From Echinarachnius parma (taxonomy: Eukaryota; Echinodermata; Echinoidea; Clypeasteroida; Echinarachniidae): a stretch of DNA of 64,000 nt. Positions 1 through 64,000 of the stretch are shown one piece after another. The DNA is taken from NCBI GenBank assembly GCA_037951105.1, contig JBAMJV010001293.1, positions 124,001 through 188,000 of the forward strand. Reading direction: 5' to 3'. A program made the translations under genes and the position numbers. Every line of letters begins with the position of its first letter. The stretch's first letter is position 1. Under the pieces are notes generated by a model. The model was given only the letters and a program-made list of their open reading frames with translations. It was not told the origin of the DNA and made no database searches.

Positions 1-3000
1 TTTAAAAAAATGAAAAAAAACCAATTATCAGTAAAATATATACAAGTGCCCTAGTCCACATGGACCGGGCAGCCACCTATCTCAAGTGGTCAAACATCAT
101 CAGAGGAATCCAGAATAGGTCAAATTGACCCGGTCCATGTGGTTTAAGGTTGTCAAATTGACCAATGTTAAAGGACATGAATAATATTGAAAAAATTGAA
201 AATAACAAATTATCACTGAAATAGCTAAGTGCCCCAAAGTGCCCTAGTCCACATGGACCGGGCAGCCACCTATCTCAAGTGGTCATACATCATCAGAGGA
301 ACCCAGAATAGGTCAGCTTGGCCCGGTCCATGTGGTTTAATGTGGTCAATTTGACCCTTATTAAAGGACGTGTATATTATCTAAAAAAATGGAAAATATT
401 TACATATTATCACTAAATATATATAAGTGCCCCAAAGTGCCCTAGTCCACATGGACCGGGCAGCCACCTATCTCAAGTAGTCAAACATCATTAGAGGAAC
501 CCAGAATAGGTCAGCTTGACCCGGTCCATGTGGTTTAAGGTGGTCAATTTGACCATTAATAAAGGACATGTATAATATTTAAAAAAATGAAAAAAAACAA
601 ATTATCACTAAAATATATATAAGTGCCCCAAAGTGCCCTAGTCCACATGGACCGGGCAGCCACCTATCTCAAGTTGTCAAACATCATCAGAGGAACCCAG
701 AATAGGTCAGCTTGACCCGGTCCATGTGGTTTGAGGTGGTCAATTTGACCATTAATAAAGGACATGTATAATATTTAAAAAAATGAAAAAAAACAACAAA
801 TTATCACTAAAATATATATAAGTGCCCCAAAGTGCCCTAGTCCACATGGACCGGGCAGCCACCTATCTCAAGTTGTCAAACATCATCAGAGGAACCCAGA
901 ATAGGTCAGCTTGACCCGGTCCATGTGGTTTGAGGTGGTCAAATTGACCGGTATTAAAGGACATGTATAATATTTAAAAATTGAAAATAACAAATTATCA
1001 CTAAAATATATATAAGTGCCCCAAAGTGCCCTAGTCCACATGGACCGGGAAGCCACCTATTTCAAGTGGTCAAACATCATCATAGGAACCCAGAATATGT
1101 CAGCTTGACCCGGTCCATGTGGTTTAAGGTGGTCAAATTGACCATTATTAAAGGACATGTATAATATCAAAAAAATTGAAAATAACTCATTATCACTAAA
1201 ATATATATAAGTGCCCCAAAGTGCCCTAGTCCACATGGACCGGGCAGCCACCTATCTCAAGTGGTCAAACATTATCAGAGGAACCCAGAATAGGTCAGCT
1301 TGACCCGGTCCATGTGGTTAAAGGTGGTCAAATTGACCCTTATTAAAGGACATGTATAATATCAAAAAAATTGAAAATAACTAATTATCACTAAAATATA
1401 TATAAGTGCCCCAAAGTGCCCTAGTCCACATGGACCGGGACGCCACCTATCTCAAGTGGTCAAACATCATCAGAGGAACCCAGAATAGGTCAGCTTGACC
1501 CGGTCCATGTGGTTTAAGGTGATCAAATTGACCATTATTAAAGGACATGTATAATATTTTTAAAAAAATGAAAATATCAAATTATCAGTAAAATATATAT
1601 CAGTGCCCCAAAGTGCCCTAGTCCACATGGACCGGGCAGCCACCTATCTCAAGTTGTCAAACATCATCAGAGGAACACAGAATAGGTCAGCTTGACCCGG
1701 TTCATGTGGTTTGAGGTGGTGAAATTGACCATTATTAAAGGACATGTATAATATTTAAAAAAAATGAAAATATCAAATTATCAGTAAAATATATATAAGT
1801 GCCCCAAAGTGCCCTAGTCCACATGGACCGGGCAGCCATCTATCTCAAATTGTCAAACATCATCAGAGGAACCCAGAATAGGTCAGCTTGGCCCGGTCCA
1901 TGTGGTTTAAGGTGGTCAAATTGACCATTATTAAAGGACATGTATAATATTTAAAAAAAAATGAAAATATCAAATTATCACTAAAATATATATAAGTGCC
2001 CCAAAGTGCCCTAGTCCACATGGACCGGGCAGCCACCTATCTCAAGTGGTCAAACATTATCAGAGGAACCCAGAATAGGTCAGCTTGACCCGGTCCATGT
2101 GGTTAAAGGTGGTCAAATTGACCCTTATTAAAGGACATGTATAATATCAAAAAAATTGAAAATAACTAATTATCACTAAAATATATATAAGTGCCCCAAA
2201 GTGCCCTAGTCCACATGGACCGGGACGCCACCTATCTCAAGTGGTCAAACATCATCAGAGGAACCCAGAATAGGTCAGCTTGACCCGGTCCATGTGGTTT
2301 GAGTTGGTCAAATTGACCGGTATTAAAGGACATGTATAATATTTAAAAATTGAAAATAACAAATTATCACTAAAATATATATAAGTGCCCCAAAGTGCCC
2401 TAGTCCACATGGACCGGGCAGCCACCTATCTCAAGTTGTCAAACATCATCAGAGAAACCCAGAATAGGTCAGCTTGACCCGGTCCATGCGGTTTAAGGTG
2501 GTCAATTTGACCATTATTAAAGGACATGTATAATATTAAAAAAAGAATGAAAATATCAAATTATCAGTAAAATATATATAAGTGCCCCAAAGTGCCCTAG
2601 TCCACATGGACCGGGGAGCCACCTATCTCAAATTGTCAAACATCATCAGAGGAACCCAGAATAGGTCAGCTTGACCCGGTCCATGCGGTTAAAGGTGGTC
2701 AATTTGACCATTATTAAAGGACATGTATAATATTTTTAAAAAAATGAAAATATCAAATTATCAGTAAAATATATATCAGTGCCCCAAAGTGCCCTAGTCC
2801 ACATGGACCGGGCAGCCACCTATCTCAAGTTGTCAAACATCATCAGAGGAACCCAGAATAGGTCAGCTTGACCCGGTCCATGCGGTTTAAGGTGGTCAAT
2901 TTGACCAATATTAAAGGACATGTATAATATTTATAAAAAAAAGTGAAAATATCAAATTATCAGTAAAATATTTATAAGTGCCCCAAAGTGCCCTAGTCCA

Positions 3001-3498
3001 CATGGACCGGGCAGCCACCTATCTCAAGTTGTCGAACATCATCAGAGGAACACAGAATAGGTCAGCTTGACCCGGTCCATGTGGTTTGAGGTGGTTAAAT
3101 TGACCATTATTAAAGGACATGTATAATATTTAAAAAAAATGAAAATATCAAATTATCAGTAAAATATATATAAGTGCCCCAAAGTGCCCTAGTCCACGTG
3201 GACCGGGCAGCCACCTATCTCAAGTTGTCAAACATCATCAGAGAAACCCAGAATAGGTCAGCTTGACCCGGTCCATGTGGTTTGAGGTGGTCAATTTGAC
3301 CGTTATTAAAGGACATGTATATTATTTTTAAAAAGTTGAAAATATTAACACATTACCACTAAAATATATACAAGCGCCCCAAAGTGCCCTAGTCCACATG
3401 GACCGGGCAGCCACCTATCTCAAGTGGTCAAACATCATCAGAGGAACACAGAATAGGTCAGCTTGACCCGGTCCATGTGGTATGAGGTGGTCAAATTG
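1..3498. repeat. Satellite array, arm 1 (about 18 units of ~195 bp)
   Basis: Head-to-tail tandem repeat that already runs at the left edge, so its start lies outside the window. About 18 units carry the motif CCACATGGACCGGG, spaced 191-200 bp. Each unit holds CCACATGGACCGGG and, about 70 bp on, its reverse complement CCCGGTCCATGTGG, then the palindrome-like GGTCAAATTGACC, a conserved AAAGGACATGTATAATAT and an A/T-rich stretch that varies most. Variants recur at multi-unit spacing: the form GGGACGCCACC appears at 1437 and 2222, four units apart. Open frames of 60-70 codons across the units are repeats of one another and not genes. Confidence 0.95.
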
Positions 3499-6400
3499 AC
3501 CGGTATTTGACCACCTTAAACCACATGGACCGGGCCAAGCTGACCTATTCTGAGTTTCTCTGATGATGTTTGACCACTTGAGATAGGTGGCTGCCCGGTC
3601 CATGTGGACTAGGGCACTTTGGGGCACTTAATATTAGTAATAATTTGTTATTTTCAATTTTGTTTAATATTATACATGTCCTTTAATAATCGTCAATCTG
3701 ACCACCTTTAACCACATGGACCGGGTCAAGCTGACCTATTCTGGGTTCCTCTGATGATGTTTGACCACTTGAGATAGGTGGCTGCCCGGTCCATGTGGAC
3801 TAGGGCACTTTGGGGCACTTGTATATATTTTAGTGGTAATGTGTTAATATTTTCAACTTTTTAAAAATAATATACATGTCCTTTAATAATGGTCAAATTG
3901 ACCACCGTAAACCACATGGACCGGGTCAAGCTGACATATTCTGGGTTCCTCTAATGATGTTTGACCACTTGAAATAGGTGGCTTCCCGGTCCATGTGGAC
4001 TAGGGCACTTTGGGGCACTTATATATATTTTAGTGATAATTTGTTATTTTCTATTTTTAAATATTATACATGTCCTTTAATACCGGTCAATTTGACCACC
4101 TCATACCACATGGACCGGGTCAAGCTGACCTATTCTGGGTTCCTCTGATGATGTTTGACCACTTGAGATAGGTGGCTGCCCGGTCCATATGGACTAGGGC
4201 ACTTTAGGGCACTTATATATATTTAAGTGATAATTTGATATTTTCATTTTTTTAAATATTATACGTGTCCTTTAATAATGGTCAATTTGATCACCTTAAA
4301 CCACATGGACCGGGTCAAGCTGACCTATTCTGGGTTCCTCTGATGATGTTTGACCACTTGAGATAGGTGGCTGCCCGGTCCATGTGGACTAGGGCACTTT
4401 GGGGCACTTATATATATTTAAGTGATAATTTGTTATTTTCAATTTTTGTGATATTATACATGTCCTTTAATAATGGTCAAATTGACCACCGTAAACCACA
4501 TGGACCGGGTCAAGCTGACCTATTCTGGGTTCCTCTGATAATGTTTGACCACTTGAGATAGGTGGCTGCCCGGTCCATGTGGACTAGGGCACTTTGGGAC
4601 ACTTATATATATTTTAGTGATAATTTGTTTTTTTTTCATTTTTTTGAAATATTATACATGTCCTTTATTAATGGTCAATTTGACCACCTCAAACCACATG
4701 GACCGGGTCAAGCTGACCTATTCTGGGTTTCTCTGATGATGTTTGACAACTTGAGATAGGTGGCTGCCCGGTCCATGTGGACTAGGGCACTTTGGGGCAC
4801 TTATATATATTTTACTGATAATTTGATATTTTCATTTTTTTTAAATATTATACATGTCCTTTAATAATGGTCAATTTCACCACCTCAAACCACATGAACC
4901 GGGTCAAGCTGACCTATTCTGTGTTCCTCTGATGATGTTCGACAACTTGAGATAGGTGGCTGCCCGGTCCATGTGGACTAGGGCACTTTGGGGCACTTAT
5001 AAATATTTTACTGATAATTTGATATTTTCAATTTTTAAATATTATACATGTCCTTTAATACCGGTCAATTTGACCAGTTCAAACCACATGGACCGGGTCA
5101 AGCTGACCTATTCTGAGTTCCTCTGATGATGTTTGACCAATTGAGATAGGTGGCTGCCCGGTCCATGTGGACTAGGGCACTTTGGGACACTTATATATAT
5201 TTTAGTGATAATTTGTTTTTTTTTCATTTTTTTGAAATATTATACATGTCCTTTATTAATGGTCAATTTGACCACCTCAAACCACATGGACCGGGTCAAG
5301 CTGACCTATTCTGGGTTTCTCTGATGATGTTTGACAACTTGAGATAGGTGGCTGCCCGGTCCATGTGGACTAGGGCACTTTGGGGCACTTATATATATTT
5401 TAGTGATAATTTGTTATTTTCTAATTTTAAATATTATACATGTCCTTTAATACCGGTCAATTTGACCAACTCAAACCACATGGACCGGGTCAAGCTGACC
5501 TATTCTGAGTTCCTCTGATGATGTTTGACCACTTGAGATAGGTGGCTGCCCGGTCCATGTGGACTAGGGCACTTTGGGGCACTTATATATATTTTAGTGA
5601 TAATTTGTTATTTTCTAATTTTAAATATTATACATGTCCTTTAATACCGGTCAATTTGACCAACTCAAACCACATGGACCGGGTCAAGCTGACCTATTCT
5701 GAGTTCCTCTGATGATGTTTGACCACTTGAGATAGGTGGCTGCCCGGTCCATGTGGACTAGGGCACTTTGGGGCACTTATATATATTTTACTGATAATTT
5801 GATATTTTCATTTTTTTAAAAATATTATACATGTCCTTTACTAATGGTCAAATTGACCACCTTAAACCGCATGGACCGGGTCAAGCTGACCTATTCTGGG
5901 TTCCTCTGATGATGTTTGACAATTTGAGATAGATGGCTGCCTGGTCCATGTGGACTAGGGCACTTTGGGGCACTTATATATATATTTTAGTGATAATTTG
6001 TTATTTTCTATTTTTAAATATTATACATGTCCTTTAATACCGGTCAATTTGACCACCTCAAACCACATGGACCGGGTCAAGCTGACCTATTCTGAGTTCC
6101 TCTGATGATGTTTGACCACTTGAGATAGGTGGCTGCCCGGTCCATGTGGACTAGGGCACTTTGGGGCACTTATATATATTTTAGTGATAATTTGTTATTT
6201 TCTATTTTAAAATATTATACATGTCCTTTAATACCGGTCAATTTGACCAACTCAAACCACATGGACCGGGTCAAGCTGACCTATTCTGGGTTCCTCTTAT
6301 GATGTTTGACCACTTGAGATAGGTGGCTGCCCGGTCCATGTGGACTAGGGCACTTTGGGGCACTTATATATATTTTAGTGATAATTTGTTATTTTCTATT

Positions 6401-8204
6401 TTTAAATATTATACATGTCCTTTAATACCGGTCAATTTGACCAACTCAAACCACATGGACCGGGTCAAGCTGACCTATTCTGAGTTCCTCTGATGATGTT
6501 TGACCACTTGAGATAGGTGGCTGCCCGGTCCATGTGGACTAGGGCACTTTGGGGCACTTATATATATTTTAGTGATAATTTGTTATTTTCTAATTTTAAA
6601 TATTATACATGTCCTTTAATACCGGTCAATTTGACCAACTCAAACCACATGGACCGGGTCAAGCTGACCTATTCTGAGTTCCTCTGATGATGTTTGACCA
6701 CTTGAGATAGGTGGCTGCCCGGTCCATGTGGACTAGGGCACTTTGGGGCACTTATATATATTTTAGTGATAATTTGTTATTTTCTAATTTTAAATATTAT
6801 ACATGTCCTTTAATACCGGTCAATTTGACCAACTCAAACCACATGGACCGGGTCAAGCTGACCTATTCTGAGTTCCTCTGATGATGTTTGACCACTTGAG
6901 ATAGGTGGCTGCCCGGTCCATGTGGACTAGGGCACTTTGGGGCACTTATATATATTTTACTGATAATTTGATATTTTCATTTTTTTAAAAATATTATACA
7001 TGTCCTTTACTAATGGTCAAATTGACCACCTTAAACCGCATGGACCGGGTCAAGCTGACCTATTCTGGGTTCCTCTGATGATGTTTGACAATTTGAGATA
7101 GATGGCTGCCTGGTCCATGTGGACTAGGGCACTTTGGGGCACTTATATATATATTTTAGTGATAATTTGTTATTTTCTATTTTTAAATATTATACATGTC
7201 CTTTAATACCGGTCAATTTGACCACCTCAAACCACATGGACCGGGTCAAGCTGACCTATTCTGAGTTCCTCTGATGATGTTTGACCACTTGAGATAGGTG
7301 GCTGCCCGGTCCATGTGGACTAGGGCACTTTGGGGCACTTATATATATTTTAGTGATAATTTGTTATTTTCTATTTTAAAATATTATACATGTCCTTTAA
7401 TACCGGTCAATTTGACCAACTCAAACCACATGGACCGGGTCAAGCTGACCTATTCTGAGTTCCTCTGATGATGTTTGACCACTTGAGATAGGTGGCTGCC
7501 CGGTCCATGTGGACTAGGGCACTTTGGGGCACTTATATATATTTTACTGATAATTTGATATTTTCATTTTTTTAAAAATATTATACATGTCCTTTACTAA
7601 TGGTCAAATTGACCACCTTAAACCGCATGGACCGGGTCAAGCTGACCTATTCTGGGTTCCTCTGATGATGTTTGACAATTTGAGATAGATGGCTGCCTGG
7701 TCCATGTGGACTAGGGCACTTTGGGGCACTTATATATATATTTTAGTGATAATTTGTTATTTACTATTTTTAAATATTATACATGTCCTTTAATACCGGT
7801 CAATTTGACCACCTCAAACCACATGGACCGGGTCAAGCTGACCTATTCTGAGTTCCTCTGATGATGTTTGACCACTTGAGATAGGTGGCTGCCCGGTCCA
7901 TGTGGACTAGGGCACTTTGGGGCACTTATATATATTTTAGTGATAATTTGTTTTTTTCATTTTTTTAAATATTATACATGTCCTTTAATAATGGTCAATT
8001 TGACCATCTTAAACCACATGGACCGGGTCAAGCTGACCCATTCTGGGTTCCTCTTATGATCGTTTGACCACCTGAGATAGGTGGCTGCCCGCGCCGGTCC
8101 ATGTGGACTAGGGCACTTTGGGGCACCGTATATTTGAATAAATTATGTTTTCTTGCTTTTTTTCCTTTTAATATGCATGTCCGTGAATAATATGTTCAAT
8201 TGAC
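3499..8204. repeat. Satellite array, arm 2, inverted (about 24 units)
   Basis: The same unit in the opposite orientation. About 24 units carry GGTCCATGTGGACTAGGGC. The switch lies at about 3489-3515, where GAGGTGGTCAAAT on one side faces ATTTGACCACCTTA on the other around TGACCGGT. Higher-order repeats are plain: a variant with AGATGGCTGCCTGG occurs at 5931, 7100 and 7687, that is steps of 1169 and 587 bp (six and three units), with the neighbouring units copied too. The last units decay between 8060 and 8204 and stop at TTGACCACC, against a C-rich tract. Confidence 0.95.
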
Positions 8205-8245
8205 CACCCCCCCCCCCCTCCCCTCCGCCCCCCTCCCCCCTCCCT
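8205..8245. repeat. C-rich tract at the satellite edge
   Basis: Run of C with a few T and G, directly abutting the last decayed satellite unit. Many elements in this window also end in or carry long G/C homopolymers. Confidence 0.8.
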
Positions 8246-8343
8246 TAGCCTCATGCAGCTCCGCTCCTGGACCTGGTCCCTCTAATCTCTACGCACGCAT
8301 AACGGCTGCGTGATCGAGTGATGTGTGTTGAACGACGAAAAAC

Positions 8344-8400
8344 CGAATAAGTAAATGAATATCGAATAAGTAAATGAATATCGAATAAGTAAACGATCGA
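8344..8400. repeat. 19-bp tandem repeat
   Basis: Three head-to-tail copies of CGAATAAGTAAATGAATAT, the third diverging after 14 bases. Confidence 0.85.
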
Positions 8401-9231
8401 ATATCCAATAAGGAAAAAGTAACTAACTTCAGCCCGGTAAATTCATGTAGCAATTAGATGGAACTAACACATTTTATGCAAATGGCTGTGAATCATTGCA
8501 CGTATTTGCGAGTATAATGAATGTGATTTGGATTTATTTTTGCGTTGACGTTGTTGACTGTCGATCGAATGGTACCAGCTGTGTACGGTATTATACCGGT
8601 ACTATCCCGATCGAGCTAATTCAGTGACTGTCGCCTGTGCTATCTGATGACTGTGCATATCATATCGATACGTGTGTACTGAGTGTGTGATCTGTGAATG
8701 ACTGAAGCGAAATAAATCAAGGTAGGCGTGCAGTTATTAATTTGATTGTCTTTACATGCACTGAAAAAAGTGGTACTATTTGATGAGTGATGACGATGTC
8801 TGATGACGACAGCTGGATGACGATACATGCGATAATCGATTGACGATATGCTTCTGACTCGGTGACTGAATGAATGTCGTCGATCATGTTCGAGACGATG
8901 TCGATGATATTCAATTTCAATCACAATGACTTCAGTTATTCACAGACAAAGTGACAGTGTCAATAGTCATGAATCATTTTGCCTTTTGGGGATAAATCGG
9001 CTATTGGCATACTCTACTAAAGTAAAACAAAGCCGAAGGCGAAGCTGGCAAAACTAACATACCCATGACCACATGAGCTGAGCTACATGACAAAAAGAAT
9101 GGATGCTCCATGCAATTCGTATAGCTAGAGCATCCGGTTTCTGTTTGTCACGCACGCTTTAGTCTACTCTAGAGTCGAGATTTAATGCCAATAACTTTTT
9201 AAAAAAACAAATTAACTGCTTGCCTTGGGCT

Positions 9232-9275
9232 GGCCAAGTCAACCAAGTCGACCAAGTCAACCAAGCTTGGTTGAC
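9232..9275. repeat. Short CAACCAAGT tandem with inverted end
   Basis: Several units of a 9-10 bp repeat (GTCAACCAA, GTCGACCAA) followed by the inverse GGTTGACTT, so the stretch can also fold back. Confidence 0.7.
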
Positions 9276-9575
9276 TTTTTATTTTTTATTTTTTACTCAT
9301 TTTTGTTTCAGTTAGAATCAATTTCATTTCTGCAATTACTAACATATTTTGAGGGTCCTTGTTGTGGGCTTAAAGTTATACCAAAACTAGTTACCGTATG
9401 TCTTGTTGCAACTCACTTGCAAGCCGTGAAATATACTCTTTTGAAATAGACTGCTTTGCCTGGAGAGGTGGCCAAGTTTAAGCGCATAAAGGTACAAAAT
9501 AGTTTCCATACTTTATTTGAAATAAATGTTGCGTTCATGATAAAGTTTTAAAACTGTAATTAACTGTAATTTAAA

Positions 9576-9603
9576 ACTTTTTCCCCCCTCTTTCTTCATT
9601 CAG
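9576..9603 (+). other. Splice acceptor in the 5' UTR
   Basis: A pyrimidine-rich tract (CCCCCCTCTTTCTTCATT) ends in CAG at 9601-9603, 18 bases before the start codon. It is a better acceptor than several used ones in this gene and suggests an untranslated upstream exon. An in-frame TAA at 9604-9606 shows that coding does not extend further upstream. Confidence 0.65.
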
Positions 9604-9621
9604 TAAAACAACATCTTAAAA

Positions 9622-10623
9622 ATGGGGACAGCCTCGCCTGACCCGCTGCAGAAGCTGTGCCTTGATTTCGTAGCGAGGAACCTGCCAAAATTCTGCCTGG
9701 AATATGCCTCACTGGAGAATGAACACAACGAACCAAAGCTCCTGCTGAAATCCCTGGAGGTGAAACTGCACCGCGAGTTGGCCGAGCAGCTGCTAAGAAC
9801 ACTGAGCCAGACGAGGCAACTGAGAGACTCTACGCTCAGCCTATTCGCCAACCAGAATCTGGTGTCCATCAGGAAAGCATGCATCCGTAATGCTTCGCTC
9901 AGCTCGAGAGGGCTCCGCGCTCTCTCGGGACACCAGCTCATCGAACTCGACGCGGCTGGCGTCCGGAACGTCAATGTGAACGATATAATCGGTGCACTGG
10001 GCGAATGGACGCGCAGGAACCTCCGGTCACTCAATGTCAGTAACTGCACGTTCATGAACAACTCCAAGTTCTGCATCGTGATCTCGCTCCCGCAACTCAG
10101 ACATCTGCGTCACCTCAACGTCAGCTACACCGAGTTCGGGAACAACCTCGGACTGGAGTGGGTCGCAGAGGGGCTTGTGCACCTGGAGAGCTTGGACATA
10201 TCCGGCACTCTCGTGTACAACATCGCCCCGCTCACCAAGTTCAAACGCCTCCGATCCCTGTCCATGTTCCACACGCGGGTCGCAGAAAAAGACATTCCCT
10301 CCACTGTAGCGCAGCTGCCAGAACTGCGACACCTTGACATCTCACAGGACGTGCATCAGGTCAGAGACAGGACGCCTGAGGGCGGCATCAATGTGATTCT
10401 CAATTCAGACGACATCGTCCCCCACCTCATGTCCCTTGACATCTCGGGGCGAGACTCGATCAACGAGGAGGCGCTAAGATACTTTGTCACGAACAGGCCG
10501 CGGTTAAAGTTCTTGGGACTGACAGAGACTCATAGCCTGTCGAAGGACAGGCAAACAACCAAAGATCTGTCTGCTGAGGATTATTTAGCAGAGAATCACA
10601 GACTCTATAGGCCTGATCTCAAG
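9622..10623 (+). CDS. ZYG11B-like exon 1 (first coding exon)
   Basis: It encodes residues 1-334: the BC/VHL-type box and the whole leucine-rich repeat part. One uninterrupted 1-kb exon, ending AAG|GTAATG in phase 0 after RPDLK. Reading on past the donor gives a stop 14 codons later, so the 347-codon open frame here overstates the exon. Codon use is clearly G/C-richer than the flanks, as expected of real coding sequence. Confidence 0.95.
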
Positions 10624-13600
10624 GTAATGCCCCTGGAGACCTCGGGTTTGCAACCTGATGGTTGATTGGATCATTGGTCAGAACCAATGAATGTTGCATA
10701 CAATTTGTTAGCCTTCTGTAATCAGGATTTCATAGCTCATTTTTTTATTTTTTATGCTTTGTCATTGTCATGCTGAGATTTTTCTTTTAAAAGTAGTACA
10801 ATGAAACCCGAACAAATTGTTTGCACTATAGAGTATAGGACACTAAATATGATGAATAGTCTCTGAAAGTTTGAGCGCGATCGGTCAAGAAATTTAGACA
10901 ACTATGGCTCTTTGAAAATAGCCATTTATTTCTACAAGTGACACAAATTGGAAAACGCACTCTGGTCAAGTTGTGGACGACTCCCCATCTCAGTTTTGTA
11001 CACAAAATTCAATTTTATTTCAATTTTCTCAAAGTATGTTTACCCTTCGTGTGATTTCAGTATATTGCAGAATGCCTAATTTATACACAACTTATCATGG
11101 GTGAAAAAATGTGTACACAAAACAGGGAGTTGTCCATAAACTTCCCTGCATACATTAATTGCCAATTTTTTAGTCTTAGAAAAAAAAGACATCGCTAAAG
11201 AGCCATAGTTTTCTTGTTTCTTGCCCGATTCTGCTCTAACTTTCAGATATTATTCCTCCTAATCTCTTTGAGTGTATGAAAGCAACAGTTTGCGTGAGTT
11301 GAATTGTACTTTAAATAGGTTTGAAAACTTGTAATCAGAACGCTCCAGTGCACATGGGCGTAAATTTGTTCGGAAAGCACAATGCATTGGGGGGGCGAGC
11401 AATTGTTCACAAACAATGCTCGCCCCTCCAATGCATTGTGTTTTCCGAACAGATAATTTACGTCAGTGCCAGTGCATGACAATAACAGTGCATTTTTTTA
11501 GATAGTTTACTTAAAACTATGAACTTGCTCAATGTTATGAATCTACAATTACGGTAAGTTAAGTACTGTACTGGTTGCATCACAACAAATGATATATCAT
11601 TGTAAACAAAATAACAGGCTTTCTATACCAGTATACCAAGTATAGTGATACTGTCAAACATGAGTGTTTCAAACCTATTGGGCCGTATGCATAAAAACAA
11701 GCAATTGCTTATAAGCAATTGCTTCAAGCACAAGCAAGAGCTTGTCAAGCAAAAGATCAAGTTCAAGCAATTGCTTGAATTCATAAGCTTTTGCTTGTGC
11801 TGAAACCTTTTACTTGCGCTGCCTAAGCAATTGCTTACGTGTTGGACAAAGGATCATTACGGTTGTGCGAACATCGCACTGCAGGACAACAATGCTTCAT
11901 GCCCGACCTGGCAGCAGTATTTTTGCTTACGAAAATAGGGGGGAAACAGCACAGAGCATTAGGGGGGGTTTCTGTGCAGATCGATGGACGAAAAATGCCG
12001 TAAAAAGTCTAAAATAACAGAAATTGTATTAAATATGAAATCACAACATAACCTCTGGAATAAGGAGCTCGTAATCATCCTGAAACAGTATGAAAATTTG
12101 ATCCTAAAACGCGAATGCCCTGAGTAGGCAAGAGCTCAAGCTGGTCTGGATGTGCTTGAAAAAATGCAAGCAATTGCTTATCAAGACAAGTAAAAGGTTC
12201 GTTTTATGCATACGGTTTCAAGCAATTGCTTGTTTGGTAAGCAATTGCTTACGAGCAGTAAGCAATTGCTTGTGCTTGTAAGCAAATGCTTTTGCTTGCA
12301 AGCAATTGCTTGTTTTTATGCATACCGATTCAAGCAAAAGGCTAGCACAAGCAATTGCTTGTTTTTATGCATACGGCCCATTGTGTGGTGATTGAAACAT
12401 TAATTACAGGTGTTTGTTGATTCATTATCTTTGTTAAATCCAACTTGAATCACTTGGAGCTTTTACACTTCTATTGTTCCGTAATCCGTAATGTTTGGCT
12501 TAAATGGTAACAGAACAATTAAATGGGTTTTGATTTTTCAACCCCCCCCCCCCCCCCCCCCCCCCCCTAAATATGGAGCTATGAAATGAAAGATTAATTG
12601 AAAAATGTTCTGGAAAGCTTTTTGTACTAATTTGGTAATATATCTTGAAAGTCAAGCTGTTGATGCGAGTTAAAACGTTACCTGGAAAGGAAAGGATGCA
12701 TAATTTGTTCAACTTCATACCAATAATCAGTGAAAAAAAATACACTTGGGGCTCAGGGCAATTTAGCCCCCCAAATTGCCCCAAAAAGCCCTGAAAATCA
12801 TGAGCCGCCCTTGAAATTGCAACCAGAGTTCAATGCAATTTAAACACATTTTGAAGCGCCATTTCCATGCAGGTGAGGTTTAAAAGGGTAGTTCAGTTTT
12901 GGTATAGCACAAAATAATTTTGTTGTGAGATAATGAAAAACTGAGTGTAAATTTTGAAAGAGCATACAATTTTAATGACAGAATAAACGTTATTTGATCA
13001 AAATTGGTTCAGAAACGGCTGAAATATCAATAAATATATCAGATCGGAATAAATCTGGGCCCCAGATTTGGTTACTAAAGCTCAGCCTTACCAAAACTGT
13101 ACTACCCCTATAAAAATAAATCAACCAATGAAGTGCACTTTACTTACAAGTTAGAAATACAAATTTACAATTATAATTTCCATTCAGAATCAACCATTAA
13201 AGAAAATTGAAAACGAAGCTTAAGAAAAACATACTTTTGTACATTTTAGATGCTAGCAAGAATAGAAATGTGAATTTTCGTTTTTTTCCCTGCCAGTTTG
13301 TCACTAATTAATTGTGTGTGAATTCACCCTCGAATGTCCAGGTATCGGGCAAATCAACCGAGGAGCAGGTACTGGAAGCCCTGAGTCGGTACACGGAGCG
13401 CTCAAACTACGTGCACAAGCTTCTCTGCGCCCTCTTCAACATGACGCAGGTTCTGGAGAAACCGAGGCCGGACATCGTGAAGGTCAGTTGAACTTGAAAT
13501 TCACTTCTAGTTTCACTTTTGTTTTTCTGTTTTTTTTGCTTTTGAATGAGCAGCGTTCATGAGCATTGAAGAGGTTTTCTGGGTACTATCACACTGGTGG

Positions 13601-14455
13601 AGATCTGTAGTTTCTTTTGTTGTTTGGAAGAGGGGGGGGGGGGGGGGGGTCTATTAAATAATTCCTCCATTCGGTCAAGAAATAAGACAACTATGGCTCT
13701 TATTTCTACAAGTGACTCAAATTGGCACCGCAAGTGCTCTGGTAAAGTTCTGGACGACTCCCCATTTTGGTTTTGTACACAAAATGTTATTTTATTTCAA
13801 TTTTCTCAAAATATTATGTGGGGGGTGATCTATTAATTAATTCCACCCTGAACCTCCGAACATCAGAAATTTCTGCAAATCTATGTCAGTGGGTAACTGT
13901 ATAGCCTGGTGGTTAGAGCACTGGTCTAGTCTGGCAACCCAGAGGTCTTGGTTTTGATTCCCATTAAAGCCCAATTTTCTTTGCTAAAAAATGATATTAT
14001 TTTGTTTTTACTGTAATATTTATTGAATCTACGTATTCCATACATATTGCACAGTGCTATAAATTTTGACTGTGCACTACGGTAATTATATTAACTCTTT
14101 AATCATGGCTCAACAATAGCGCTACAAAAAAATTGATGTCGGGCAAGTAAAATTTATGGCCTAATTTGATAGTGTTGCGAATTTGCCATTAATGGCAAGT
14201 TGTTAGTCAATTCATTTCATTTCATTTTTACTAAGCCAGTTTCATTGAGATTTTCAGAGAATGTTCTTTTTTATTTTGATAATGTGTACTGAAACATGCC
14301 GTCCATCATGAAAGTAGAACAAAATTGTTTTCTGATAATGTATCTTACAACAGATCGTGTTTGATCGTCCTCACGCTGCAATGTACAGATTTGTCAATCA
14401 GAAATCTAGTAACCTACAGCTGTAATGATAATGATGATGATGATGATGATGATCA

Positions 14456-14517
<62 letters not shown>

Positions 14518-14518
14518 A

Positions 14519-14598
<80 letters not shown>

Positions 14599-17500
14599 TG
14601 ATGATATAATGATAATATTAACATTAATAATTAATAATAAATAACATTAGCTAAGCGCTGTACAAAAACAAATACTAGAAGATAAAACTTCTAAAAAGAA
14701 AGTAATAATTCAACTAAAGTTGCTGACTCACACCCTAAATATACCACCCCCCCCCCCCTCCTTGCCCTCATGAAAAAGGGAACATTTTATTTCAACTTGA
14801 GTAGTACTGCACACCTTGTTGAAGAATGAAGAGAGTCCTGACTCCCGTGTGTATAGTTTGGTTTTGCATTGACTGGCACAGAGGAAATAGAGTTGCAGAA
14901 GACAGTTATATACTACTCATCTACATAAACTTGTTAAAATTCTTGTACTAGACCAATGCTTAAAATTTGTTTGCCTTGGGGGCCCAGTCGGGCATGCAAA
15001 AACGAGGCTTTTTCAAATTTTAGTCGCCCCAAACCTGAATCTGGTGGCCCCAACCAAGGAGAAACATTAAACAAAATTGTTATATTTAGTTGCCCATGTG
15101 GCCAAGTGGAATAAATCATCAATGACATTTGGTGGCCCAAAGCTAATTTGTTAGTGGCCCCAGGCCAGCAGGCCTGTGACGGTAAATTTCAAGCATTGAC
15201 TCAACTCCTCTCTGACAGTTCAGGCTATACATTAATAGCTAAATTGTTTTCTCATAATTTGAAATACATACATTGTGTTTGTTTAAAGAAATGGCAGTTA
15301 TTGAAACATTTGTTATCAAAACATTGTATTTGTACATTATAAATGTTACAATTTTACATTCAGGGTGAAGCGAAAGATTCCTGTCTGAAAAAGGAAGTTC
15401 ATATGCTGTGCCAGATTGCCAGATATATGGCAGTGAGTGAGCATACATACAAATTGAAATGTGTACTACAAGTCAAAAGCGAATTTTATCAAAAAATCTT
15501 GCATCCGTGGTGAAATGCACCAACTTCACATTTTGTCCAACTGTGTTAAAAAAACTGCAATGAAGTAAAAATAGAAATGTCTCATCGCTCTCGTGTGAAT
15601 GCCATGTATTACTTGATTCCGAATAATAGGCAGCACAATTACATTACAAATAATACACACTGTCATTACTGTCAACAAAAGAAGGGAAGAAATGGAATGC
15701 CAGTTTCGCTCTATTCTTGCACGCTTGAATAAATGCAGTGTGTCACTGGTGTACGTACACAAGACAAGGTGGTGTGAACCAAAAAAACTGCACGCTTTCT
15801 GTACAAAAGAAGGAAATACCCATGGTCAAATAGCCCAGCGTGTACCCTGCTATGATGTGACAATTAATGTCCTTGGTAAGCCTGTCATTTTCAGTCTAGA
15901 ATTGTATAAAAATTCCTGAGTAGAGCTGTAGAGGGAAGTAGTGAAATTTTGATTGATTTTTTTTTTTACAAACTTGATACACAAACTATGTATGATAAAA
16001 ATGATTATAATTTGCACTATAGTCTATTCTGTCTAGTGCTCGAAATTAGCATAGGCCCGCTGGCCCGGGGCCACTAAAAATTAGCTCTTGGCCACCAAAT
16101 TTCATTGATCCTAAATTCTACTGGCCCGTTTGGGCAACAAAATTTAACAGAAATTGTCATGTTTTTCTTTGTATGGGGCCACCAGATTTAGGTTCCGGGC
16201 CACTCAAAGTTGAACTATCTCGTTTTTACTTGCCCGACTGGGCCACAAGGCAAAAAGGTTAATTTCTAGCATTGCCATAATGCAATATGGCTGTGAATTT
16301 GTGGAGGCATTATTTTGTTGGGGAGGACCCATACCCCCCCCCCCCCCCCCCCCCCCCCCTTCCTGATCAATGGAAAGAAATAAGAAATTCCTGCGTCTAC
16401 AGATACATGTAGGTAAATGCTAAATTCATTCCTGATTGAAGTCTGCAGAAATACAGTGTATTGTTTGTAATACACCCCAAGCTCTCAACAATGGTGGGAA
16501 AACATGCACATGCGCATCAAATATTTTTAGATCCCGAAAAGTTTAAATCCTGAAAATCATTCATGAGAAACTTTTGTTATTGTAACACTAGTCCAAAGTA
16601 CTACAAACTTGTTTTCTTCCACTCCAGACCGTGTCAACAGAGAATATTATCTCAGAATCAATATACCAAAAAGTATGCCATGTCACGACACTTAAAGACA
16701 AATTTAGCAGGACTTACTTATTGTGAAACGCCCCTCACAAATAATACGCTTTTATCACTGACCATGTGAAAGAATATCATTACGAATCTGTTAAGATTTT
16801 GTTCATTGATTATAAATTGAGTTGAATTTGGTATGATTGTGAAGGTAATCTTGTACTTTACAAGCCTCGAGAAATTCAGATTTTTTGAAATTTTTTGAAC
16901 ATTTTTTCATCGAAATTGAAAATGAGAAAAATTCCCCCTCCAAACCAAGGCCCAAAGTTACCCCGAACTCGCCGCTAGCTCGATGACGTATGGCGAGGGG
17001 GTACGGATCTCTGCTATCACCGCGGCATACTATAGTTTACGTGCAGGAGTATATTGTCTACGTTACAACCACATCACTCGCTCGTTTTAGTATGCCTCCG
17101 CCAACTGTATCAACTCGAATGGCGGACGACCTGAATTGAGATTTGAGTTTTGAATTAGAAGATGAGCTAGATGAGATAGAGAACAGCTCCTCAAAATCTG
17201 ATGAGGATGAGGGGGATTTATGAGCTTGAGATCGAGCCGATGCCTGTACCGGCTACTACCTCCCGCGGCGCGCCCGTTGCCGCTGCAATACCAACACAAG
17301 CCAGATCGGCTCAGTTCAATGCATGTATAATAATAGCTTGACTCAATCGAGAAATAACCTCGCCAGTGTTGATCAGCACGCAATTTCGCAAACAACATCA
17401 CACGTGGATATTTCCCCAGTATACGGTATATAGGATATGGGAGTGTAATGCACGTTATCGATGTCACATGGGCCTTGAACTGTAGCTAGCTGAGATGTGA

Positions 17501-20500
17501 TGATTTTACATCCAATAATTTACATCACCAGCGCGCGGTCGAAGCTTCGTCGGCTTGGATGGGCTGGCCGCGCCGCATGGGCAGGGGTGTGATCGCCAGA
17601 GCAGCGCTAGGGGGAGCGAGCTAACTAACCGCTATTACATTAGTATTGTCTGCGTGCTGCATGCACGTCGCGCACCACCCAGCGTATAGAGCTTACAGCA
17701 CGTAGTGCAGTGCAATTGAATCATGATTTCACTCGTAGATTCGGTGATTGATTTACGCATTTTTACGTTATCCGACACTTAAATGAATAGAAGAATAACC
17801 TTACAACGAATATAAGTTGTTGTTTCATTAGTTCAGAAAGTTTAAACCACCATAATTGTACAGAAAATAGTTTAAACAACCACGGAAGCCTCGGTATAAT
17901 CCCGGTATATTATGTGGTAGATACAGCAGCTTCCTATAGGATAACCCCGACGCTGACGTCACCACAGCATACACAGCTATATGACTCCGCAAGTCGCTGG
18001 ATTGGGGTTTTTAGGCAGTGTTCAATATTTTAATTTTTTTTTTCAATTTTTGGATGTGCGAGTACTTGGAAAGTAATATTTTCATATTCTGTATGATTTC
18101 AACTTTCTGTAAAAAGATAAATTGGCTAATAATGTTTTTTTCTTTGAAACTAAACTTTAATGTAAGAAGTTGGGACAAAACTGCTTTACAATTGACTATT
18201 TGAGCAATAAAATGTTGGACATTAAAATGTCTACAGAATACAGATTAAATTCTTCCACATTGCAAACCACACCGTGAGCAAATTTGAGCAAAGACTGGCA
18301 AAGACGGGCGGTACAAGCTGTGAATTTCGGCCCAATCTCGGCGGCGTGCATAGATTCAGAACCTTCCTTATGATATTTCAGCATTTAACTAGATGTTATG
18401 GTTCAGACCATCTTTTATACTACATTTAATTCAACTATGTTGATCAATTAGTTTTTGTTACAGTACCAATGCTGCCATTTGGCTTTAAGTAGTACTGTTA
18501 TCCTGTTATCCAATCATAGATTTCTACGGTTCAAAGTTCTTGTTATAATGTTATGTGTTTGTTTTGTGCTTGAAAAAACAATATGAGTGGTACTGATAGC
18601 GGGTTGTACTTGGAACTCTGTGTTATGAGATCGATAATTGTACACGGCTGCACGCACTTATTTGATTAACGCCAATGTTGTGATTGGTTTTACAAAATAA
18701 TAGTGCCTAGAAAACTACAGAATTTCCAGGTAAACTGAATGTGTACATGTATACAAAGTAGCGTACAAAATTAGTGTGATGTTTAAATAATTTGCTTTTT
18801 CAAAAGTGGAAAAACAGAACAGATCTATAATTGTCTATCACTTTTCAACAAAACTACAAACAAATTTTAGGACAATATCAAAAAACTTCATACATACCGT
18901 AAATCTCAGTGTGTAGGATGCACCTGTGTACAAGACGCGTCCCACTTTTTGGCCAAAAAAATGTTTTTTTGTTTTTTTTCTGTGCCTGTACACAAGACGT
19001 ACCCCACACTTTTGCATTTTTCCGGCGGAAAAAAAGTGCGTCTTATACATGGAGATTTACGGTATACCTTCCTTGGTAACTGTCATTCAAGTAAAAGAAC
19101 AAATTGACGGTATCGATAGCAAAAAACGATACATACTTTTCATTCAGTAACTATATTAACCCGTTCCCTACGAGTTTCTGAAATCTCCATAGACTTTGTA
19201 CATAACCCACTCGGTTCCCGTAGTCAAGGGGTGAAGTGAAAAAGTTAGGTAGGCTTTATAGCTACCAAGTCGTTTAATTTGGCGTATGCTCAGTTCTTTT
19301 TAACAGAGTTGTTACGCATTTCTTATTTTGTCTTTATTGCACGCCGATATCGTGCATGCAGAAATGACAAAATGCAAATTGCCCTTTTACGCGCATTGAT
19401 AATGCACAGCCAATGCGCGCGATTTGGCAGTAAAGCGCATTTTTGTCCTTATTGGTGCCATATCATACGCGCACAAGGTGCGCGTTCAGTCGTGTATGCC
19501 AAACATGCAAAAGGGTAATTTCGTCGCTGCTTCAATTAAAATTGGTTAAAGGGGTAGTTGAGTTCTGGTAAGGAGAGTACAGTTTTAGTGAAACTGAATT
19601 TTAGTAACCAAAACCTGCATCATTACATTACAAACTAATAGTTATAACTAGAAAGGAACACAAAATTACAAATGACGTAGTAAAGATCATGTTATCATTC
19701 AAAAAGAGCCGTTAAAACGTAAGAGGGCGCTCTCTAAACACTCATCGGTTTTAACCATTTTGAATAAATTATTGTGCATGTGATGCTTTGTTGAAATAGT
19801 GATTAGATAGAGAAATAACCAACAACTATTTAAATACCTATTTTGTAACTTTTTGAAAAGAGGAAGCATTTTTTTGAATTTTTAACGGCTGGTTCAAAAT
19901 TCTCTAATAAACCCGGGGCCCCGGGTTTATTACAAATTGTTATATTTATGGATATTTCAGCCGTTTCTGAACCGATTTTGATCAAACAAAGATGATTTTA
20001 TTGTTTAAATTCAAATTTTACACTCAGTTTTTCATTACCTCACAAACCAATTAAGTAGTCTAGCGCCCTCTCTACCAAAACTCAACTTTCCCTTTAAAGT
20101 TGTGGCCTTGCGTATGTGTAGATATTGTAACTAATGCTATGTTTTTACGGAAAAGTAGTCAAATAACACATTTCATTCGTTATAAGTGTATTGATTCTTA
20201 TCCAAATGACACCTCTCGGCAGTTCATGAAAAACGATTTTGTCCTTTCTTTAGCCCAAATACGCGCAATTTTTAAATTTTGTCCTTTTGTAATTTTCGTT
20301 TTTCTCTAAAAGTAGGGCATATATGGGGATTCTAAATATATCATCGGATAGGTATTTATTTAAAGTGACACAGGTAAAGTGTCTAACTCCACGAAAAATA
20401 CTTGGAGCTTCCTCGTTTCTCTTCTGCCGTGTTGTTTAGCTTATGGTAAGAGAAGAATAAAATAGGGTTCGGTTTTTTCAAATGTCCCTTTAGTATGAAG

Positions 20501-23500
20501 ATAATTATCATTGAAAATCATTATTTCAAAAGCGTTAGCTAATGGTAGAGGCACGGATTTTCCGTTTAAAAAAAAGGCCTTTTCCGTTTCAGAAAATCGG
20601 GAATTCCGTTTTTACCTGCCTGAAAAACGGAAATTCCGTTTTGCCATAGACGTTGTACATGTGAAAAACTGCAAATTCCGTTTACCATCAAACTCTATAC
20701 AAAATTCAATGAGTATGGTAAAATCATAATATAGGTATTTATTGTGAAAACTTACCGATTTTCTCTCGCTTCAACTTCAATTCAAGCTTTCATACGTATC
20801 ACTATCAGCGTGTGGTGTGACGTCGTGTCGTAATCGAATTCCGTACCATTACCAAAGCCGTAGTATATACCCCGGAACGAACGCGGAAGTAATTGTTATA
20901 CACGTGTGCGCCGATTATATCTCGAACATTTTCTAACCCCTCGAACCTGCATGTGTACTGAATTGAAGCTTACATCATATCAGTACAACGACACAAATAA
21001 GTCAACACTAACACTTCACTTGTATACTTTCCGTGCAGCTTATCGGGTCATTTTTCTTACGCGAGATATCCATCCGCCGGGAATTGGGGAATTCCACAAT
21101 TCCCGGCGGATGGATATCTCGCGTAAGAAATGAGACCCATAACCTGCACGCAAAGTAAACCAGTGATATGGCGGGCTGTACCGATAGAGGGCGGACTGGA
21201 TGTCAACGTTTGAGAATCATGTGCAGTATTAATATTACGTACATGGGCAATTCCACGGTAACTGACGTTACAATGTAGGATTTTTACAACTTTGTTTTCA
21301 TTGTAGTTATGTAAATAAAGATACCTGGGGGTTATAATTTGATACAGGTATATATTTGATAAGAGTGAAGAAATAAGTATGAATTTTTTCACCAAAACTG
21401 CATTTTTTATCGAACAGCGAGCAAAAATGTGTCGGTAACTGACGTTACGCAAAAAAGACATGCAAAATCATGGTCTTGAATCAAAGTGTAATATCTCATG
21501 TCCCAGACCTGCTAGAATGATGAGTTTGATGTGACATCATCCCTGGGTACCCAGGAACAGATGTACAAAATATATAATAATTAGCACCATTTCCCTTTAT
21601 GCTATGATAACTTTACTGAAGGTATGTCGGTAACTGACGTTACGTAACTGACGTTACGGTTACACTTCCCATAGGCTTAACACATGAAAAATCATGTGTT
21701 GGAATCAGTTTGAAATATTTCATGTCCTTAACTTGTTAGAATGATTTTTGGGGTATGGATTATTTCCTTGGTCCATCAAGAACATATATACAAATAAAAG
21801 GAGAACTTTGTCCAGTTTTTTTAATTCTGTGGAAAGTTTATTGTGAGCATGCTGGTAACTGACGTTACGGTAACTGACGTTACAATGCTTTGTCTATGGG
21901 GTTTACATGAAACTGATTTTATCACTGTTTTTACACTGCATCAAGAATGATATCATACTAGTGAAATGTTAAATACTGATATCAACCTAGCAAAAGATCA
22001 AACAATGGGAAATCGGGACCTATGGGGCTAATTGACGTTTTACATGTGCTTTACCTATGGGTGGTAACTGACGTTACACGTACATGTACATTAGGTTTAG
22101 GTTGTAGAACAAATTTGTTGATTCCTCATGAATCATACCATACCAGTCACATGTTTAATATTAAATATATTAACTATTAAGATTCAAAACAGTGATTTAT
22201 CAATGATTTGGAATGGAAAATGGGGTGCAGGGATCTAAGGGCCAAGTCCTTTGCCTTTTCACAGAAATAAAGAGAGGATTTTGCCTTTTTTACACCACTT
22301 TATTAACAAAAGCAGATAAATTAAGGGCTTTCCATCCTATTTGCCCATACTGGGAGATAAAACTTACAGGGAAACGAAGGGAAATTTAACTTAAAATAAG
22401 ATTTTTATAATCCATGATTTTGGTAACTGACGTTACATCCCCTACATCACAATGTTTAGTCTTTTGAAAGAACTTTGTACTGATTTACATGAAAATAACT
22501 GGCTTAAACAATTTAGCAAGTGCCTCCTGAAGCTTTATGAATCTTTCAATTATCATTGTTCCCTTGGTAAATCATGTTACATTATGGTAATTGATGTTAC
22601 ATCATGGTAATTGATGTTAAATCATGCTAACTGACGTTACATGGTAACTGACGTTACACACTTTGAAGAGCCAATTTTTACTAACGGTATGTGGGCATCC
22701 CAATTTTTGTTGTATTGATAGAAAGAGAGTTGGTCAAAGATTACAAATCTCAAGTAGCATCCCATATATCACCTTCTTTCTGGAATAAATTGAACAAATC
22801 CTTGTTTTTGGTAACTGACGTTACATCCATTATGGTAAACTGAGCTAATCAAGATGTTTGTCAAATTCAATAATCAAACCAGCAAATTTTGTTCATGCCA
22901 TTTGGTAAAGTGTTATTCTGGTAACTCTTTTCATGTGAAAGTTTATCAATTGAAGCAATGGTTTAGTATATTTACTGATAGCAAATTGTATGTGAATTTA
23001 TCTTTCTCATCACCTAAATCTCTACTTTTATACTTTGATGGCCATTTTGAAGAGAAAAAATGGCCGTCTTTGAAAAAAAAATTATGGTTCCTAAAAATTC
23101 AACTCATGTATTATTAAAAAATATGAGTTGTTTAAACCAAATATGATTTTTTATTTTTGGCATCCATGTCCCTTATGTCGTGGAATTGCCCACATGGGTG
23201 ACATGGTACGGCGCAGCTAGCTCTGACTGATAGCAGCTAGCTAGCTGCGGGGCCGGGGCGCGCCGGGGTAGCTAGTCTAGGACGTCGATCGTATGCCGTA
23301 CTCGCCGCACCGCGCTAGATCGGCTGTCATAATAAACGCAGCGGATTTCTTGTCGTTGTAAGTTGCATTCGACATCGTCTTTCTTGTACTTTTTTGTCAT
23401 TTGTTTTCTTCTGATAGTTTTCTACTACAAAATATGAATTTTTGAGGAAAAAGAGGTTTTCCGCGATTTTCCGTTTGAGAACTCATTTTCCGTTTCAAAT

Positions 23501-26500
23501 GGTCAATTCCGCGATTTTCCGCGATTTTCCGCGATCGCGGAAAATCCGTGCCTCTATAATGGTATTGATAAAAAGTACAATTGACGTCGCTGAATACGTC
23601 CTGCTGGCCAGCGCGCGTGAGAAATTTTCCCGACCCACTGAACTTTGAGCCTAGTGTGCGCAAATTCCATGAATTCCGTACCGCCTGTAGCTGTATACAC
23701 GGGTGCGGATATCGTCAAGATCAAACGGATGATTTTTACTGCAACAAATCTACAACAGACCATCAGTATTCGGTGATAAAATATGAACTCAATATTCGTC
23801 TTTTCACTAGGTAAACAGTGTTCGTTTTCTTTCAAACTTTCACAAATCTTTCAATTCTATTTTACAATGATATTGATATAGGATTGAAGTCTCAAATGTC
23901 AGTTTGTGCAATATCTGACACTTTACACGGATCACTTTAAGTACTCGATCTGAAAAAAACAAAAAAACAAAATTGATATTTAACGATAATATTGACCATT
24001 TTGCCCTTTTACATGTACTTGCCCAGCGACGAAATAATAAATGAAATGCCAACTGTCCAAGTGTTTCATTGTGTAATTGATAGGTGATAAATAATTTACT
24101 TGAAAACTTAAGGCTCCTCCTATGCATGTAAAAAACCACAATTAAGAAATGCATGATTACTAGGTTACACGTACCTACATGTATACATGAACTAGTAATA
24201 GTGATAAATTTACATGATTGAATAATATGGCAGAATCATTCATACATATGGGCATTTAGTTGGGCTGTGTGGGATATAATTTCTTATCAATTTACAATCT
24301 TCACAAGTCAGTGTGTTTGCAGTGGAAAATAAATTCAATTTTTACTACAAATTATGCAAACTAAATAAAGTTGCTATGACGACAACGACCAAGCATGCTG
24401 CTGATGTGTACTCTTGTACAGTCCCTTACACTCCCATACAACACCGGTCAATGGCAATGATATCGTCGACGTCAACAATTGACCTTTCAGATGCGACCCA
24501 CATTATCTGGATGTTGTAGCCTACGTGTGCGTACATGTGTGTAGCTCTATACTAGTAATCAATTTGTCCAAGGAGCTGGTGTTATGCTAGAAATACGATC
24601 TGACAGCAAATATTGACTCAAGACAGTGTAGATGCTCTTGTGCCGCGTGCCACCGTCAACCGTGGCACTTAAATGTCAAAATATTGCATGACAATGTTTT
24701 TTAAATTAAGATTTAAAATGCAGTGTTAGGGTTAACTCATCGAACAATTACATAGATTTTGTAGTGTATGCATGGCTTGATACTCACACTGGCCCGCTGG
24801 CCCAGGGCCAGTAAAATTGCACTTTGGGCCAGCAAAAATGTATAAAAGTCATATCTTGCTGGCCCGAGTGGGCAAGCAGATTTTCAATCTGACATTGACA
24901 AAATTTGAAAAATCTTGTTTTCTTCCATTTAATGCTTCATCTATAATCACAGGTTTGATCAGGAAAGAGTGATATTTTAATTAGTAAAAAGTTTGCTCAT
25001 GAAGCAAAATTTTCGGGCCAGTAAATATTTCTTTCGGCCTCCAAAAAAGGGTAAGCAATTATTTCACTGGCCCGACTGAGCCACTGACAAAAAAGTTAAG
25101 TGTGGAGCCCTGGTGTATGCATGCATATACTGAACCCTAATAAATGAGTTATCTTCAAATTTCTTATACAGAGTAACTTGCATATATACCAAAGCAATAC
25201 TTACAGTTCTTTAGTAAGGTAATTTTAATTTTAGTACAAATCATTTTGCGCAGTGCACAGTATGGTTTTACAGGATGATCACTATCCCAACTTTGTATTG
25301 GCTGATAAATTATAATTAATCAATTCTAGGTACTTTTCTTGTACCCATTAGTATGAACAGTTTTGATTAGCATGGCTCCACACTTTTTTGTCAGTGGCCC
25401 AGACGGGCCAGTGAAATAACTTCTTCCCCTTTTCTGGTGGCCCGAAAAACATTTACTGGCCCATAATTGTATTTCATGAGTAAACTTTTTACTATTCAAA
25501 CTATCACTCTTTCCTGATCAAACTTGTGATTATAGATGAAGCATGACATGGAAGAATATAAGATTTTTTCTAATTTTGTCAATGTCCGGTTAAAAATCTG
25601 CTTGCCTGATCGGGCCACCAAAATGTGACTGTCACATTTTTGCTGGCCCGAAATGCAATTTCACTGGCCCCGGGCCAGTACGAGTGTCGAGCCCTGTAAT
25701 AATAATAAACTGGATTTATATAGTGCCTAATACAATTGATCATCATCTCTAAGTGCTTTATATTAAGCCTACTTTATATCCTTAGAGAAACCGGATCTAT
25801 AGGATTTGACCAAACATATTTTTTCAGGAAATGTCCACTTCTTAATCTGGTAGAATGTCCCTTGTAAAAGCCGACCCAATTAAGCGGAGAGCACTGTACT
25901 AGCAATTTAATAGTTCTAATGCAAGCATACTGTACCTGTACGTACATGAAACATTTATTTACGTGCAAGGGAGTTCATGATGTAAGTTTACAGGCTCTCA
26001 GTTTCAAGTTTCTATCTAAGTCAACTGTCACTGTACTTAATGGAGTGATTAATCAATGTGTAGCTCGTAGTAAGGCAGTGCTTACAGCACTACATACATG
26101 TGCAGTGATGTAAGTTACAGGTTTGGAAGTTCCCAATGAGATTAGTATCATATTTCCAGTCAACTGATAACTTGGTTGTAGATCACACGCACACACCCAC
26201 CCACCCACACACCCACCCAGTCATTAGAGAGCTGTGTACAAGTTTGTGTCACCCTACTACAATTAAGGTTACTATCATGTGTACATGTCTGCACAAATAA
26301 AATGTACGATGTATTGTGTGTTACATGTAGATTTGGTGATTCAGTAAAATAAAAAATACACAGGGCAGGGCTCCACACTTACATTTTTTGTCAGTGGCCC
26401 GGTTGGGCCAGTGAAATAATTTCTTCCCCTTTTCTGGTGGCCCGAAAGATAAATTTACTGGCCCAAAGATTTCATGAGTAAACTTTTTTACTATTCAGAA

Positions 26501-29500
26501 TATCACTCTTTCCTGATCAAACCTGTGATTATAGATGACAAAGGACATAGAAGAACACAAAATTTTTCAAATTTTGTCAATGTCGGGTTAAAAAATCTGC
26601 TTGCCTGATGGGGCCACCAAAATATGACTTTTATACATTTTTGCTGGCCCAAAGTGCAATTTCACTGGTGCGAGTGTCGAGCCCTGCACAGGGCCTCATG
26701 CAGGGCGACTTACATGTAGTTCCGAATGCCTAAATTTAAAAGAGCCCAGAGTGTAAAATTTCCATCTAGAGTTCAATGCAAACTCAATTTCAAAGTGTTA
26801 TTTTCATGCAGGCGAGCTCGAAAAATAGCCCCCCCAAAATAAATATAAATTTTTCCCTGTTGGTGATTCAAATACATTTTTGAGGTTGTTCACACCATGG
26901 TTTTAATAAAAAAATGAATGGTTTCTTAAACAATATGTTTGTCATTTTCTATGATTATGGTTCAAATGAATACTGAACAATATTGTACGGTAATGTATGT
27001 AATAATAATTATAATAATAACAATATATAAATAGCATTTATAGAGCCACATGTACATTTTAAAAATCTAGGTGCCCTATTCAGAGGCGCATAATATTACC
27101 CATCGTCATCAGGTACATGTATACATGTACATACTACATGTATCTCCCACTTATGGACAAGTTCCTATGGAATCGCTCATGGATGAAGATTTTATTCTAA
27201 TTTTGTTAAATAGCTTGTCCTACCTTATCTGGAAATATAATTATGGCACAAAGTACAATATTTACCTATGATTGTACAATAGCATAGTGTGGGAAGAACT
27301 ACCAGATAACGCAAATATTTGCATCATTTTAATACAATGGCGCAGATCCATTTCCTCTGTATGACAAGTAAACAAGTGGTTGACGCTGGTTTTTTATATA
27401 TTGGTTGACAGTGATTTGGAATGAATGAGAGACACATGCAATGAAATGAAATGGAATGGAATGGAATGGAATGGAATGGAATGGAATGGAATGGAATGGA
27501 ATGGACCGGAACGGAACGAAACGAAACGAAACGAAACGAAACGAAACGAAACGAAACGAAACGAAACGAAACGAAACGAAACGAAACGAAACGAAACGAA
27601 ACGACACGACACGACACGACACGACACGACACGACATGAAATGAAATAATATCTTTTCTCCCTTGACAAGGGTATTGAAGCATTGGAACAGGGCTTGCCA
27701 ATTCTTGTTTTGGACCACCAACATATATATATGGACAGGTTTGAATTTACTTCCAGACAGGACGTTCCACCAAGGGGCAAACAAAGTTGAATTTAGCATA
27801 ATTGCCAACAGTCGCTAGAAGACTGTAAATAATATTACATTTATAATTATTGTTATTAAATATTCAATGTACAATAACATGAGGGCATACACATGCACAC
27901 GTACCTGCTTTGAAATACACACTGTATGTTTTTAATTTCCTCTATAGTCAATTGGGAATCGTGTGATTTGTAACTGTTTTTCTTTCCTTTCCTCTCTTTC
28001 AGATCATTCTTCCGCAGATGAAGGCGCATCCCAGGACCATAGGGGTACAAATGGCAGCAAGGTAAGACCTGCAGTAGAACCTGAAGTAAAAATTAACCCT
28101 CTGAGCGTCAAATTTAACCCTAACCAGGCCGGGTTAATTTGGCTATGCTCTGGCCGGGGGGGGGGTGTGGATTCCACCCCCCCCCCCCGAGATCTCGTCC
28201 GTTGACCGTTGGCCGCCACAAAATTTGGCACGCAGATAGCTTGCAACATAATCTACAAGATTGCGTTGTTATTTTTTTGAAAATAATACATTTTTAATTA
28301 ATTGTACAAATTTATGCATAAATCCCCTTTTTGTCTGTAAATCACTAAATATTGATCAGAATATGCTAATCTTTTGCATAAATATTCTTTATGACTTAAT
28401 TAACAGGTTTTGAACATTAAAAATTGTGACAGCCAAAATTTTCCTTATGAATTTCTTTGTTTTTGGAATTTCTTATGTATTTCTTTGTTTTTTAAACTTT
28501 TGTTTGTTATTGTTTTTTCAATGGAATACATTATTGATCATTATCCAACCATTTTCAGATCAAAATTAAATGTTTGCAGTGATTAGAATGAAAAATAATG
28601 AAGGTTTTGTCTATTCTAGTAAAAAATTAATTTCCATAGGATTTGTACACAAATCACAAAATTTAGCGATTTTCGGGCCGACGCACACTTACAAAACGTC
28701 ACGTGACTTTAGAACGGTATACCTGGTCGTCGCAAATTTGGTCTCAAAAGTTGCGCAAGACTTCAGTGAAAAAACTCATGAAGTCGCGCGGCAATACTGG
28801 CGCGCGTTGCGGAATAATCGCGCGAAAAGTCGAGGGGGGTGGATTCCACCCCCCCCCCCCCCCCCCCCCCCCCCGGCCTGGTTAGGGTTAATCTAAAGAA
28901 TCCACTTGATCATCCAAATCTTCAGACAAGATTATAATCTTAGCTTTAAAATGTTATGGAAATTATATGATTATCAAATAATTGTAAATAGGTGTGTTTA
29001 TATTGGTTGTCTTGTTTCTCTTTGCAGTGCTTAGTCTTACCTGTATAACCTGAACAAGCTCCAGCTATGGGAAGGGGTGCATGTATCAGTACTAAAAAGG
29101 ATGAAAAGCAGTTGAAACAGTTCAATATTTAATCAAGTTGTTTTCGATCTATATTTAGTTGTTTTTTTAAGTGGTTGTATGATTGTATCGTCTCTCTTTA
29201 CAGTGCTTGCCTGTACAACCTGACCAAGCACCAGCTAGGAGAAGGGGTGCATGTATCAGTACTAAGTCAGATGGTCAGTCTCGTATTAGACGCAATGGAG
29301 ACATTCTGCCAACAACAACAGGTACGTTAATTAATTCCATTTCAGTTTATTTTCCTGAGAAAGAAAATTATACAAGATACTTGTAAGATACATGAAACAA
29401 TTTCTTACAACTCAATCTATACATGTATGCCCTTTTCAAATTCTAGGCAAGGGCCCAAAAGTGTTGACATGTTTCAAGCTGATCATTTTTACCATCAATT

Positions 29501-32500
29501 ATTATGTATAATTATGGTGATTGAAATTTGAAATCTGAAGACAAGTTGAAACATGAAAAATTTACACATGTGGTGACCATGGTAACAGGTAACCATGGTA
29601 ACAGGTAACCGTAACCTAATGTGACCTTACACCACTAATCAACCAATAAGTCTGAGAAAATGATTATGCTGAAAAAACATGATTTCTGACGATCAAAATT
29701 TCATAGAAGGTAGATTAAGATACCTTCATTCAGGAAATACAACAATCCTGAATTCCATACTTTTAACCAAATTGGACTATTTCAGCTAATAACAGAGAAA
29801 CTATCACCGCGACATAACGGTCGTTTTGTGGTGTAAGCTCACAAATGTTCATTTCAAGGAAAGGTCCAGAAAAAAATATATACAAGTTACAAGCTAAAAA
29901 TTGATATTTATATCATTGTATTTAAAAATATAATTAAAAATATGACAAGACACTTGAAATATGGAGGTTGTACACATGTGGTTACTTACTATGGCAATAA
30001 ATTACCTAAATTCTGAAATTTAGTGGGATTGTTGTGATATATTGGTTCAGGCCTCTGTCTTCAAATGCAGGTGTTGTTGGTTCGATACTAAATCATGGTA
30101 CATGTCAGGTCATTTTATTTAAATATTTGTGGTTATTAACCAGGGCCCATAATGTTTATATTTCTGTTTATAAAAGTAATAGTTATATGGTTGGAAAAGA
30201 AGAAAAAAATACTGCGATACTTATAGCGGTGCCATAGCAAATTTTTGTTGATGATTTATAAAATGTTATAATATTTTTAAAATATATGAATAATGAATTA
30301 ATAGAAACGTAATTGGCAACAATAGTCACATTTGACTGATTGCCACCAAACAACAACAACAACATGAAAGCCCACTAGCTTAGTTACTTACTTCTATTTT
30401 GGATGACGTGGCTAAGAATTATGCGCAAGATATTTTAGCTGCTAACGAAGGTTAACTTAGTAGGTACATGTACCTTAGGCTTACCCAGTTGACCCTAGTT
30501 GGGGACTCGGAAAACTGTTTGTTGCTCAATAAACTGCACATTTAAAATACACTTAGCAAGGAACTGTAAGCTACATCTAGCAGGGTTTCATGAATATGGG
30601 ACCAGGTATAGTAAATTTGGACCTGGCAGGAATGAATTCTTTTAAATGCTTGATGCGAATTATCAGGACAGCCATACTAAAGTCAGGGTAATATTTATAG
30701 TACTAGTTAATTTGAACATGGAATACTTTGACATTTTACTGTATAAATGCATTAAATTGAGTTTTATTATATCATTAAAATACCACAGTAATACATAACA
30801 AGCCAATAATGTTTTTAAATGTTTTGAATACTTGGAAATTTCACTGTATAAATGCATTAATTTAAGTGTTATCATCATTAAAATACCACAGTAATATGTA
30901 AACAAGGCAATAATGTTTTTGTTATCGATATTATGAAGTATGTTTATGCCAATGTTTTCTTGTGTCCACAGCTCCAGAAGAATGCCCTGCTGACGATGTG
31001 TAGTGACAGGATACTGCAGGAAGTGGTAAGTAACAAGGGGGTGTTACATAAAGATCCTAAGTTGAACTTAACTCTAAAAGTATGGAAAGCCGTTAGTGTA
31101 TTCAAACAAAAATTGTTAAAGTCCTTTTAAAAGGCATAAAATGTTGTTTCAAATCACTAATATTTTTCTATTTTCAAGGAGATTTCATATTCTTCATGTG
31201 AAATTTATAGAATGTCTAAAATACTCGCATTTTTGCTTTCGAATATGTTTTATTTCAAGGCTGCAAATGGCTTACCATACTTTTTAAGTCCAACTTTAAT
31301 AGAGTTAAGTCCAACTTAACTTTGTGAAACACCCCCAAGGAGAACTAGTAACTATGCTTCTGCAAGCGGACAAGTGATAGAGGGTTTATAAAATACAATA
31401 TTATAGGCGAGAAGGCGATGGCCAGAAGTGCCTTAAAAATTGCCAAACTGGCAACTAACGTACAACAAACTAATTTGTATAGTTTCTGAATGTATGGGTC
31501 CTAAATATATCACATATAAAATTAACCCAGAATTCTCCCTCTGGAACATGCTCAAATTACTTTTTTGTTTCTTTTTCACTCTATAGTAATGGTCAGGAAA
31601 CAGCAAAAAAGTTCACGTTGAGGCCTGAAATACTATTACAAAATATTTGTGTAAATTTTACAAACAAACTTGAAAAACACCTTCAATCTGTTGAAAAAGA
31701 AAAAAATTAATTTGTTTTTGTTTTACCTTATTGAAGGTGATTTTCGAGTTTGTTTTTAAATTATACAATATTTCAAATATAAATATATATTTGTGACCGG
31801 CTTTGGCAAAACCAGCAACTTTGACACAAAATGTAAAATTGAGCTTTTGATATGATGTTGTTGTGTGGATTTTTCTCTTTATTTTGAGACAATTTTTATG
31901 TCGATCGGACACAAATTGACAAAGTTATGATTTGTTTTATTATTTTTCTTATTCTGCTAAAACAATGGAGATAATTGAGGTTTAAGTTCAACACTCAGTT
32001 CAAAGTACATGTTATTCTGATATGATATAGCCATTTTCCCGATAATTTTGCATATCATTAGAAACTAGAAAAGATGCTCAACAATATGATACTAAAATGT
32101 CCATTTCGTCCCTGAGGTCAATTTTTGACCTTTTCAGGCCATTTACGCAAAATCGTAAATGCGACGAAGTTCCTGGTTTTGCCAGAGCCGGTCTCATTTA
32201 GTAATATAGTATTTCAGGCATCTTAAAGGTTTCAAAACGTTTAAGGACAACGTTTAAACAGTGAAATAAACAGAATCAGAATAACTCAGCATTAATATCA
32301 ATACATTCACAGCTTGCTCGGTCACTTTGACTTCTACTATCATTTGAACACATACACGTACACTCTGCATGATTCTTCCCCCCCAAAAGACAATGAGCCG
32401 CGCAATTAAATCACTTATCAGCGCCGTTGTACAAATTAAAAAAAACTTAATCATTTATTTGCCCACCACATCTGCCGTGCAGAGATAGCAAGATAAAGGC

Positions 32501-35500
32501 ACTCTCTTTCCACAGTTTCCTGCCTTTGCTTCCTGAATACACACAATACAATATCACTTCCTTTTAACGCTCTTTAACTCCATAGCATTAAAACAGACTA
32601 CCCACTCACATAAAGCGATCCATTAACTTTATTATATTTTTGTATCCAAAAGTAATGCCTGAGGCTTATGTGAAATACCAATATCCTTGTAAGATTCTTG
32701 TGATGATATGTGATATTTTCATAGAAAAAAACCCAATGTTTACCCCGAGAAAAGAGTGGAAATTGATGTCAGATTTTACCCCTGATTGTTTGTGTGGAGT
32801 ATGCGAATTCTGATAGTATGGACGAAAAAAGTATCCAAATTCAGATGCACTTGACTACAATGAAAAATGTTCCAAAACGCTCTTCAATTCCATCTTTAAG
32901 ATTATTTTTAAAATAAATAAATATATATAATAAATATCTCCATATTTAGGGAGACATTCGAAAAATCAAAACCCATTTCATTCCTCTGTTACCAGATGAG
33001 TCAAACAACCAAGTAAGAAAGGTAGAAATTTGTAAAAAGCAAAACTGGTTTCATACTATAATTAGTATTTTAACACTTTGAGTGCCAGTGATTTTAATGC
33101 TCTATGGCATTTGTGTGTATTGTAACTCGCAAAAATGTTAGCTCGGCACTCTAGGGACATACATATGGGACATACATATATATATAAGAACACTGGAGTG
33201 GCAAATGAATATGGTTGAATTAAGACAAAGTTAATAGATCTCTTTAAGAAAAATGTCAAGTGTTTCACAGAAAAAGTGCACTGTACAGTACAGCACTGCA
33301 TTCCATAGCAATTTATATTTAGGATAGGAAGTGGGTCGGAAGATAACACATCACGTGCAGCGCGTGGAACAATGGGCGATATGTGCTGGTGAAGCAATTA
33401 TATGTACATGATTGCCAGAATCTGTTGATAGGAAATTAAGGGTCATACATGTAGTATAGTTTTGCTTTCTGCTTCCCCTAAATACATGTACATTATGTAT
33501 TTTTAATATCATTTATCAATTTTAATTTAGGAAGTGGCTCAAAAGATGTAGGACAATAGACAGAGACAATGTATGTGTGCTACTGAAGCAATTATATGTA
33601 CACGATTACCAGAATCCGTTGATAGGCAATTAGTGGTCATAATAGAAACAGAAAGAAGTCGGTTTTCATTTCTGCTTACCCTTAAAGGGTACCACCACCC
33701 AAAAATAATATTCTTATTATAGAAAGGTACCATCTTTAGTATTCCATTCCTTATATATAATTGGAAAACGCATCACCATTCTCAACCATGCGTTTATGCG
33801 GTCTGAATTGCGTAGACTATAATTATGCGTGTAGAGCCAGAGCGCACTGTGCAGAGCGAATAAATCATCCGGGAATCTATTGACGTATGCGTGAAAGCGT
33901 ATGGAACCAGGAAATAGCAGTGGTTCCGTAAGTGGTGGACATTAATTGCTTTGTTTATGAATTACACAACCCTTTGCAAAATGTTGGGTATCTATTTGAT
34001 ATCACAAAACGGTACCAAAACATATAATAATGTGTTGTCCTTTGCATGGTGGTCCCCTTTAATATTTATTTTTAATATCAATTTTATTTTAGGAAGTGGG
34101 TTAGAAGATAACACATATCTTTACATGATTACCAGAAGCCGTTGATAGGCAATTAGGGATCATGGAAACATGATAGAAACATGGAAAAAAACATAAAGAA
34201 GTCTCTTTTTTCCATTCTGTTTACCCTCCTAGTCATGCTTTTGTTAATTTGTATACATTCTATAATTTCTTTTGTTTTGTTTAAGTTATTTATTTTAGCA
34301 CTGTGGCACATCTGAGCCAAATGGCTGTGTACGAAAACAAAACAAAAAACAATCACAATTTTACAAAGAACCATAACATCAGAGTTACACAAAACAATTC
34401 AATACAATTGTAAGGAATAAACCTGGTTTGGATTTCAATTGTACTTTTATATTTACTTTATCTGAATCCTATTCTTGTGTGCAGAACTTTGATTGTTATT
34501 GTGCATCCAAGATGCTGATGAATTGTCTCTCTGCATTTCCCTTCATAAGCTTTTGCACATGTTTATGTTACAATAAAAATGAACTTGATTAAGATTTGAA
34601 TGGTGAAGAATAGTTGTGACTGGATATAGCAAAACCCTGCACTTGTCGGTAAAAATCAATTTAGATTGTCAAACCATGAGAAAGACCTCATCACAAGCTT
34701 TCATTTAATGCCTCCTTCTAAAAGATTGGCTACTATTCGGCAAAGATATGATTGTTTAAATTCCAAAAACAAGTCTTTTACACAAATTATGTGAACTTAA
34801 AATGCCAATTTCTTCAAAACATGAATTACCAACAATTGCAGGGTTTTGCTATATCCGCTCACAATTCTTTACCTTTTTGGGGCAGCACCATAACAGTTGA
34901 CCGTTATTGTCTCTTTGTGTTTGTTGACCCATTGATGACCAGCGGACCACTGCTAATTTTTAAGCCCCTGCTTTTGTATGCATGCATATTCTTTCATTTG
35001 TATGTATACCGGTATAGTATGATGAAAATCAACTTGAGTTAGATTTGAAATATATATTAAATCCTTTAAATCCTTTTTTTCGTGCAGAACTTTGACCGTT
35101 ACCGTGCGTCCAAGATGGTGATGGATTGTCTCTTTGTGTTTGACGACCCGTCGATGACCAGGATGTCCGTGGCCATCTGCTCCATCCTCGCTGCCAAGAT
35201 ATCCACCATTCAGACGTCATTGTTGGGCACCAAGAGAAACATGCAGGTAACTAAACCAGGGGTCATGTGGATATATCATGTAGATCAAGATATCCACCAT
35301 TCAGACGTCATTGCTGGGCACCAAAAGAAACATGCAGGTATGAAACCTTATCAAAATTCATCATGTCTTAGGGTAAAATTAATTAATTTTTAGTGGCCCC
35401 AGACCAGGGGCTATTGACAATTCGAATTGCTGGACAGGTTTTATATCATGTAGATCAAGATATCCACAATTTAGACGTCATTGCTGGGCACCAAGAGAAA

Positions 35501-38500
35501 CATGCAGGTACAAAATCTTTATCAAAGTTCATCATGTCTTAGGGCAAAATGATTTATATTTTTTGGGGTGGCTCAAAGCAAATTTTTAGTGGCCCTAGGC
35601 CACGGGCCAGTGCCAATTCTAATTGCTGGTCAGATTGTATAATTATAAAATACATCATGTAGATCAAGATATCCACCATTCAGACGTTGTTGCTGGGCAC
35701 CAAGAGAAACATGCAGGTAACTTTTACCAGGGGTCATTTGGCTATGGAAATTTGGACAACAATATTCAATTTCCAGGCCCTCAAACTGTCATGAAAATAT
35801 AAATTGTTTACAATGTCATTTAAAAGTCATGGGATTTTCTTGAAAGGATTGTTTTATTTTGACTTTTTTTCATTCACTTATAATCCAAGATGTTTTATGT
35901 TTTCAAAAGTACAACTTATGCACTCTGTTTGACTTAGAAAGTGCCAGAACCACTAATTACTCTATGCACACATTACAATAAAATCTATAGAGTCCTTGTT
36001 ATGTACATGGTTGATTTTAACAAAAGGGATTAATGATAGGAATCATCATTGAATTTTGTTTACAAAATTCTGTCAAAGTATAAGAAAATTCTGATACTTT
36101 AAAGGGACTTAGTAACATTGTCCAAATCCTCAAAATCCAATTGGAATTCTAGTGGTTCCCTCATACTTTGTTGTACTCTTATTAACAAAAAAAGCATGGG
36201 ACAGGTTTTGGTTTTTCATATTTCTCTTTCGTTAAAAAGATATTTACGATTGAAGTGTTCAGATGTCAAATTATCCAATGGATCATCAGAACCGTGTTCA
36301 AAGTTAGTGCAACGAGTTAGTGAATGTCACTTTGCATTTTTGCTCATTATTCGGCAATATAAAGTCCATTTAACTTGAAATTTTCACACAACACCCAGTG
36401 GACATATCAGATAACAACAATATACATTGTATCAACCACTCATCACTTTTTGCACATGTCAACAAAGTTACTAGATCCCTTTAAACGTCATGGATGGTGA
36501 TTACTCTAGAAAATAGCTGCTCAAAATCATCAAAAGAAGGCTGACATGCGCTCAGTAGACATCACACTCAAGTTCTCTCTGAGTCGCTCTACTCAGGATT
36601 TTCACTGACACAAGACACTTGTCGCTTCAGAATAATAGCCAGTACAACTTAAAAATTATAACTCTTCCCCATAGAAACTGCTCCAAATCGCCAAGCAGAA
36701 GGCTGACATGCGACATGCTCAGGCTGACATGCGACATGCTCAGGCTGACATGCTCAGGTTCACCTTGAAAGCCGACTGTAGCATGACCCTTGATTGTCCC
36801 TGAAAATTACATGTTGTACTCTACTTTTGACTGAACATTAAACAAATTACAAATTATTAATTGCATTTATTCTTTGTAAATTCCTTAAAATCATCCCCCT
36901 AGAAGCTACTTCAAATTGTCAAGCAGAAGGCCAACATGCGCTCGGTGGACATCGCACTCAAGTTCACCCTAAGCGCTCTCTGGAACCTCAATCTCTTGTA
37001 TAGACACTGGACAATAACTAAACACTTTTAGTGATCGTATTTGCTCTGTTCTATACCTCCACCCACCCTAGAAACTGCTTCAGATCGTCAAGCAGAAGGC
37101 TGACATGCGCTCAGTGGACATCACACTCAAGTTCACTCTTAGCGCGCTCTGGAACCTTACCGACGAGTCTCCACCAACCTGTGCAATCTTCTACAATGAG
37201 GGCGGTCTTGACCTCTTCATCCAAATTCTGGAGGTAAAAACAAAATTGGTTATCAGATTTGAACACTTTTGCATAAAACCCGATTGCTCACATGTTGCCG
37301 AACAGGGGCAATTTCCTCGCTCATTTATCAAACGGGTAGATGCGTTTTGATATCAAATAGAACCTGAGCTTGAAATCAATGTAGGGGATTTGCACTGCTA
37401 TGCAAAATATCATATACATAGTAATACATTATACAGTTGTTAACTGGTGGTGGAGGGAAAAGCACGGAATGTTCCACTCCGAGGGATTTAAAATGCTATT
37501 GAGGGAAGAGTAAATAAGTCCCGAGACGTAGTCCAGGGACTTATTTTCTTCACGAAATAGCATTTTAAATCCCGAGGGGAACATTCCATGATTTTCCCGA
37601 CAGCAAAGTTAACAACTGTTTTATCATCTGACTGAATCTTAAATATACACATTCATGCATACGCATTGAAACTGAAATCAGTAAAAAACAACATACATTT
37701 GGTTCTCATTGTGACATCATAATACAATTATCTCTTCTGCAGCGCGTGACATGCGGTTAACAGTGCTTTTTGCCATGTAACAGTTAAAAATGTTACATGG
37801 CAGCTGATGCACTGTATTTTACTAAGTCAGGTGATAAATATGTATGATGCCTTAACATAGCTAACTCCACTCCCTTGGATGCATTCCAGCCAGATTGGAA
37901 ACCCCAGTCATATTCATTGTTTAGTGCCCAATCACAGCTTTTATGTTTGGATCATGAAATGGCAATTGAATATCTTCATTGAAAATGGAATGGATTGTTG
38001 TTGTTTTGTCATTAAGAAAGCAAGTGTGTTGGATGAATATGAAAACGGTAATGGTTCATCTGCTATATTGATTGTATTAAAGGACATTTCATTAATGACA
38101 ATGTTCATAGTGCATTTTGAATAGTATTCTTTGCAGACTATCATAACTGATTCTAAAAAAAACAATTGATGTTTAATTTTCAGACTTTCCCTGATGAGTC
38201 GACTCTCCAAACAAAGGTCCTTGGTCTTATTGTAAGTATTATTTTTTAGAATGAATGGAATATAACAAAACACAATTGTCATAATTGATATAGTTATGGA
38301 TGTTTTGGTAACATGTGTCATTTGTCTTTTATGTGGTTGAGTCTTGTGTGTTTGTTCTAAAATAATGTTGAAGCAGGGATTCTGATAAGGAATAAGACAG
38401 CATCATTGCAATGAAAGCTGTGAACATCATTACGCCCGGCACAGACAGAGCCGACTCGACTGGTTGTCATTCCGATCGGCTCAGTTTTCAGTGCCTCGCG

Positions 38501-41500
38501 ACACACATTTTGCCAGTCGAGAGACAGTCGGATGCCAGTTGGGGCCAATTCAACACGATAAATCTGCTCCGACCGACCGGGCCCAACTCTAGCCTGATTA
38601 AAACCAGTCGGATTGGGGCGAGTCGGCTCTGTCTGCACCGGGCTTTAGATGTCTGCATCGTAATGTGGATTTTCTGTTCAAAGAATGAATATGGTTATGC
38701 GGTTGAGTATTTAGCATTGTAATTTGTTTGTTCATTTGTTTGATTTGTTCCCATAGCAATATTGCAGAAGTGAAGGTTATGAGTTTTTGTTCTATTCTGA
38801 ATAAGTACTAAGTAATAAGAATAAGTAATTTTTTGTCTGCATTGTACTGAGTTTGGTCCTTTTACACATTTAGTATTAAGTCATTTGAGCACCATGGCTA
38901 TGACTTTTCGTATCTATCATTTAATGTGGTTGACAGGGAAAAAATACACGGGGGCGGCCGGCGAATTCGCCCCCGAAATGCCAAAAAGAGCCCCCGAAAA
39001 AAAAAATGTAAAAAAATTGTTTTCTGCATGATCGGAAATCGGCATGGTCGGATTGTGATCGAATGCCGATCCAATGATCACTTACAGTGTTAGAGCTAAA
39101 TAGTAGCCCCTGAAATTTGAAAAAAAAAGAGCCCCCGAAATTTGTAGCCCCCGAAATTGTAAAAGTAGCCCCCGAAAGTTGGAAAAGTAGCCCCCCAAAA
39201 CTTCCATAAAATTAGATAGGGAGCCCCCGAAATAAAAATATATATTTTTCCCCTGGTGGTTGAGTATTAACCCTAAAAAGACTGGGCTATTTTGAACCTT
39301 GAAAAAACTGGGGGGGGGCTAAAAGGGCCCCCCCCTAAGATCTCGGCAACCGAAACTCCGATCGACTCCAAATTTGGCAACGTGATAGATGTCCATAAAT
39401 TCTACAATATTGCGTAGTTGAAAAAAAAATTTAAATTAGAATATGCTAATTAGAGCTAATTAATTATGCAAAAATTGTATTTTTTTGTAATTTTCGTAGT
39501 TTTCTCGGCAATCGAAACTCCAATCAACTCTAAATTTGGCATGGTGATAGATGTCCATGAGCCATACAATATTGCATAGTTAAATTTTTTGTTCTAATTA
39601 TAATATGCTAATTAGAGCTAATTAATTATGCGAAAATTGCATTTCTTATGTATTTCTTTGTTTGTTTTACTTATGTTTTTTATTGTTTTTTCAATGAAAA
39701 TAATTATTGACCATTATTCAACCATTTTTAGCCCAAAATTAAATGATTGCAGTGATTAGAATGAAAAATAATGAAGATTTTGTCTTTTCTAGGAAAAAAT
39801 CAATTTCCATAGGATTTGTACACAAATCACAAAATTTAGCGATTTTCGGACCGACGCTCACTTACAAAAGGTCACGTGACTTTTGAACGGTATACCCGGT
39901 TGTCGCAAATTTGGTCTCAAAAGTTGCGCAAGACTTCAATGAAAAAACTCATGAAGTCGCGCGACAATATCTGCGCGCGTTGCGGAATTATCGCGAAAAT
40001 AGAGGAGGGGGGGGCTAAATCAGCCCCCCCCCAGTCTTTTTAGGGTTAAACATTGCAATTTATTTGTGTGTTTACAGAACAACATCGCAGAAGTGAAGGA
40101 TTTGAGGGACAACCTGAAGAGAGAAGACTTCCTCAAGCACTGCAAGTAAGTCATCTTAGTCAATCAATCAAATAGCTAATCAATGTTTGATCCACGGAAG
40201 CCTGAAAAATGTACCTATATAGACGGGTTGGCAAGAATACCATCAGACAGCGGATTTTGGATTGAGAGGAAATGGACAGATCTGTTTTTTTGTTTGATTT
40301 TGTTATAATAAACAAAAAAGTATTGTTTGGTGTAAGATATTCTGAATTGAATGCAACAATTTTCATAACAACAACAACAACAACATTATGCATGTTTTGT
40401 GGATTTAATTCCACATTTTATTCCCATGTGTTACTCTATTAATTCAGGGAGTAATGAGTACTTTGAAGGGATTTGAAGGCATTAATTTGCCTGACCAACC
40501 TGATGCTTCTTGGCTGTTAGCTTGATTTTTGCTTGGCTTGAAGACAAAAACTATCCGTCTTTGATGTCTTATCACCAGTCATTGCAATAGCTTTCCCAGT
40601 GAGCTGCTATAGGCAGGGCTCCACACTAACCTTTTTTTGTCAGTGGCCGGTCGGGCCAGTGAAATTATTTGTTCCCCTTTTCTGGTGGCCCAGAAGAAAA
40701 ATTTACTGGCCCGAAAATGTTATTTCATTAGTAAACTTTTTACCTTTCAAAATATCACTCTTTCCTGATCAAATCTGTGATAAGATGAAGCATGACATGG
40801 AAGAAATTTTGTTTCTTCTGATTTTGTCATTGTCGGGTTGAAAATCTACTTGCCCGATCAGGCCACCAAAATATGACTTCTATAGTTTTTGCTGGCCCAA
40901 AGTTCAATTTCACTGGCCCTGGGCCAGCGGGCCAGTGCGAGTGTCGAGCCCTGCTATAGGGATCATATCTTCAAGATACAATTATTTGTATCCAACTACC
41001 AGGGGGTGTTTCAGAAAAACATAAATCTTTGTGAAACATTCCATGGGATAACAGTAGCACAACCAAATTAGTGCAATAAGTGCTATATAAATATCAGCTT
41101 TTGTTATTATTATTACTATTTCTTGTGTGATTTGTGTGATTGCAGGCGACTGCTTGAGAACGACCAGATCGAGGTGAGCTACTTTGCGGCAGGGATCGTG
41201 GCGCACCTGCTGAAGGACGGGGAAGAGACGTGGGCTTTCAACCCGGACCTCCGGGAAGACTTTCAGCAGTCACTGGTGAGTATAAAGAATAAATTGAAGA
41301 AATTGAATAAATTGAAATTGAAATTGAAATTGAAAGAATAAATTGAAATTGAAAATTGAATTGAAATTGAGTTTCATTTCCTTTTCTTCATCTCAATTTG
41401 TGCAGTTGTTTAATCACATGGACACTTGAGTTCAGATTTAGAGGGTTTTTTTTAGTTCTGGGTTCCAAGCATGTGGGATTGTTAATTTGTTTGTCTTCTT

Positions 41501-43647
41501 TCGCTTTTCCTCCATTAACATTTTCCACTCACACATCAGGCACTATTCCAATATTTACCTGTAAGTATACGTTCACAGCATGACAGCATCTTGAAGTGGA
41601 AGAACCCAGCATGCGATCTGGTAGCCTCCCAGTCCCTCAGCCTGTTCGTCCCCCTCGAGTGCTATGAGATCCCAATCACTCTCCATAGAGGTTTTTCCGA
41701 TTATTTACCTATGCTTTTATATTTGTACGTTCACAGCATAACAGCATCTTGAAGTGGAAGAACCCAAACGGGTGAGATGGTAGCCTACCGGTCCTTCAGC
41801 CTGTTCGTCCCCCTCAAGTGCTACGAGATCCCAATATCTCCACACACCCACCCAATCTCTCTCCATAGAGGTTTTTCCGATTATTTACCTATGCTTTTAT
41901 ATTTGTACGTTCACAGCATAACAACATCTTGAAGTGGAAGAACCCAGCGGGTGAGATGGTAGCCTACCGGTCCTTCAGCCCGTTCTTCCCCCCCCCCCCC
42001 CCCCTCGTCTCAAGTGCTATGAGATCCCAATATCTCCACACACACACACCCAATCTCTCTCCATAGAGGTTTTTTATTTTTCATTATTTACCTATGCTTT
42101 TATATTTCTACGTTCACAACATAACAGCATCTTGAAGTGGAAGAACCCAGCGGGTGAGATGGTAGCCTACCGGTCCTTCAGCCTGTTTGTCCCCCTCCTC
42201 AAGTGCTATGAGATCCCTGAAGTCCAGCTTTCTTGAGATCCCTTCAACCCCCATCCTCCTCTATGAAGGTTTTATAACAGAAATGCTTCATTATTAACAT
42301 GTATCTGTGAAATAATTGCCACCTTTGATGCTACGTTCACAGCATAACAGTATCTTGAAGTGGAAGAACCCAAACGGGTGAGATGGTAGCCTACTGGTTC
42401 CTCAGTCTCCCTCTAGGAAGGTTTTCAACAAAAATATTCCAGTGTTTACATGTACCAGGGAAATTACTCTTCGTTGATCATATCATGAATATCTTATCAA
42501 ATCATATCTATAATTTATGACTTTCTTTTATCTCCATACGTTCACAGCATAACAGCATCTTGAAGTGGAAGAACCCAGCATGCGATCTGGTAGCCTACCG
42601 GTCCTTCAGCCTGTTCGTCCCCCTCTTCAAGTGCTACGAGATCCCAATATTTCCACACACAATCTCTTTCCATCAAGTTTTTTTGTATTATTTACCTATG
42701 TTTTTATATTTGTACGTTCACAGCATAACAGTATCTTGAAGTGGAAGAACCCAGCGGGTGAGATGGTAGCCTACCGGTCCTTCAGCCCGTTCTTCCCCCT
42801 CCTCAAGTGCTACGAGATCCCTGAGGTCCAGCTCTGGTCTGTCTGGGCCATGCAGCACGTCTGCACCAAGAACGGTAAGCAAGATGCAAATAAAATGTGC
42901 CCCACCCAAATTTTAGTTATAATTTTTAGTTTTCATTTAAGGATAACTTCCAATAGAGCCTTACATTTTAAAAATATTGAAATCTTTCTGGGACGTCCCA
43001 TCGTGAAATGAGTTCTCATGCAAGGAATAACTTAATGGCTCTGTAATTACTTGTAATTTTGACCTAAAAACCTTTCATCCGGCAGTGAGTCGCTTCTGCC
43101 CGACGCTGGTCACTCAAGGGGGTGTGGATCTGCTGAGTGAGATGGTTGCCCAACCTCACCTTCATCTCGCCTCGCAACTGTTGACTGTATAATACATGTA
43201 TAGCTTGTTTGTATATCTGAAATCTAAAAATGTAACTGAAATTTGATGAGATATATTTTGTTCCATTCCTCTTTCAGCGAGTCGCTACTGCCCGATGCTG
43301 GTCACTCAAGGGGGTGTTGATCTTCTGAGTGAGATGGTCGCCCAACCTCATCTTCATCTCGCCTCGCAACTGTCAACTGTATTACATGACTTTGTTTGTA
43401 TATCTGAAATCTAAAAAATGTAACTGAAATTTGATGAGATATATTTTGTTCCATTCCTCTTGCAGCGAGTCGCTACTGCCCGATGCTGGTCACTCAAGGG
43501 GGTGTTGATCTTCTGAGTGAGATGGTCGCCCAACCTCACCTTCATCCCGACGTCCACCGCGTAGCAACCAGCGTCCTGGAGGTTGTCCGGCAGAACCGGA
43601 CGGCCATCGCCGTCGCCAGCCCGTGCGAGATCAAGAGGAGTCGATGA
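9622..43647 (+). CDS. ZYG11B-like substrate receptor of CUL2 ubiquitin ligase (12 coding exons)
   Basis: Joined exons: 9622-10623, 13342-13482, 28003-28061, 29204-29321, 30972-31025, 35088-35246, 37072-37233, 38184-38231, 40078-40145, 41146-41275, 42724-42874, 43466-43647. They give 757 residues, close to the human protein (744 recalled), and align with it from end to end apart from short loops. Residues 1-30 hold a BC/VHL-type box (PLQKLCLDFV) for elongin C/CUL2 binding. Residues about 100-330 are leucine-rich repeats (LRSLNVSNC, LESLDISGT, LMSLDISGR). Residues about 340-740 are ARM-like repeats. W538, D542, N583 and E586 match the recalled human Gly/N-degron pocket W522, D526, N567 and E570, so N-terminal glycine recognition is a reasonable inference. 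ZYG11B beats ZER1 because the VSG, SDRILQ and VAYRSF blocks match it. The start has A at -3, G at +4 and an in-frame stop upstream. All introns are GT-AG. Confidence 0.93.
10853..11256. mobile_element. Inverted-repeat MITE in intron 1
   Basis: Ends are diverged inverted repeats: GAATAGTCTCTGAAAGTTTG on the left and the complement of ACTTTCAGATATTATTC on the right, followed on both arms by the CAAGAAA...CTATGGCTCTTT block. Its core (GTGGACGACTCCCCATCT, TTTTGTACACAAAAT) recurs at 13673-13830, so it is a dispersed family. Confidence 0.65.
11351..11474. mobile_element. Foldback element, ~55-bp arms
   Basis: Arm 1 (GTTCGGAAAGCACAATGCAT, then TGGGGGGGCGAGC) pairs with arm 2 (GCTCGCCCCTCCA, ATGCATTGTGTTTTCCGAAC); outer parts GCGTAAATTT and AATTTACGTC also pair. 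The loop is about 15 nt. It is probably the remains of a small foldback MITE; transcribed within intron 1, it would form a long hairpin. Confidence 0.75.
11680..12379. mobile_element. 700-bp foldback MITE built of AAGCAATTGCTT palindromes
   Basis: Terminal inverted repeats GGGCCGTATGCATAAAAACA and its complement, flanked by ATT on both sides (possible 3-bp target duplication). The 12-bp palindrome AAGCAATTGCTT occurs ten times inside, with further half-sites such as GCTTTTGCTTG. No coding capacity. The GGGCC end and a 3-bp duplication would fit PIF/Harbinger-like elements, but the family is not settled. Confidence 0.8.
12542..12567. repeat. Poly-C run (26 C)
   Basis: Uninterrupted cytosine run in intron 1. 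Confidence 0.95.
12884..13109. mobile_element. T2/Kolobok-like MITE, family 1, short copy
   Basis: Left end TTTAAAAGGGTAGTTCAGT, then TTTGGTA; the right end complements TTTATAGGGGTAGTACAGT, then TTTGGTAAGG. It shares the core CAGAAACGGCTGAAATAT (as complement) with 19550-20093 and 55525-55691. The target duplication is clear only on the left. Confidence 0.7.
13342..13482 (+). CDS. ZYG11B-like exon 2
   Basis: 47 codons, phase 0 at both ends, acceptor TGTCCAG and donor AAG|GTCAGT. It begins VSGKSTEEQVLEALSRYTER, matching human VSGEANETQIAEALKRYSER, and ends PRPDIVK. It starts the ARM-like region. Confidence 0.93.
13629..13650. repeat. Poly-G run
   Basis: About 19 G in a row in intron 2, followed by a second copy of the 10.9-kb MITE core. 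Confidence 0.9.
13673..13830. repeat. Fragment of the 10.9-kb MITE family
   Basis: It matches 10886-11035: CAAGAAATAAGACAACTATG, then GACGACTCCCCATTTTGG and TTTTGTACACAAAATG. The inverted ends are not kept. Confidence 0.65.
13905..13985 (+). repeat. tRNA-derived SINE-like fragment
   Basis: The sequence carries a box-A-like TGGTGGTTAGAGCACTGG and a box-B-like GGTTTTGATTCC at tRNA spacing, with CCAGAGGTCTTGG between them. The acceptor stem does not pair, so it is a SINE head or tRNA pseudogene and not a working tRNA. Confidence 0.5.
14425..14600. repeat. (GAT)n microsatellite
   Basis: About 170 bp of near-perfect GAT triplets with a few interruptions (GATCAAT, GAAAAT). It yields meaningless poly-Met and poly-Ser open frames on the two strands. 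Confidence 0.97.
14954..15198. mobile_element. hAT-like MITE, diverged (TGGCCC family)
   Basis: It starts CAATGCTTAAAATT and ends with the diverged complement AAATTTCAAGCATTG. Inside are many TGGCCC/GGGCCA motifs (CCCAGTCGGGC, GGTGGCCCC, GGCCCCAGGCCAG). Relative of 16033-16274. Confidence 0.6.
15364..15432 (+). other. Candidate 23-codon cassette exon in intron 2
   Basis: A stop-free stretch GEAKDSCLKKEVHMLCQIAR-YMA, 69 bp, phase 0 at both ends like the flanking exons. It is framed by TTTTACATTCAG and a good donor, GTGAGTGAG. It would insert 23 residues between PDIVK and IILPQM. I do not recall such an insert in vertebrate ZYG11B, so a chance pseudo-exon is quite possible. Confidence 0.3.
15433..16032. 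other. Intron 2 segment, nothing recognised
   Basis: A/T-rich intron sequence. Two diffuse stretches, 15519-15560 and 15750-15800, share AAAAAAACTGCA-like pieces but no ends could be defined. Confidence 0.4.
16033..16274. mobile_element. hAT-like MITE, diverged (TGGCCC family)
   Basis: Left end CTAGTGCTCGAAATTAGC; right end TTAATTTCTAGCATTG. Between them are about ten GGCCC/GGGCC motifs, including GCCCGCTGGCCCGGGGCCA and TTGCCCGACTGGGCCA. No clear target duplication remains. Confidence 0.65.
16334..16359. repeat. Poly-C run (26 C)
   Basis: Uninterrupted cytosine run in intron 2. Confidence 0.95.
16960..17690. other. CpG-richer island inside intron 2
   Basis: The base make-up shifts from the surrounding A/T-rich intron to CpG-rich (CCGCGG, GGCGCGCC, CGCCGCATGG). 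On the + strand, 17130-17220 would encode an acidic stretch (FELEDELDEIENSSSKSDED) broken by stops, in the style of a transposase N-terminus. The 126-codon open frame on the other strand has no recognisable domain. Most likely the remains of a DNA transposon; I could not define its ends. Confidence 0.35.
17700..18896. other. Intron 2 segment, nothing recognised
   Basis: Mixed A/T-rich intron sequence with a short CpG-richer patch at 17880-18000. No reliable repeat ends or exons seen. Confidence 0.4.
18897..19062. mobile_element. Foldback MITE with CCGTAAATCTC ends, TA duplication
   Basis: Left CCGTAAATCTCAGTGT and right complement of ACATGGAGATTTACGG, flanked by TA. The arms continue (GTACAAGACGCGTCCCAC and its relative CACAAGACGTACCCCAC; GTGCGTCTTATACATG). 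The TA duplication and the ...AAGACG arms suit a Tc1/mariner-type MITE. Confidence 0.7.
19550..20093. mobile_element. T2/Kolobok-like MITE, family 1, long copy
   Basis: TTAA on both sides. Ends AGGGGTAGTTGAGTTCTGGT and complement of ACCAAAACTCAACTTTCCCT. The core TTTCAGCCGTTTCTGAACCG is shared with 12884-13109 and 55525-55691. The T2 signature TTAAAGGRR is met. No coding capacity. Confidence 0.8.
21026..21156. mobile_element. Near-perfect 130-bp foldback
   Basis: The arm TTTCTTACGCGAGATATCCA, TCCGCCGGGAATT pairs perfectly with AATTCCCGGCGGA, TGGATATCTCGCGTAAGAAA; outer parts (CTTTCCGTGCAG, TATCGGGTCA) pair with TGAGACCCATA and CTGCACGCAAAG. The loop is about 13 nt. It is a young foldback element inside the nest. 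Confidence 0.8.
21245..23191. mobile_element. Inner element of the nest with GTAACTGACGTTAC dyads (~1.95 kb)
   Basis: Ends GGGCAATTCCACG and CGTGGAATTGCCC, flanked by ACAT on both sides. It contains about eleven copies of GTAACTGACGTTAC and several near-copies. The interior is A/T-rich; the longest open frame (22854-23117, 87 codons) has no recognised domain. Non-autonomous, superfamily unknown; a 4-bp duplication is not typical of hAT, piggyBac or mariner. Confidence 0.7.
21257..22824. repeat. Cluster of GTAAC-TGAC-GTTAC dyad motifs
   Basis: The 15-mer GGTAACTGACGTTAC or its last 14 bases occur at 21257, 21434, 21629, 21644, 21853, 21868, 22062, 22422, 22626, 22642 and 22809, with variants ATGGTAATTGATGTTA at about 22584 and 22604. 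GTAAC and GTTAC are reverse complements around TGAC, and each copy holds the CRE-like core TGACGT. Three adjacent pairs are spaced about 15 bp. The DNA between copies is unrelated, so this is not a tandem repeat but a scattered site array. Confidence 0.9.
23937..24770. other. Intron 2 segment, nothing recognised
   Basis: A/T-rich intron with TACATGTA-type short repeats (24160-24190). No exon or element ends could be supported. Confidence 0.4.
24771..25112. mobile_element. hAT-like MITE (CAGGGCTC family), inverted copy
   Basis: Flanked by GTGTATG (24764-24770 and 25113-25119), extendable to 8-9 bp by chance matches. Ends CATGGCTTGATACTCACACT and GTGTGGAGCCCTG. Filled with CTGGCCC/GGGCCAG motifs near both ends. 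Confidence 0.8.
25371..25696. mobile_element. hAT-like MITE (CAGGGCTC family)
   Basis: Ends CATGGCTCCACAC and GAGTGTCGAGCCCTG; opposite in orientation to the previous copy and about 260 bp away, so the two copies form a large inverted pair. No target duplication remains. The right end abuts TAATAATAATAAACTGGATT, a short dispersed motif. Confidence 0.75.
26188..26220. repeat. CA/CCCA simple repeat
   Basis: About 35 bp of CACACG and CACCC units in intron 2. Confidence 0.85.
26366..26686. mobile_element. hAT-like MITE (CAGGGCTC family), intact ends
   Basis: CAGGGCTCCACACTT to GAGTGTCGAGCCCTG, flanked by CACAGGG on both sides (26359-26365, 26687-26693). Subterminal TGGCCC motifs as in its sisters; no coding capacity. 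Confidence 0.85.
26687..27436. other. Intron 2 segment, only minor repeats
   Basis: 26695-26870 resembles 12780-12880 (GAGTTCAATGCAA, TTCATGCAGG) and seems to be an old dispersed repeat; 27000-27050 is AT-rich with ATAATAAT. No exon seen. Confidence 0.4.
27437..27647. repeat. Pentanucleotide array grading through three unit types
   Basis: About ten (ATGGA) units pass through ACCGG/ACGGA intermediates to about 19 (ACGAA) units, then about seven (ACGAC) units, and end ATGAAATGAAAT. The 5-bp period is unbroken, so all six frames give long open frames of NGMEW or NETKR repeats, none of them genes. Confidence 0.96.
28003..28061 (+). CDS. ZYG11B-like exon 3
   Basis: 59 bp reading IILPQMKAHPRTIGVQMAA and two bases of a serine codon. 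Acceptor CTCTCTTTCAG, donor AG|GTAAGA. It follows a 14.5-kb intron and joins exon 2 to give DIVK-IILPQMKAHP, as in human EILK-LVVTGMRNHP. Confidence 0.92.
28118..28887. mobile_element. piggyBac-like MITE, copy A (intron 3)
   Basis: TTAA at 28114-28117 and 28888-28891 enclose 16-bp perfect inverted ends CCCTAACCAGGCCGGG. Next to each end is a hairpin of G-run, TGGATTCCA and C-run. The interior (from ATTTCTTTGTTTT to GCGCGTTGCGGAATAATCGC) is closely similar to copy B at 39271-40045, although the outermost bases differ. No coding capacity. Confidence 0.85.
29028..29094 (+). pseudogene. Decayed copy of exon 4
   Basis: After TTTCTCTTTGCAG it repeats exon 4 (TGTATAACCTGAACAAGCTC; GAAGGGGTGCATGTATCAGT; ACTA). 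The third codon is a stop and the second half of the exon with its donor is missing, so it cannot be used. Confidence 0.85.
29204..29321 (+). CDS. ZYG11B-like exon 4
   Basis: The split serine codon is completed, then ACLYNLTKHQLGEGVHVSVL and on to DAMETFCQQQQ. Acceptor TCTTTACAG, donor CAG|GTACGT, phase 0 out. A decayed copy sits 176 bp upstream (29028-29094). Confidence 0.93.
29322..30020. other. Intron 4 segment
   Basis: A/T-rich intron. 29570-29630 holds a short GGTAACAGGTAACCATGG repeat that is partly palindromic. Nothing else recognised. Confidence 0.45.
30022..30110 (+). repeat. tRNA-derived SINE-like fragment
   Basis: It shows ATATTGGTTCAGGCCTCTG (box-A-like) and GTTGGTTCGATAC (box B) at tRNA spacing. 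Second such head in the gene; the acceptor stem is not paired. Confidence 0.45.
30695..30925. repeat. Tandem duplication, ~115 bp, before exon 5
   Basis: Two direct copies sharing TTTACTGTATAAATGCATTA, then ATTAAAATACCACAGTAATA and CAATAATGTTTTT, at about 80-85% identity. Confidence 0.8.
30972..31025 (+). CDS. ZYG11B-like exon 5
   Basis: 18 codons, LQKNALLTMCSDRILQEV, against human LQKNCLLSLCSDRILQDV. Acceptor TGTCCACAG, donor GTG|GTAAGT, phase 0 at both ends. Confidence 0.93.
31037..31336. mobile_element. MITE with GGGGGTGTT ends (intron 5)
   Basis: Left GGGGGTGTTACATAAAGAT, right complement of TTTGTGAAACACCCC, flanked by CAA. Inside, CTAAGTTGAACTTAACTC faces AGAGTTAAGTCCAACTTAAC. Ends of this kind with a 3-bp duplication suit PIF/Harbinger-like MITEs. 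A lone end-like GGGGGTGTTTCAGAAA lies at 41003. Confidence 0.7.
31792..32196. mobile_element. MITE with TGTGACCGGCT ends, long form
   Basis: Ends TGTGACCGGCTTTGGCAAAA and complement of TTTTGCCAGAGCCGGTCTCA. Related to the shorter copies at 34614-34864 and 44943-45169 through the ends only. Confidence 0.7.
32197..32949. other. Intron 5 segment, nothing recognised
   Basis: A/T-rich intron sequence without supported exons or repeat ends. Confidence 0.4.
32950..33012 (+). other. Candidate 21-codon cassette exon in intron 5
   Basis: GDIRKIKTHFIPLLPDESNN-Q, stop-free, phase 0, with acceptor CATATTTAG and donor CAA|GTAAGA. The reading LPDESNNQVRKV resembles exon 8 (FPDESTLQTKVLG), so it may be a displaced, worn exon copy. 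Weak polypyrimidine tract; low confidence. Confidence 0.22.
33310..34235. repeat. Three tandem copies of a ~210-bp intron 5 unit
   Basis: Copies at 33310-33480, 33527-33682 and 34090-34235 share TTAGGAAGTGG, GATTACCAGAA, GTTGATAGGCAATTAGGG and a TTTCATTTCTGCTTACCC-like end. The second copy is interrupted by a T2-like MITE (33686-34058); the first keeps the uninterrupted site. Confidence 0.8.
33686..34058. mobile_element. T2/Kolobok-like MITE, family 2
   Basis: TTAA on both sides (33682-33685, 34059-34062); ends AGGGTACCACCACCC and complement of GCATGGTGGTCCCCT. 373 bp, non-coding. Confidence 0.8.
34495..34541 (+). pseudogene. Decayed 5' copy of exon 6
   Basis: After TTCTTGTGTGCAG: AACTTTGATTGTTATTGTGC, ATCCAAGATGCTGATGAATT, GTCTCTC. 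It would read NFDCYCASKMLMNCLS, then similarity ends with no donor. Confidence 0.85.
34614..34864. mobile_element. MITE with TGTGACYGGMTATAGC ends, copy 1
   Basis: Ends TTGTGACTGGATATAGCAAA and complement of GGGTTTTGCTATATCCGCTC. About 75-80% identical throughout to 44943-45169 (CTTGTCGGTAAAAAT, CACAAGCTTTCATTT, GATATGATTGTTT). It lies between two decayed exon 6 copies. Confidence 0.8.
34893..34942 (+). pseudogene. Second decayed copy of exon 6
   Basis: It keeps TTGACCGTTATTGTCTCTTT, GTGTTTGTTGACCCATTGAT, GACCAG, that is exon 6 with an internal deletion of the ASKMVMD part. No donor. Confidence 0.75.
35088..35246 (+). CDS. ZYG11B-like exon 6
   Basis: 53 codons from NFDRYRASKMVMDCLFVFDD to TSLLGTKRNMQ, matching human NRFEAAKLVMQWL and onward. 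Acceptor TTTTTTTCGTGCAG, donor CAG|GTAACT. Decayed copies lie on both sides: two partial copies upstream and three copies of its last ~50 bp downstream. Confidence 0.93.
35286..35337 (+). pseudogene. 3' fragment of exon 6, copy 1
   Basis: Direct copy of the last ~50 bp of exon 6 with its donor (CAAGATATCCACCATTCAGA to ATGCAG|GTATGA). It has no acceptor and is preceded by TAGAT instead of the exon's own bases. Confidence 0.9.
35456..35517 (+). pseudogene. 3' fragment of exon 6, copy 2
   Basis: Same fragment as at 35286, preceded by the same TCATGTAGAT, about 170 bp further on, with donor GTACAA. The intervening DNA includes a worn TGGCCC-type MITE piece. Confidence 0.9.
35665..35716 (+). pseudogene. 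3' fragment of exon 6, copy 3
   Basis: Same fragment again, preceded by CATCATGTAGAT; it keeps a good donor (GTAACT) followed by an intron start like that of the true exon (ACCAGGGGTCAT). Confidence 0.9.
36103..36480. mobile_element. T2/Kolobok-like MITE, family 3, copy 1
   Basis: TTAA on both sides; ends AGGGACTTAGTAACATTGTC and complement of CAAAGTTACTAGATCCCT. Exactly 378 bp, like its sister at 58214-58591, to which it is inverted. The 86-codon open frame inside is accidental. Confidence 0.88.
36510..36598 (+). pseudogene. Decayed copy 1 of exon 7
   Basis: After ACTCTAG it follows exon 7 (AAGAAGGCTGACATGCGCTC, AGTAGACATCACACTCAAGT) with a frameshift near the start and loses similarity at CTCTCTGAGTCGC. 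Confidence 0.85.
36675..36775 (+). pseudogene. Decayed copy 2 of exon 7 with internal 21-bp slippage
   Basis: After CCCCATAG: AAACTGCTCCAAATCGCCAA, GCAGAAGGCTGACATGCG, then two extra units of ACATGCTCAGGCTGACATGCG type before TTCACCTTGAAAGC. It shows slippage inside an exon copy. Confidence 0.85.
36903..36995 (+). pseudogene. Decayed copy 3 of exon 7
   Basis: The best kept copy. After CCCCTAG it reads KLLQIVKQKANMRSVDIALK and FTLSALWNL, then departs just before the TDESP motif. No donor, so it lacks half of the degron pocket exon. Confidence 0.88.
37072..37233 (+). CDS. ZYG11B-like exon 7 (degron-pocket exon)
   Basis: 54 codons from KLLQIVKQKADMRSVDITLK to FIQILE. It contains LSALWNLTDESP, whose W538 and D542 match the recalled human pocket residues W522 and D526. 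Acceptor CACCCTAG, donor GAG|GTAAAA, phase 0. Three broken copies precede it. Confidence 0.93.
37431..37622. mobile_element. Foldback MITE (ACAGTTGTTAACT ends) in intron 7
   Basis: Left ACAGTTGTTAACTGG and right AAGTTAACAACTGT. The arms also pair through GGAATGTTCC, GAGGGATTTAAAATGCTATT and AATAAGTCCC. About 190 bp with a very short loop. Confidence 0.8.
38184..38231 (+). CDS. ZYG11B-like exon 8
   Basis: 16 codons, TFPDESTLQTKVLGLI, against human SFPTESSIQQKVLGLL. Acceptor AATTTTCAG, donor ATT|GTAAGT, phase 0 at both ends. Confidence 0.9.
38433..38644. mobile_element. MITE with GCCCGG-CAGACAGAGCCGACTCG ends (intron 8)
   Basis: Left CGCCCGGCACAGACAGAGCC, right complement of GGCTCTGTCTGCACCGGGC; the arms continue GACTCGACTGG / CCAGTCGGATTGGGGCGAGTC. 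The 57.8-kb element has a similar GCCCGGTCA start. Confidence 0.75.
38757..38786 (+). pseudogene. Decayed 5' copy of exon 9
   Basis: After CCCATAG: CAATATTGCAGAAGTGAAGG, matching exon 9 ACAACATCGCAGAAGTGAAGG. The upstream intron (GGTTGAGTATTTAGCATTG, TAATTTGTTTGT) is a copy of the true exon's upstream region without the MITE now found there. Confidence 0.8.
39271..40045. mobile_element. piggyBac-like MITE, copy B (intron 8)
   Basis: TTAA at 39267-39270 and 40046-40049; perfect 16-bp ends CCCTAAAAAGACTGGG. G-run/C-run hairpins lie inside both ends (CTAAAAGGGCCC, CTAAATCAGCCC). The interior contains a tandem repeat of a ~190-bp part (ATCGACTCCAAATTTGGCA / ATCAACTCTAAATTTGGCA) and a block shared with copy A (GTACACAAATCACAAAATTT, GTCACGTGACTTT). 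Confidence 0.88.
40078..40145 (+). CDS. ZYG11B-like exon 9
   Basis: NNIAEVKDLRDNLKREDFLK followed by HC and two bases of a lysine codon. N583 and E586 in NNIAE match recalled human pocket residues N567 and E570. Acceptor GTGTTTACAG, donor AA|GTAAGT. A TTAA-flanked MITE ends only 32 bp upstream, just outside the acceptor tract. Confidence 0.92.
40614..40953. mobile_element. hAT-like MITE (CAGGGCTC family) in intron 9
   Basis: CAGGGCTCCACACTAAC to GAGTGTCGAGCCCTG, flanked by CTATAGG (40607-40613, 40954-40960), or GCTATAGG if the element ends one base earlier. Subterminal GGCCC motifs as in the intron 2 copies. Confidence 0.88.
41146..41275 (+). CDS. ZYG11B-like exon 10
   Basis: It completes the lysine codon and reads RLLENDQIEVSYFAAGIVAH through DFQQSL. 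EVSYFAAGIVAHL is nearly identical to human EVSYFAAGIIAHL. Acceptor GTGATTGCAG, donor CTG|GTGAGT. Confidence 0.94.
41579..41680 (+). pseudogene. Tandem copy 1 of exon 11
   Basis: Acceptor TTCACAG intact; reads HDSILKWKNPACDLVASQSL, SLFVPLECYEIP, then diverges. Lacks the QLWSVWAMQHVC end and donor. Confidence 0.88.
41737..41835 (+). pseudogene. Tandem copy 2 of exon 11
   Basis: Acceptor intact; HNSILKWKNPNG, then an inserted base gives a stop. No donor. Confidence 0.9.
41917..42030 (+). pseudogene. Tandem copy 3 of exon 11 with C-run expansion
   Basis: Reads HNNILKWKNPAGEMVAYRSF, SPFFP, then the proline/leucine codons have expanded into a run of about 16 C. It ends near GAGATCCCAA without a donor. 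Confidence 0.9.
42120..42235 (+). pseudogene. Tandem copy 4 of exon 11
   Basis: The acceptor AG has become AA. The body is close to the true exon up to GAGATCCCTGAAGTCCAGCT, then a stop. Confidence 0.88.
42343..42410 (+). pseudogene. Tandem copy 5 of exon 11 (short)
   Basis: Acceptor intact; same inserted base as copy 2 (AACCCAAACGGGTGA), then truncated after TACTGGTTCCTCAG. Confidence 0.85.
42548..42650 (+). pseudogene. Tandem copy 6 of exon 11
   Basis: Acceptor intact; reads HNSILKWKNPACDLVAYRSF, SLFVPLFKCYEIP, open but without the end of the exon or a donor. Shares the ACDL variant with copy 1, so copies have been exchanged or re-duplicated. Confidence 0.88.
42724..42874 (+). CDS. ZYG11B-like exon 11
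   Basis: HNSILKWKNPAGEMVAYRSF, then SPFFPLLKCYEIPEVQLWSV and WAMQHVCTKN plus one base. Human has ILKWPTPECEMVAYRSFNPF. It is the last and only complete member of a series of seven tandem copies, and the only one with the VWAMQHVC end and a donor (AACG|GTAAGC). Confidence 0.94.
43086..43192 (+). pseudogene. Upstream copy 12a of the last exon (possible alternative terminus)
   Basis: After CATCCGGCAG it reads (V)SRFCPTLVTQGGVDLLSEM, VAQPHLHLASQLLTV and TAA, in frame with exon 11. It lacks the HPDVHRVATSVLE end. Splicing to it would give a protein about 25 residues shorter with a new tail. Confidence 0.6.
43278..43414 (+). pseudogene. Upstream copy 12b of the last exon (possible alternative terminus)
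   Basis: After CTCTTTCAG it reads (A)SRYCPMLVTQGGVDLLSEM, VAQPHLHLASQLSTVLHDFV, CISEI and TAA, in frame with exon 11. It lies 192 bp after 12a and 188 bp before the full exon 12; all three share their upstream intron. Confidence 0.6.
43466..43647 (+). CDS. ZYG11B-like exon 12 (last coding exon)
   Basis: It reads ASRYCPMLVTQGGVDLLSEM through HPDVHRVATSVLEVVRQNRT to EIKRSR and TGA at 43645-43647. The length and the PHVQQIAVAILDSLEK-like end agree with human. Acceptor TCTTGCAG. It is the third of three tandem copies; the first two lack the HPDVHRVATSVLE part. Confidence 0.93.
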
Positions 43648-43699
43648 TGACCTACCCACAAAATGTCTTTCATGATTTTGTAGAAGTTGGGAGTTGGTT

Positions 43700-44090
43700 G
43701 CCTATGGAAAGGGTCAGCTCGGACTCGTTCAAAGGACGCTGTACTAGTGTTTGAATGTCGGAAGCAACGGGTTGATATGCTCGGAAAATGCTTTCCTAGT
43801 GGTTGACTGTTTCGAAGCAACAGTTAGAAGAGCTCCAAAGACGCTTTAGAAAAGTGCTTGAATGTATGGAGCAACAGATTGAAAAGGCTCCGAAGATGTT
43901 TTACTAGTGTTTGAATATTCAAAGCAACTTTTTGAAAATCCCTAAAGACACTTTATGAAAGTTATTGAGTCTTCAAAGCAACAGTTTGAAAAGCTTAGAA
44001 GGCACTAAACAAGCTTTTCAATGTTCAAAGCAACATTTCCAAGAGCTCAAGAATTGTTCGAAGCAACCGTTTGAGGAGGTCACAATACAG
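43700..44090 (+). repeat. 53-bp degenerate tandem repeat in the probable 3' UTR
   Basis: The core AAGCAACAGTTTGAAAAGCT recurs with AAGCAAC near 43762, 43814, 43869, 43922, 43975, 44028 and 44061 (steps mostly 52-55). Units also carry ACTAGTGTTTGAATGTT and AAGACGCTTTA. Open in one frame for stretches but full of differences; no sign that it is translated. Confidence 0.8.
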
Positions 44091-44942
44091 TTTGTAAGCC
44101 AGACATACTCATTCAGAACCATTCGAATGGCAATGTACAAGTGTTCGAGTGATGGATGCATCAATCGCAACTGCATAAACAGTTTGAAAATGGTTATTCA
44201 AACTGCTCAGAATACACTTTACAATGGCATGAACACGGCTATTCTAACTGCTAAAATGGTGCTTTAGCAGGTGCCTGTGCTTAGTACATGAGATGAAATG
44301 CTTAAAATCACACTTAAATGTTGTATGTACATCGGTTGGTACATCTTAATCAGTGAAAAAGGTGGCGATCAAAAACTGCTTGAGCAATTTACAGGTCTGC
44401 AAGTAATCAAAATATCAATTTTAACCACTCGGATGAATCTTAAACAATTGCATGAAATCAACAGCCGTAATTTGTTTTGATATGTTCTAGTCAGAGGGAT
44501 TGTGCTAGCTAAACTTCAATCAACTTCATAGCCAGTTGTATGTGTAGGGTCATTTTTCTGTGTGAATTTGTTAAAACCCATTCATCATTCGTGTCTTTTA
44601 GACTTGATTCTGCCACTGTCATTCGATACACTGTCTTAACTTTAAAATCCTCGCTATTGCCTACAATGTATCAGCCAAGTAGACTTTTGGTCCAGTCGTG
44701 TAAGAGTTGCGATGAAATGCGACTTTAACAAAAAAAATTAAATACAAATTTATCGCATAAAATTCTTGTTCTGCACTGGACAGTGCTACCCTTTGAGCCT
44801 TCCCAAAATGCCTTATATAATTGAGTCTCTTTAGATTATCCATCTTTAACTTAAAGGTTGTCATGTGTGGGGATGTAGAGGGCACCATTCTAAATGCTAC
44901 AATGAGGTTGCCATTTCTAACTCGGCAAGGATGTGTGCACTA
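44091..44942. other. Probable 3' UTR or 3' flank
   Basis: No repeat ends or exons recognised; 44100-44250 still echoes the preceding repeat (CAGTTTGAAAATGG, TTCAAACTGCTCAG). I could not choose a polyadenylation site. Confidence 0.4.
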
Positions 44943-45169
44943 TATGTGACCGGCTATAGCAAAACCTGGCACTTGTCGGTAAAAATTAAATTTAGATTTT
45001 CACACCATTAGAAAGACCAAATCACAAGCTTTCATTTGATGCTTTGTTCTAACTAATTGGTCAATACTTGGCGAAGATATGATTGTTTCATTTTTAAAAC
45101 TTAAAATGCCCATTTCTTCAAAACATGAATTGCCGACAAATGCCGGGTTTTGCTATAGCGAGTCACATA
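44943..45169. mobile_element. MITE with TGTGACCGGCTATAGC ends, copy 2
   Basis: TATGTGACCGGCTATAGCAA and complement of GGTTTTGCTATAGCGAGTCA, CATA, bordered by TA-rich DNA on both sides. Sister of 34614-34864. Confidence 0.85.
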
Positions 45170-46495
45170 TAACACTGAAGCCAGTATTTTGCACAGTTTG
45201 CAAGGTGTTTTAAGAGCACTGCTCATCTGATTTAAAAATCCAAATCAACTTTAAACTTGCCTATACCATATTCAATCGGCCTCTTCCGGTATAGGGCTAT
45301 TACAACACAAGAAATGAATTGATTCTGAAAGTAACTCTAAAACCTCGGACACAAAATTTACCTGTCTGGGTAATTTTTGCTGATCTAGGCAAAAGCGGTG
45401 TACGAAAGTTCGACAGTGTGCTATTATAAATGTATGAAACTGATCGTTTTAATACTAGATTTACAAGTATCCCAGTAGATCTAAAACTACATGTATGTGT
45501 ATTTTAATAACTTTTAAATTATAGAATAAGATAATATATTTGGTAGAATTGCGATCGATCGGTAATGAATATGTGCTCAATGAATTTCACTTTGTTGCAA
45601 CATTGCCGAAGTGCATTTATTTCTCGTCATGAAATGGTACAAATTGTCATTAAGTGCAAAACTTTTTTATAAACATTTTGATTGCAACATAAAGTAGTAT
45701 TACATATTGATTTTCCCTAAATTATCTCAATTATCTGAATGCCAAAGCAAAGATGTCATGCAGAATATGCAATTAAATTGTGTAATGAATGAAACTGTAC
45801 TATATGTTGCTAAGTGGTTACCTTTAACTGCTCTTTTATTGTCGGGGTCAAACATAACTACGTGGCTGTACAGGCTGATAAATGAAATCAACTTAAATTA
45901 TTTTAACAAAATACACATCTGTGTAATAATTGTCAGAACAGTCTGATATAAATGCGAAATCTTATAAATGATATTAAACTTAACTTATAAACACTTTTAT
46001 GTGATTTAACAGTTGTCAGAAGTTCAAGCAGTCTAATTGAAATGGCAATAAATAGATAATCCGTTAAATGGGTGTATTTCCTCAGCGCGAGTTTATTTTT
46101 TAAACATATGTTGACACTTTTTCATTTTCTAACCTTTGCTCAAAAGCAGACAAGAAACCTAGATGCTAATTTGTATGCATGCAACCAACAGTGTAGCATA
46201 ACCTATTTGATGTAGCGTCGGTGGAAAACCTGTGAATAAGATTTCATCCTGAATTGTTTGTAAATTTTGAGCCGTTTTTTTGTTGTTGAAATTTTAACAC
46301 AGCTGACTATCGTCATAGATGCATTTAATACATGTAGCAATAATATTCAAATGCTGGTATTTTGTTCTCCATGTAGCTTGATGCAACTGATTTTTCTCTA
46401 CATTTTAAAAGTGTTATGATTATCGTTTGAGCTTTCTTGAGAGTGGATACATTTTTCAATTTTAACAGTATCGGGATGAGAGAATGGGAGTAATT
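45170..46495. other. Downstream flank, nothing recognised
   Basis: A/T-rich, fewer repeats than elsewhere. No open frame with recognisable sequence; could be part of a long 3' UTR. Confidence 0.35.
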
Positions 46496-46739
46496 TATAT
46501 TGCCCTAATCTGACAAAAGGAAGCAGCTGACAACTGGTAGTTTTCTTGTAAATGAGGATTTTGATGATGATATTTGTGCAGTTACTTCCTTTTGACCTAT
46601 TAATTTCTCATAAATGGATTGTCAGGTGACTTTAATTTGTTCACCATTTTGTAGAGCATATCTCAATTACCCCAAAACAAGTTTAAAAAACAACCATAAA
46701 ATTGTCAGTTGCTCCCTTTTGTCAGATTAGGGCAGTATA
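46496..46739. mobile_element. MITE with TGCCCTAATCTGACAAAAGG ends
   Basis: Left TATATTGCCCTAATCTGACA, right complement of TGTCAGATTAGGGCAGTATA, arms extending about 40 bp (AGCAGCTGACAA / TTGTCAGTTGCTCC). Related words GGCCTAATCTGGCAAAA at 48418. Confidence 0.8.
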
Positions 46740-47894
46740 GCAAACCGTCAAAATTTGTACACGGTTACCTCAAAAGTTGAAACGAAAGAGTTAATTATGC
46801 GGTATGAATTCTACATGTACCTAGCTAAATATCGAACAGTATAGTAGTTATCAGACACAATGTTTAAGTCCTTGGTTTAAAAACAGGGTGAATGTTATAG
46901 CTTTTTTTTGTGCAATTTAAGTTTTGAACAATTAATCTCGCACATTTACTCATTTTCACATTTTCATCTGATAGGTCTATATACCACATATTATTTGGAA
47001 TTTCCGTATTTACAAAATTCTATTGAGTATTGAAGTGTGACATCACAGCTATGCGTTGTCATGGGTTACTGGTGTTCTAAACAATGTCGGGCAAGCCTAC
47101 AATATTGGTTTAGCTGTTGCTAAGAAGGTAATTGCCCAACTCCAACCCCGCCAGGACAGACTTGCTTTGCTCACTTTTCATTTATAAATCTTCTTGTGCT
47201 CAAAACAATACAATGCAGTCTCAGATGTTGATTTATCTCATTATTATATTTCATGTATATGTGTATGTACCAACTGAACTACATGTACCAATAATGGTCG
47301 CTTGGAACAATACCTTCACAACCTGCAATTTAAAATAAAACATGTAAATGTTATGATTTTTTTAGATTATGAAATATAATTTCTATTTTATGGATTATGT
47401 TGAACTTCAATTCTTATTTTGTAATGCATCAAGCATTCTTATCAGTATTTTTGTTTTATCCCATCAAATATAAAACTCAATTATTATGATTTCATTTTAT
47501 TGTTTTACTTATCTTTTGAAAAAGATTATGTTCAAATTTATAGGGCATAGGGAACTGTTATTTTAATCTTACAGCCCCATCCTGTTTAATTTGTTTTAAT
47601 TTCATTTATAACCATCTTCATTTTTATTTTCGTATTGGTGTTTTTTAAATTGGTAAAACAAAAAAAGTAATTCCCAATTTGTTTTTTTCAATCATATCCA
47701 TAGACATGATAGAGGTATATAAGAACTTAGAAGAACTTAATGCACTGTGTGTTATGATCCTGTACTACATTATACATGAAACCCATCATTAATGACTATT
47801 CCATTGCCATTTTCACAGTAACTATAATGAATTCATCGTCCTTCAGCAAGGCATTTCATTCACATTGCTGCTCCCTACCAACCAAGAAGTATAA
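46740..47894. other. Intergenic segment, nothing recognised
   Basis: A/T-rich. The open frame at 47132-47338 has no recognisable domain. Confidence 0.35.
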
Positions 47895-48316
47895 ATGGGT
47901 ACCTTGGTCGGGCGTAAATTAGCCCGATGCGCCATTAAGGTTGCTCGCGGCTAGTATGCTCCCCAGGGAGTTGAGAAAGTGCACAAGATAATTGGGTACC
48001 TTGGTCGGGCGTAAATTAGCCCGATGCGCCATTTAAGGTTGCTCGTGGCTGGTATGCTCCCCAGGGAGTTGAGAAAGTGCACAAGATAATTGGGTACCTT
48101 GGTCGGGCGTAAATTAGCCCGATGCGCTATTTAAGGTTACTCGTGGCTAGTATGCTCCCCAGGGAGTTGAGAAAGTGCACAAGATAATTGCGCAGGTTTA
48201 AAACGTGCCCAGATGACCAGGCTGGGGTAATAATGATAATTGTGCGCCACGAGTGTCAGATATGCGACAGATGTGCGTGCGTTATAAATATGTAATTATT
48301 ATTATTATTATTATTC
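47895..48316 (+). repeat. tRNA-derived SINE with a triplicated 98-bp part
   Basis: Units at 47895, 47993 and 48091 each run TGGGTACCTTGGTCGGGCG to GTTGAGAAAGTGCACAAGAT; the last continues into GCGCAGGTTTAAAACGTGCC, GCCACGAGTGTCAGA and a (ATT)n tail. From memory this resembles echinoderm SINEs (GTATGCTCCCCAGGGAG). The exact 98-bp step means unequal exchange or slippage in one inserted copy. Confidence 0.75.
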
Positions 48317-48485
48317 ATGTCACGCTCAAATCATTTTGTATAATTTTGTTTCCATCCACAGTGGCATGCTCAAAACAGTTGGCATAATATACCTAAAATG
48401 AAAAATGTTGACTTTGTGGCCTAATCTGGCAAAAATAATCAATATATTCAAAGGTAGGTGGCCTGTAAACATACATGCCCACCCC

Positions 48486-48503
48486 ACCCCCCCCCCCCCC
48501 CCC
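48486..48503. repeat. Poly-C run
   Basis: Run of about 17 C after CACCCCACC. Confidence 0.9.
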
Positions 48504-48596
48504 TTCCCTCATCACTCATACAAATAGAGCAAAAAATAGTTGCTTTATGTTGGATTTCCCCATTGAGCAATTAAAATTTACCATCAGTCACTTTTT

Positions 48597-48680
48597 GGTG
48601 GCTCTATACTAAGTTTTGGTGGCCCAATGCTTAGTTTCTGGTGGCCTGGGCCAGTAGGCCAGCGCTAATTTTGAGCTTCG
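48597..48680. mobile_element. Remnant of the TGGCCC-type MITE
   Basis: GGTGGCTC, TTGGTGGCCCAATGC, CTGGGCCAGTAGGCCAGCGC, TAATTTTGAGCTTCG; only the right half and end remain. Confidence 0.55.
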
Positions 48681-48776
48681 ATCATTAAATAAAGGTTGAT
48701 ATTATATGACCTATAAAGATACTGGTGTGCGATTGGTCAAAATGCTGTCACGTGACCATCGCTACAAGGATGAGAA

Positions 48777-48808
48777 GCGTTATATTGACCGATCAGTCAA
48801 TATAACGC
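48777..48808. repeat. Short palindrome GCGTTATATTGACC...
   Basis: CGTTATATTGACCGATCAGT and its complement overlap around GATC; a second half-copy GTTATATTGACCGGTGACG follows at once. Confidence 0.75.
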
Positions 48809-49101
48809 CGTTATATTGACCGGTGACGTAATTTACGTCACAATGGGTGTGTGAAGATGAACAATGTGCGCGTATTAGCATCCTGGCACGCGCAGCGTTG
48901 TTAAGCTTTCTACGGAGATTGCGCGATCCGAAAGTAAATTTGAAAGGAAGGTCGAATAAAGAAGCATTTTGCGCAGCATTTCGATAACAACACACTGTTC
49001 TACTGGAAGGATTTCGATTTAATCTAATGATTTTCCCTTGTCCATAATTTTATTTCAACACCAAATTTATATTTATCTTGATTTGTATCTATATAGGTCA
49101 T

Positions 49102-49311
49102 CATAATATAACAGATATTGACTTTTTCCTTCGGGAACCATATAACATTTCATTTCCCTTTGGGAGTTATATTTTTGTCTCGGAATACTATATTTTTCCT
49201 CAGCGCTACGCGCTTCGGAAAAATATAATGTCCCTCGACACAAATATAACTTCCCTCGAGGATCTCAAATGTTATATTGCCCCTCAAGACAGTCAATATC
49301 TGTATAATATG
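49102..49311. mobile_element. 210-bp foldback element
   Basis: CATAATATAACAGATATTGA pairs with TCAATATCTGTATAATATG. The arms continue inwards with TATAACATTT / AAATGTTATA, GTTATATTTTTGTC / GACACAAATATAAC and a centre CAGCGCTACGCGCTTCGG. It may be one piece with the palindromes from 48720 on. Confidence 0.75.
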
Positions 49312-49607
49312 TTAGATGTGAATTCATACGAATGCTGATGTACCGTATCATATATGAATTCTTGCAAATGTGTGTGAATTGAATTGCATTCTATTATCGT
49401 TATGACATCTACTCTCACAACGTTTATTGTTGTTGTTGTTGAAGCTGTCGACTGAAGTTATTATATACCATCCATGTATGTGTAAGTAAACTATGTATCT
49501 AATGAATAGCCTGATATACATGTGTCTATTGGATGCTCAAACTGATGTGGTAATGTTAAATTGTTATAATGAACTTCTGTACATGTAACAGTCAATATTA
49601 CTAACTT

Positions 49608-50050
49608 GATATACTGATTTATTACAAGTGCAGATCTTTTTTAATTTCTTGACAGGCAATATTTTGCATGTAACATGATGTTATTAAGCGTATGAAGCCA
49701 TTATACCCCACTATACAGTCAAACCTGGTTTTGTAGCGACCCCCTGTCTATAAAGTCAATTACTATAGCTGGATATACCGAACTATCACAAGTGCAGATG
49801 TTTTTACATATCTTGACGGGCAGTATTTTGCATGTAACATATTATCTTAAGCAAACCTGATTGTATAGTGACCACCCATCTATCATTCAATTACTATAGC
49901 TGGATATACAGATATACTGAATTGTTACAAGTGAAGGTCTTTATACATATCTTGACGGGGCAATATTTCGCACGTAACATATTATTATCTTAAGCCTATG
50001 AAGCCACTCTACAGTCAATCCTGATTTTATAGCGACAGCCTAGTGTCTGT
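49608..50050. repeat. Three tandem copies of a ~155-bp unit
   Basis: Shared words: ATTACTATAGCTGGATATAC, TTACAAGTG, CATATCTTGACGGG, GCATGTAACATATTAT, TTAAGCCTATGAAGCCA, TACAGTCAA. Copies are about 80% alike. Confidence 0.8.
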
Positions 50051-50312
50051 AAAGAGCACGTTCCTTGTATCCTGTAGCATCTCACCTTTCAATTGTTTAC
50101 AATGTAATGAACCTGCATGTCTATGGATGGTGACTGGGCCCCTGTTACACCAAAATAATTGATCTCATGGCGCCCCGAGATAGGTTTCCAAAGAGCCGGC
50201 GTAAAAGCTGTCACAAATTTGACCCCCTGTTACACCTAATCCAAAATCTCAGGGCGCCCCAAGATTTTGGTCCATTTACACCAGCAATGAAGTCATGTTT
50301 TGCAGACACTTT

Positions 50313-50534
50313 GGCCCGTATTCACAAAGGAGGTTTGTACAGTCCATGGTCTAAACCCCGGTTTACATCTATGGAATGCCATTGTAAACTGATGGAGAGA
50401 GAATGTAAATTCCTTACTTGTTAACAATGTTGATGGTACACATTCTCTCTCCATCAGTTTACAATTGGCATTCCATAGATGTAAACCGCGGTTTGAACCG
50501 GGGTTTGTACAAACCTCCTTTGTGAATACGGGCC
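50313..50534. mobile_element. 222-bp foldback MITE, GGCCCGTATTCACAAAGG ends
   Basis: Left GGCCCGTATTCACAAAGGAG, right complement of CTCCTTTGTGAATACGGGCC; nearly the whole element pairs (TTTACATCTATGGAATGCCA, ACTGATGGAGAGAGAATGT). Flanked by TTT on both sides (possible 3-bp duplication). Confidence 0.88.
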
Positions 50535-51236
50535 TTTGTGCGCAGAATGACTGCCAAAGTAGAGTGGTTGTTGCATGATGAGGGGCTCTCTAAACAGAAG
50601 CCTAAATCAAAAACAATTACTACTTGTTTATATGCACATGACCCAATGAACTGATTGACTATTTTTAATACAGTAGACTTTGCTCAAATGGGTAACATTT
50701 ACGGTAACCATTTTAGTGGATTTAATTTTCACTACGTAATCGGGTTCACCTGTTATGGGGGTCAAAATATTATACCTTGCACATAAATCACTATCCAATT
50801 AACAGTAACATTGTTTGTCAATGAACTTACATATCACAGTGCTATAGTGAGTCCTATTCGTTGAGCCATGGCATCATTTTCTGCAATCCATGTAGCTATT
50901 TTATGTATGTATAATGCAATTTTGAGTAGTTGTAATGATAAGGTTGTAATGAATGTTGCATTTGCATTTATTCAGAATATACTATACTTATAATATAATA
51001 TTGAATATTGATTTTCAAATAGCAATGACTAATTATTTGATGCACGAAAAACAATTTTTCAATTTGAAAGCAATGCCATAATGAATACAGTCATCTTGCA
51101 TCGTAACATTCTCTCATTTTAAATGCAAATATTGTCTCTTTGTCAGTCAGCCCGTATATGAATTGGAAAACTTTAACTAATACATCTATACGAGTGGTGC
51201 TTTACAGAAGTTTGTGAATTGGTTTGTGCTGCTTAA
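50535..51236. other. Intergenic segment, nothing recognised
   Basis: A/T-rich without supported features, apart from the 27-bp stretch before 51237 that belongs to a duplicated segment (see 53460-53560). Confidence 0.4.
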
Positions 51237-51959
51237 CCCTTTGAACCCTGCAGGCCGCTTTTGCGGCCTCGCTGAGAAAGTAAAATAACCCTAGAGGCCG
51301 CTTTAGAGGCCTCACGTCATGTGACTTCTTTTCAGCTCGACATGTGACCCCCCTTTTGATCAGGTGATCAGTTACGGCTTTATACGGACTTGTGATATAG
51401 CAGGCACAGTTTCCTTGCATTTTGATCGGAGAAAAAGTGAAAAATGCAGGGAAAATGGCAAGAAAAACAGTTAGTGCTCGTGCACTAATACTGGGAGAAT
51501 CCGCGGAAGACATTGATGACTCTGAATATTGTCAGGGTAGTGATTTTGAGGATAAAATGGATACGGAGGATGAGGTTGCAGCGACTATGGTGGTGGATTG
51601 AGCGGTTCCTAAGCACCTCCAGCCCGGTACAAGCGGGGTAGATCATAGTCGGTGTGCCGATGGAGCAAGTGGTCATGGTCAAGATGGTGATGGTGAATAT
51701 TTGTCACACATTTTGTGCATTGGGGAGCAAAATGTCAATTGCTATGCTGATTGGCACCAAAAAGTGGCCTACTGGTTGTAAAGGTAGAGTTTATGTTCAT
51801 TTGTGTCACCTACATTGATAAGAAAACATATTTGGCCCATATAAACAAAATATATTTCATAAATTTGATGTATTTTTGACATAAGTCAAATATGCGGATT
51901 ATGTCAAATAAGTCAGGGTATAGCTCACGAAATATGCAAATAATTCAGGGTTCAAAGGG
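51237..51959. mobile_element. Internally deleted piggyBac-type element
   Basis: TTAA on both sides (51233-51236, 51960-51963); ends CCCTTTGAACCCTG, perfect over 14 bp. On the + strand from 51455 it reads MARKTVSARALILGESAEDI, DDSEYCQGSDFEDKMDTEDE, then one stop and further frame; this acidic style is usual at the N-terminus of piggyBac transposases. The DDD catalytic part is absent, so it can move only with help. Subterminal repeats AGGCCGCTTT occur twice at the left. Confidence 0.82.
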
Positions 51960-51963
51960 TTAA

Positions 51964-52738
51964 GTATGTGAACTTATAACATCTAGAGCATCTAGGCGGA
52001 GAACGTTTTGTTGATGTTGTTTTTAAATTAATTCTGGACGTATGTATGAATGCCAATTTAAATGTACTGAGAGAGATAAGAATATATGAATATTGGAATG
52101 CTGACAAAATAAAAAAAATGAAACTGTCAATTTTTCAAGTCGTGCCTTTATTTGATTTTGTGAGCGAGTTTGTGTATCAATGTGTCTTTGTGTGATGTGT
52201 GTTGTTTTTGTATTGATTTAATTTTGTTTCATAATCCTGTATTTCTATTCAATTTGTTTCACTGTAAATAACAAGGATGGACATAACAGAAATGAGCGTG
52301 ACAGCTTAGTAACAATGCAAAGGCAAGACTGAAACCATGGAGATGGGTCAAAGAGAAAACATAAACAAAACATAAAGAAATTGGAACTTCCATTCATATA
52401 ACACATACATGGAAAAAGTGAAATTTGATTTTGAATTGTCGCCTTTAGCCGAATATGTTAGGTATGGCAGTCACCAAATTTTTCGAGACCAAGTCGATAA
52501 AAGACCAATAAAAAAAGTGGATTCAAGACCGTCAAACAGTGGACCATTCTTAGTTCGGGGGGTGAGTACGCACCCAATGTAGCGAAAACTTAAATTGGAT
52601 GTATAAATCAGATTTTGAATGTTAACATTAACAAGTGTCGGCTCATACATTTCATTTTTTTCCCACTACATGTTTTCTTCTTTTTGTTCCTTTTCTTTTT
52701 TTCTTTTTCTTCTAGCCTCCCACTTTTTCGGATGGGAA
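51964..52738. other. Intergenic segment
   Basis: 51964-52030 continues the duplicated segment split by the piggyBac-type insertion. The rest shows nothing recognisable. Confidence 0.4.
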
Positions 52739-52763
52739 AAAAAAAAAAAAAAAAAAAAAAAAA
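52739..52763. repeat. Poly-A run
   Basis: About 25 A, perhaps the tail or border of the next repeat. Confidence 0.9.
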
Positions 52764-52774
52764 ATGTTATGTGT

Positions 52775-53105
52775 TTTTAGCTCAAAGGGCCCGATGAGCT
52801 TATGCCATGGCGTGGCGTCCGTCGTCCGTCCGTCCGTCCACAGTTTTCAAAATGCTTCTTCTTCGTTATTTTTCAACCGATTTTGATTCTGATTGTTTCA
52901 TAAGATAGGGCTAGGAGGGGGATTTAAAACTTCTACACAGAATCGTGAAATTCATTATCTATGGTAATTTATGCAAATTTATTCAAAATCACAAAAAATG
53001 CTTCTTCTTCATTTCTCGACCGATTTTGATTTGGTTTGCTTTATCTGGTAGAGCTAACTTTGGTACACTAAACTTCTACACAGATTTTTGAAATTTTTCT
53101 CCATT
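52775..53105. repeat. Dispersed repeat with GCCATGGCGTGGCGTCCGTC
   Basis: TTTTTAGCTCAAAGGG, AGCTTATGCCATGGCGTGGC, a short (GTCC) tandem, and two copies of AATGCTTCTTCTTC...CGACCGATTTTGAT. I recall this start from many marine invertebrate genomes, but not its class. The right half ends in a 200-bp T-rich tract (53106-53300). Confidence 0.6.
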
Positions 53106-53380
53106 CATTAATTAAGGTAATTTTTAATTTTTTAATTTTTTAATTTTTAAATTTTTTTAATTCTTTTTTATTTATTTTTTTATTTTATTTTTTTTTATTA
53201 TTTTTTTTTTTATTTTTTTTTTTATTTTATTGTTTTTTATTTATTTATTTATGTTTTTATTTATTTTATTTTATTTATTTTTTGGTTTGTTTTTTTCCCT
53301 TCCAGGGCGTCAAATTTATATTTTTTTCACTCAAATGTTTTTATTTTTTTATTTTTATGTCCCTTCCAGGGCATCAAATT
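53106..53380. repeat. T-rich low-complexity tract
   Basis: (ATTT)n and T-runs, with CCCTTCCAGGGCRTCAAATTT occurring twice at the end. Confidence 0.85.
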
Positions 53381-53459
53381 TTTATTTTTTGACCAGTTGA
53401 AAAGTGTACCACATGAAATTTGCGATATTTGATGTTGCGAGATGGCGGATGAGCGCTAC

Positions 53460-53560
53460 GTTAAAAACAACATCAACAACACGTTCTCTGCCTAGATGCT
53501 CTAGATGTTATAAGTTCACATATTTAAGCAGCACAGACCAATTAACAACCAACTTTTATA
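53460..53560. repeat. Inverted copy of the piggyBac insertion site (empty site)
   Basis: The complement of this stretch runs GTGCTGCTTAAATATGTGAA, CTTATAACATCTAGAGCATC, TAGGCAGAGAACG. It matches 51224-51236 joined to 51964-52030, but without the 723-bp element and with a single TTAA. Confidence 0.9.
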
Positions 53561-53618
53561 TTAACGTGCGCGTAAAGGCTAAAGTTTGCTGCGCGAATTG
53601 GCTTCGCGAAAAATATTG

Positions 53619-53707
53619 GCAGCTCTGAAAATACTTTTTTTTGGTTCAAAATACTGTTTTTTACCTCTCAGAATACTTTTTTTGGTTTGTGAAGGTTGGC
53701 ATCTCTG
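53619..53707. repeat. 88-bp direct repeat, copy 1
   Basis: GCAGCTCTGAAAATACTTTT to GTGAAGGTTGGCATCTCTG, matched at 55186-55273 with over 95% identity; the pair brackets the C-rich minisatellite element. Confidence 0.9.
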
Positions 53708-54107
53708 GTAACACCCACGTAATGTTATTAGATAAATTGTTGTTATTGCAAAAGAAAGTACTTCGTATTATGTTTAACATGGCCCCACGCTCTCACACAG
53801 ATTTGTTATTGTTTTATAATAATACCGGACCTATATTGATTTAAACTCGGTCAATTTATGTATGATTGTTACCTTCCATTTCATACTACCTCACATTCCT
53901 CTAATTTTCGGATTGCATCACGATCGGGGTTATCATGGGGAAGAGCCTTGGCATCTTGCTCGAGACTCCCAGAGCGATTCTACCAAGTGACTAGAAAAAC
54001 ACGCTGTCAGTTGCATGGTCAGGCAAGGCACTGATTTAAACATGTATCTCCATGTTATTGGAACAATAGGATTACAAGACAAAAGAACAAGAGCAAAGGG
54101 TTCTAGG

Positions 54108-54890
54108 ACTACTACCCCCTGGACAACCACCCCCTGGACGATTATCCCCCGGACAACTACCCCCTAGGACAATTGCCCCCCGGACAACTACTACCCGGAC
54201 AACTACCCCCCTAGGACAATTACCCCCTAAGACAATTACCCCCCCCCCAAGACAACTACCCCAAGACAATTACCCCCAAGACAATTACCCCCCAAGACAA
54301 CTACCCCCCGGACAACTACCCCCCAAGACTATTACCCCCCAAGACAATTACCCCCCAAGACAACTACCCCCCAAGACAACTACCCCTCGGACAACTACCC
54401 CCCGGACAACTACCCCCCAGATAACTACTCCCCAGACAATTACCCCCCCCCCCCCGGACAATTACCCCCCGGCCAATTACCCCCCGGACAACTACCCCCC
54501 GGACAACTACCCCCCTCCCCGGACAACTAACCCAAGACAACTACCCCCCAGATAATTACCCCCCGGTCGATTACCCCCTGGACAACTACCCCCGGAATAT
54601 TACCCCCCCCCCCCCCCTCCCCCAAAGACAACTACCCCCCAAGACAACTACCCCCGGACAACTACCCCCCGGACAACTAGCCCCCAGACAACTACCCCCC
54701 GGACAATTACCCCCCGGCCAATTACCCCCCGGACAACCACCCCCTGGACAACTACCCCAAGACAACTACCCCCCGGAATATTATCCCCCCCCCAGACAAT
54801 TCCCCCCCCCCCCAGACAATTCCCCCCCCCCCTCCCCCAAAGACAATTACCCCCCCCCCCCCCCCCCCCCAAGACAACCACACCAAGGGG
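54108..54890. repeat. C-rich minisatellite, ~15-bp unit
   Basis: GGACAACTACCCCCC / AGACAATTACCCCCC units with C-runs up to about 20. The regular C5-C6 blocks could form i-motifs and, on the other strand, G-quadruplexes. Confidence 0.95.
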
Positions 54891-55185
54891 CGAGTCCAAG
54901 CTATTTTGTAACTGTAACGCGCGGGACATCAGAGCGATAAAGAGAGCTTATTCTTATAAGAAATATTGAAACACCAATTTGTTTTACATTTTAGATGCTT
55001 TAGAGCAAATTCTATCAAACGGCAAAAAAAAAAATGAAATTCCCCATGCCTTAATAATTTATGCGACTTTTTGCTAGCGTAACGCGCGGGACCAGAGAAA
55101 GTTGGTATTTTTAAACTTTGACTTTGAATGTGAATTCCTCTGAATTTATATACAATATCGAAACATGCTTGGTATGGTCTTATGT

Positions 55186-55273
55186 GCAGCTCTGAAAATA
55201 CTTTTTTTTGGTTCAAAAACTGTTTTTTACCTCTCAGAATACTTTTTTTGGTTTGTGAAGGTTGGCATCTCTG
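55186..55273. repeat. 88-bp direct repeat, copy 2
   Basis: Partner of 53619-53707. It ends exactly where the right minisatellite end (CCGGTAGTTGTCCGG) begins. Confidence 0.9.
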
Positions 55274-55524
55274 CCGGTAGTTGTCCGGGGGTAATCGTCC
55301 GGGGTTGGTTGTCCAGGGGGTAGTAGTCCTATAACCGTTTTTGAGCTTTTTTTCATAAAAAAATAGCATTTAATGTTTGTTTAAATAATGATTCAATAGA
55401 GATATCATCAACGACTTTTTAAAAACCTATTCTGATTTTTTTCAAAGTAGTCTTCGAGCATTTTTTGAAATTGTTCTAAAAAGTCTAAATATCGCCCGGT
55501 GATTGCCGGTGAAGAACACTTTGA

Positions 55525-55691
55525 ATACAATATATTTATGGATATTTCAGCCGTTTCTGAACCGATTTTGATCAAATAAAGTTTATTCTGTCATTAAAAT
55601 TGTATGTTCTTTCGAATTGGACAGTCATTTTTTCATTATCTCACAAACATATATCGGGGGGCACTTCGGGAAATACCAATACTCAACACTC
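55525..55691. mobile_element. T2/Kolobok-like MITE, family 1, left-truncated
   Basis: TTTCAGCCGTTTCTGAACCG, TCATTATCTCACAAAC, then CTCAACACTCCCT and TTAA. The left end with its TTAAAGGG is missing. Confidence 0.65.
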
Positions 55692-55692
55692 C

Positions 55693-56054
55693 CTTTAAGT
55701 CTGCATTTGTTTTTCAGAAGTACCCTGTTTTTGTGTTTACATTATGCAGCTTGAATGCACTCGCCGAGATAATGAGGCAGAATTGAAGAATTTATAATTA
55801 ATTGACCGACCTGTACGTGTCATCTTTCTACGTACTGAGCTAAGACACCGATGTTTTAAATCGAAATAACTAGGATAAATCGAATGTTCCATAGAAAGAA
55901 AAGTGTTCATTAAACGACTAACATATTAAAGTTCATATAATTATTTATTTCGTATCAACCTGTCACAGATATAATGGTGAATTTTAAGGTTAAAGATAGG
56001 ATACGAAAAGCAAAAATGTTCAACACAATCATATTGTAAAATAACTTATTATAA
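55693..56054. other. Intergenic segment, nothing recognised
   Basis: A/T-rich; no supported feature. Confidence 0.4.
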
Positions 56055-56523
56055 ATGCTTGCGTCTCGGAAAATGTTACATCATTAGAAAGGGTAAAGAC
56101 TAGTCTCGTCTTGATGAGAAACGATTCACATATTCATTAACCTTTTAGAACAGTCAGGAGCTAGCAAAATATCACACGAGATCAAAAAATGACTGCGATT
56201 TCCGAAATTCCAGCTCTGTGATTGGCTCATTCAACTACTGACCACTGTTGCTGATAACGGGCCCATAGCAACAGTCATTCGCACCTGACATTGCCCGGTT
56301 TGTCACCATGCGGTCTTGGTTGAATAGCCCACAAGACGCGCGTGATGTTGAATAAGCCAATCACAGAGCTGGAATGTGTAAATTCACAGTAATTTTGTAA
56401 CATCTTGTGATATTTTGCTAGCTCCTGACTATTCTAAAAAAATGAATTAATATATGAATGGTGTAGTATCCGAGCCAATACTTTTCTCTTTCCAATGATG
56501 TAAAAATTACCGAGACGCAAGCA
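56055..56523. mobile_element. 470-bp foldback element
   Basis: ATGCTTGCGTCTCGG...TTACATCATT at the left faces AATGATGTAAAAATTACCGA, GACGCAAGCA at the right. Further in, AGTCAGGAGCTAGCAAAATA faces TATTTTGCTAGCTCCTGACT, and CCAGCTCTGTGATTGGCT faces AGCCAATCACAGAGCTGG. The centre is CpG-containing and non-coding. Confidence 0.85.
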
Positions 56524-56529
56524 CATATG

Positions 56530-56649
56530 CACGGGCGTAGACATGACATTGATACCCATTCAAGTGGGGGGGATGATCTATTCATCCACCCCCCACCCCC
56601 CCCCCCCCCCCCCAGTTGAATGGGTATTACGTAACTCGCTACGCCCGTG
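56530..56649. mobile_element. 120-bp hAT-type MITE with perfect 8-bp duplication
   Basis: CACGGGCGTAG and CTACGCCCGTG, flanked by CACATATG on both sides (56522-56529, 56650-56657). Inside, ATACCCATTCAAGTGGGGGG faces a C-run and CAGTTGAATGGGTAT. Confidence 0.88.
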
Positions 56650-56657
56650 CACATATG

Positions 56658-57803
56658 TGTCCCGTCTTTCTCAGAGGAGCCAAAAGTCGCGCGAGTTCGA
56701 ACCTCAGAAATCACGATTGATTTGAAATTGCATTATAATGTCGAAAAAGATATTATTAGTTCAGGCCTTTCCCTGATATTTGTTCTACCAGTAGACACAA
56801 TCTCCAGTAAAAATATTTAGTGGAAAGGTGAAAATTAAGGAAAGTTTTGAAGCATGTTTTTTGCAGGTTGGAAAAGTTTGCTTTCCAAAATTCTTTGCTC
56901 CCCAAAACGATCGATATTAAGCTCCGCCTCTTAACAACCCCTTTGTGCCAAGTTGCAAATCTCGCTGGCGGTCAAGAATGGCCAGCGCACATCGATATTC
57001 TCTAATCCCTATTCAACTACTGACTCAAATGGCCTCCTTTGTTTAAAAAAGAACGCTCTTTAGAGTAACGCTGTTGTTGAGACGTGCCCCCGTCGCAGTT
57101 TTATTTGTTGCGGTATGGTTTCCTCAATATCGATTAGTCAAACAATAATGAGAGCATGTCCACGGGGGAGCAGACCCCCTTTTGTTAAGTAAAAGTGCTC
57201 GCTATTGTATCCCGTGCTCAGTGTGTACTTGAATCCAAGTTTGTCATTCCAAAATCACTTAAAATTTGATTAAATCTTTACATATAGCTACAAAGCATGG
57301 ATATGCAACAATTTTTGGAGGGAAGGTGTAAATCATACATATCTGCTGATATGCAAGTTTTCAAGAAAATTGGATAAAGGTTGCTACCACATTCTATTTA
57401 TGCAAGTGGTTCAAGTATGGCCTGATTAGAAAGCTAATTTCACTCTCGAAACGGATGTAAAACTTCTTGAGCGATTTTCTCTGCATTTTATTTCCAGACC
57501 GTTGGAAATTGCCCTTAGAAAAATGTCAATAACTCCGCGTTGCAGAATCACTATGATACACATTTTATATCATGTTAAAGCTTAGATAATGCTGATCCAA
57601 ACTAGATAAAAATCCAGAAAATTATTTATCCGACTTCTTCTGGTTATGACGGGTCACATATGATAAGGAATATATTATTTTTTATAAGGAAAACATGAAT
57701 CATTAAATTCTTGTTTTATTATCATATTTTTAACCTTAAATTTCACCCTTTATCTACGTCAGATTGAAACGAAACAAATAGTAACATAAACTTTGGAATA
57801 TAA
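56658..57803. other. Intergenic segment
   Basis: Nothing firm. 57630-57665 (TTCTGGTTATGACGGGTCAC, ATATG) looks like the right end of another TGTGAC-type MITE whose left end I could not find. Confidence 0.4.
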
Positions 57804-58036
57804 AGGCCCGGTCAGATATCAACGGATATCGGAAACGTATATATGCCCAACGAATAGACAATTTGCGAAATTAAATTATCCGGTGATGAAAGTCGTCTCC
57901 ATTGCTTCATGTACAAAACATAGAACAATGTACATCACCGGACAAGGAACGGACAAGAAACGTATATAGAACGGATGGAAAATTTAGCTCTCCGTTTGAC
58001 ATCCGTTTGCGCAATCCGTTGATATGTGACCGGGCT
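57804..58036. mobile_element. MITE with GGCCCGGTCA-ATATCAACGGAT ends
   Basis: Left AGGCCCGGTCAGATATCAAC, GGAT; right complement of ATCCGTTGATATGTGACCGG, GCT. Inside, GGAAACGTATATA and complementary or direct GAAACGTATATAGAACGGAT. Flanked by TA-rich DNA. Confidence 0.75.
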
Positions 58037-58213
58037 ATTAGGCGTTGTATCGACGCCTTTCTTTTCATGAAACATTTAATTTCTCTTAGTTTATGCGATT
58101 TGAAATATCGTTGTTCTTGCTCATTACTTTTTCATATAAATCCCAGTCATGCATATTTTGTTTATAAATGGGAAGCCTTGTTGATGCTCTGTTATCTCAC
58201 TGTATGCTATTAA

Positions 58214-58591
58214 AGGGATCTAGTAACTTTGTTGACATGTGCAAAAAGTGATGAATGGTTGATGCAATGTATATTATTGTTATCTTATATGTCCACAGGG
58301 TATTGTGTGAAAATTTCAAGTCAAATGGACATTGTATGGCCAAGTAATGAGTGAAAATGCAAAGTGATATTCAGTAACTCACTGCACTCACTTTGTACAC
58401 GGAAGAAAAACTCGCCCGGAGTTTTTCTTATCTGAATACTTAAATCATACATATCTTTGTAACGAAAGGGAAATTTGAAAAACCGAAACCGGTCCCATGA
58501 TTTTATTGTTAATACGAATACAGCAAGGTATAAGGGAACCGCTATAATTAAAATTTTATTTTGAGGATTTGGACAATGTTACTTAGTCCCT
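58214..58591. mobile_element. T2/Kolobok-like MITE, family 3, copy 2
   Basis: TTAA on both sides (58210-58213, 58592-58595); ends AGGGATCTAGTAACTTTGTT and complement of GACAATGTTACTTAGTCCCT. 378 bp, same length as 36103-36480 and inverted to it. Confidence 0.88.
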
Positions 58592-58595
58592 TTAA

Positions 58596-59313
58596 AATAA
58601 TGAACGCAATCTACTCGGATGTAGAAACGTCATTGAAGCCAAACTATGATTGTGTGCTCGTTTTACGTACGGGCATGACCTTTGTACTCTGTTATTCGCG
58701 CACAATTACCATTTGTGAACTGTTGTACCGTATCGATCGTGAATACGCCAAAGCTCGGACAAGCATGACAAGGATGTATTCCAAAATTTCGATTTCTTGG
58801 CCCGTACAAACTGGTCCTTTTTTCAAAGTAAAGAAATCTTGTTTATTAGGTCAATTGATTAACCAAGGATGTTGGATTAACTAAGAATTGCGAAGTAAAC
58901 GAGGTAAATTATTTGTAATTTGTATTTTTGTAGCGAGCAAATAGGAAGAAAATAATGAATGAATATATTTATATTTCATGTATGGTTTTACTTAGTAGAT
59001 TGGCATACCACTGATGATTTTCACGAGAAACGTATAGTATGGCATCCGTGACGTATTGGATTTTGAGGATCGTTCCATTACTCGTTGATTATTTATGTGT
59101 TTTTAAAATCAAATATGGGAAGAGTTAAAGGTTTCAAATTATTTATTTGTATGGAATGATTTGTTAAAATCATGATTTTAATTATCAAAGTAGTGCATTT
59201 CGCCAATTAACAGATTAAGTCTTCTTTTAATAATGTTCTTCAACAAATTATGAAGCGAGCCGTGCTATGTACAAAACGAATAAGTGCTCTTTGTGTATAA
59301 ACATCAATATTCT
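58596..59313. other. Intergenic segment, nothing recognised
   Basis: The 107-codon open frame that starts inside the MITE end (58561-58884) has no recognisable domain. Confidence 0.4.
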
Positions 59314-59317
59314 TTAA

Positions 59318-59949
59318 AGGGACAGGTCCACTTTTACAAAACGTCTGAACAGCTTTCAGTTGACGGATGGGGATCAATGTAACACGCAAAAAAAAAAATC
59401 AGAGCGAACAGCCCTCTAATTTGGATTCTACGAATGAAAAACGAATGCGTCCCTCCTTTTAAACTATATATCGGTCAATAAAGGAGTTCAACTGATTTAG
59501 CATAATGTTACAACAATATAGTACTAATTCTCGTAACGGTATTGTGAAGCCGACATTTGTTAACGTATGTCACGGAAAAAGATCTCAAAAAGAAAGAATA
59601 TATAATTACATGTAGTCAGTTTAAGCGATGTTTGGGTATTTTGCTTGGTAAACGCTCACACATTAGTACTTATGCGCGAGTCACGTAGCTAGCGCGGGTC
59701 AGGTAGGGGTCATGCATACCGATCTGGCACTCCGTGAAATCTATGTACAAACTTACTCACCGGCCGAAAATACGTATGTACCTAATTAACCGACGTCCCT
59801 CAGTTTATTCAGCTTTAGGTCTATAACTCCACGAAAAAGAGATTTCAAGCCCTAATTTTTCAGGCATGCTATTAAATGACATTTCCTTTCATATAAGACA
59901 ATAACCTCGCAACTTTTGAATTTTGGCTTGCAAAAGTGGATCTCTCCCT
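59318..59949. mobile_element. T2/Kolobok-like MITE, family 4
   Basis: TTAA on both sides (59314-59317, 59950-59953); ends AGGGACAGGTCCACTTTTAC and complement of GCAAAAGTGGATCTCTCCCT. 632 bp, no coding capacity. Confidence 0.83.
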
Positions 59950-60089
59950 TTAACAAATCCATTATCTCTTCATTTGTAATACCTGTTTCAATTATGAGCA
60001 TGGCTCTTTCTATCGTATATTGGGGCAATCAACTAAATAATGATGTACAGATTATATCACAAAAAACATTTTGATGGAAACCCATAGGG

Positions 60090-60972
60090 GTTTCACACGA
60101 TGGCCAAGTCGTGATTGCAATCACGATTGGAATCATTTTCCACTCCAATCACGGTATTTTTGACCGTGTGAGGGCAAACTATAGAATCACGAATCGCGAA
60201 ACTCGAATCGTGGTCCAGAGGTGTTTTCTAATCATGATTCACCTAAATCACAGTGCGAATCTCTAGTGAGAACGGCTTAACCTCCAAAACACGATTTGGG
60301 AGGCGGAGCTTACGTGACCTTATACATGATGCACTTCCGCCGATAAACCGGGCGCGCTTCGCTTCGAGTGCCCGGGGGGGGGGGGGGGGGGGTCTGTCCT
60401 CATAGAAAGGGGGGTATCATGCGTGACCAAGGACTTGCCAAAAGCACCCTAAACGAGTATTTGCGTGGTGCAAAAAATACACCCTAAGCAAGTATGATTA
60501 TCGGTAATTTGATACCCTAAGCAAGTAATCAATTTTGTGTAAACCCCTACGCAAGTATTTTTGATACCCTAAGCAAGTTATAAATTTGTTGTAAACCCCT
60601 AAGCAAGTTATAACTATTTTTGATACCTACCCTAAGCAAGTAAGCTGAGTTTTTCAGACCCTAAACGAGTAATTCATCTTTTTGATACCCTAAACGAGTA
60701 ATTCATTAGCCTAAAATAGATACCCTATTTCCTGATTTTGGGTGATTTTGAGACCCTAAACGAGATACTCGGGTATCTCGCCTGATCGTGAAAAACCACC
60801 CTAATTACTCGTTTTCTTGGTCACGCATGATACCCCCCTTTCAATGAGGACAGACCCTCCCCCCCCCCCCCCCCCCCCCGGTGCAGACTACGACCACGAC
60901 GATGAGACTAGGAATATTCATCTTGCCGTAGATACAATACACTCACAGTTATCATGGTGTGTGAAACTACGA
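60090..60972. mobile_element. Possible larger element around the poly-G/poly-C MITE
   Basis: Left GGGGTTTCACACGATGG, right CATGGTGTGTGAAACTACG as weak inverted ends. The left part holds CACGATT/AATCACG words in both directions. Ends and superfamily uncertain. Confidence 0.35.
60374..60881. mobile_element. MITE with poly-G/poly-C ends and CCCTAARCRAGTA repeats
   Basis: A run of about 19 G then TCTGTCCTCATAGAAAGGGG, GGTATCATGCGTGACCAAG at the left faces CTTGGTCACGCATGATACCC, CCC...ATGAGGACAGACC and a C-run at the right. The inside is a degenerate tandem of about eleven ACCCTAAGCAAGTA or ACCCTAAACGAGTA units, 60460-60800. Confidence 0.88.
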
Positions 60973-61209
60973 TTTTATTGAGAAAATGGCTAGGATTTTG
61001 ATGCATAGAAATGGTATCGCATACGGCAGGCGCTAGTCGCATACAGCAGGCGGTAGTCTTGGCTTACCAGCGCGTTTTGGGCCCGTTTGGGCGAACATGG
61101 CTCAACAGTGGTGTAAAAAAAATATACGCGCCCGGCGAACCTGTACGGAAACAGATGCATGTTCGAAGCGAGCGGGCCGAAGTGTCATTATTACGCACAA
61201 CTATACATG

Positions 61210-61610
61210 CATGCCCAAACTCGTATGGTTGCATGGTTTTAACCAATCATAATACAGGAAACTATACAACTATGCAACTGTGCAACTGTACAACTATACA
61301 GCTATACGAATGGATGTATAGTTTTAACCAATCACAATGCAGGAAACTATACAACTGTGCAACTATACATCTACTCAGAAAATATTTTTAACCAATCACA
61401 ATACACGAAACTATACAACTATACATCTACTCATACAATTATCGAATGGATATTTTATGAGTAGATGTATAGTTGCATAGTTGCACAGTTGCATAGTTGT
61501 ATAGTTGTATAGTTTCCTGTGTTGTGATTGGTTAAAACTATACATCCATTCGAGTAGATGTATAGTTGCATAGTTGTACAGTTGCACAGTTGCACCCCAT
61601 ACGAAATGCA
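61210..61610. mobile_element. Foldback built of ACTATACAACT-type minisatellite
   Basis: The left half has runs of ACTATACAACTATGCAACTG type and TTAACCAATCACAATGCAGG three times. The right half has the complements (CAGTTGCATAGTTGTATAGT, GTGTTGTGATTGGTTAAAAC). CGAATGGAT marks the centre and ends. Confidence 0.8.
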
Positions 61611-62429
61611 TCCTCATTGGACCATTGGGTATGTTGGAAATTACGTACATTGCTGATTGGACCCTTTTGTAACACATCCAAGGTGTGTTGGAACAAAGTC
61701 CAATTATGATTGGACTATGTGTTATAATAGTAAACCGACATGAATGTGTATTAGACTCTTAGACCAGCTGTCTGATGATCAATTTGGTGTATTTTCTTTT
61801 TGATATTATTTTTGGGAAACCAGTGTACCAATAGACTAATGAGATTTTCCCCCCCCTTTTTTTGAATGGGGGAGGGGGTGGAGGACTGGCATTCAACTAG
61901 TTTAAAGCCCAGGACCAGCTATATAGTATTGAACAATTTAGGCTACTGATCTCAAAATAATGTGCCGAAGGAGTGAATCGAAAGAGAATGTTTATGTCGT
62001 TCTGTAAGTGTACTCGTGTGTCTTTTTGGTCAGGAAAGAGCCGGGAGTTTGTGTTCAACCGAACAGCCCAATTAGTCATTGTAATAATGCTGGGTCGGGT
62101 TTGAGCCTCTTACCCCAATTCTGAAGGTTCGTGCCGCATCGGACGTAGACTGGGCCTGGGTGATCAGTTCACCTAGCCTAGCGCTATATATAGCGCAGGA
62201 TTAGCTCTAATTTTACCGGTAGTACTACTATTGAAAATTTGACTTATCTCGAACTAATTATGCTTATGGAGTCAATTGAAAGGAAATATTGATTTGTTAT
62301 GCTGTAGGTTACCGTTAATTAAGGCACGGGTCGTCTAAATGTTCGTAATCAACTGCCAAATGACTAGGTTATGTCATGGTTATATAATTGTAAGGCCGGG
62401 TCGATTTTGAGCCCTTTACCGCTTTCTTA
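61611..62429. other. Intergenic segment with a diverged duplication
   Basis: 62086-62160 (GGGTCGGGTTTGAGCC) and 62391-62460 (GGGTCGATTTTGAGCC, CTTTACCGC) look like two diverged copies about 305 bp apart. No gene seen. Confidence 0.4.
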
Positions 62430-62784
62430 CGATCCGTGTTGCGCCACAAACCTGCGTGCATGACGCGTGTTAGCGAAACGCCAACGCTAGCTAGCCCGGA
62501 AGATTCGGCTATCTGAGCTGCCTGCACGCGCACCCGATCGTAGCTCTACCCCGCTCTATCAGCGTATATTTACAGTACCGTACCCCGGCCCTTGCGCTGC
62601 CCCGACGCGGGCCGGGGGGATCGGATCGGAGTAGCTAGTCCGCGCCGCCGCCGGTGCATCACAACATGGTCATGGAAAGGCGGTGTGATTGTCTCGATTG
62701 GGAATGAACATTTTTGTAATTATGCTGATTGCTGGACCCTTACATGATCAAGCCTAGGCAGCCTTCAGACAAGCTGTTCCTGTG
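62430..62784 (+). promoter_or_regulatory. CpG-rich stretch with donor-like site: possible first exon of another gene
   Basis: 62440-62690 is much richer in G/C and CpG than its surroundings (CCCCGACGCGGGCCGGGGGG, CGCGCCGCCGCCGG), in the manner of a promoter region. It is followed by CTGTTCCTGTG|GTAAGT with the donor at 62785. ATGs at 62665 and 62671 lead to a stop after a few codons, so a possible exon would be untranslated. Such CpG-rich patches also occur inside repeats here (16960-17690, 23200-23330). Confidence 0.3.
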
Positions 62785-64000
62785 GTAAGTAAATCCAAAT
62801 TCAAAACGTGTTATATATATTCTGGCTTGGGCTTGGGCTTGGCCGTCTAGATCCAGTTGAAAACCATATCTTAAATTAATTATAAATTTATATCATTATT
62901 CACAATCATATGATTGAGTGACCTCCACACATTGGCACACTAAATAAAATAAACAAATTTATTGAATTGTACTCAGCAGCCCTCGAATTAATTTTTTGTT
63001 CACGGGGGCTCTTTCAAAAATAAAATAGCCTCCGTTGGCGTTAGCCCTTAAGGCTTAACGGGTGCTATTTTAATAATGACGGAGGTTCTTTAATGATTTG
63101 CAGATTTTCCCCTAAATTTAACTTTTTTAGTACGTAGAAAACAGAGACAAAGTCACTACTAAAGTCTAAGTAGTGACTTTGTCTTTGTTTTCTACGGAGG
63201 CGATTTTCTATTTAACCATCGCCTCCGTTAACCTTCTTACGGGTGCAATTAAACACCATTATTATCATTATAAAAAAAATTACCAATATGTATTTTTAGT
63301 TGGAATGTCAGAGATTTTACTATACCGTAGCCGTAGGGGGTGTAGAACTTGGCCACGGGCACACAAGGGAGCAGAGCTATGCTGGCCTGTAGGTGAACAA
63401 TGTGGGACAGTACAGAAAAAGTTTGTCAAATTTTCACATAAAATTCTGAACTTAAATTCAGCAAAATCAATCATAACTGGCCCAAGAAGTGATACAAGTA
63501 TCATTTGAACTTACCAAAATGATGCAAATTGTTCTTCAAATGTCGAAAAATGGTGAAAATCTGCCGTTTTGGAATATCAAAAACCTGAGAAGTAGTCACT
63601 TCGAAAGTGTTGCTACTTTCTGGACGACTGCCGTGTATTTCCCACAAGCTTCCCACACCGCGTGTGCTAGCGTATCCGAAATCCAACACGCGTATCCGAA
63701 ATCGGATACGGCGGACATGCTTGCAGATCGTGAGTTGGCTTGTTTTTGGACAATAATAAGCAGCCACCGCACGTTGCGGGCGGCCTTTCTTTGTTTACGA
63801 TGGAACATCGTGCAGGAAGAGAAAAAATTGAACTTATATGATGATTTTTGTGAGTATGACTTATCATTTTGGAAATGAAATTTTGAACAATAAATCATAA
63901 AATATGCTTCAATCTAGGTATGGATTTGTTGAATTTAGATATGCTGTTCTTTTCTCTGTGTTTGTAGTTCAAATTGTGTCTCCTATATTTTAACACTGTG
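62785..64000. other. Right-hand flank, no gene recognised
   Basis: 63030-63250 holds CCTCCGTT...ACGGGTGC twice and a strong hairpin (separate entry). Open frames on both strands at 63489-63898 share a region with the palindromic CGTATCCGAAATCNNATACG and show no domain. Confidence 0.4.
63133..63196. repeat. 64-nt near-perfect hairpin
   Basis: CGTAGAAAACAGAGACAAAG, TCACTACT pairs with AGTAGTGA, CTTTGTCTTTGTTTTCTACG over 28 positions with one mismatch around the 8-nt loop AAAGTCTA. Near its edges is GGAGGCGATTTT...ATCGCCTCC. Likely the tip of a foldback element; miRNA precursor size, but more perfect than usual. Confidence 0.85.

Follow-up and report, generated by a model that had tools for sequence, protein, structure and literature searches.

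The closest described systems are the amphioxus 'mirages', which have been reported for the globin genes BflGb6 and BflGb9 and for Adh3 (PMC3087553). In BflGb6, the 3' end of an intron together with the 5' part of exon 2 is tandemly duplicated in units of 150-160 bp that are 81-100% identical, and in BflGb9 a 3' exon boundary is duplicated (157 bp). According to the same report, AG/GT is kept in many of the units, the number of units differs between haplotypes (6 versus 3), and RT-PCR suggests that splicing is undisturbed (PMC3087553). Concerted evolution within an array and, for Adh3, somatic instability belong to the same description (PMC3087553). The lancelet PGBD5 gene is described as having imperfect tandem repeats over its splice sites, a finding that was backed by re-examined sequencing data (PMC3902484). 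In yeast deficient in FEN1, small inverted triplications with flanking duplications of 148 bp have been described. Their breakpoints map to the midpoints of nucleosomes and to Okazaki termini, and the mutant has more tandem duplications as well (PMC13334657). A preprint reports that unprocessed 3' flaps can give duplications (PMC12633238).

The locus described here lies in a stretch of 64,000 nucleotides from the echinoid Echinarachnius parma (contig JBAMJV010001293.1, positions 124,001 to 188,000), which is called the window below. On the mitochondrial contig of the same genome, COX1 is followed by tRNA-Arg, an open frame read as nad4L, and COX2 (nad4L and COX2 were recognised by eye). The 17 ATA codons of COX1 make good sense as isoleucine, and its one AAA codon is aligned with an asparagine of the solved structure; both the gene order and the code suggest an echinoderm. 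Six exons of a ZYG11B-like gene in this window are accompanied by broken copies of themselves. Such copies are direct local duplications of a favoured length with one end in the exon, and they are found in four unrelated kinds of gene.

The ZYG11B-like gene and its partial exon copies

The leucine-rich and armadillo parts of the gene product match human ZYG11B (PDB 9bid) with an E-value of 9e-99, and its C-terminal half matches PDB 7yc2 with an E-value of 2e-47. Exons 2-12, when joined, form one open frame. When the same genome was searched at the DNA level, the 3' half of the gene was not found a second time. The segment 8437-12043, which includes exon 1, is 99.86% identical to contig C2500 as far as the end of C2500, and left of 8437 there is no comparable match between C2500 and the window contig. 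The features of the gene are as follows.

9622..43647, + strand: ZYG11B-like gene, 12 coding exons, donor of exon 1 uncertain
29028..29095, + strand: partial copy of exon 4 with acceptor, ~170 bp upstream of the exon
29204..29321, + strand: exon 4
34485..34538, + strand: copy of the 5' part of exon 6 that retains the acceptor
34893..34942, + strand: another upstream partial copy of exon 6, with an internal deletion (34906-34942 is the part that aligns)
35088..35246, + strand: exon 6
35286..35337, + strand: 3' fragment of exon 6 with GT donor
35456..35507, + strand: 3' fragment of exon 6 with GT donor
35665..35716, + strand: 3' fragment of exon 6 with GT donor
36510..36590, + strand: partial copy of exon 7
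36675..36712, + strand: partial copy of exon 7 that merges into a 21-bp tandem repeat derived from the copy
36903..36988, + strand: partial copy of exon 7
37072..37233, + strand: exon 7
38757..38783, + strand: short copy of the start of exon 9, ~1.3 kb upstream, the weakest of all
40078..40145, + strand: exon 9
41579..42645, + strand: six-copy array of exon 11, adjacent spacing 158-223 bp (copies at 41579-41673, 41737-41832, 41917-42028, 42120-42229, 42343-42405 and 42548-42645)
42724..42874, + strand: exon 11
43087..43169, + strand: partial copy of exon 12
43278..43361, + strand: partial copy of exon 12 with ~98% identity to it
43466..43647, + strand: exon 12 with the stop codon

The original prediction had assigned 1, 5, 3, 1, 6 and 2 partial copies to exons 4, 6, 7, 9, 11 and 12, respectively, and all of these direct copies were recovered by self-comparison and by exon-by-exon alignment. 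It was also right in describing a repeated local duplication, mainly of acceptor-side exon segments, that leaves the gene whole, and in placing three fragments downstream of exon 6; at a score cut of 44, the window has 14 copies upstream of their exons and 3 downstream. The claim that the copies lack donors holds for the acceptor-side copies, which end inside the exon without the exon's donor, but not for the three downstream exon-6 fragments, which keep GT. BLAST E-values of copies against their exons range from 7e-6 (34906-34942) to 1e-112 (exon 12). The exon 9 copy has no BLAST match, and its local alignment score of 43 falls just under the cut; in a control with 40 exons and shuffled flanks, the best score was 22.

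By eye, the seven exon-11 units (41579-42874) can be sorted by the short variants that they share; the succession is A B C C B A C, which could reflect conversion or the duplication of blocks. The same gene also has tandem duplications made of intron sequence alone and roughly comparable in size, at 30721-30920 (105 bp), 33379-34178 and 39341-39663 (162 bp).

Several other repeats are present in the window. The 21-bp repeat at 36700-36753 has arisen from exon-derived sequence within the second exon-7 copy. The intron duplication at 33379-34178 is a family of three copies; two of these are preceded by an acceptor-like run ending in TTTAG, and the family does not match any recognised exon of the ZYG11B-like gene. 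Dispersed repeats, ~83-89% alike, lie in the introns (28468-28857 resembles 39641-40032, and 24770-26686 resembles 40613-40954), and runs of 26 C are found at 12542, 16334 and 28849. Two large arrays of a satellite with a unit of ~194-197 bp, again the size of a nucleosome, occupy 1-8208 with 17.6 and 23.6 copies; they are oppositely oriented and face each other, the switch being near 3503.

Recurrence in other gene families

The pattern had been thought to be restricted to one gene. This does not stand, as partial copies were found at 30 of 60 deduplicated exons from three unrelated families of the same 1.2-Gb genome, and the gene of the window is therefore typical. The chaperonin loci were the best 30 of 68 matches, the myosin loci the best 30 of 84, and the adaptin loci 18 of 51 matches, on three contigs picked as compact; exon ends in these families are the ends of profile matches rather than exact splice sites. 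The set of 60 exons leaves aside L068 and 12 near-identical or similar loci (L008, L009, L015, L031, L035, L038, L040, L047, L051, L057, L058 and L064). Before deduplication, 31 of the 60 chaperonin and myosin loci had a partial copy within 1.5 kb. Among the adaptin exons, a partial copy accompanies 4/7 in L067, 4/6 in its near-allele L068 and 1/5 in L069. At the same score cut, the window gene has copies at 5 of its 12 exons, exon 9 being just under the cut.

In an adaptin intron, an exon-derived copy has become a 70-bp minisatellite, which lies upstream, in gene orientation, of the exon at 2750 in L067 and at 2494 in L068. In this one pair of loci, which are taken as allelic from their ~95% identity, the 70-bp array is ~200 bp shorter in L068 than in L067. 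A 151-bp tandem array, related copies of which adjoin exons of unrelated genes, is present in L017, L022, L039 and L054.

A fourth family, PF00133, was inspected by eye (40 rows) and gave a clear extra overlapping partial match near an exon on four contigs. Three of these matches are downstream and one is upstream, so that an upstream bias finds no support there. Among the matches listed, no echinoderm report of such exon copies was found in titles and abstract starts, a scope mostly outside the subscription literature.

Spacing and unit length

The copies follow each other and their exons at preferred distances. In the window gene, 14 of 17 spacings are 150-225 bp, and among the 45 adjacent spacings in the deduplicated chaperonins, myosins and adaptins 35 lie between 125 and 225 bp. 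The nearest shifts in the three families, taken with no choice by spacing, fall between 120 and 230 bp in 27 of 33 cases, with a median of 198. Intron-intron pairs peak in the same range (36/82 at 125-225 bp), these 82 pairs being counted before deduplication and with 151-bp arrays and copy-copy pairs included.

For the 25 nearest upstream copies that were chosen for a spacing of 120-240, the unit is 187 +/- 22 bp, and the exonic part of the same pairs varies by +/- 28 bp. The longer the exonic part, the shorter is the intronic part (r = -0.64), which is to be compared with a mean r of -0.26 in a null with the same spacing selection (P = 0.006). The observed spread is 23 bp, compared with 29 in the spacing-selected null (P = 0.027). 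Because the unit is tight and its intron and exon parts compensate each other, the data fit the duplication of a block of near-fixed length, the end of which falls at varying positions in the exon.

The short left edges of the copies had first suggested copying exactly at the splice junction. This was ruled out because some units carry homologous intron (L022, L032, L044, L054 and window exon 12), in addition to the compensation of the intron and exon parts. The intron part of the unit is recognisable in 8 of 26 upstream copies (8/25 in a second count), the acceptors in the 26-copy analysis having been chosen automatically and being wrong in a few rows.

Two other ideas about the arrays were rejected. 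The stretch between copies might have been an inverted copy of nearby DNA; inverted scores exceeded the shuffled maximum in 2 of 25 cases (L016, 26 versus 25; window exon 12, 38 versus 31), and in both the direct homology was much stronger (scores of 58 and 135, respectively). That the copy nearest to the exon is the youngest holds for 6/8 arrays in the three families (2 more were tied) and for 3/5 in the window, which is not significant.

Upstream excess and comparison of exons with introns

The 45 copies at the 30 exons of the three families comprise 38 upstream and 7 downstream of the exon. Counted by exon, upstream copies occur at 26 and downstream copies at 7 (P = 0.0013), an exon with copies on both sides entering both counts; a 700-bp window combined with different masking gives 24 versus 9. 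The upstream excess may have either of two causes: splicing may suffer more from downstream copies, which are on the donor side, or the duplications may arise with a directional preference.

A local copy within 700 bp is found at a score of at least 44 for 30/60 exons versus 87/389 intron segments of 180 bp, and at a score of at least 100 for 18/60 exons versus 26/389 segments. Segments more than 600 bp from an exon give 15/61 at score 44 and 4/61 at score 100. In these intron rates each intron pair can be counted twice, and some exon-derived pairs are included, the exons of the flanks being partly annotated. A simple simulation gave the detectability of exon copies relative to intron copies as 0.74-1.5 fold, and because this gain is so small, slower decay alone seems too weak to account for the exon excess. 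The decay of real introns may be more rapid than in the simulation, since the intron part is unrecognisable in 18/26 (17/25) of the upstream copies. Survivorship thus probably explains a part of the exon excess.

Origin of the copies

By combining these observations, it is possible to propose how the copies arose. With a probability of roughly 0.6, they are the remains of a frequent, genome-wide, head-to-tail tandem duplication of blocks of ~187 bp, the length of a nucleosome. A duplication with its breakpoints in the exon and in the upstream intron would place a truncated exon copy that includes an acceptor in front of the intact exon, which has an acceptor of its own. When the other breakpoint lies downstream, a donor-side fragment would result. 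Both outcomes would leave a whole mRNA possible, and duplications within an exon or across a whole exon are presumably purged. The copies would decay afterwards, and those adjoining an exon would probably be recognisable for longer because selection holds one partner still. Some of the arrays would grow further as minisatellites.

The length of the unit might be set by an error in lagging-strand (Okazaki-fragment) synthesis or in unequal exchange, and unequal exchange could also expand the arrays. The 187-bp unit and the breaks inside exons would fit an Okazaki-type error on nucleosomes positioned by exons. Three observations stand against this explanation in its simple form. The 38-to-7 upstream excess is not predicted by simple random tandem duplication, the excess of exons over intron segments is larger than the simulated gain in detection, and the intron part is recognisable in fewer copies (8/26) than would be expected if a simple tandem block decayed neutrally.

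A second, doubtful explanation is an exon-targeted hotspot. Breakpoints would prefer exons, one possible site being the dyad of a nucleosome positioned by the exon, at which lagging-strand fragments terminate, and both the association with exons and the upstream excess would then be mutational in origin and not the result of survivorship. The exon excess, the upstream bias and the nucleosome-like unit are all in its favour, as is the location of the inverted-triplication breakpoints described in yeast lacking FEN1 (PMC13334657). It is opposed by the intron-intron duplications, which have the same favoured spacing, and by the intron parts, which decay faster than modelled, so that introns are under-counted.

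It is quite improbable that the copies are functional, that is, alternative or regulatory decoy exons under selection. AG is kept in 13 of the 14 window copies that reach the exon start (judged by eye; the fourth exon-11 copy has AA), and in one exon-7 copy 9 of the 11 differences from the exon are at third codon positions. The acceptor-side copies of the window, however, end inside the exon without a donor, and some have one-base indels. The differences between 18 window copies and their living exons amount to 33/422, 22/421 and 48/414 at codon positions 1, 2 and 3, respectively, which would be near to the expectation for copies that evolve freely and neutrally when the exon next to them is constrained and has mostly silent changes; one outlier among 18 copies is not striking. 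Furthermore, half of the sampled unrelated exons adjoin such copies. The 'decoy acceptors' of the original prediction are best taken as a description of the sequence.

Assembly error is unlikely because the arrays are seen again in several genes, on many contigs and in both members of near-allelic pairs. Alleles placed in tandem by the assembler, the form that such an error would take, are a very improbable source, even though the assembly has many near-allelic contig pairs and a few window copies (those downstream of exon 6 and the second one of exon 12) are 94-98% identical to the exon. The identity of copies to exons is 77-94%, mostly below that of near-allelic contigs, which is mostly 92-99%; moreover, the copies are incomplete, keep to a preferred spacing and are present in both members of contig pairs. 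The least probable explanation, RNA-mediated copying with insertion of processed fragments nearby, would account for left edges that are often close to the acceptor, but it is contradicted by the dozens of intron bases in several units, by the regular spacing and by the minus-strand matches of the window, which fall on flanks and not on exons.

Significance

If half of the exons adjoin broken copies of themselves, constrained exons could serve as anchors for counting and dating small tandem duplications, and the exon-anchored duplications would outlast the faded intron copies as a record. Three questions would become testable: whether the length of the duplications is tied to nucleosomes or to lagging-strand fragments, how the splicing machinery passes over so many spare acceptors, and whether intron gain draws on the arrays, as has been proposed for the amphioxus globins. 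For gene annotators, such copies invite false exons.

A wider generalisation is tentative and, on balance, unlikely to hold in full: mirage formation might be a genome-wide and ongoing mutational process in deuterostomes beyond the cephalochordates. Nucleosome-length duplications with breakpoints preferentially in exons would then be preserved next to about half of the exons as fossils that can be dated, and the spare acceptors would form a permanent reserve for new introns and exons.

Comparison with known systems

The copies resemble the amphioxus mirages as these are described (PMC3087553) in being tandem repeats across an intron/exon boundary beside a living exon. This is clear for 8/26 of the units here; in the others the intron part is either short or can no longer be made out. 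As in amphioxus, duplication affects acceptor-side as well as donor-side boundaries, and exon 6 of the window has both. A length difference between haplotypes is likewise shared, on the strength here of the one near-allelic pair L067/L068. The two systems differ in scale, the amphioxus report describing a handful of cephalochordate genes as compared with 30/60 exons of three families in an echinoderm. They differ also in the upstream excess and in the unit of 187 +/- 22 bp (25 chosen pairs) observed here. The imperfect tandem repeats over splice sites described for PGBD5 are a further likeness, but their units are 60 and 108 bp and they concern one gene (PMC3902484).

Duplications related to Okazaki fragments are similarly short, about one nucleosome, which may be compared with 187 +/- 22 bp here. 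Unlike the present copies, the described cases come from mutant yeast or inhibitor-treated cells (PMC13334657, PMC12633238), and the events that were sized and mapped are inverted triplications, whereas the copies here are direct. Internal gene duplication and intron creation, as cited in the amphioxus report (PMC3087553), also involve tandem duplication with splice sites inside genes; they differ in that they concern gained introns. As far as can be seen from these sources, what is new here is the phylum and the scale, together with the upstream excess and the measured length of the unit.
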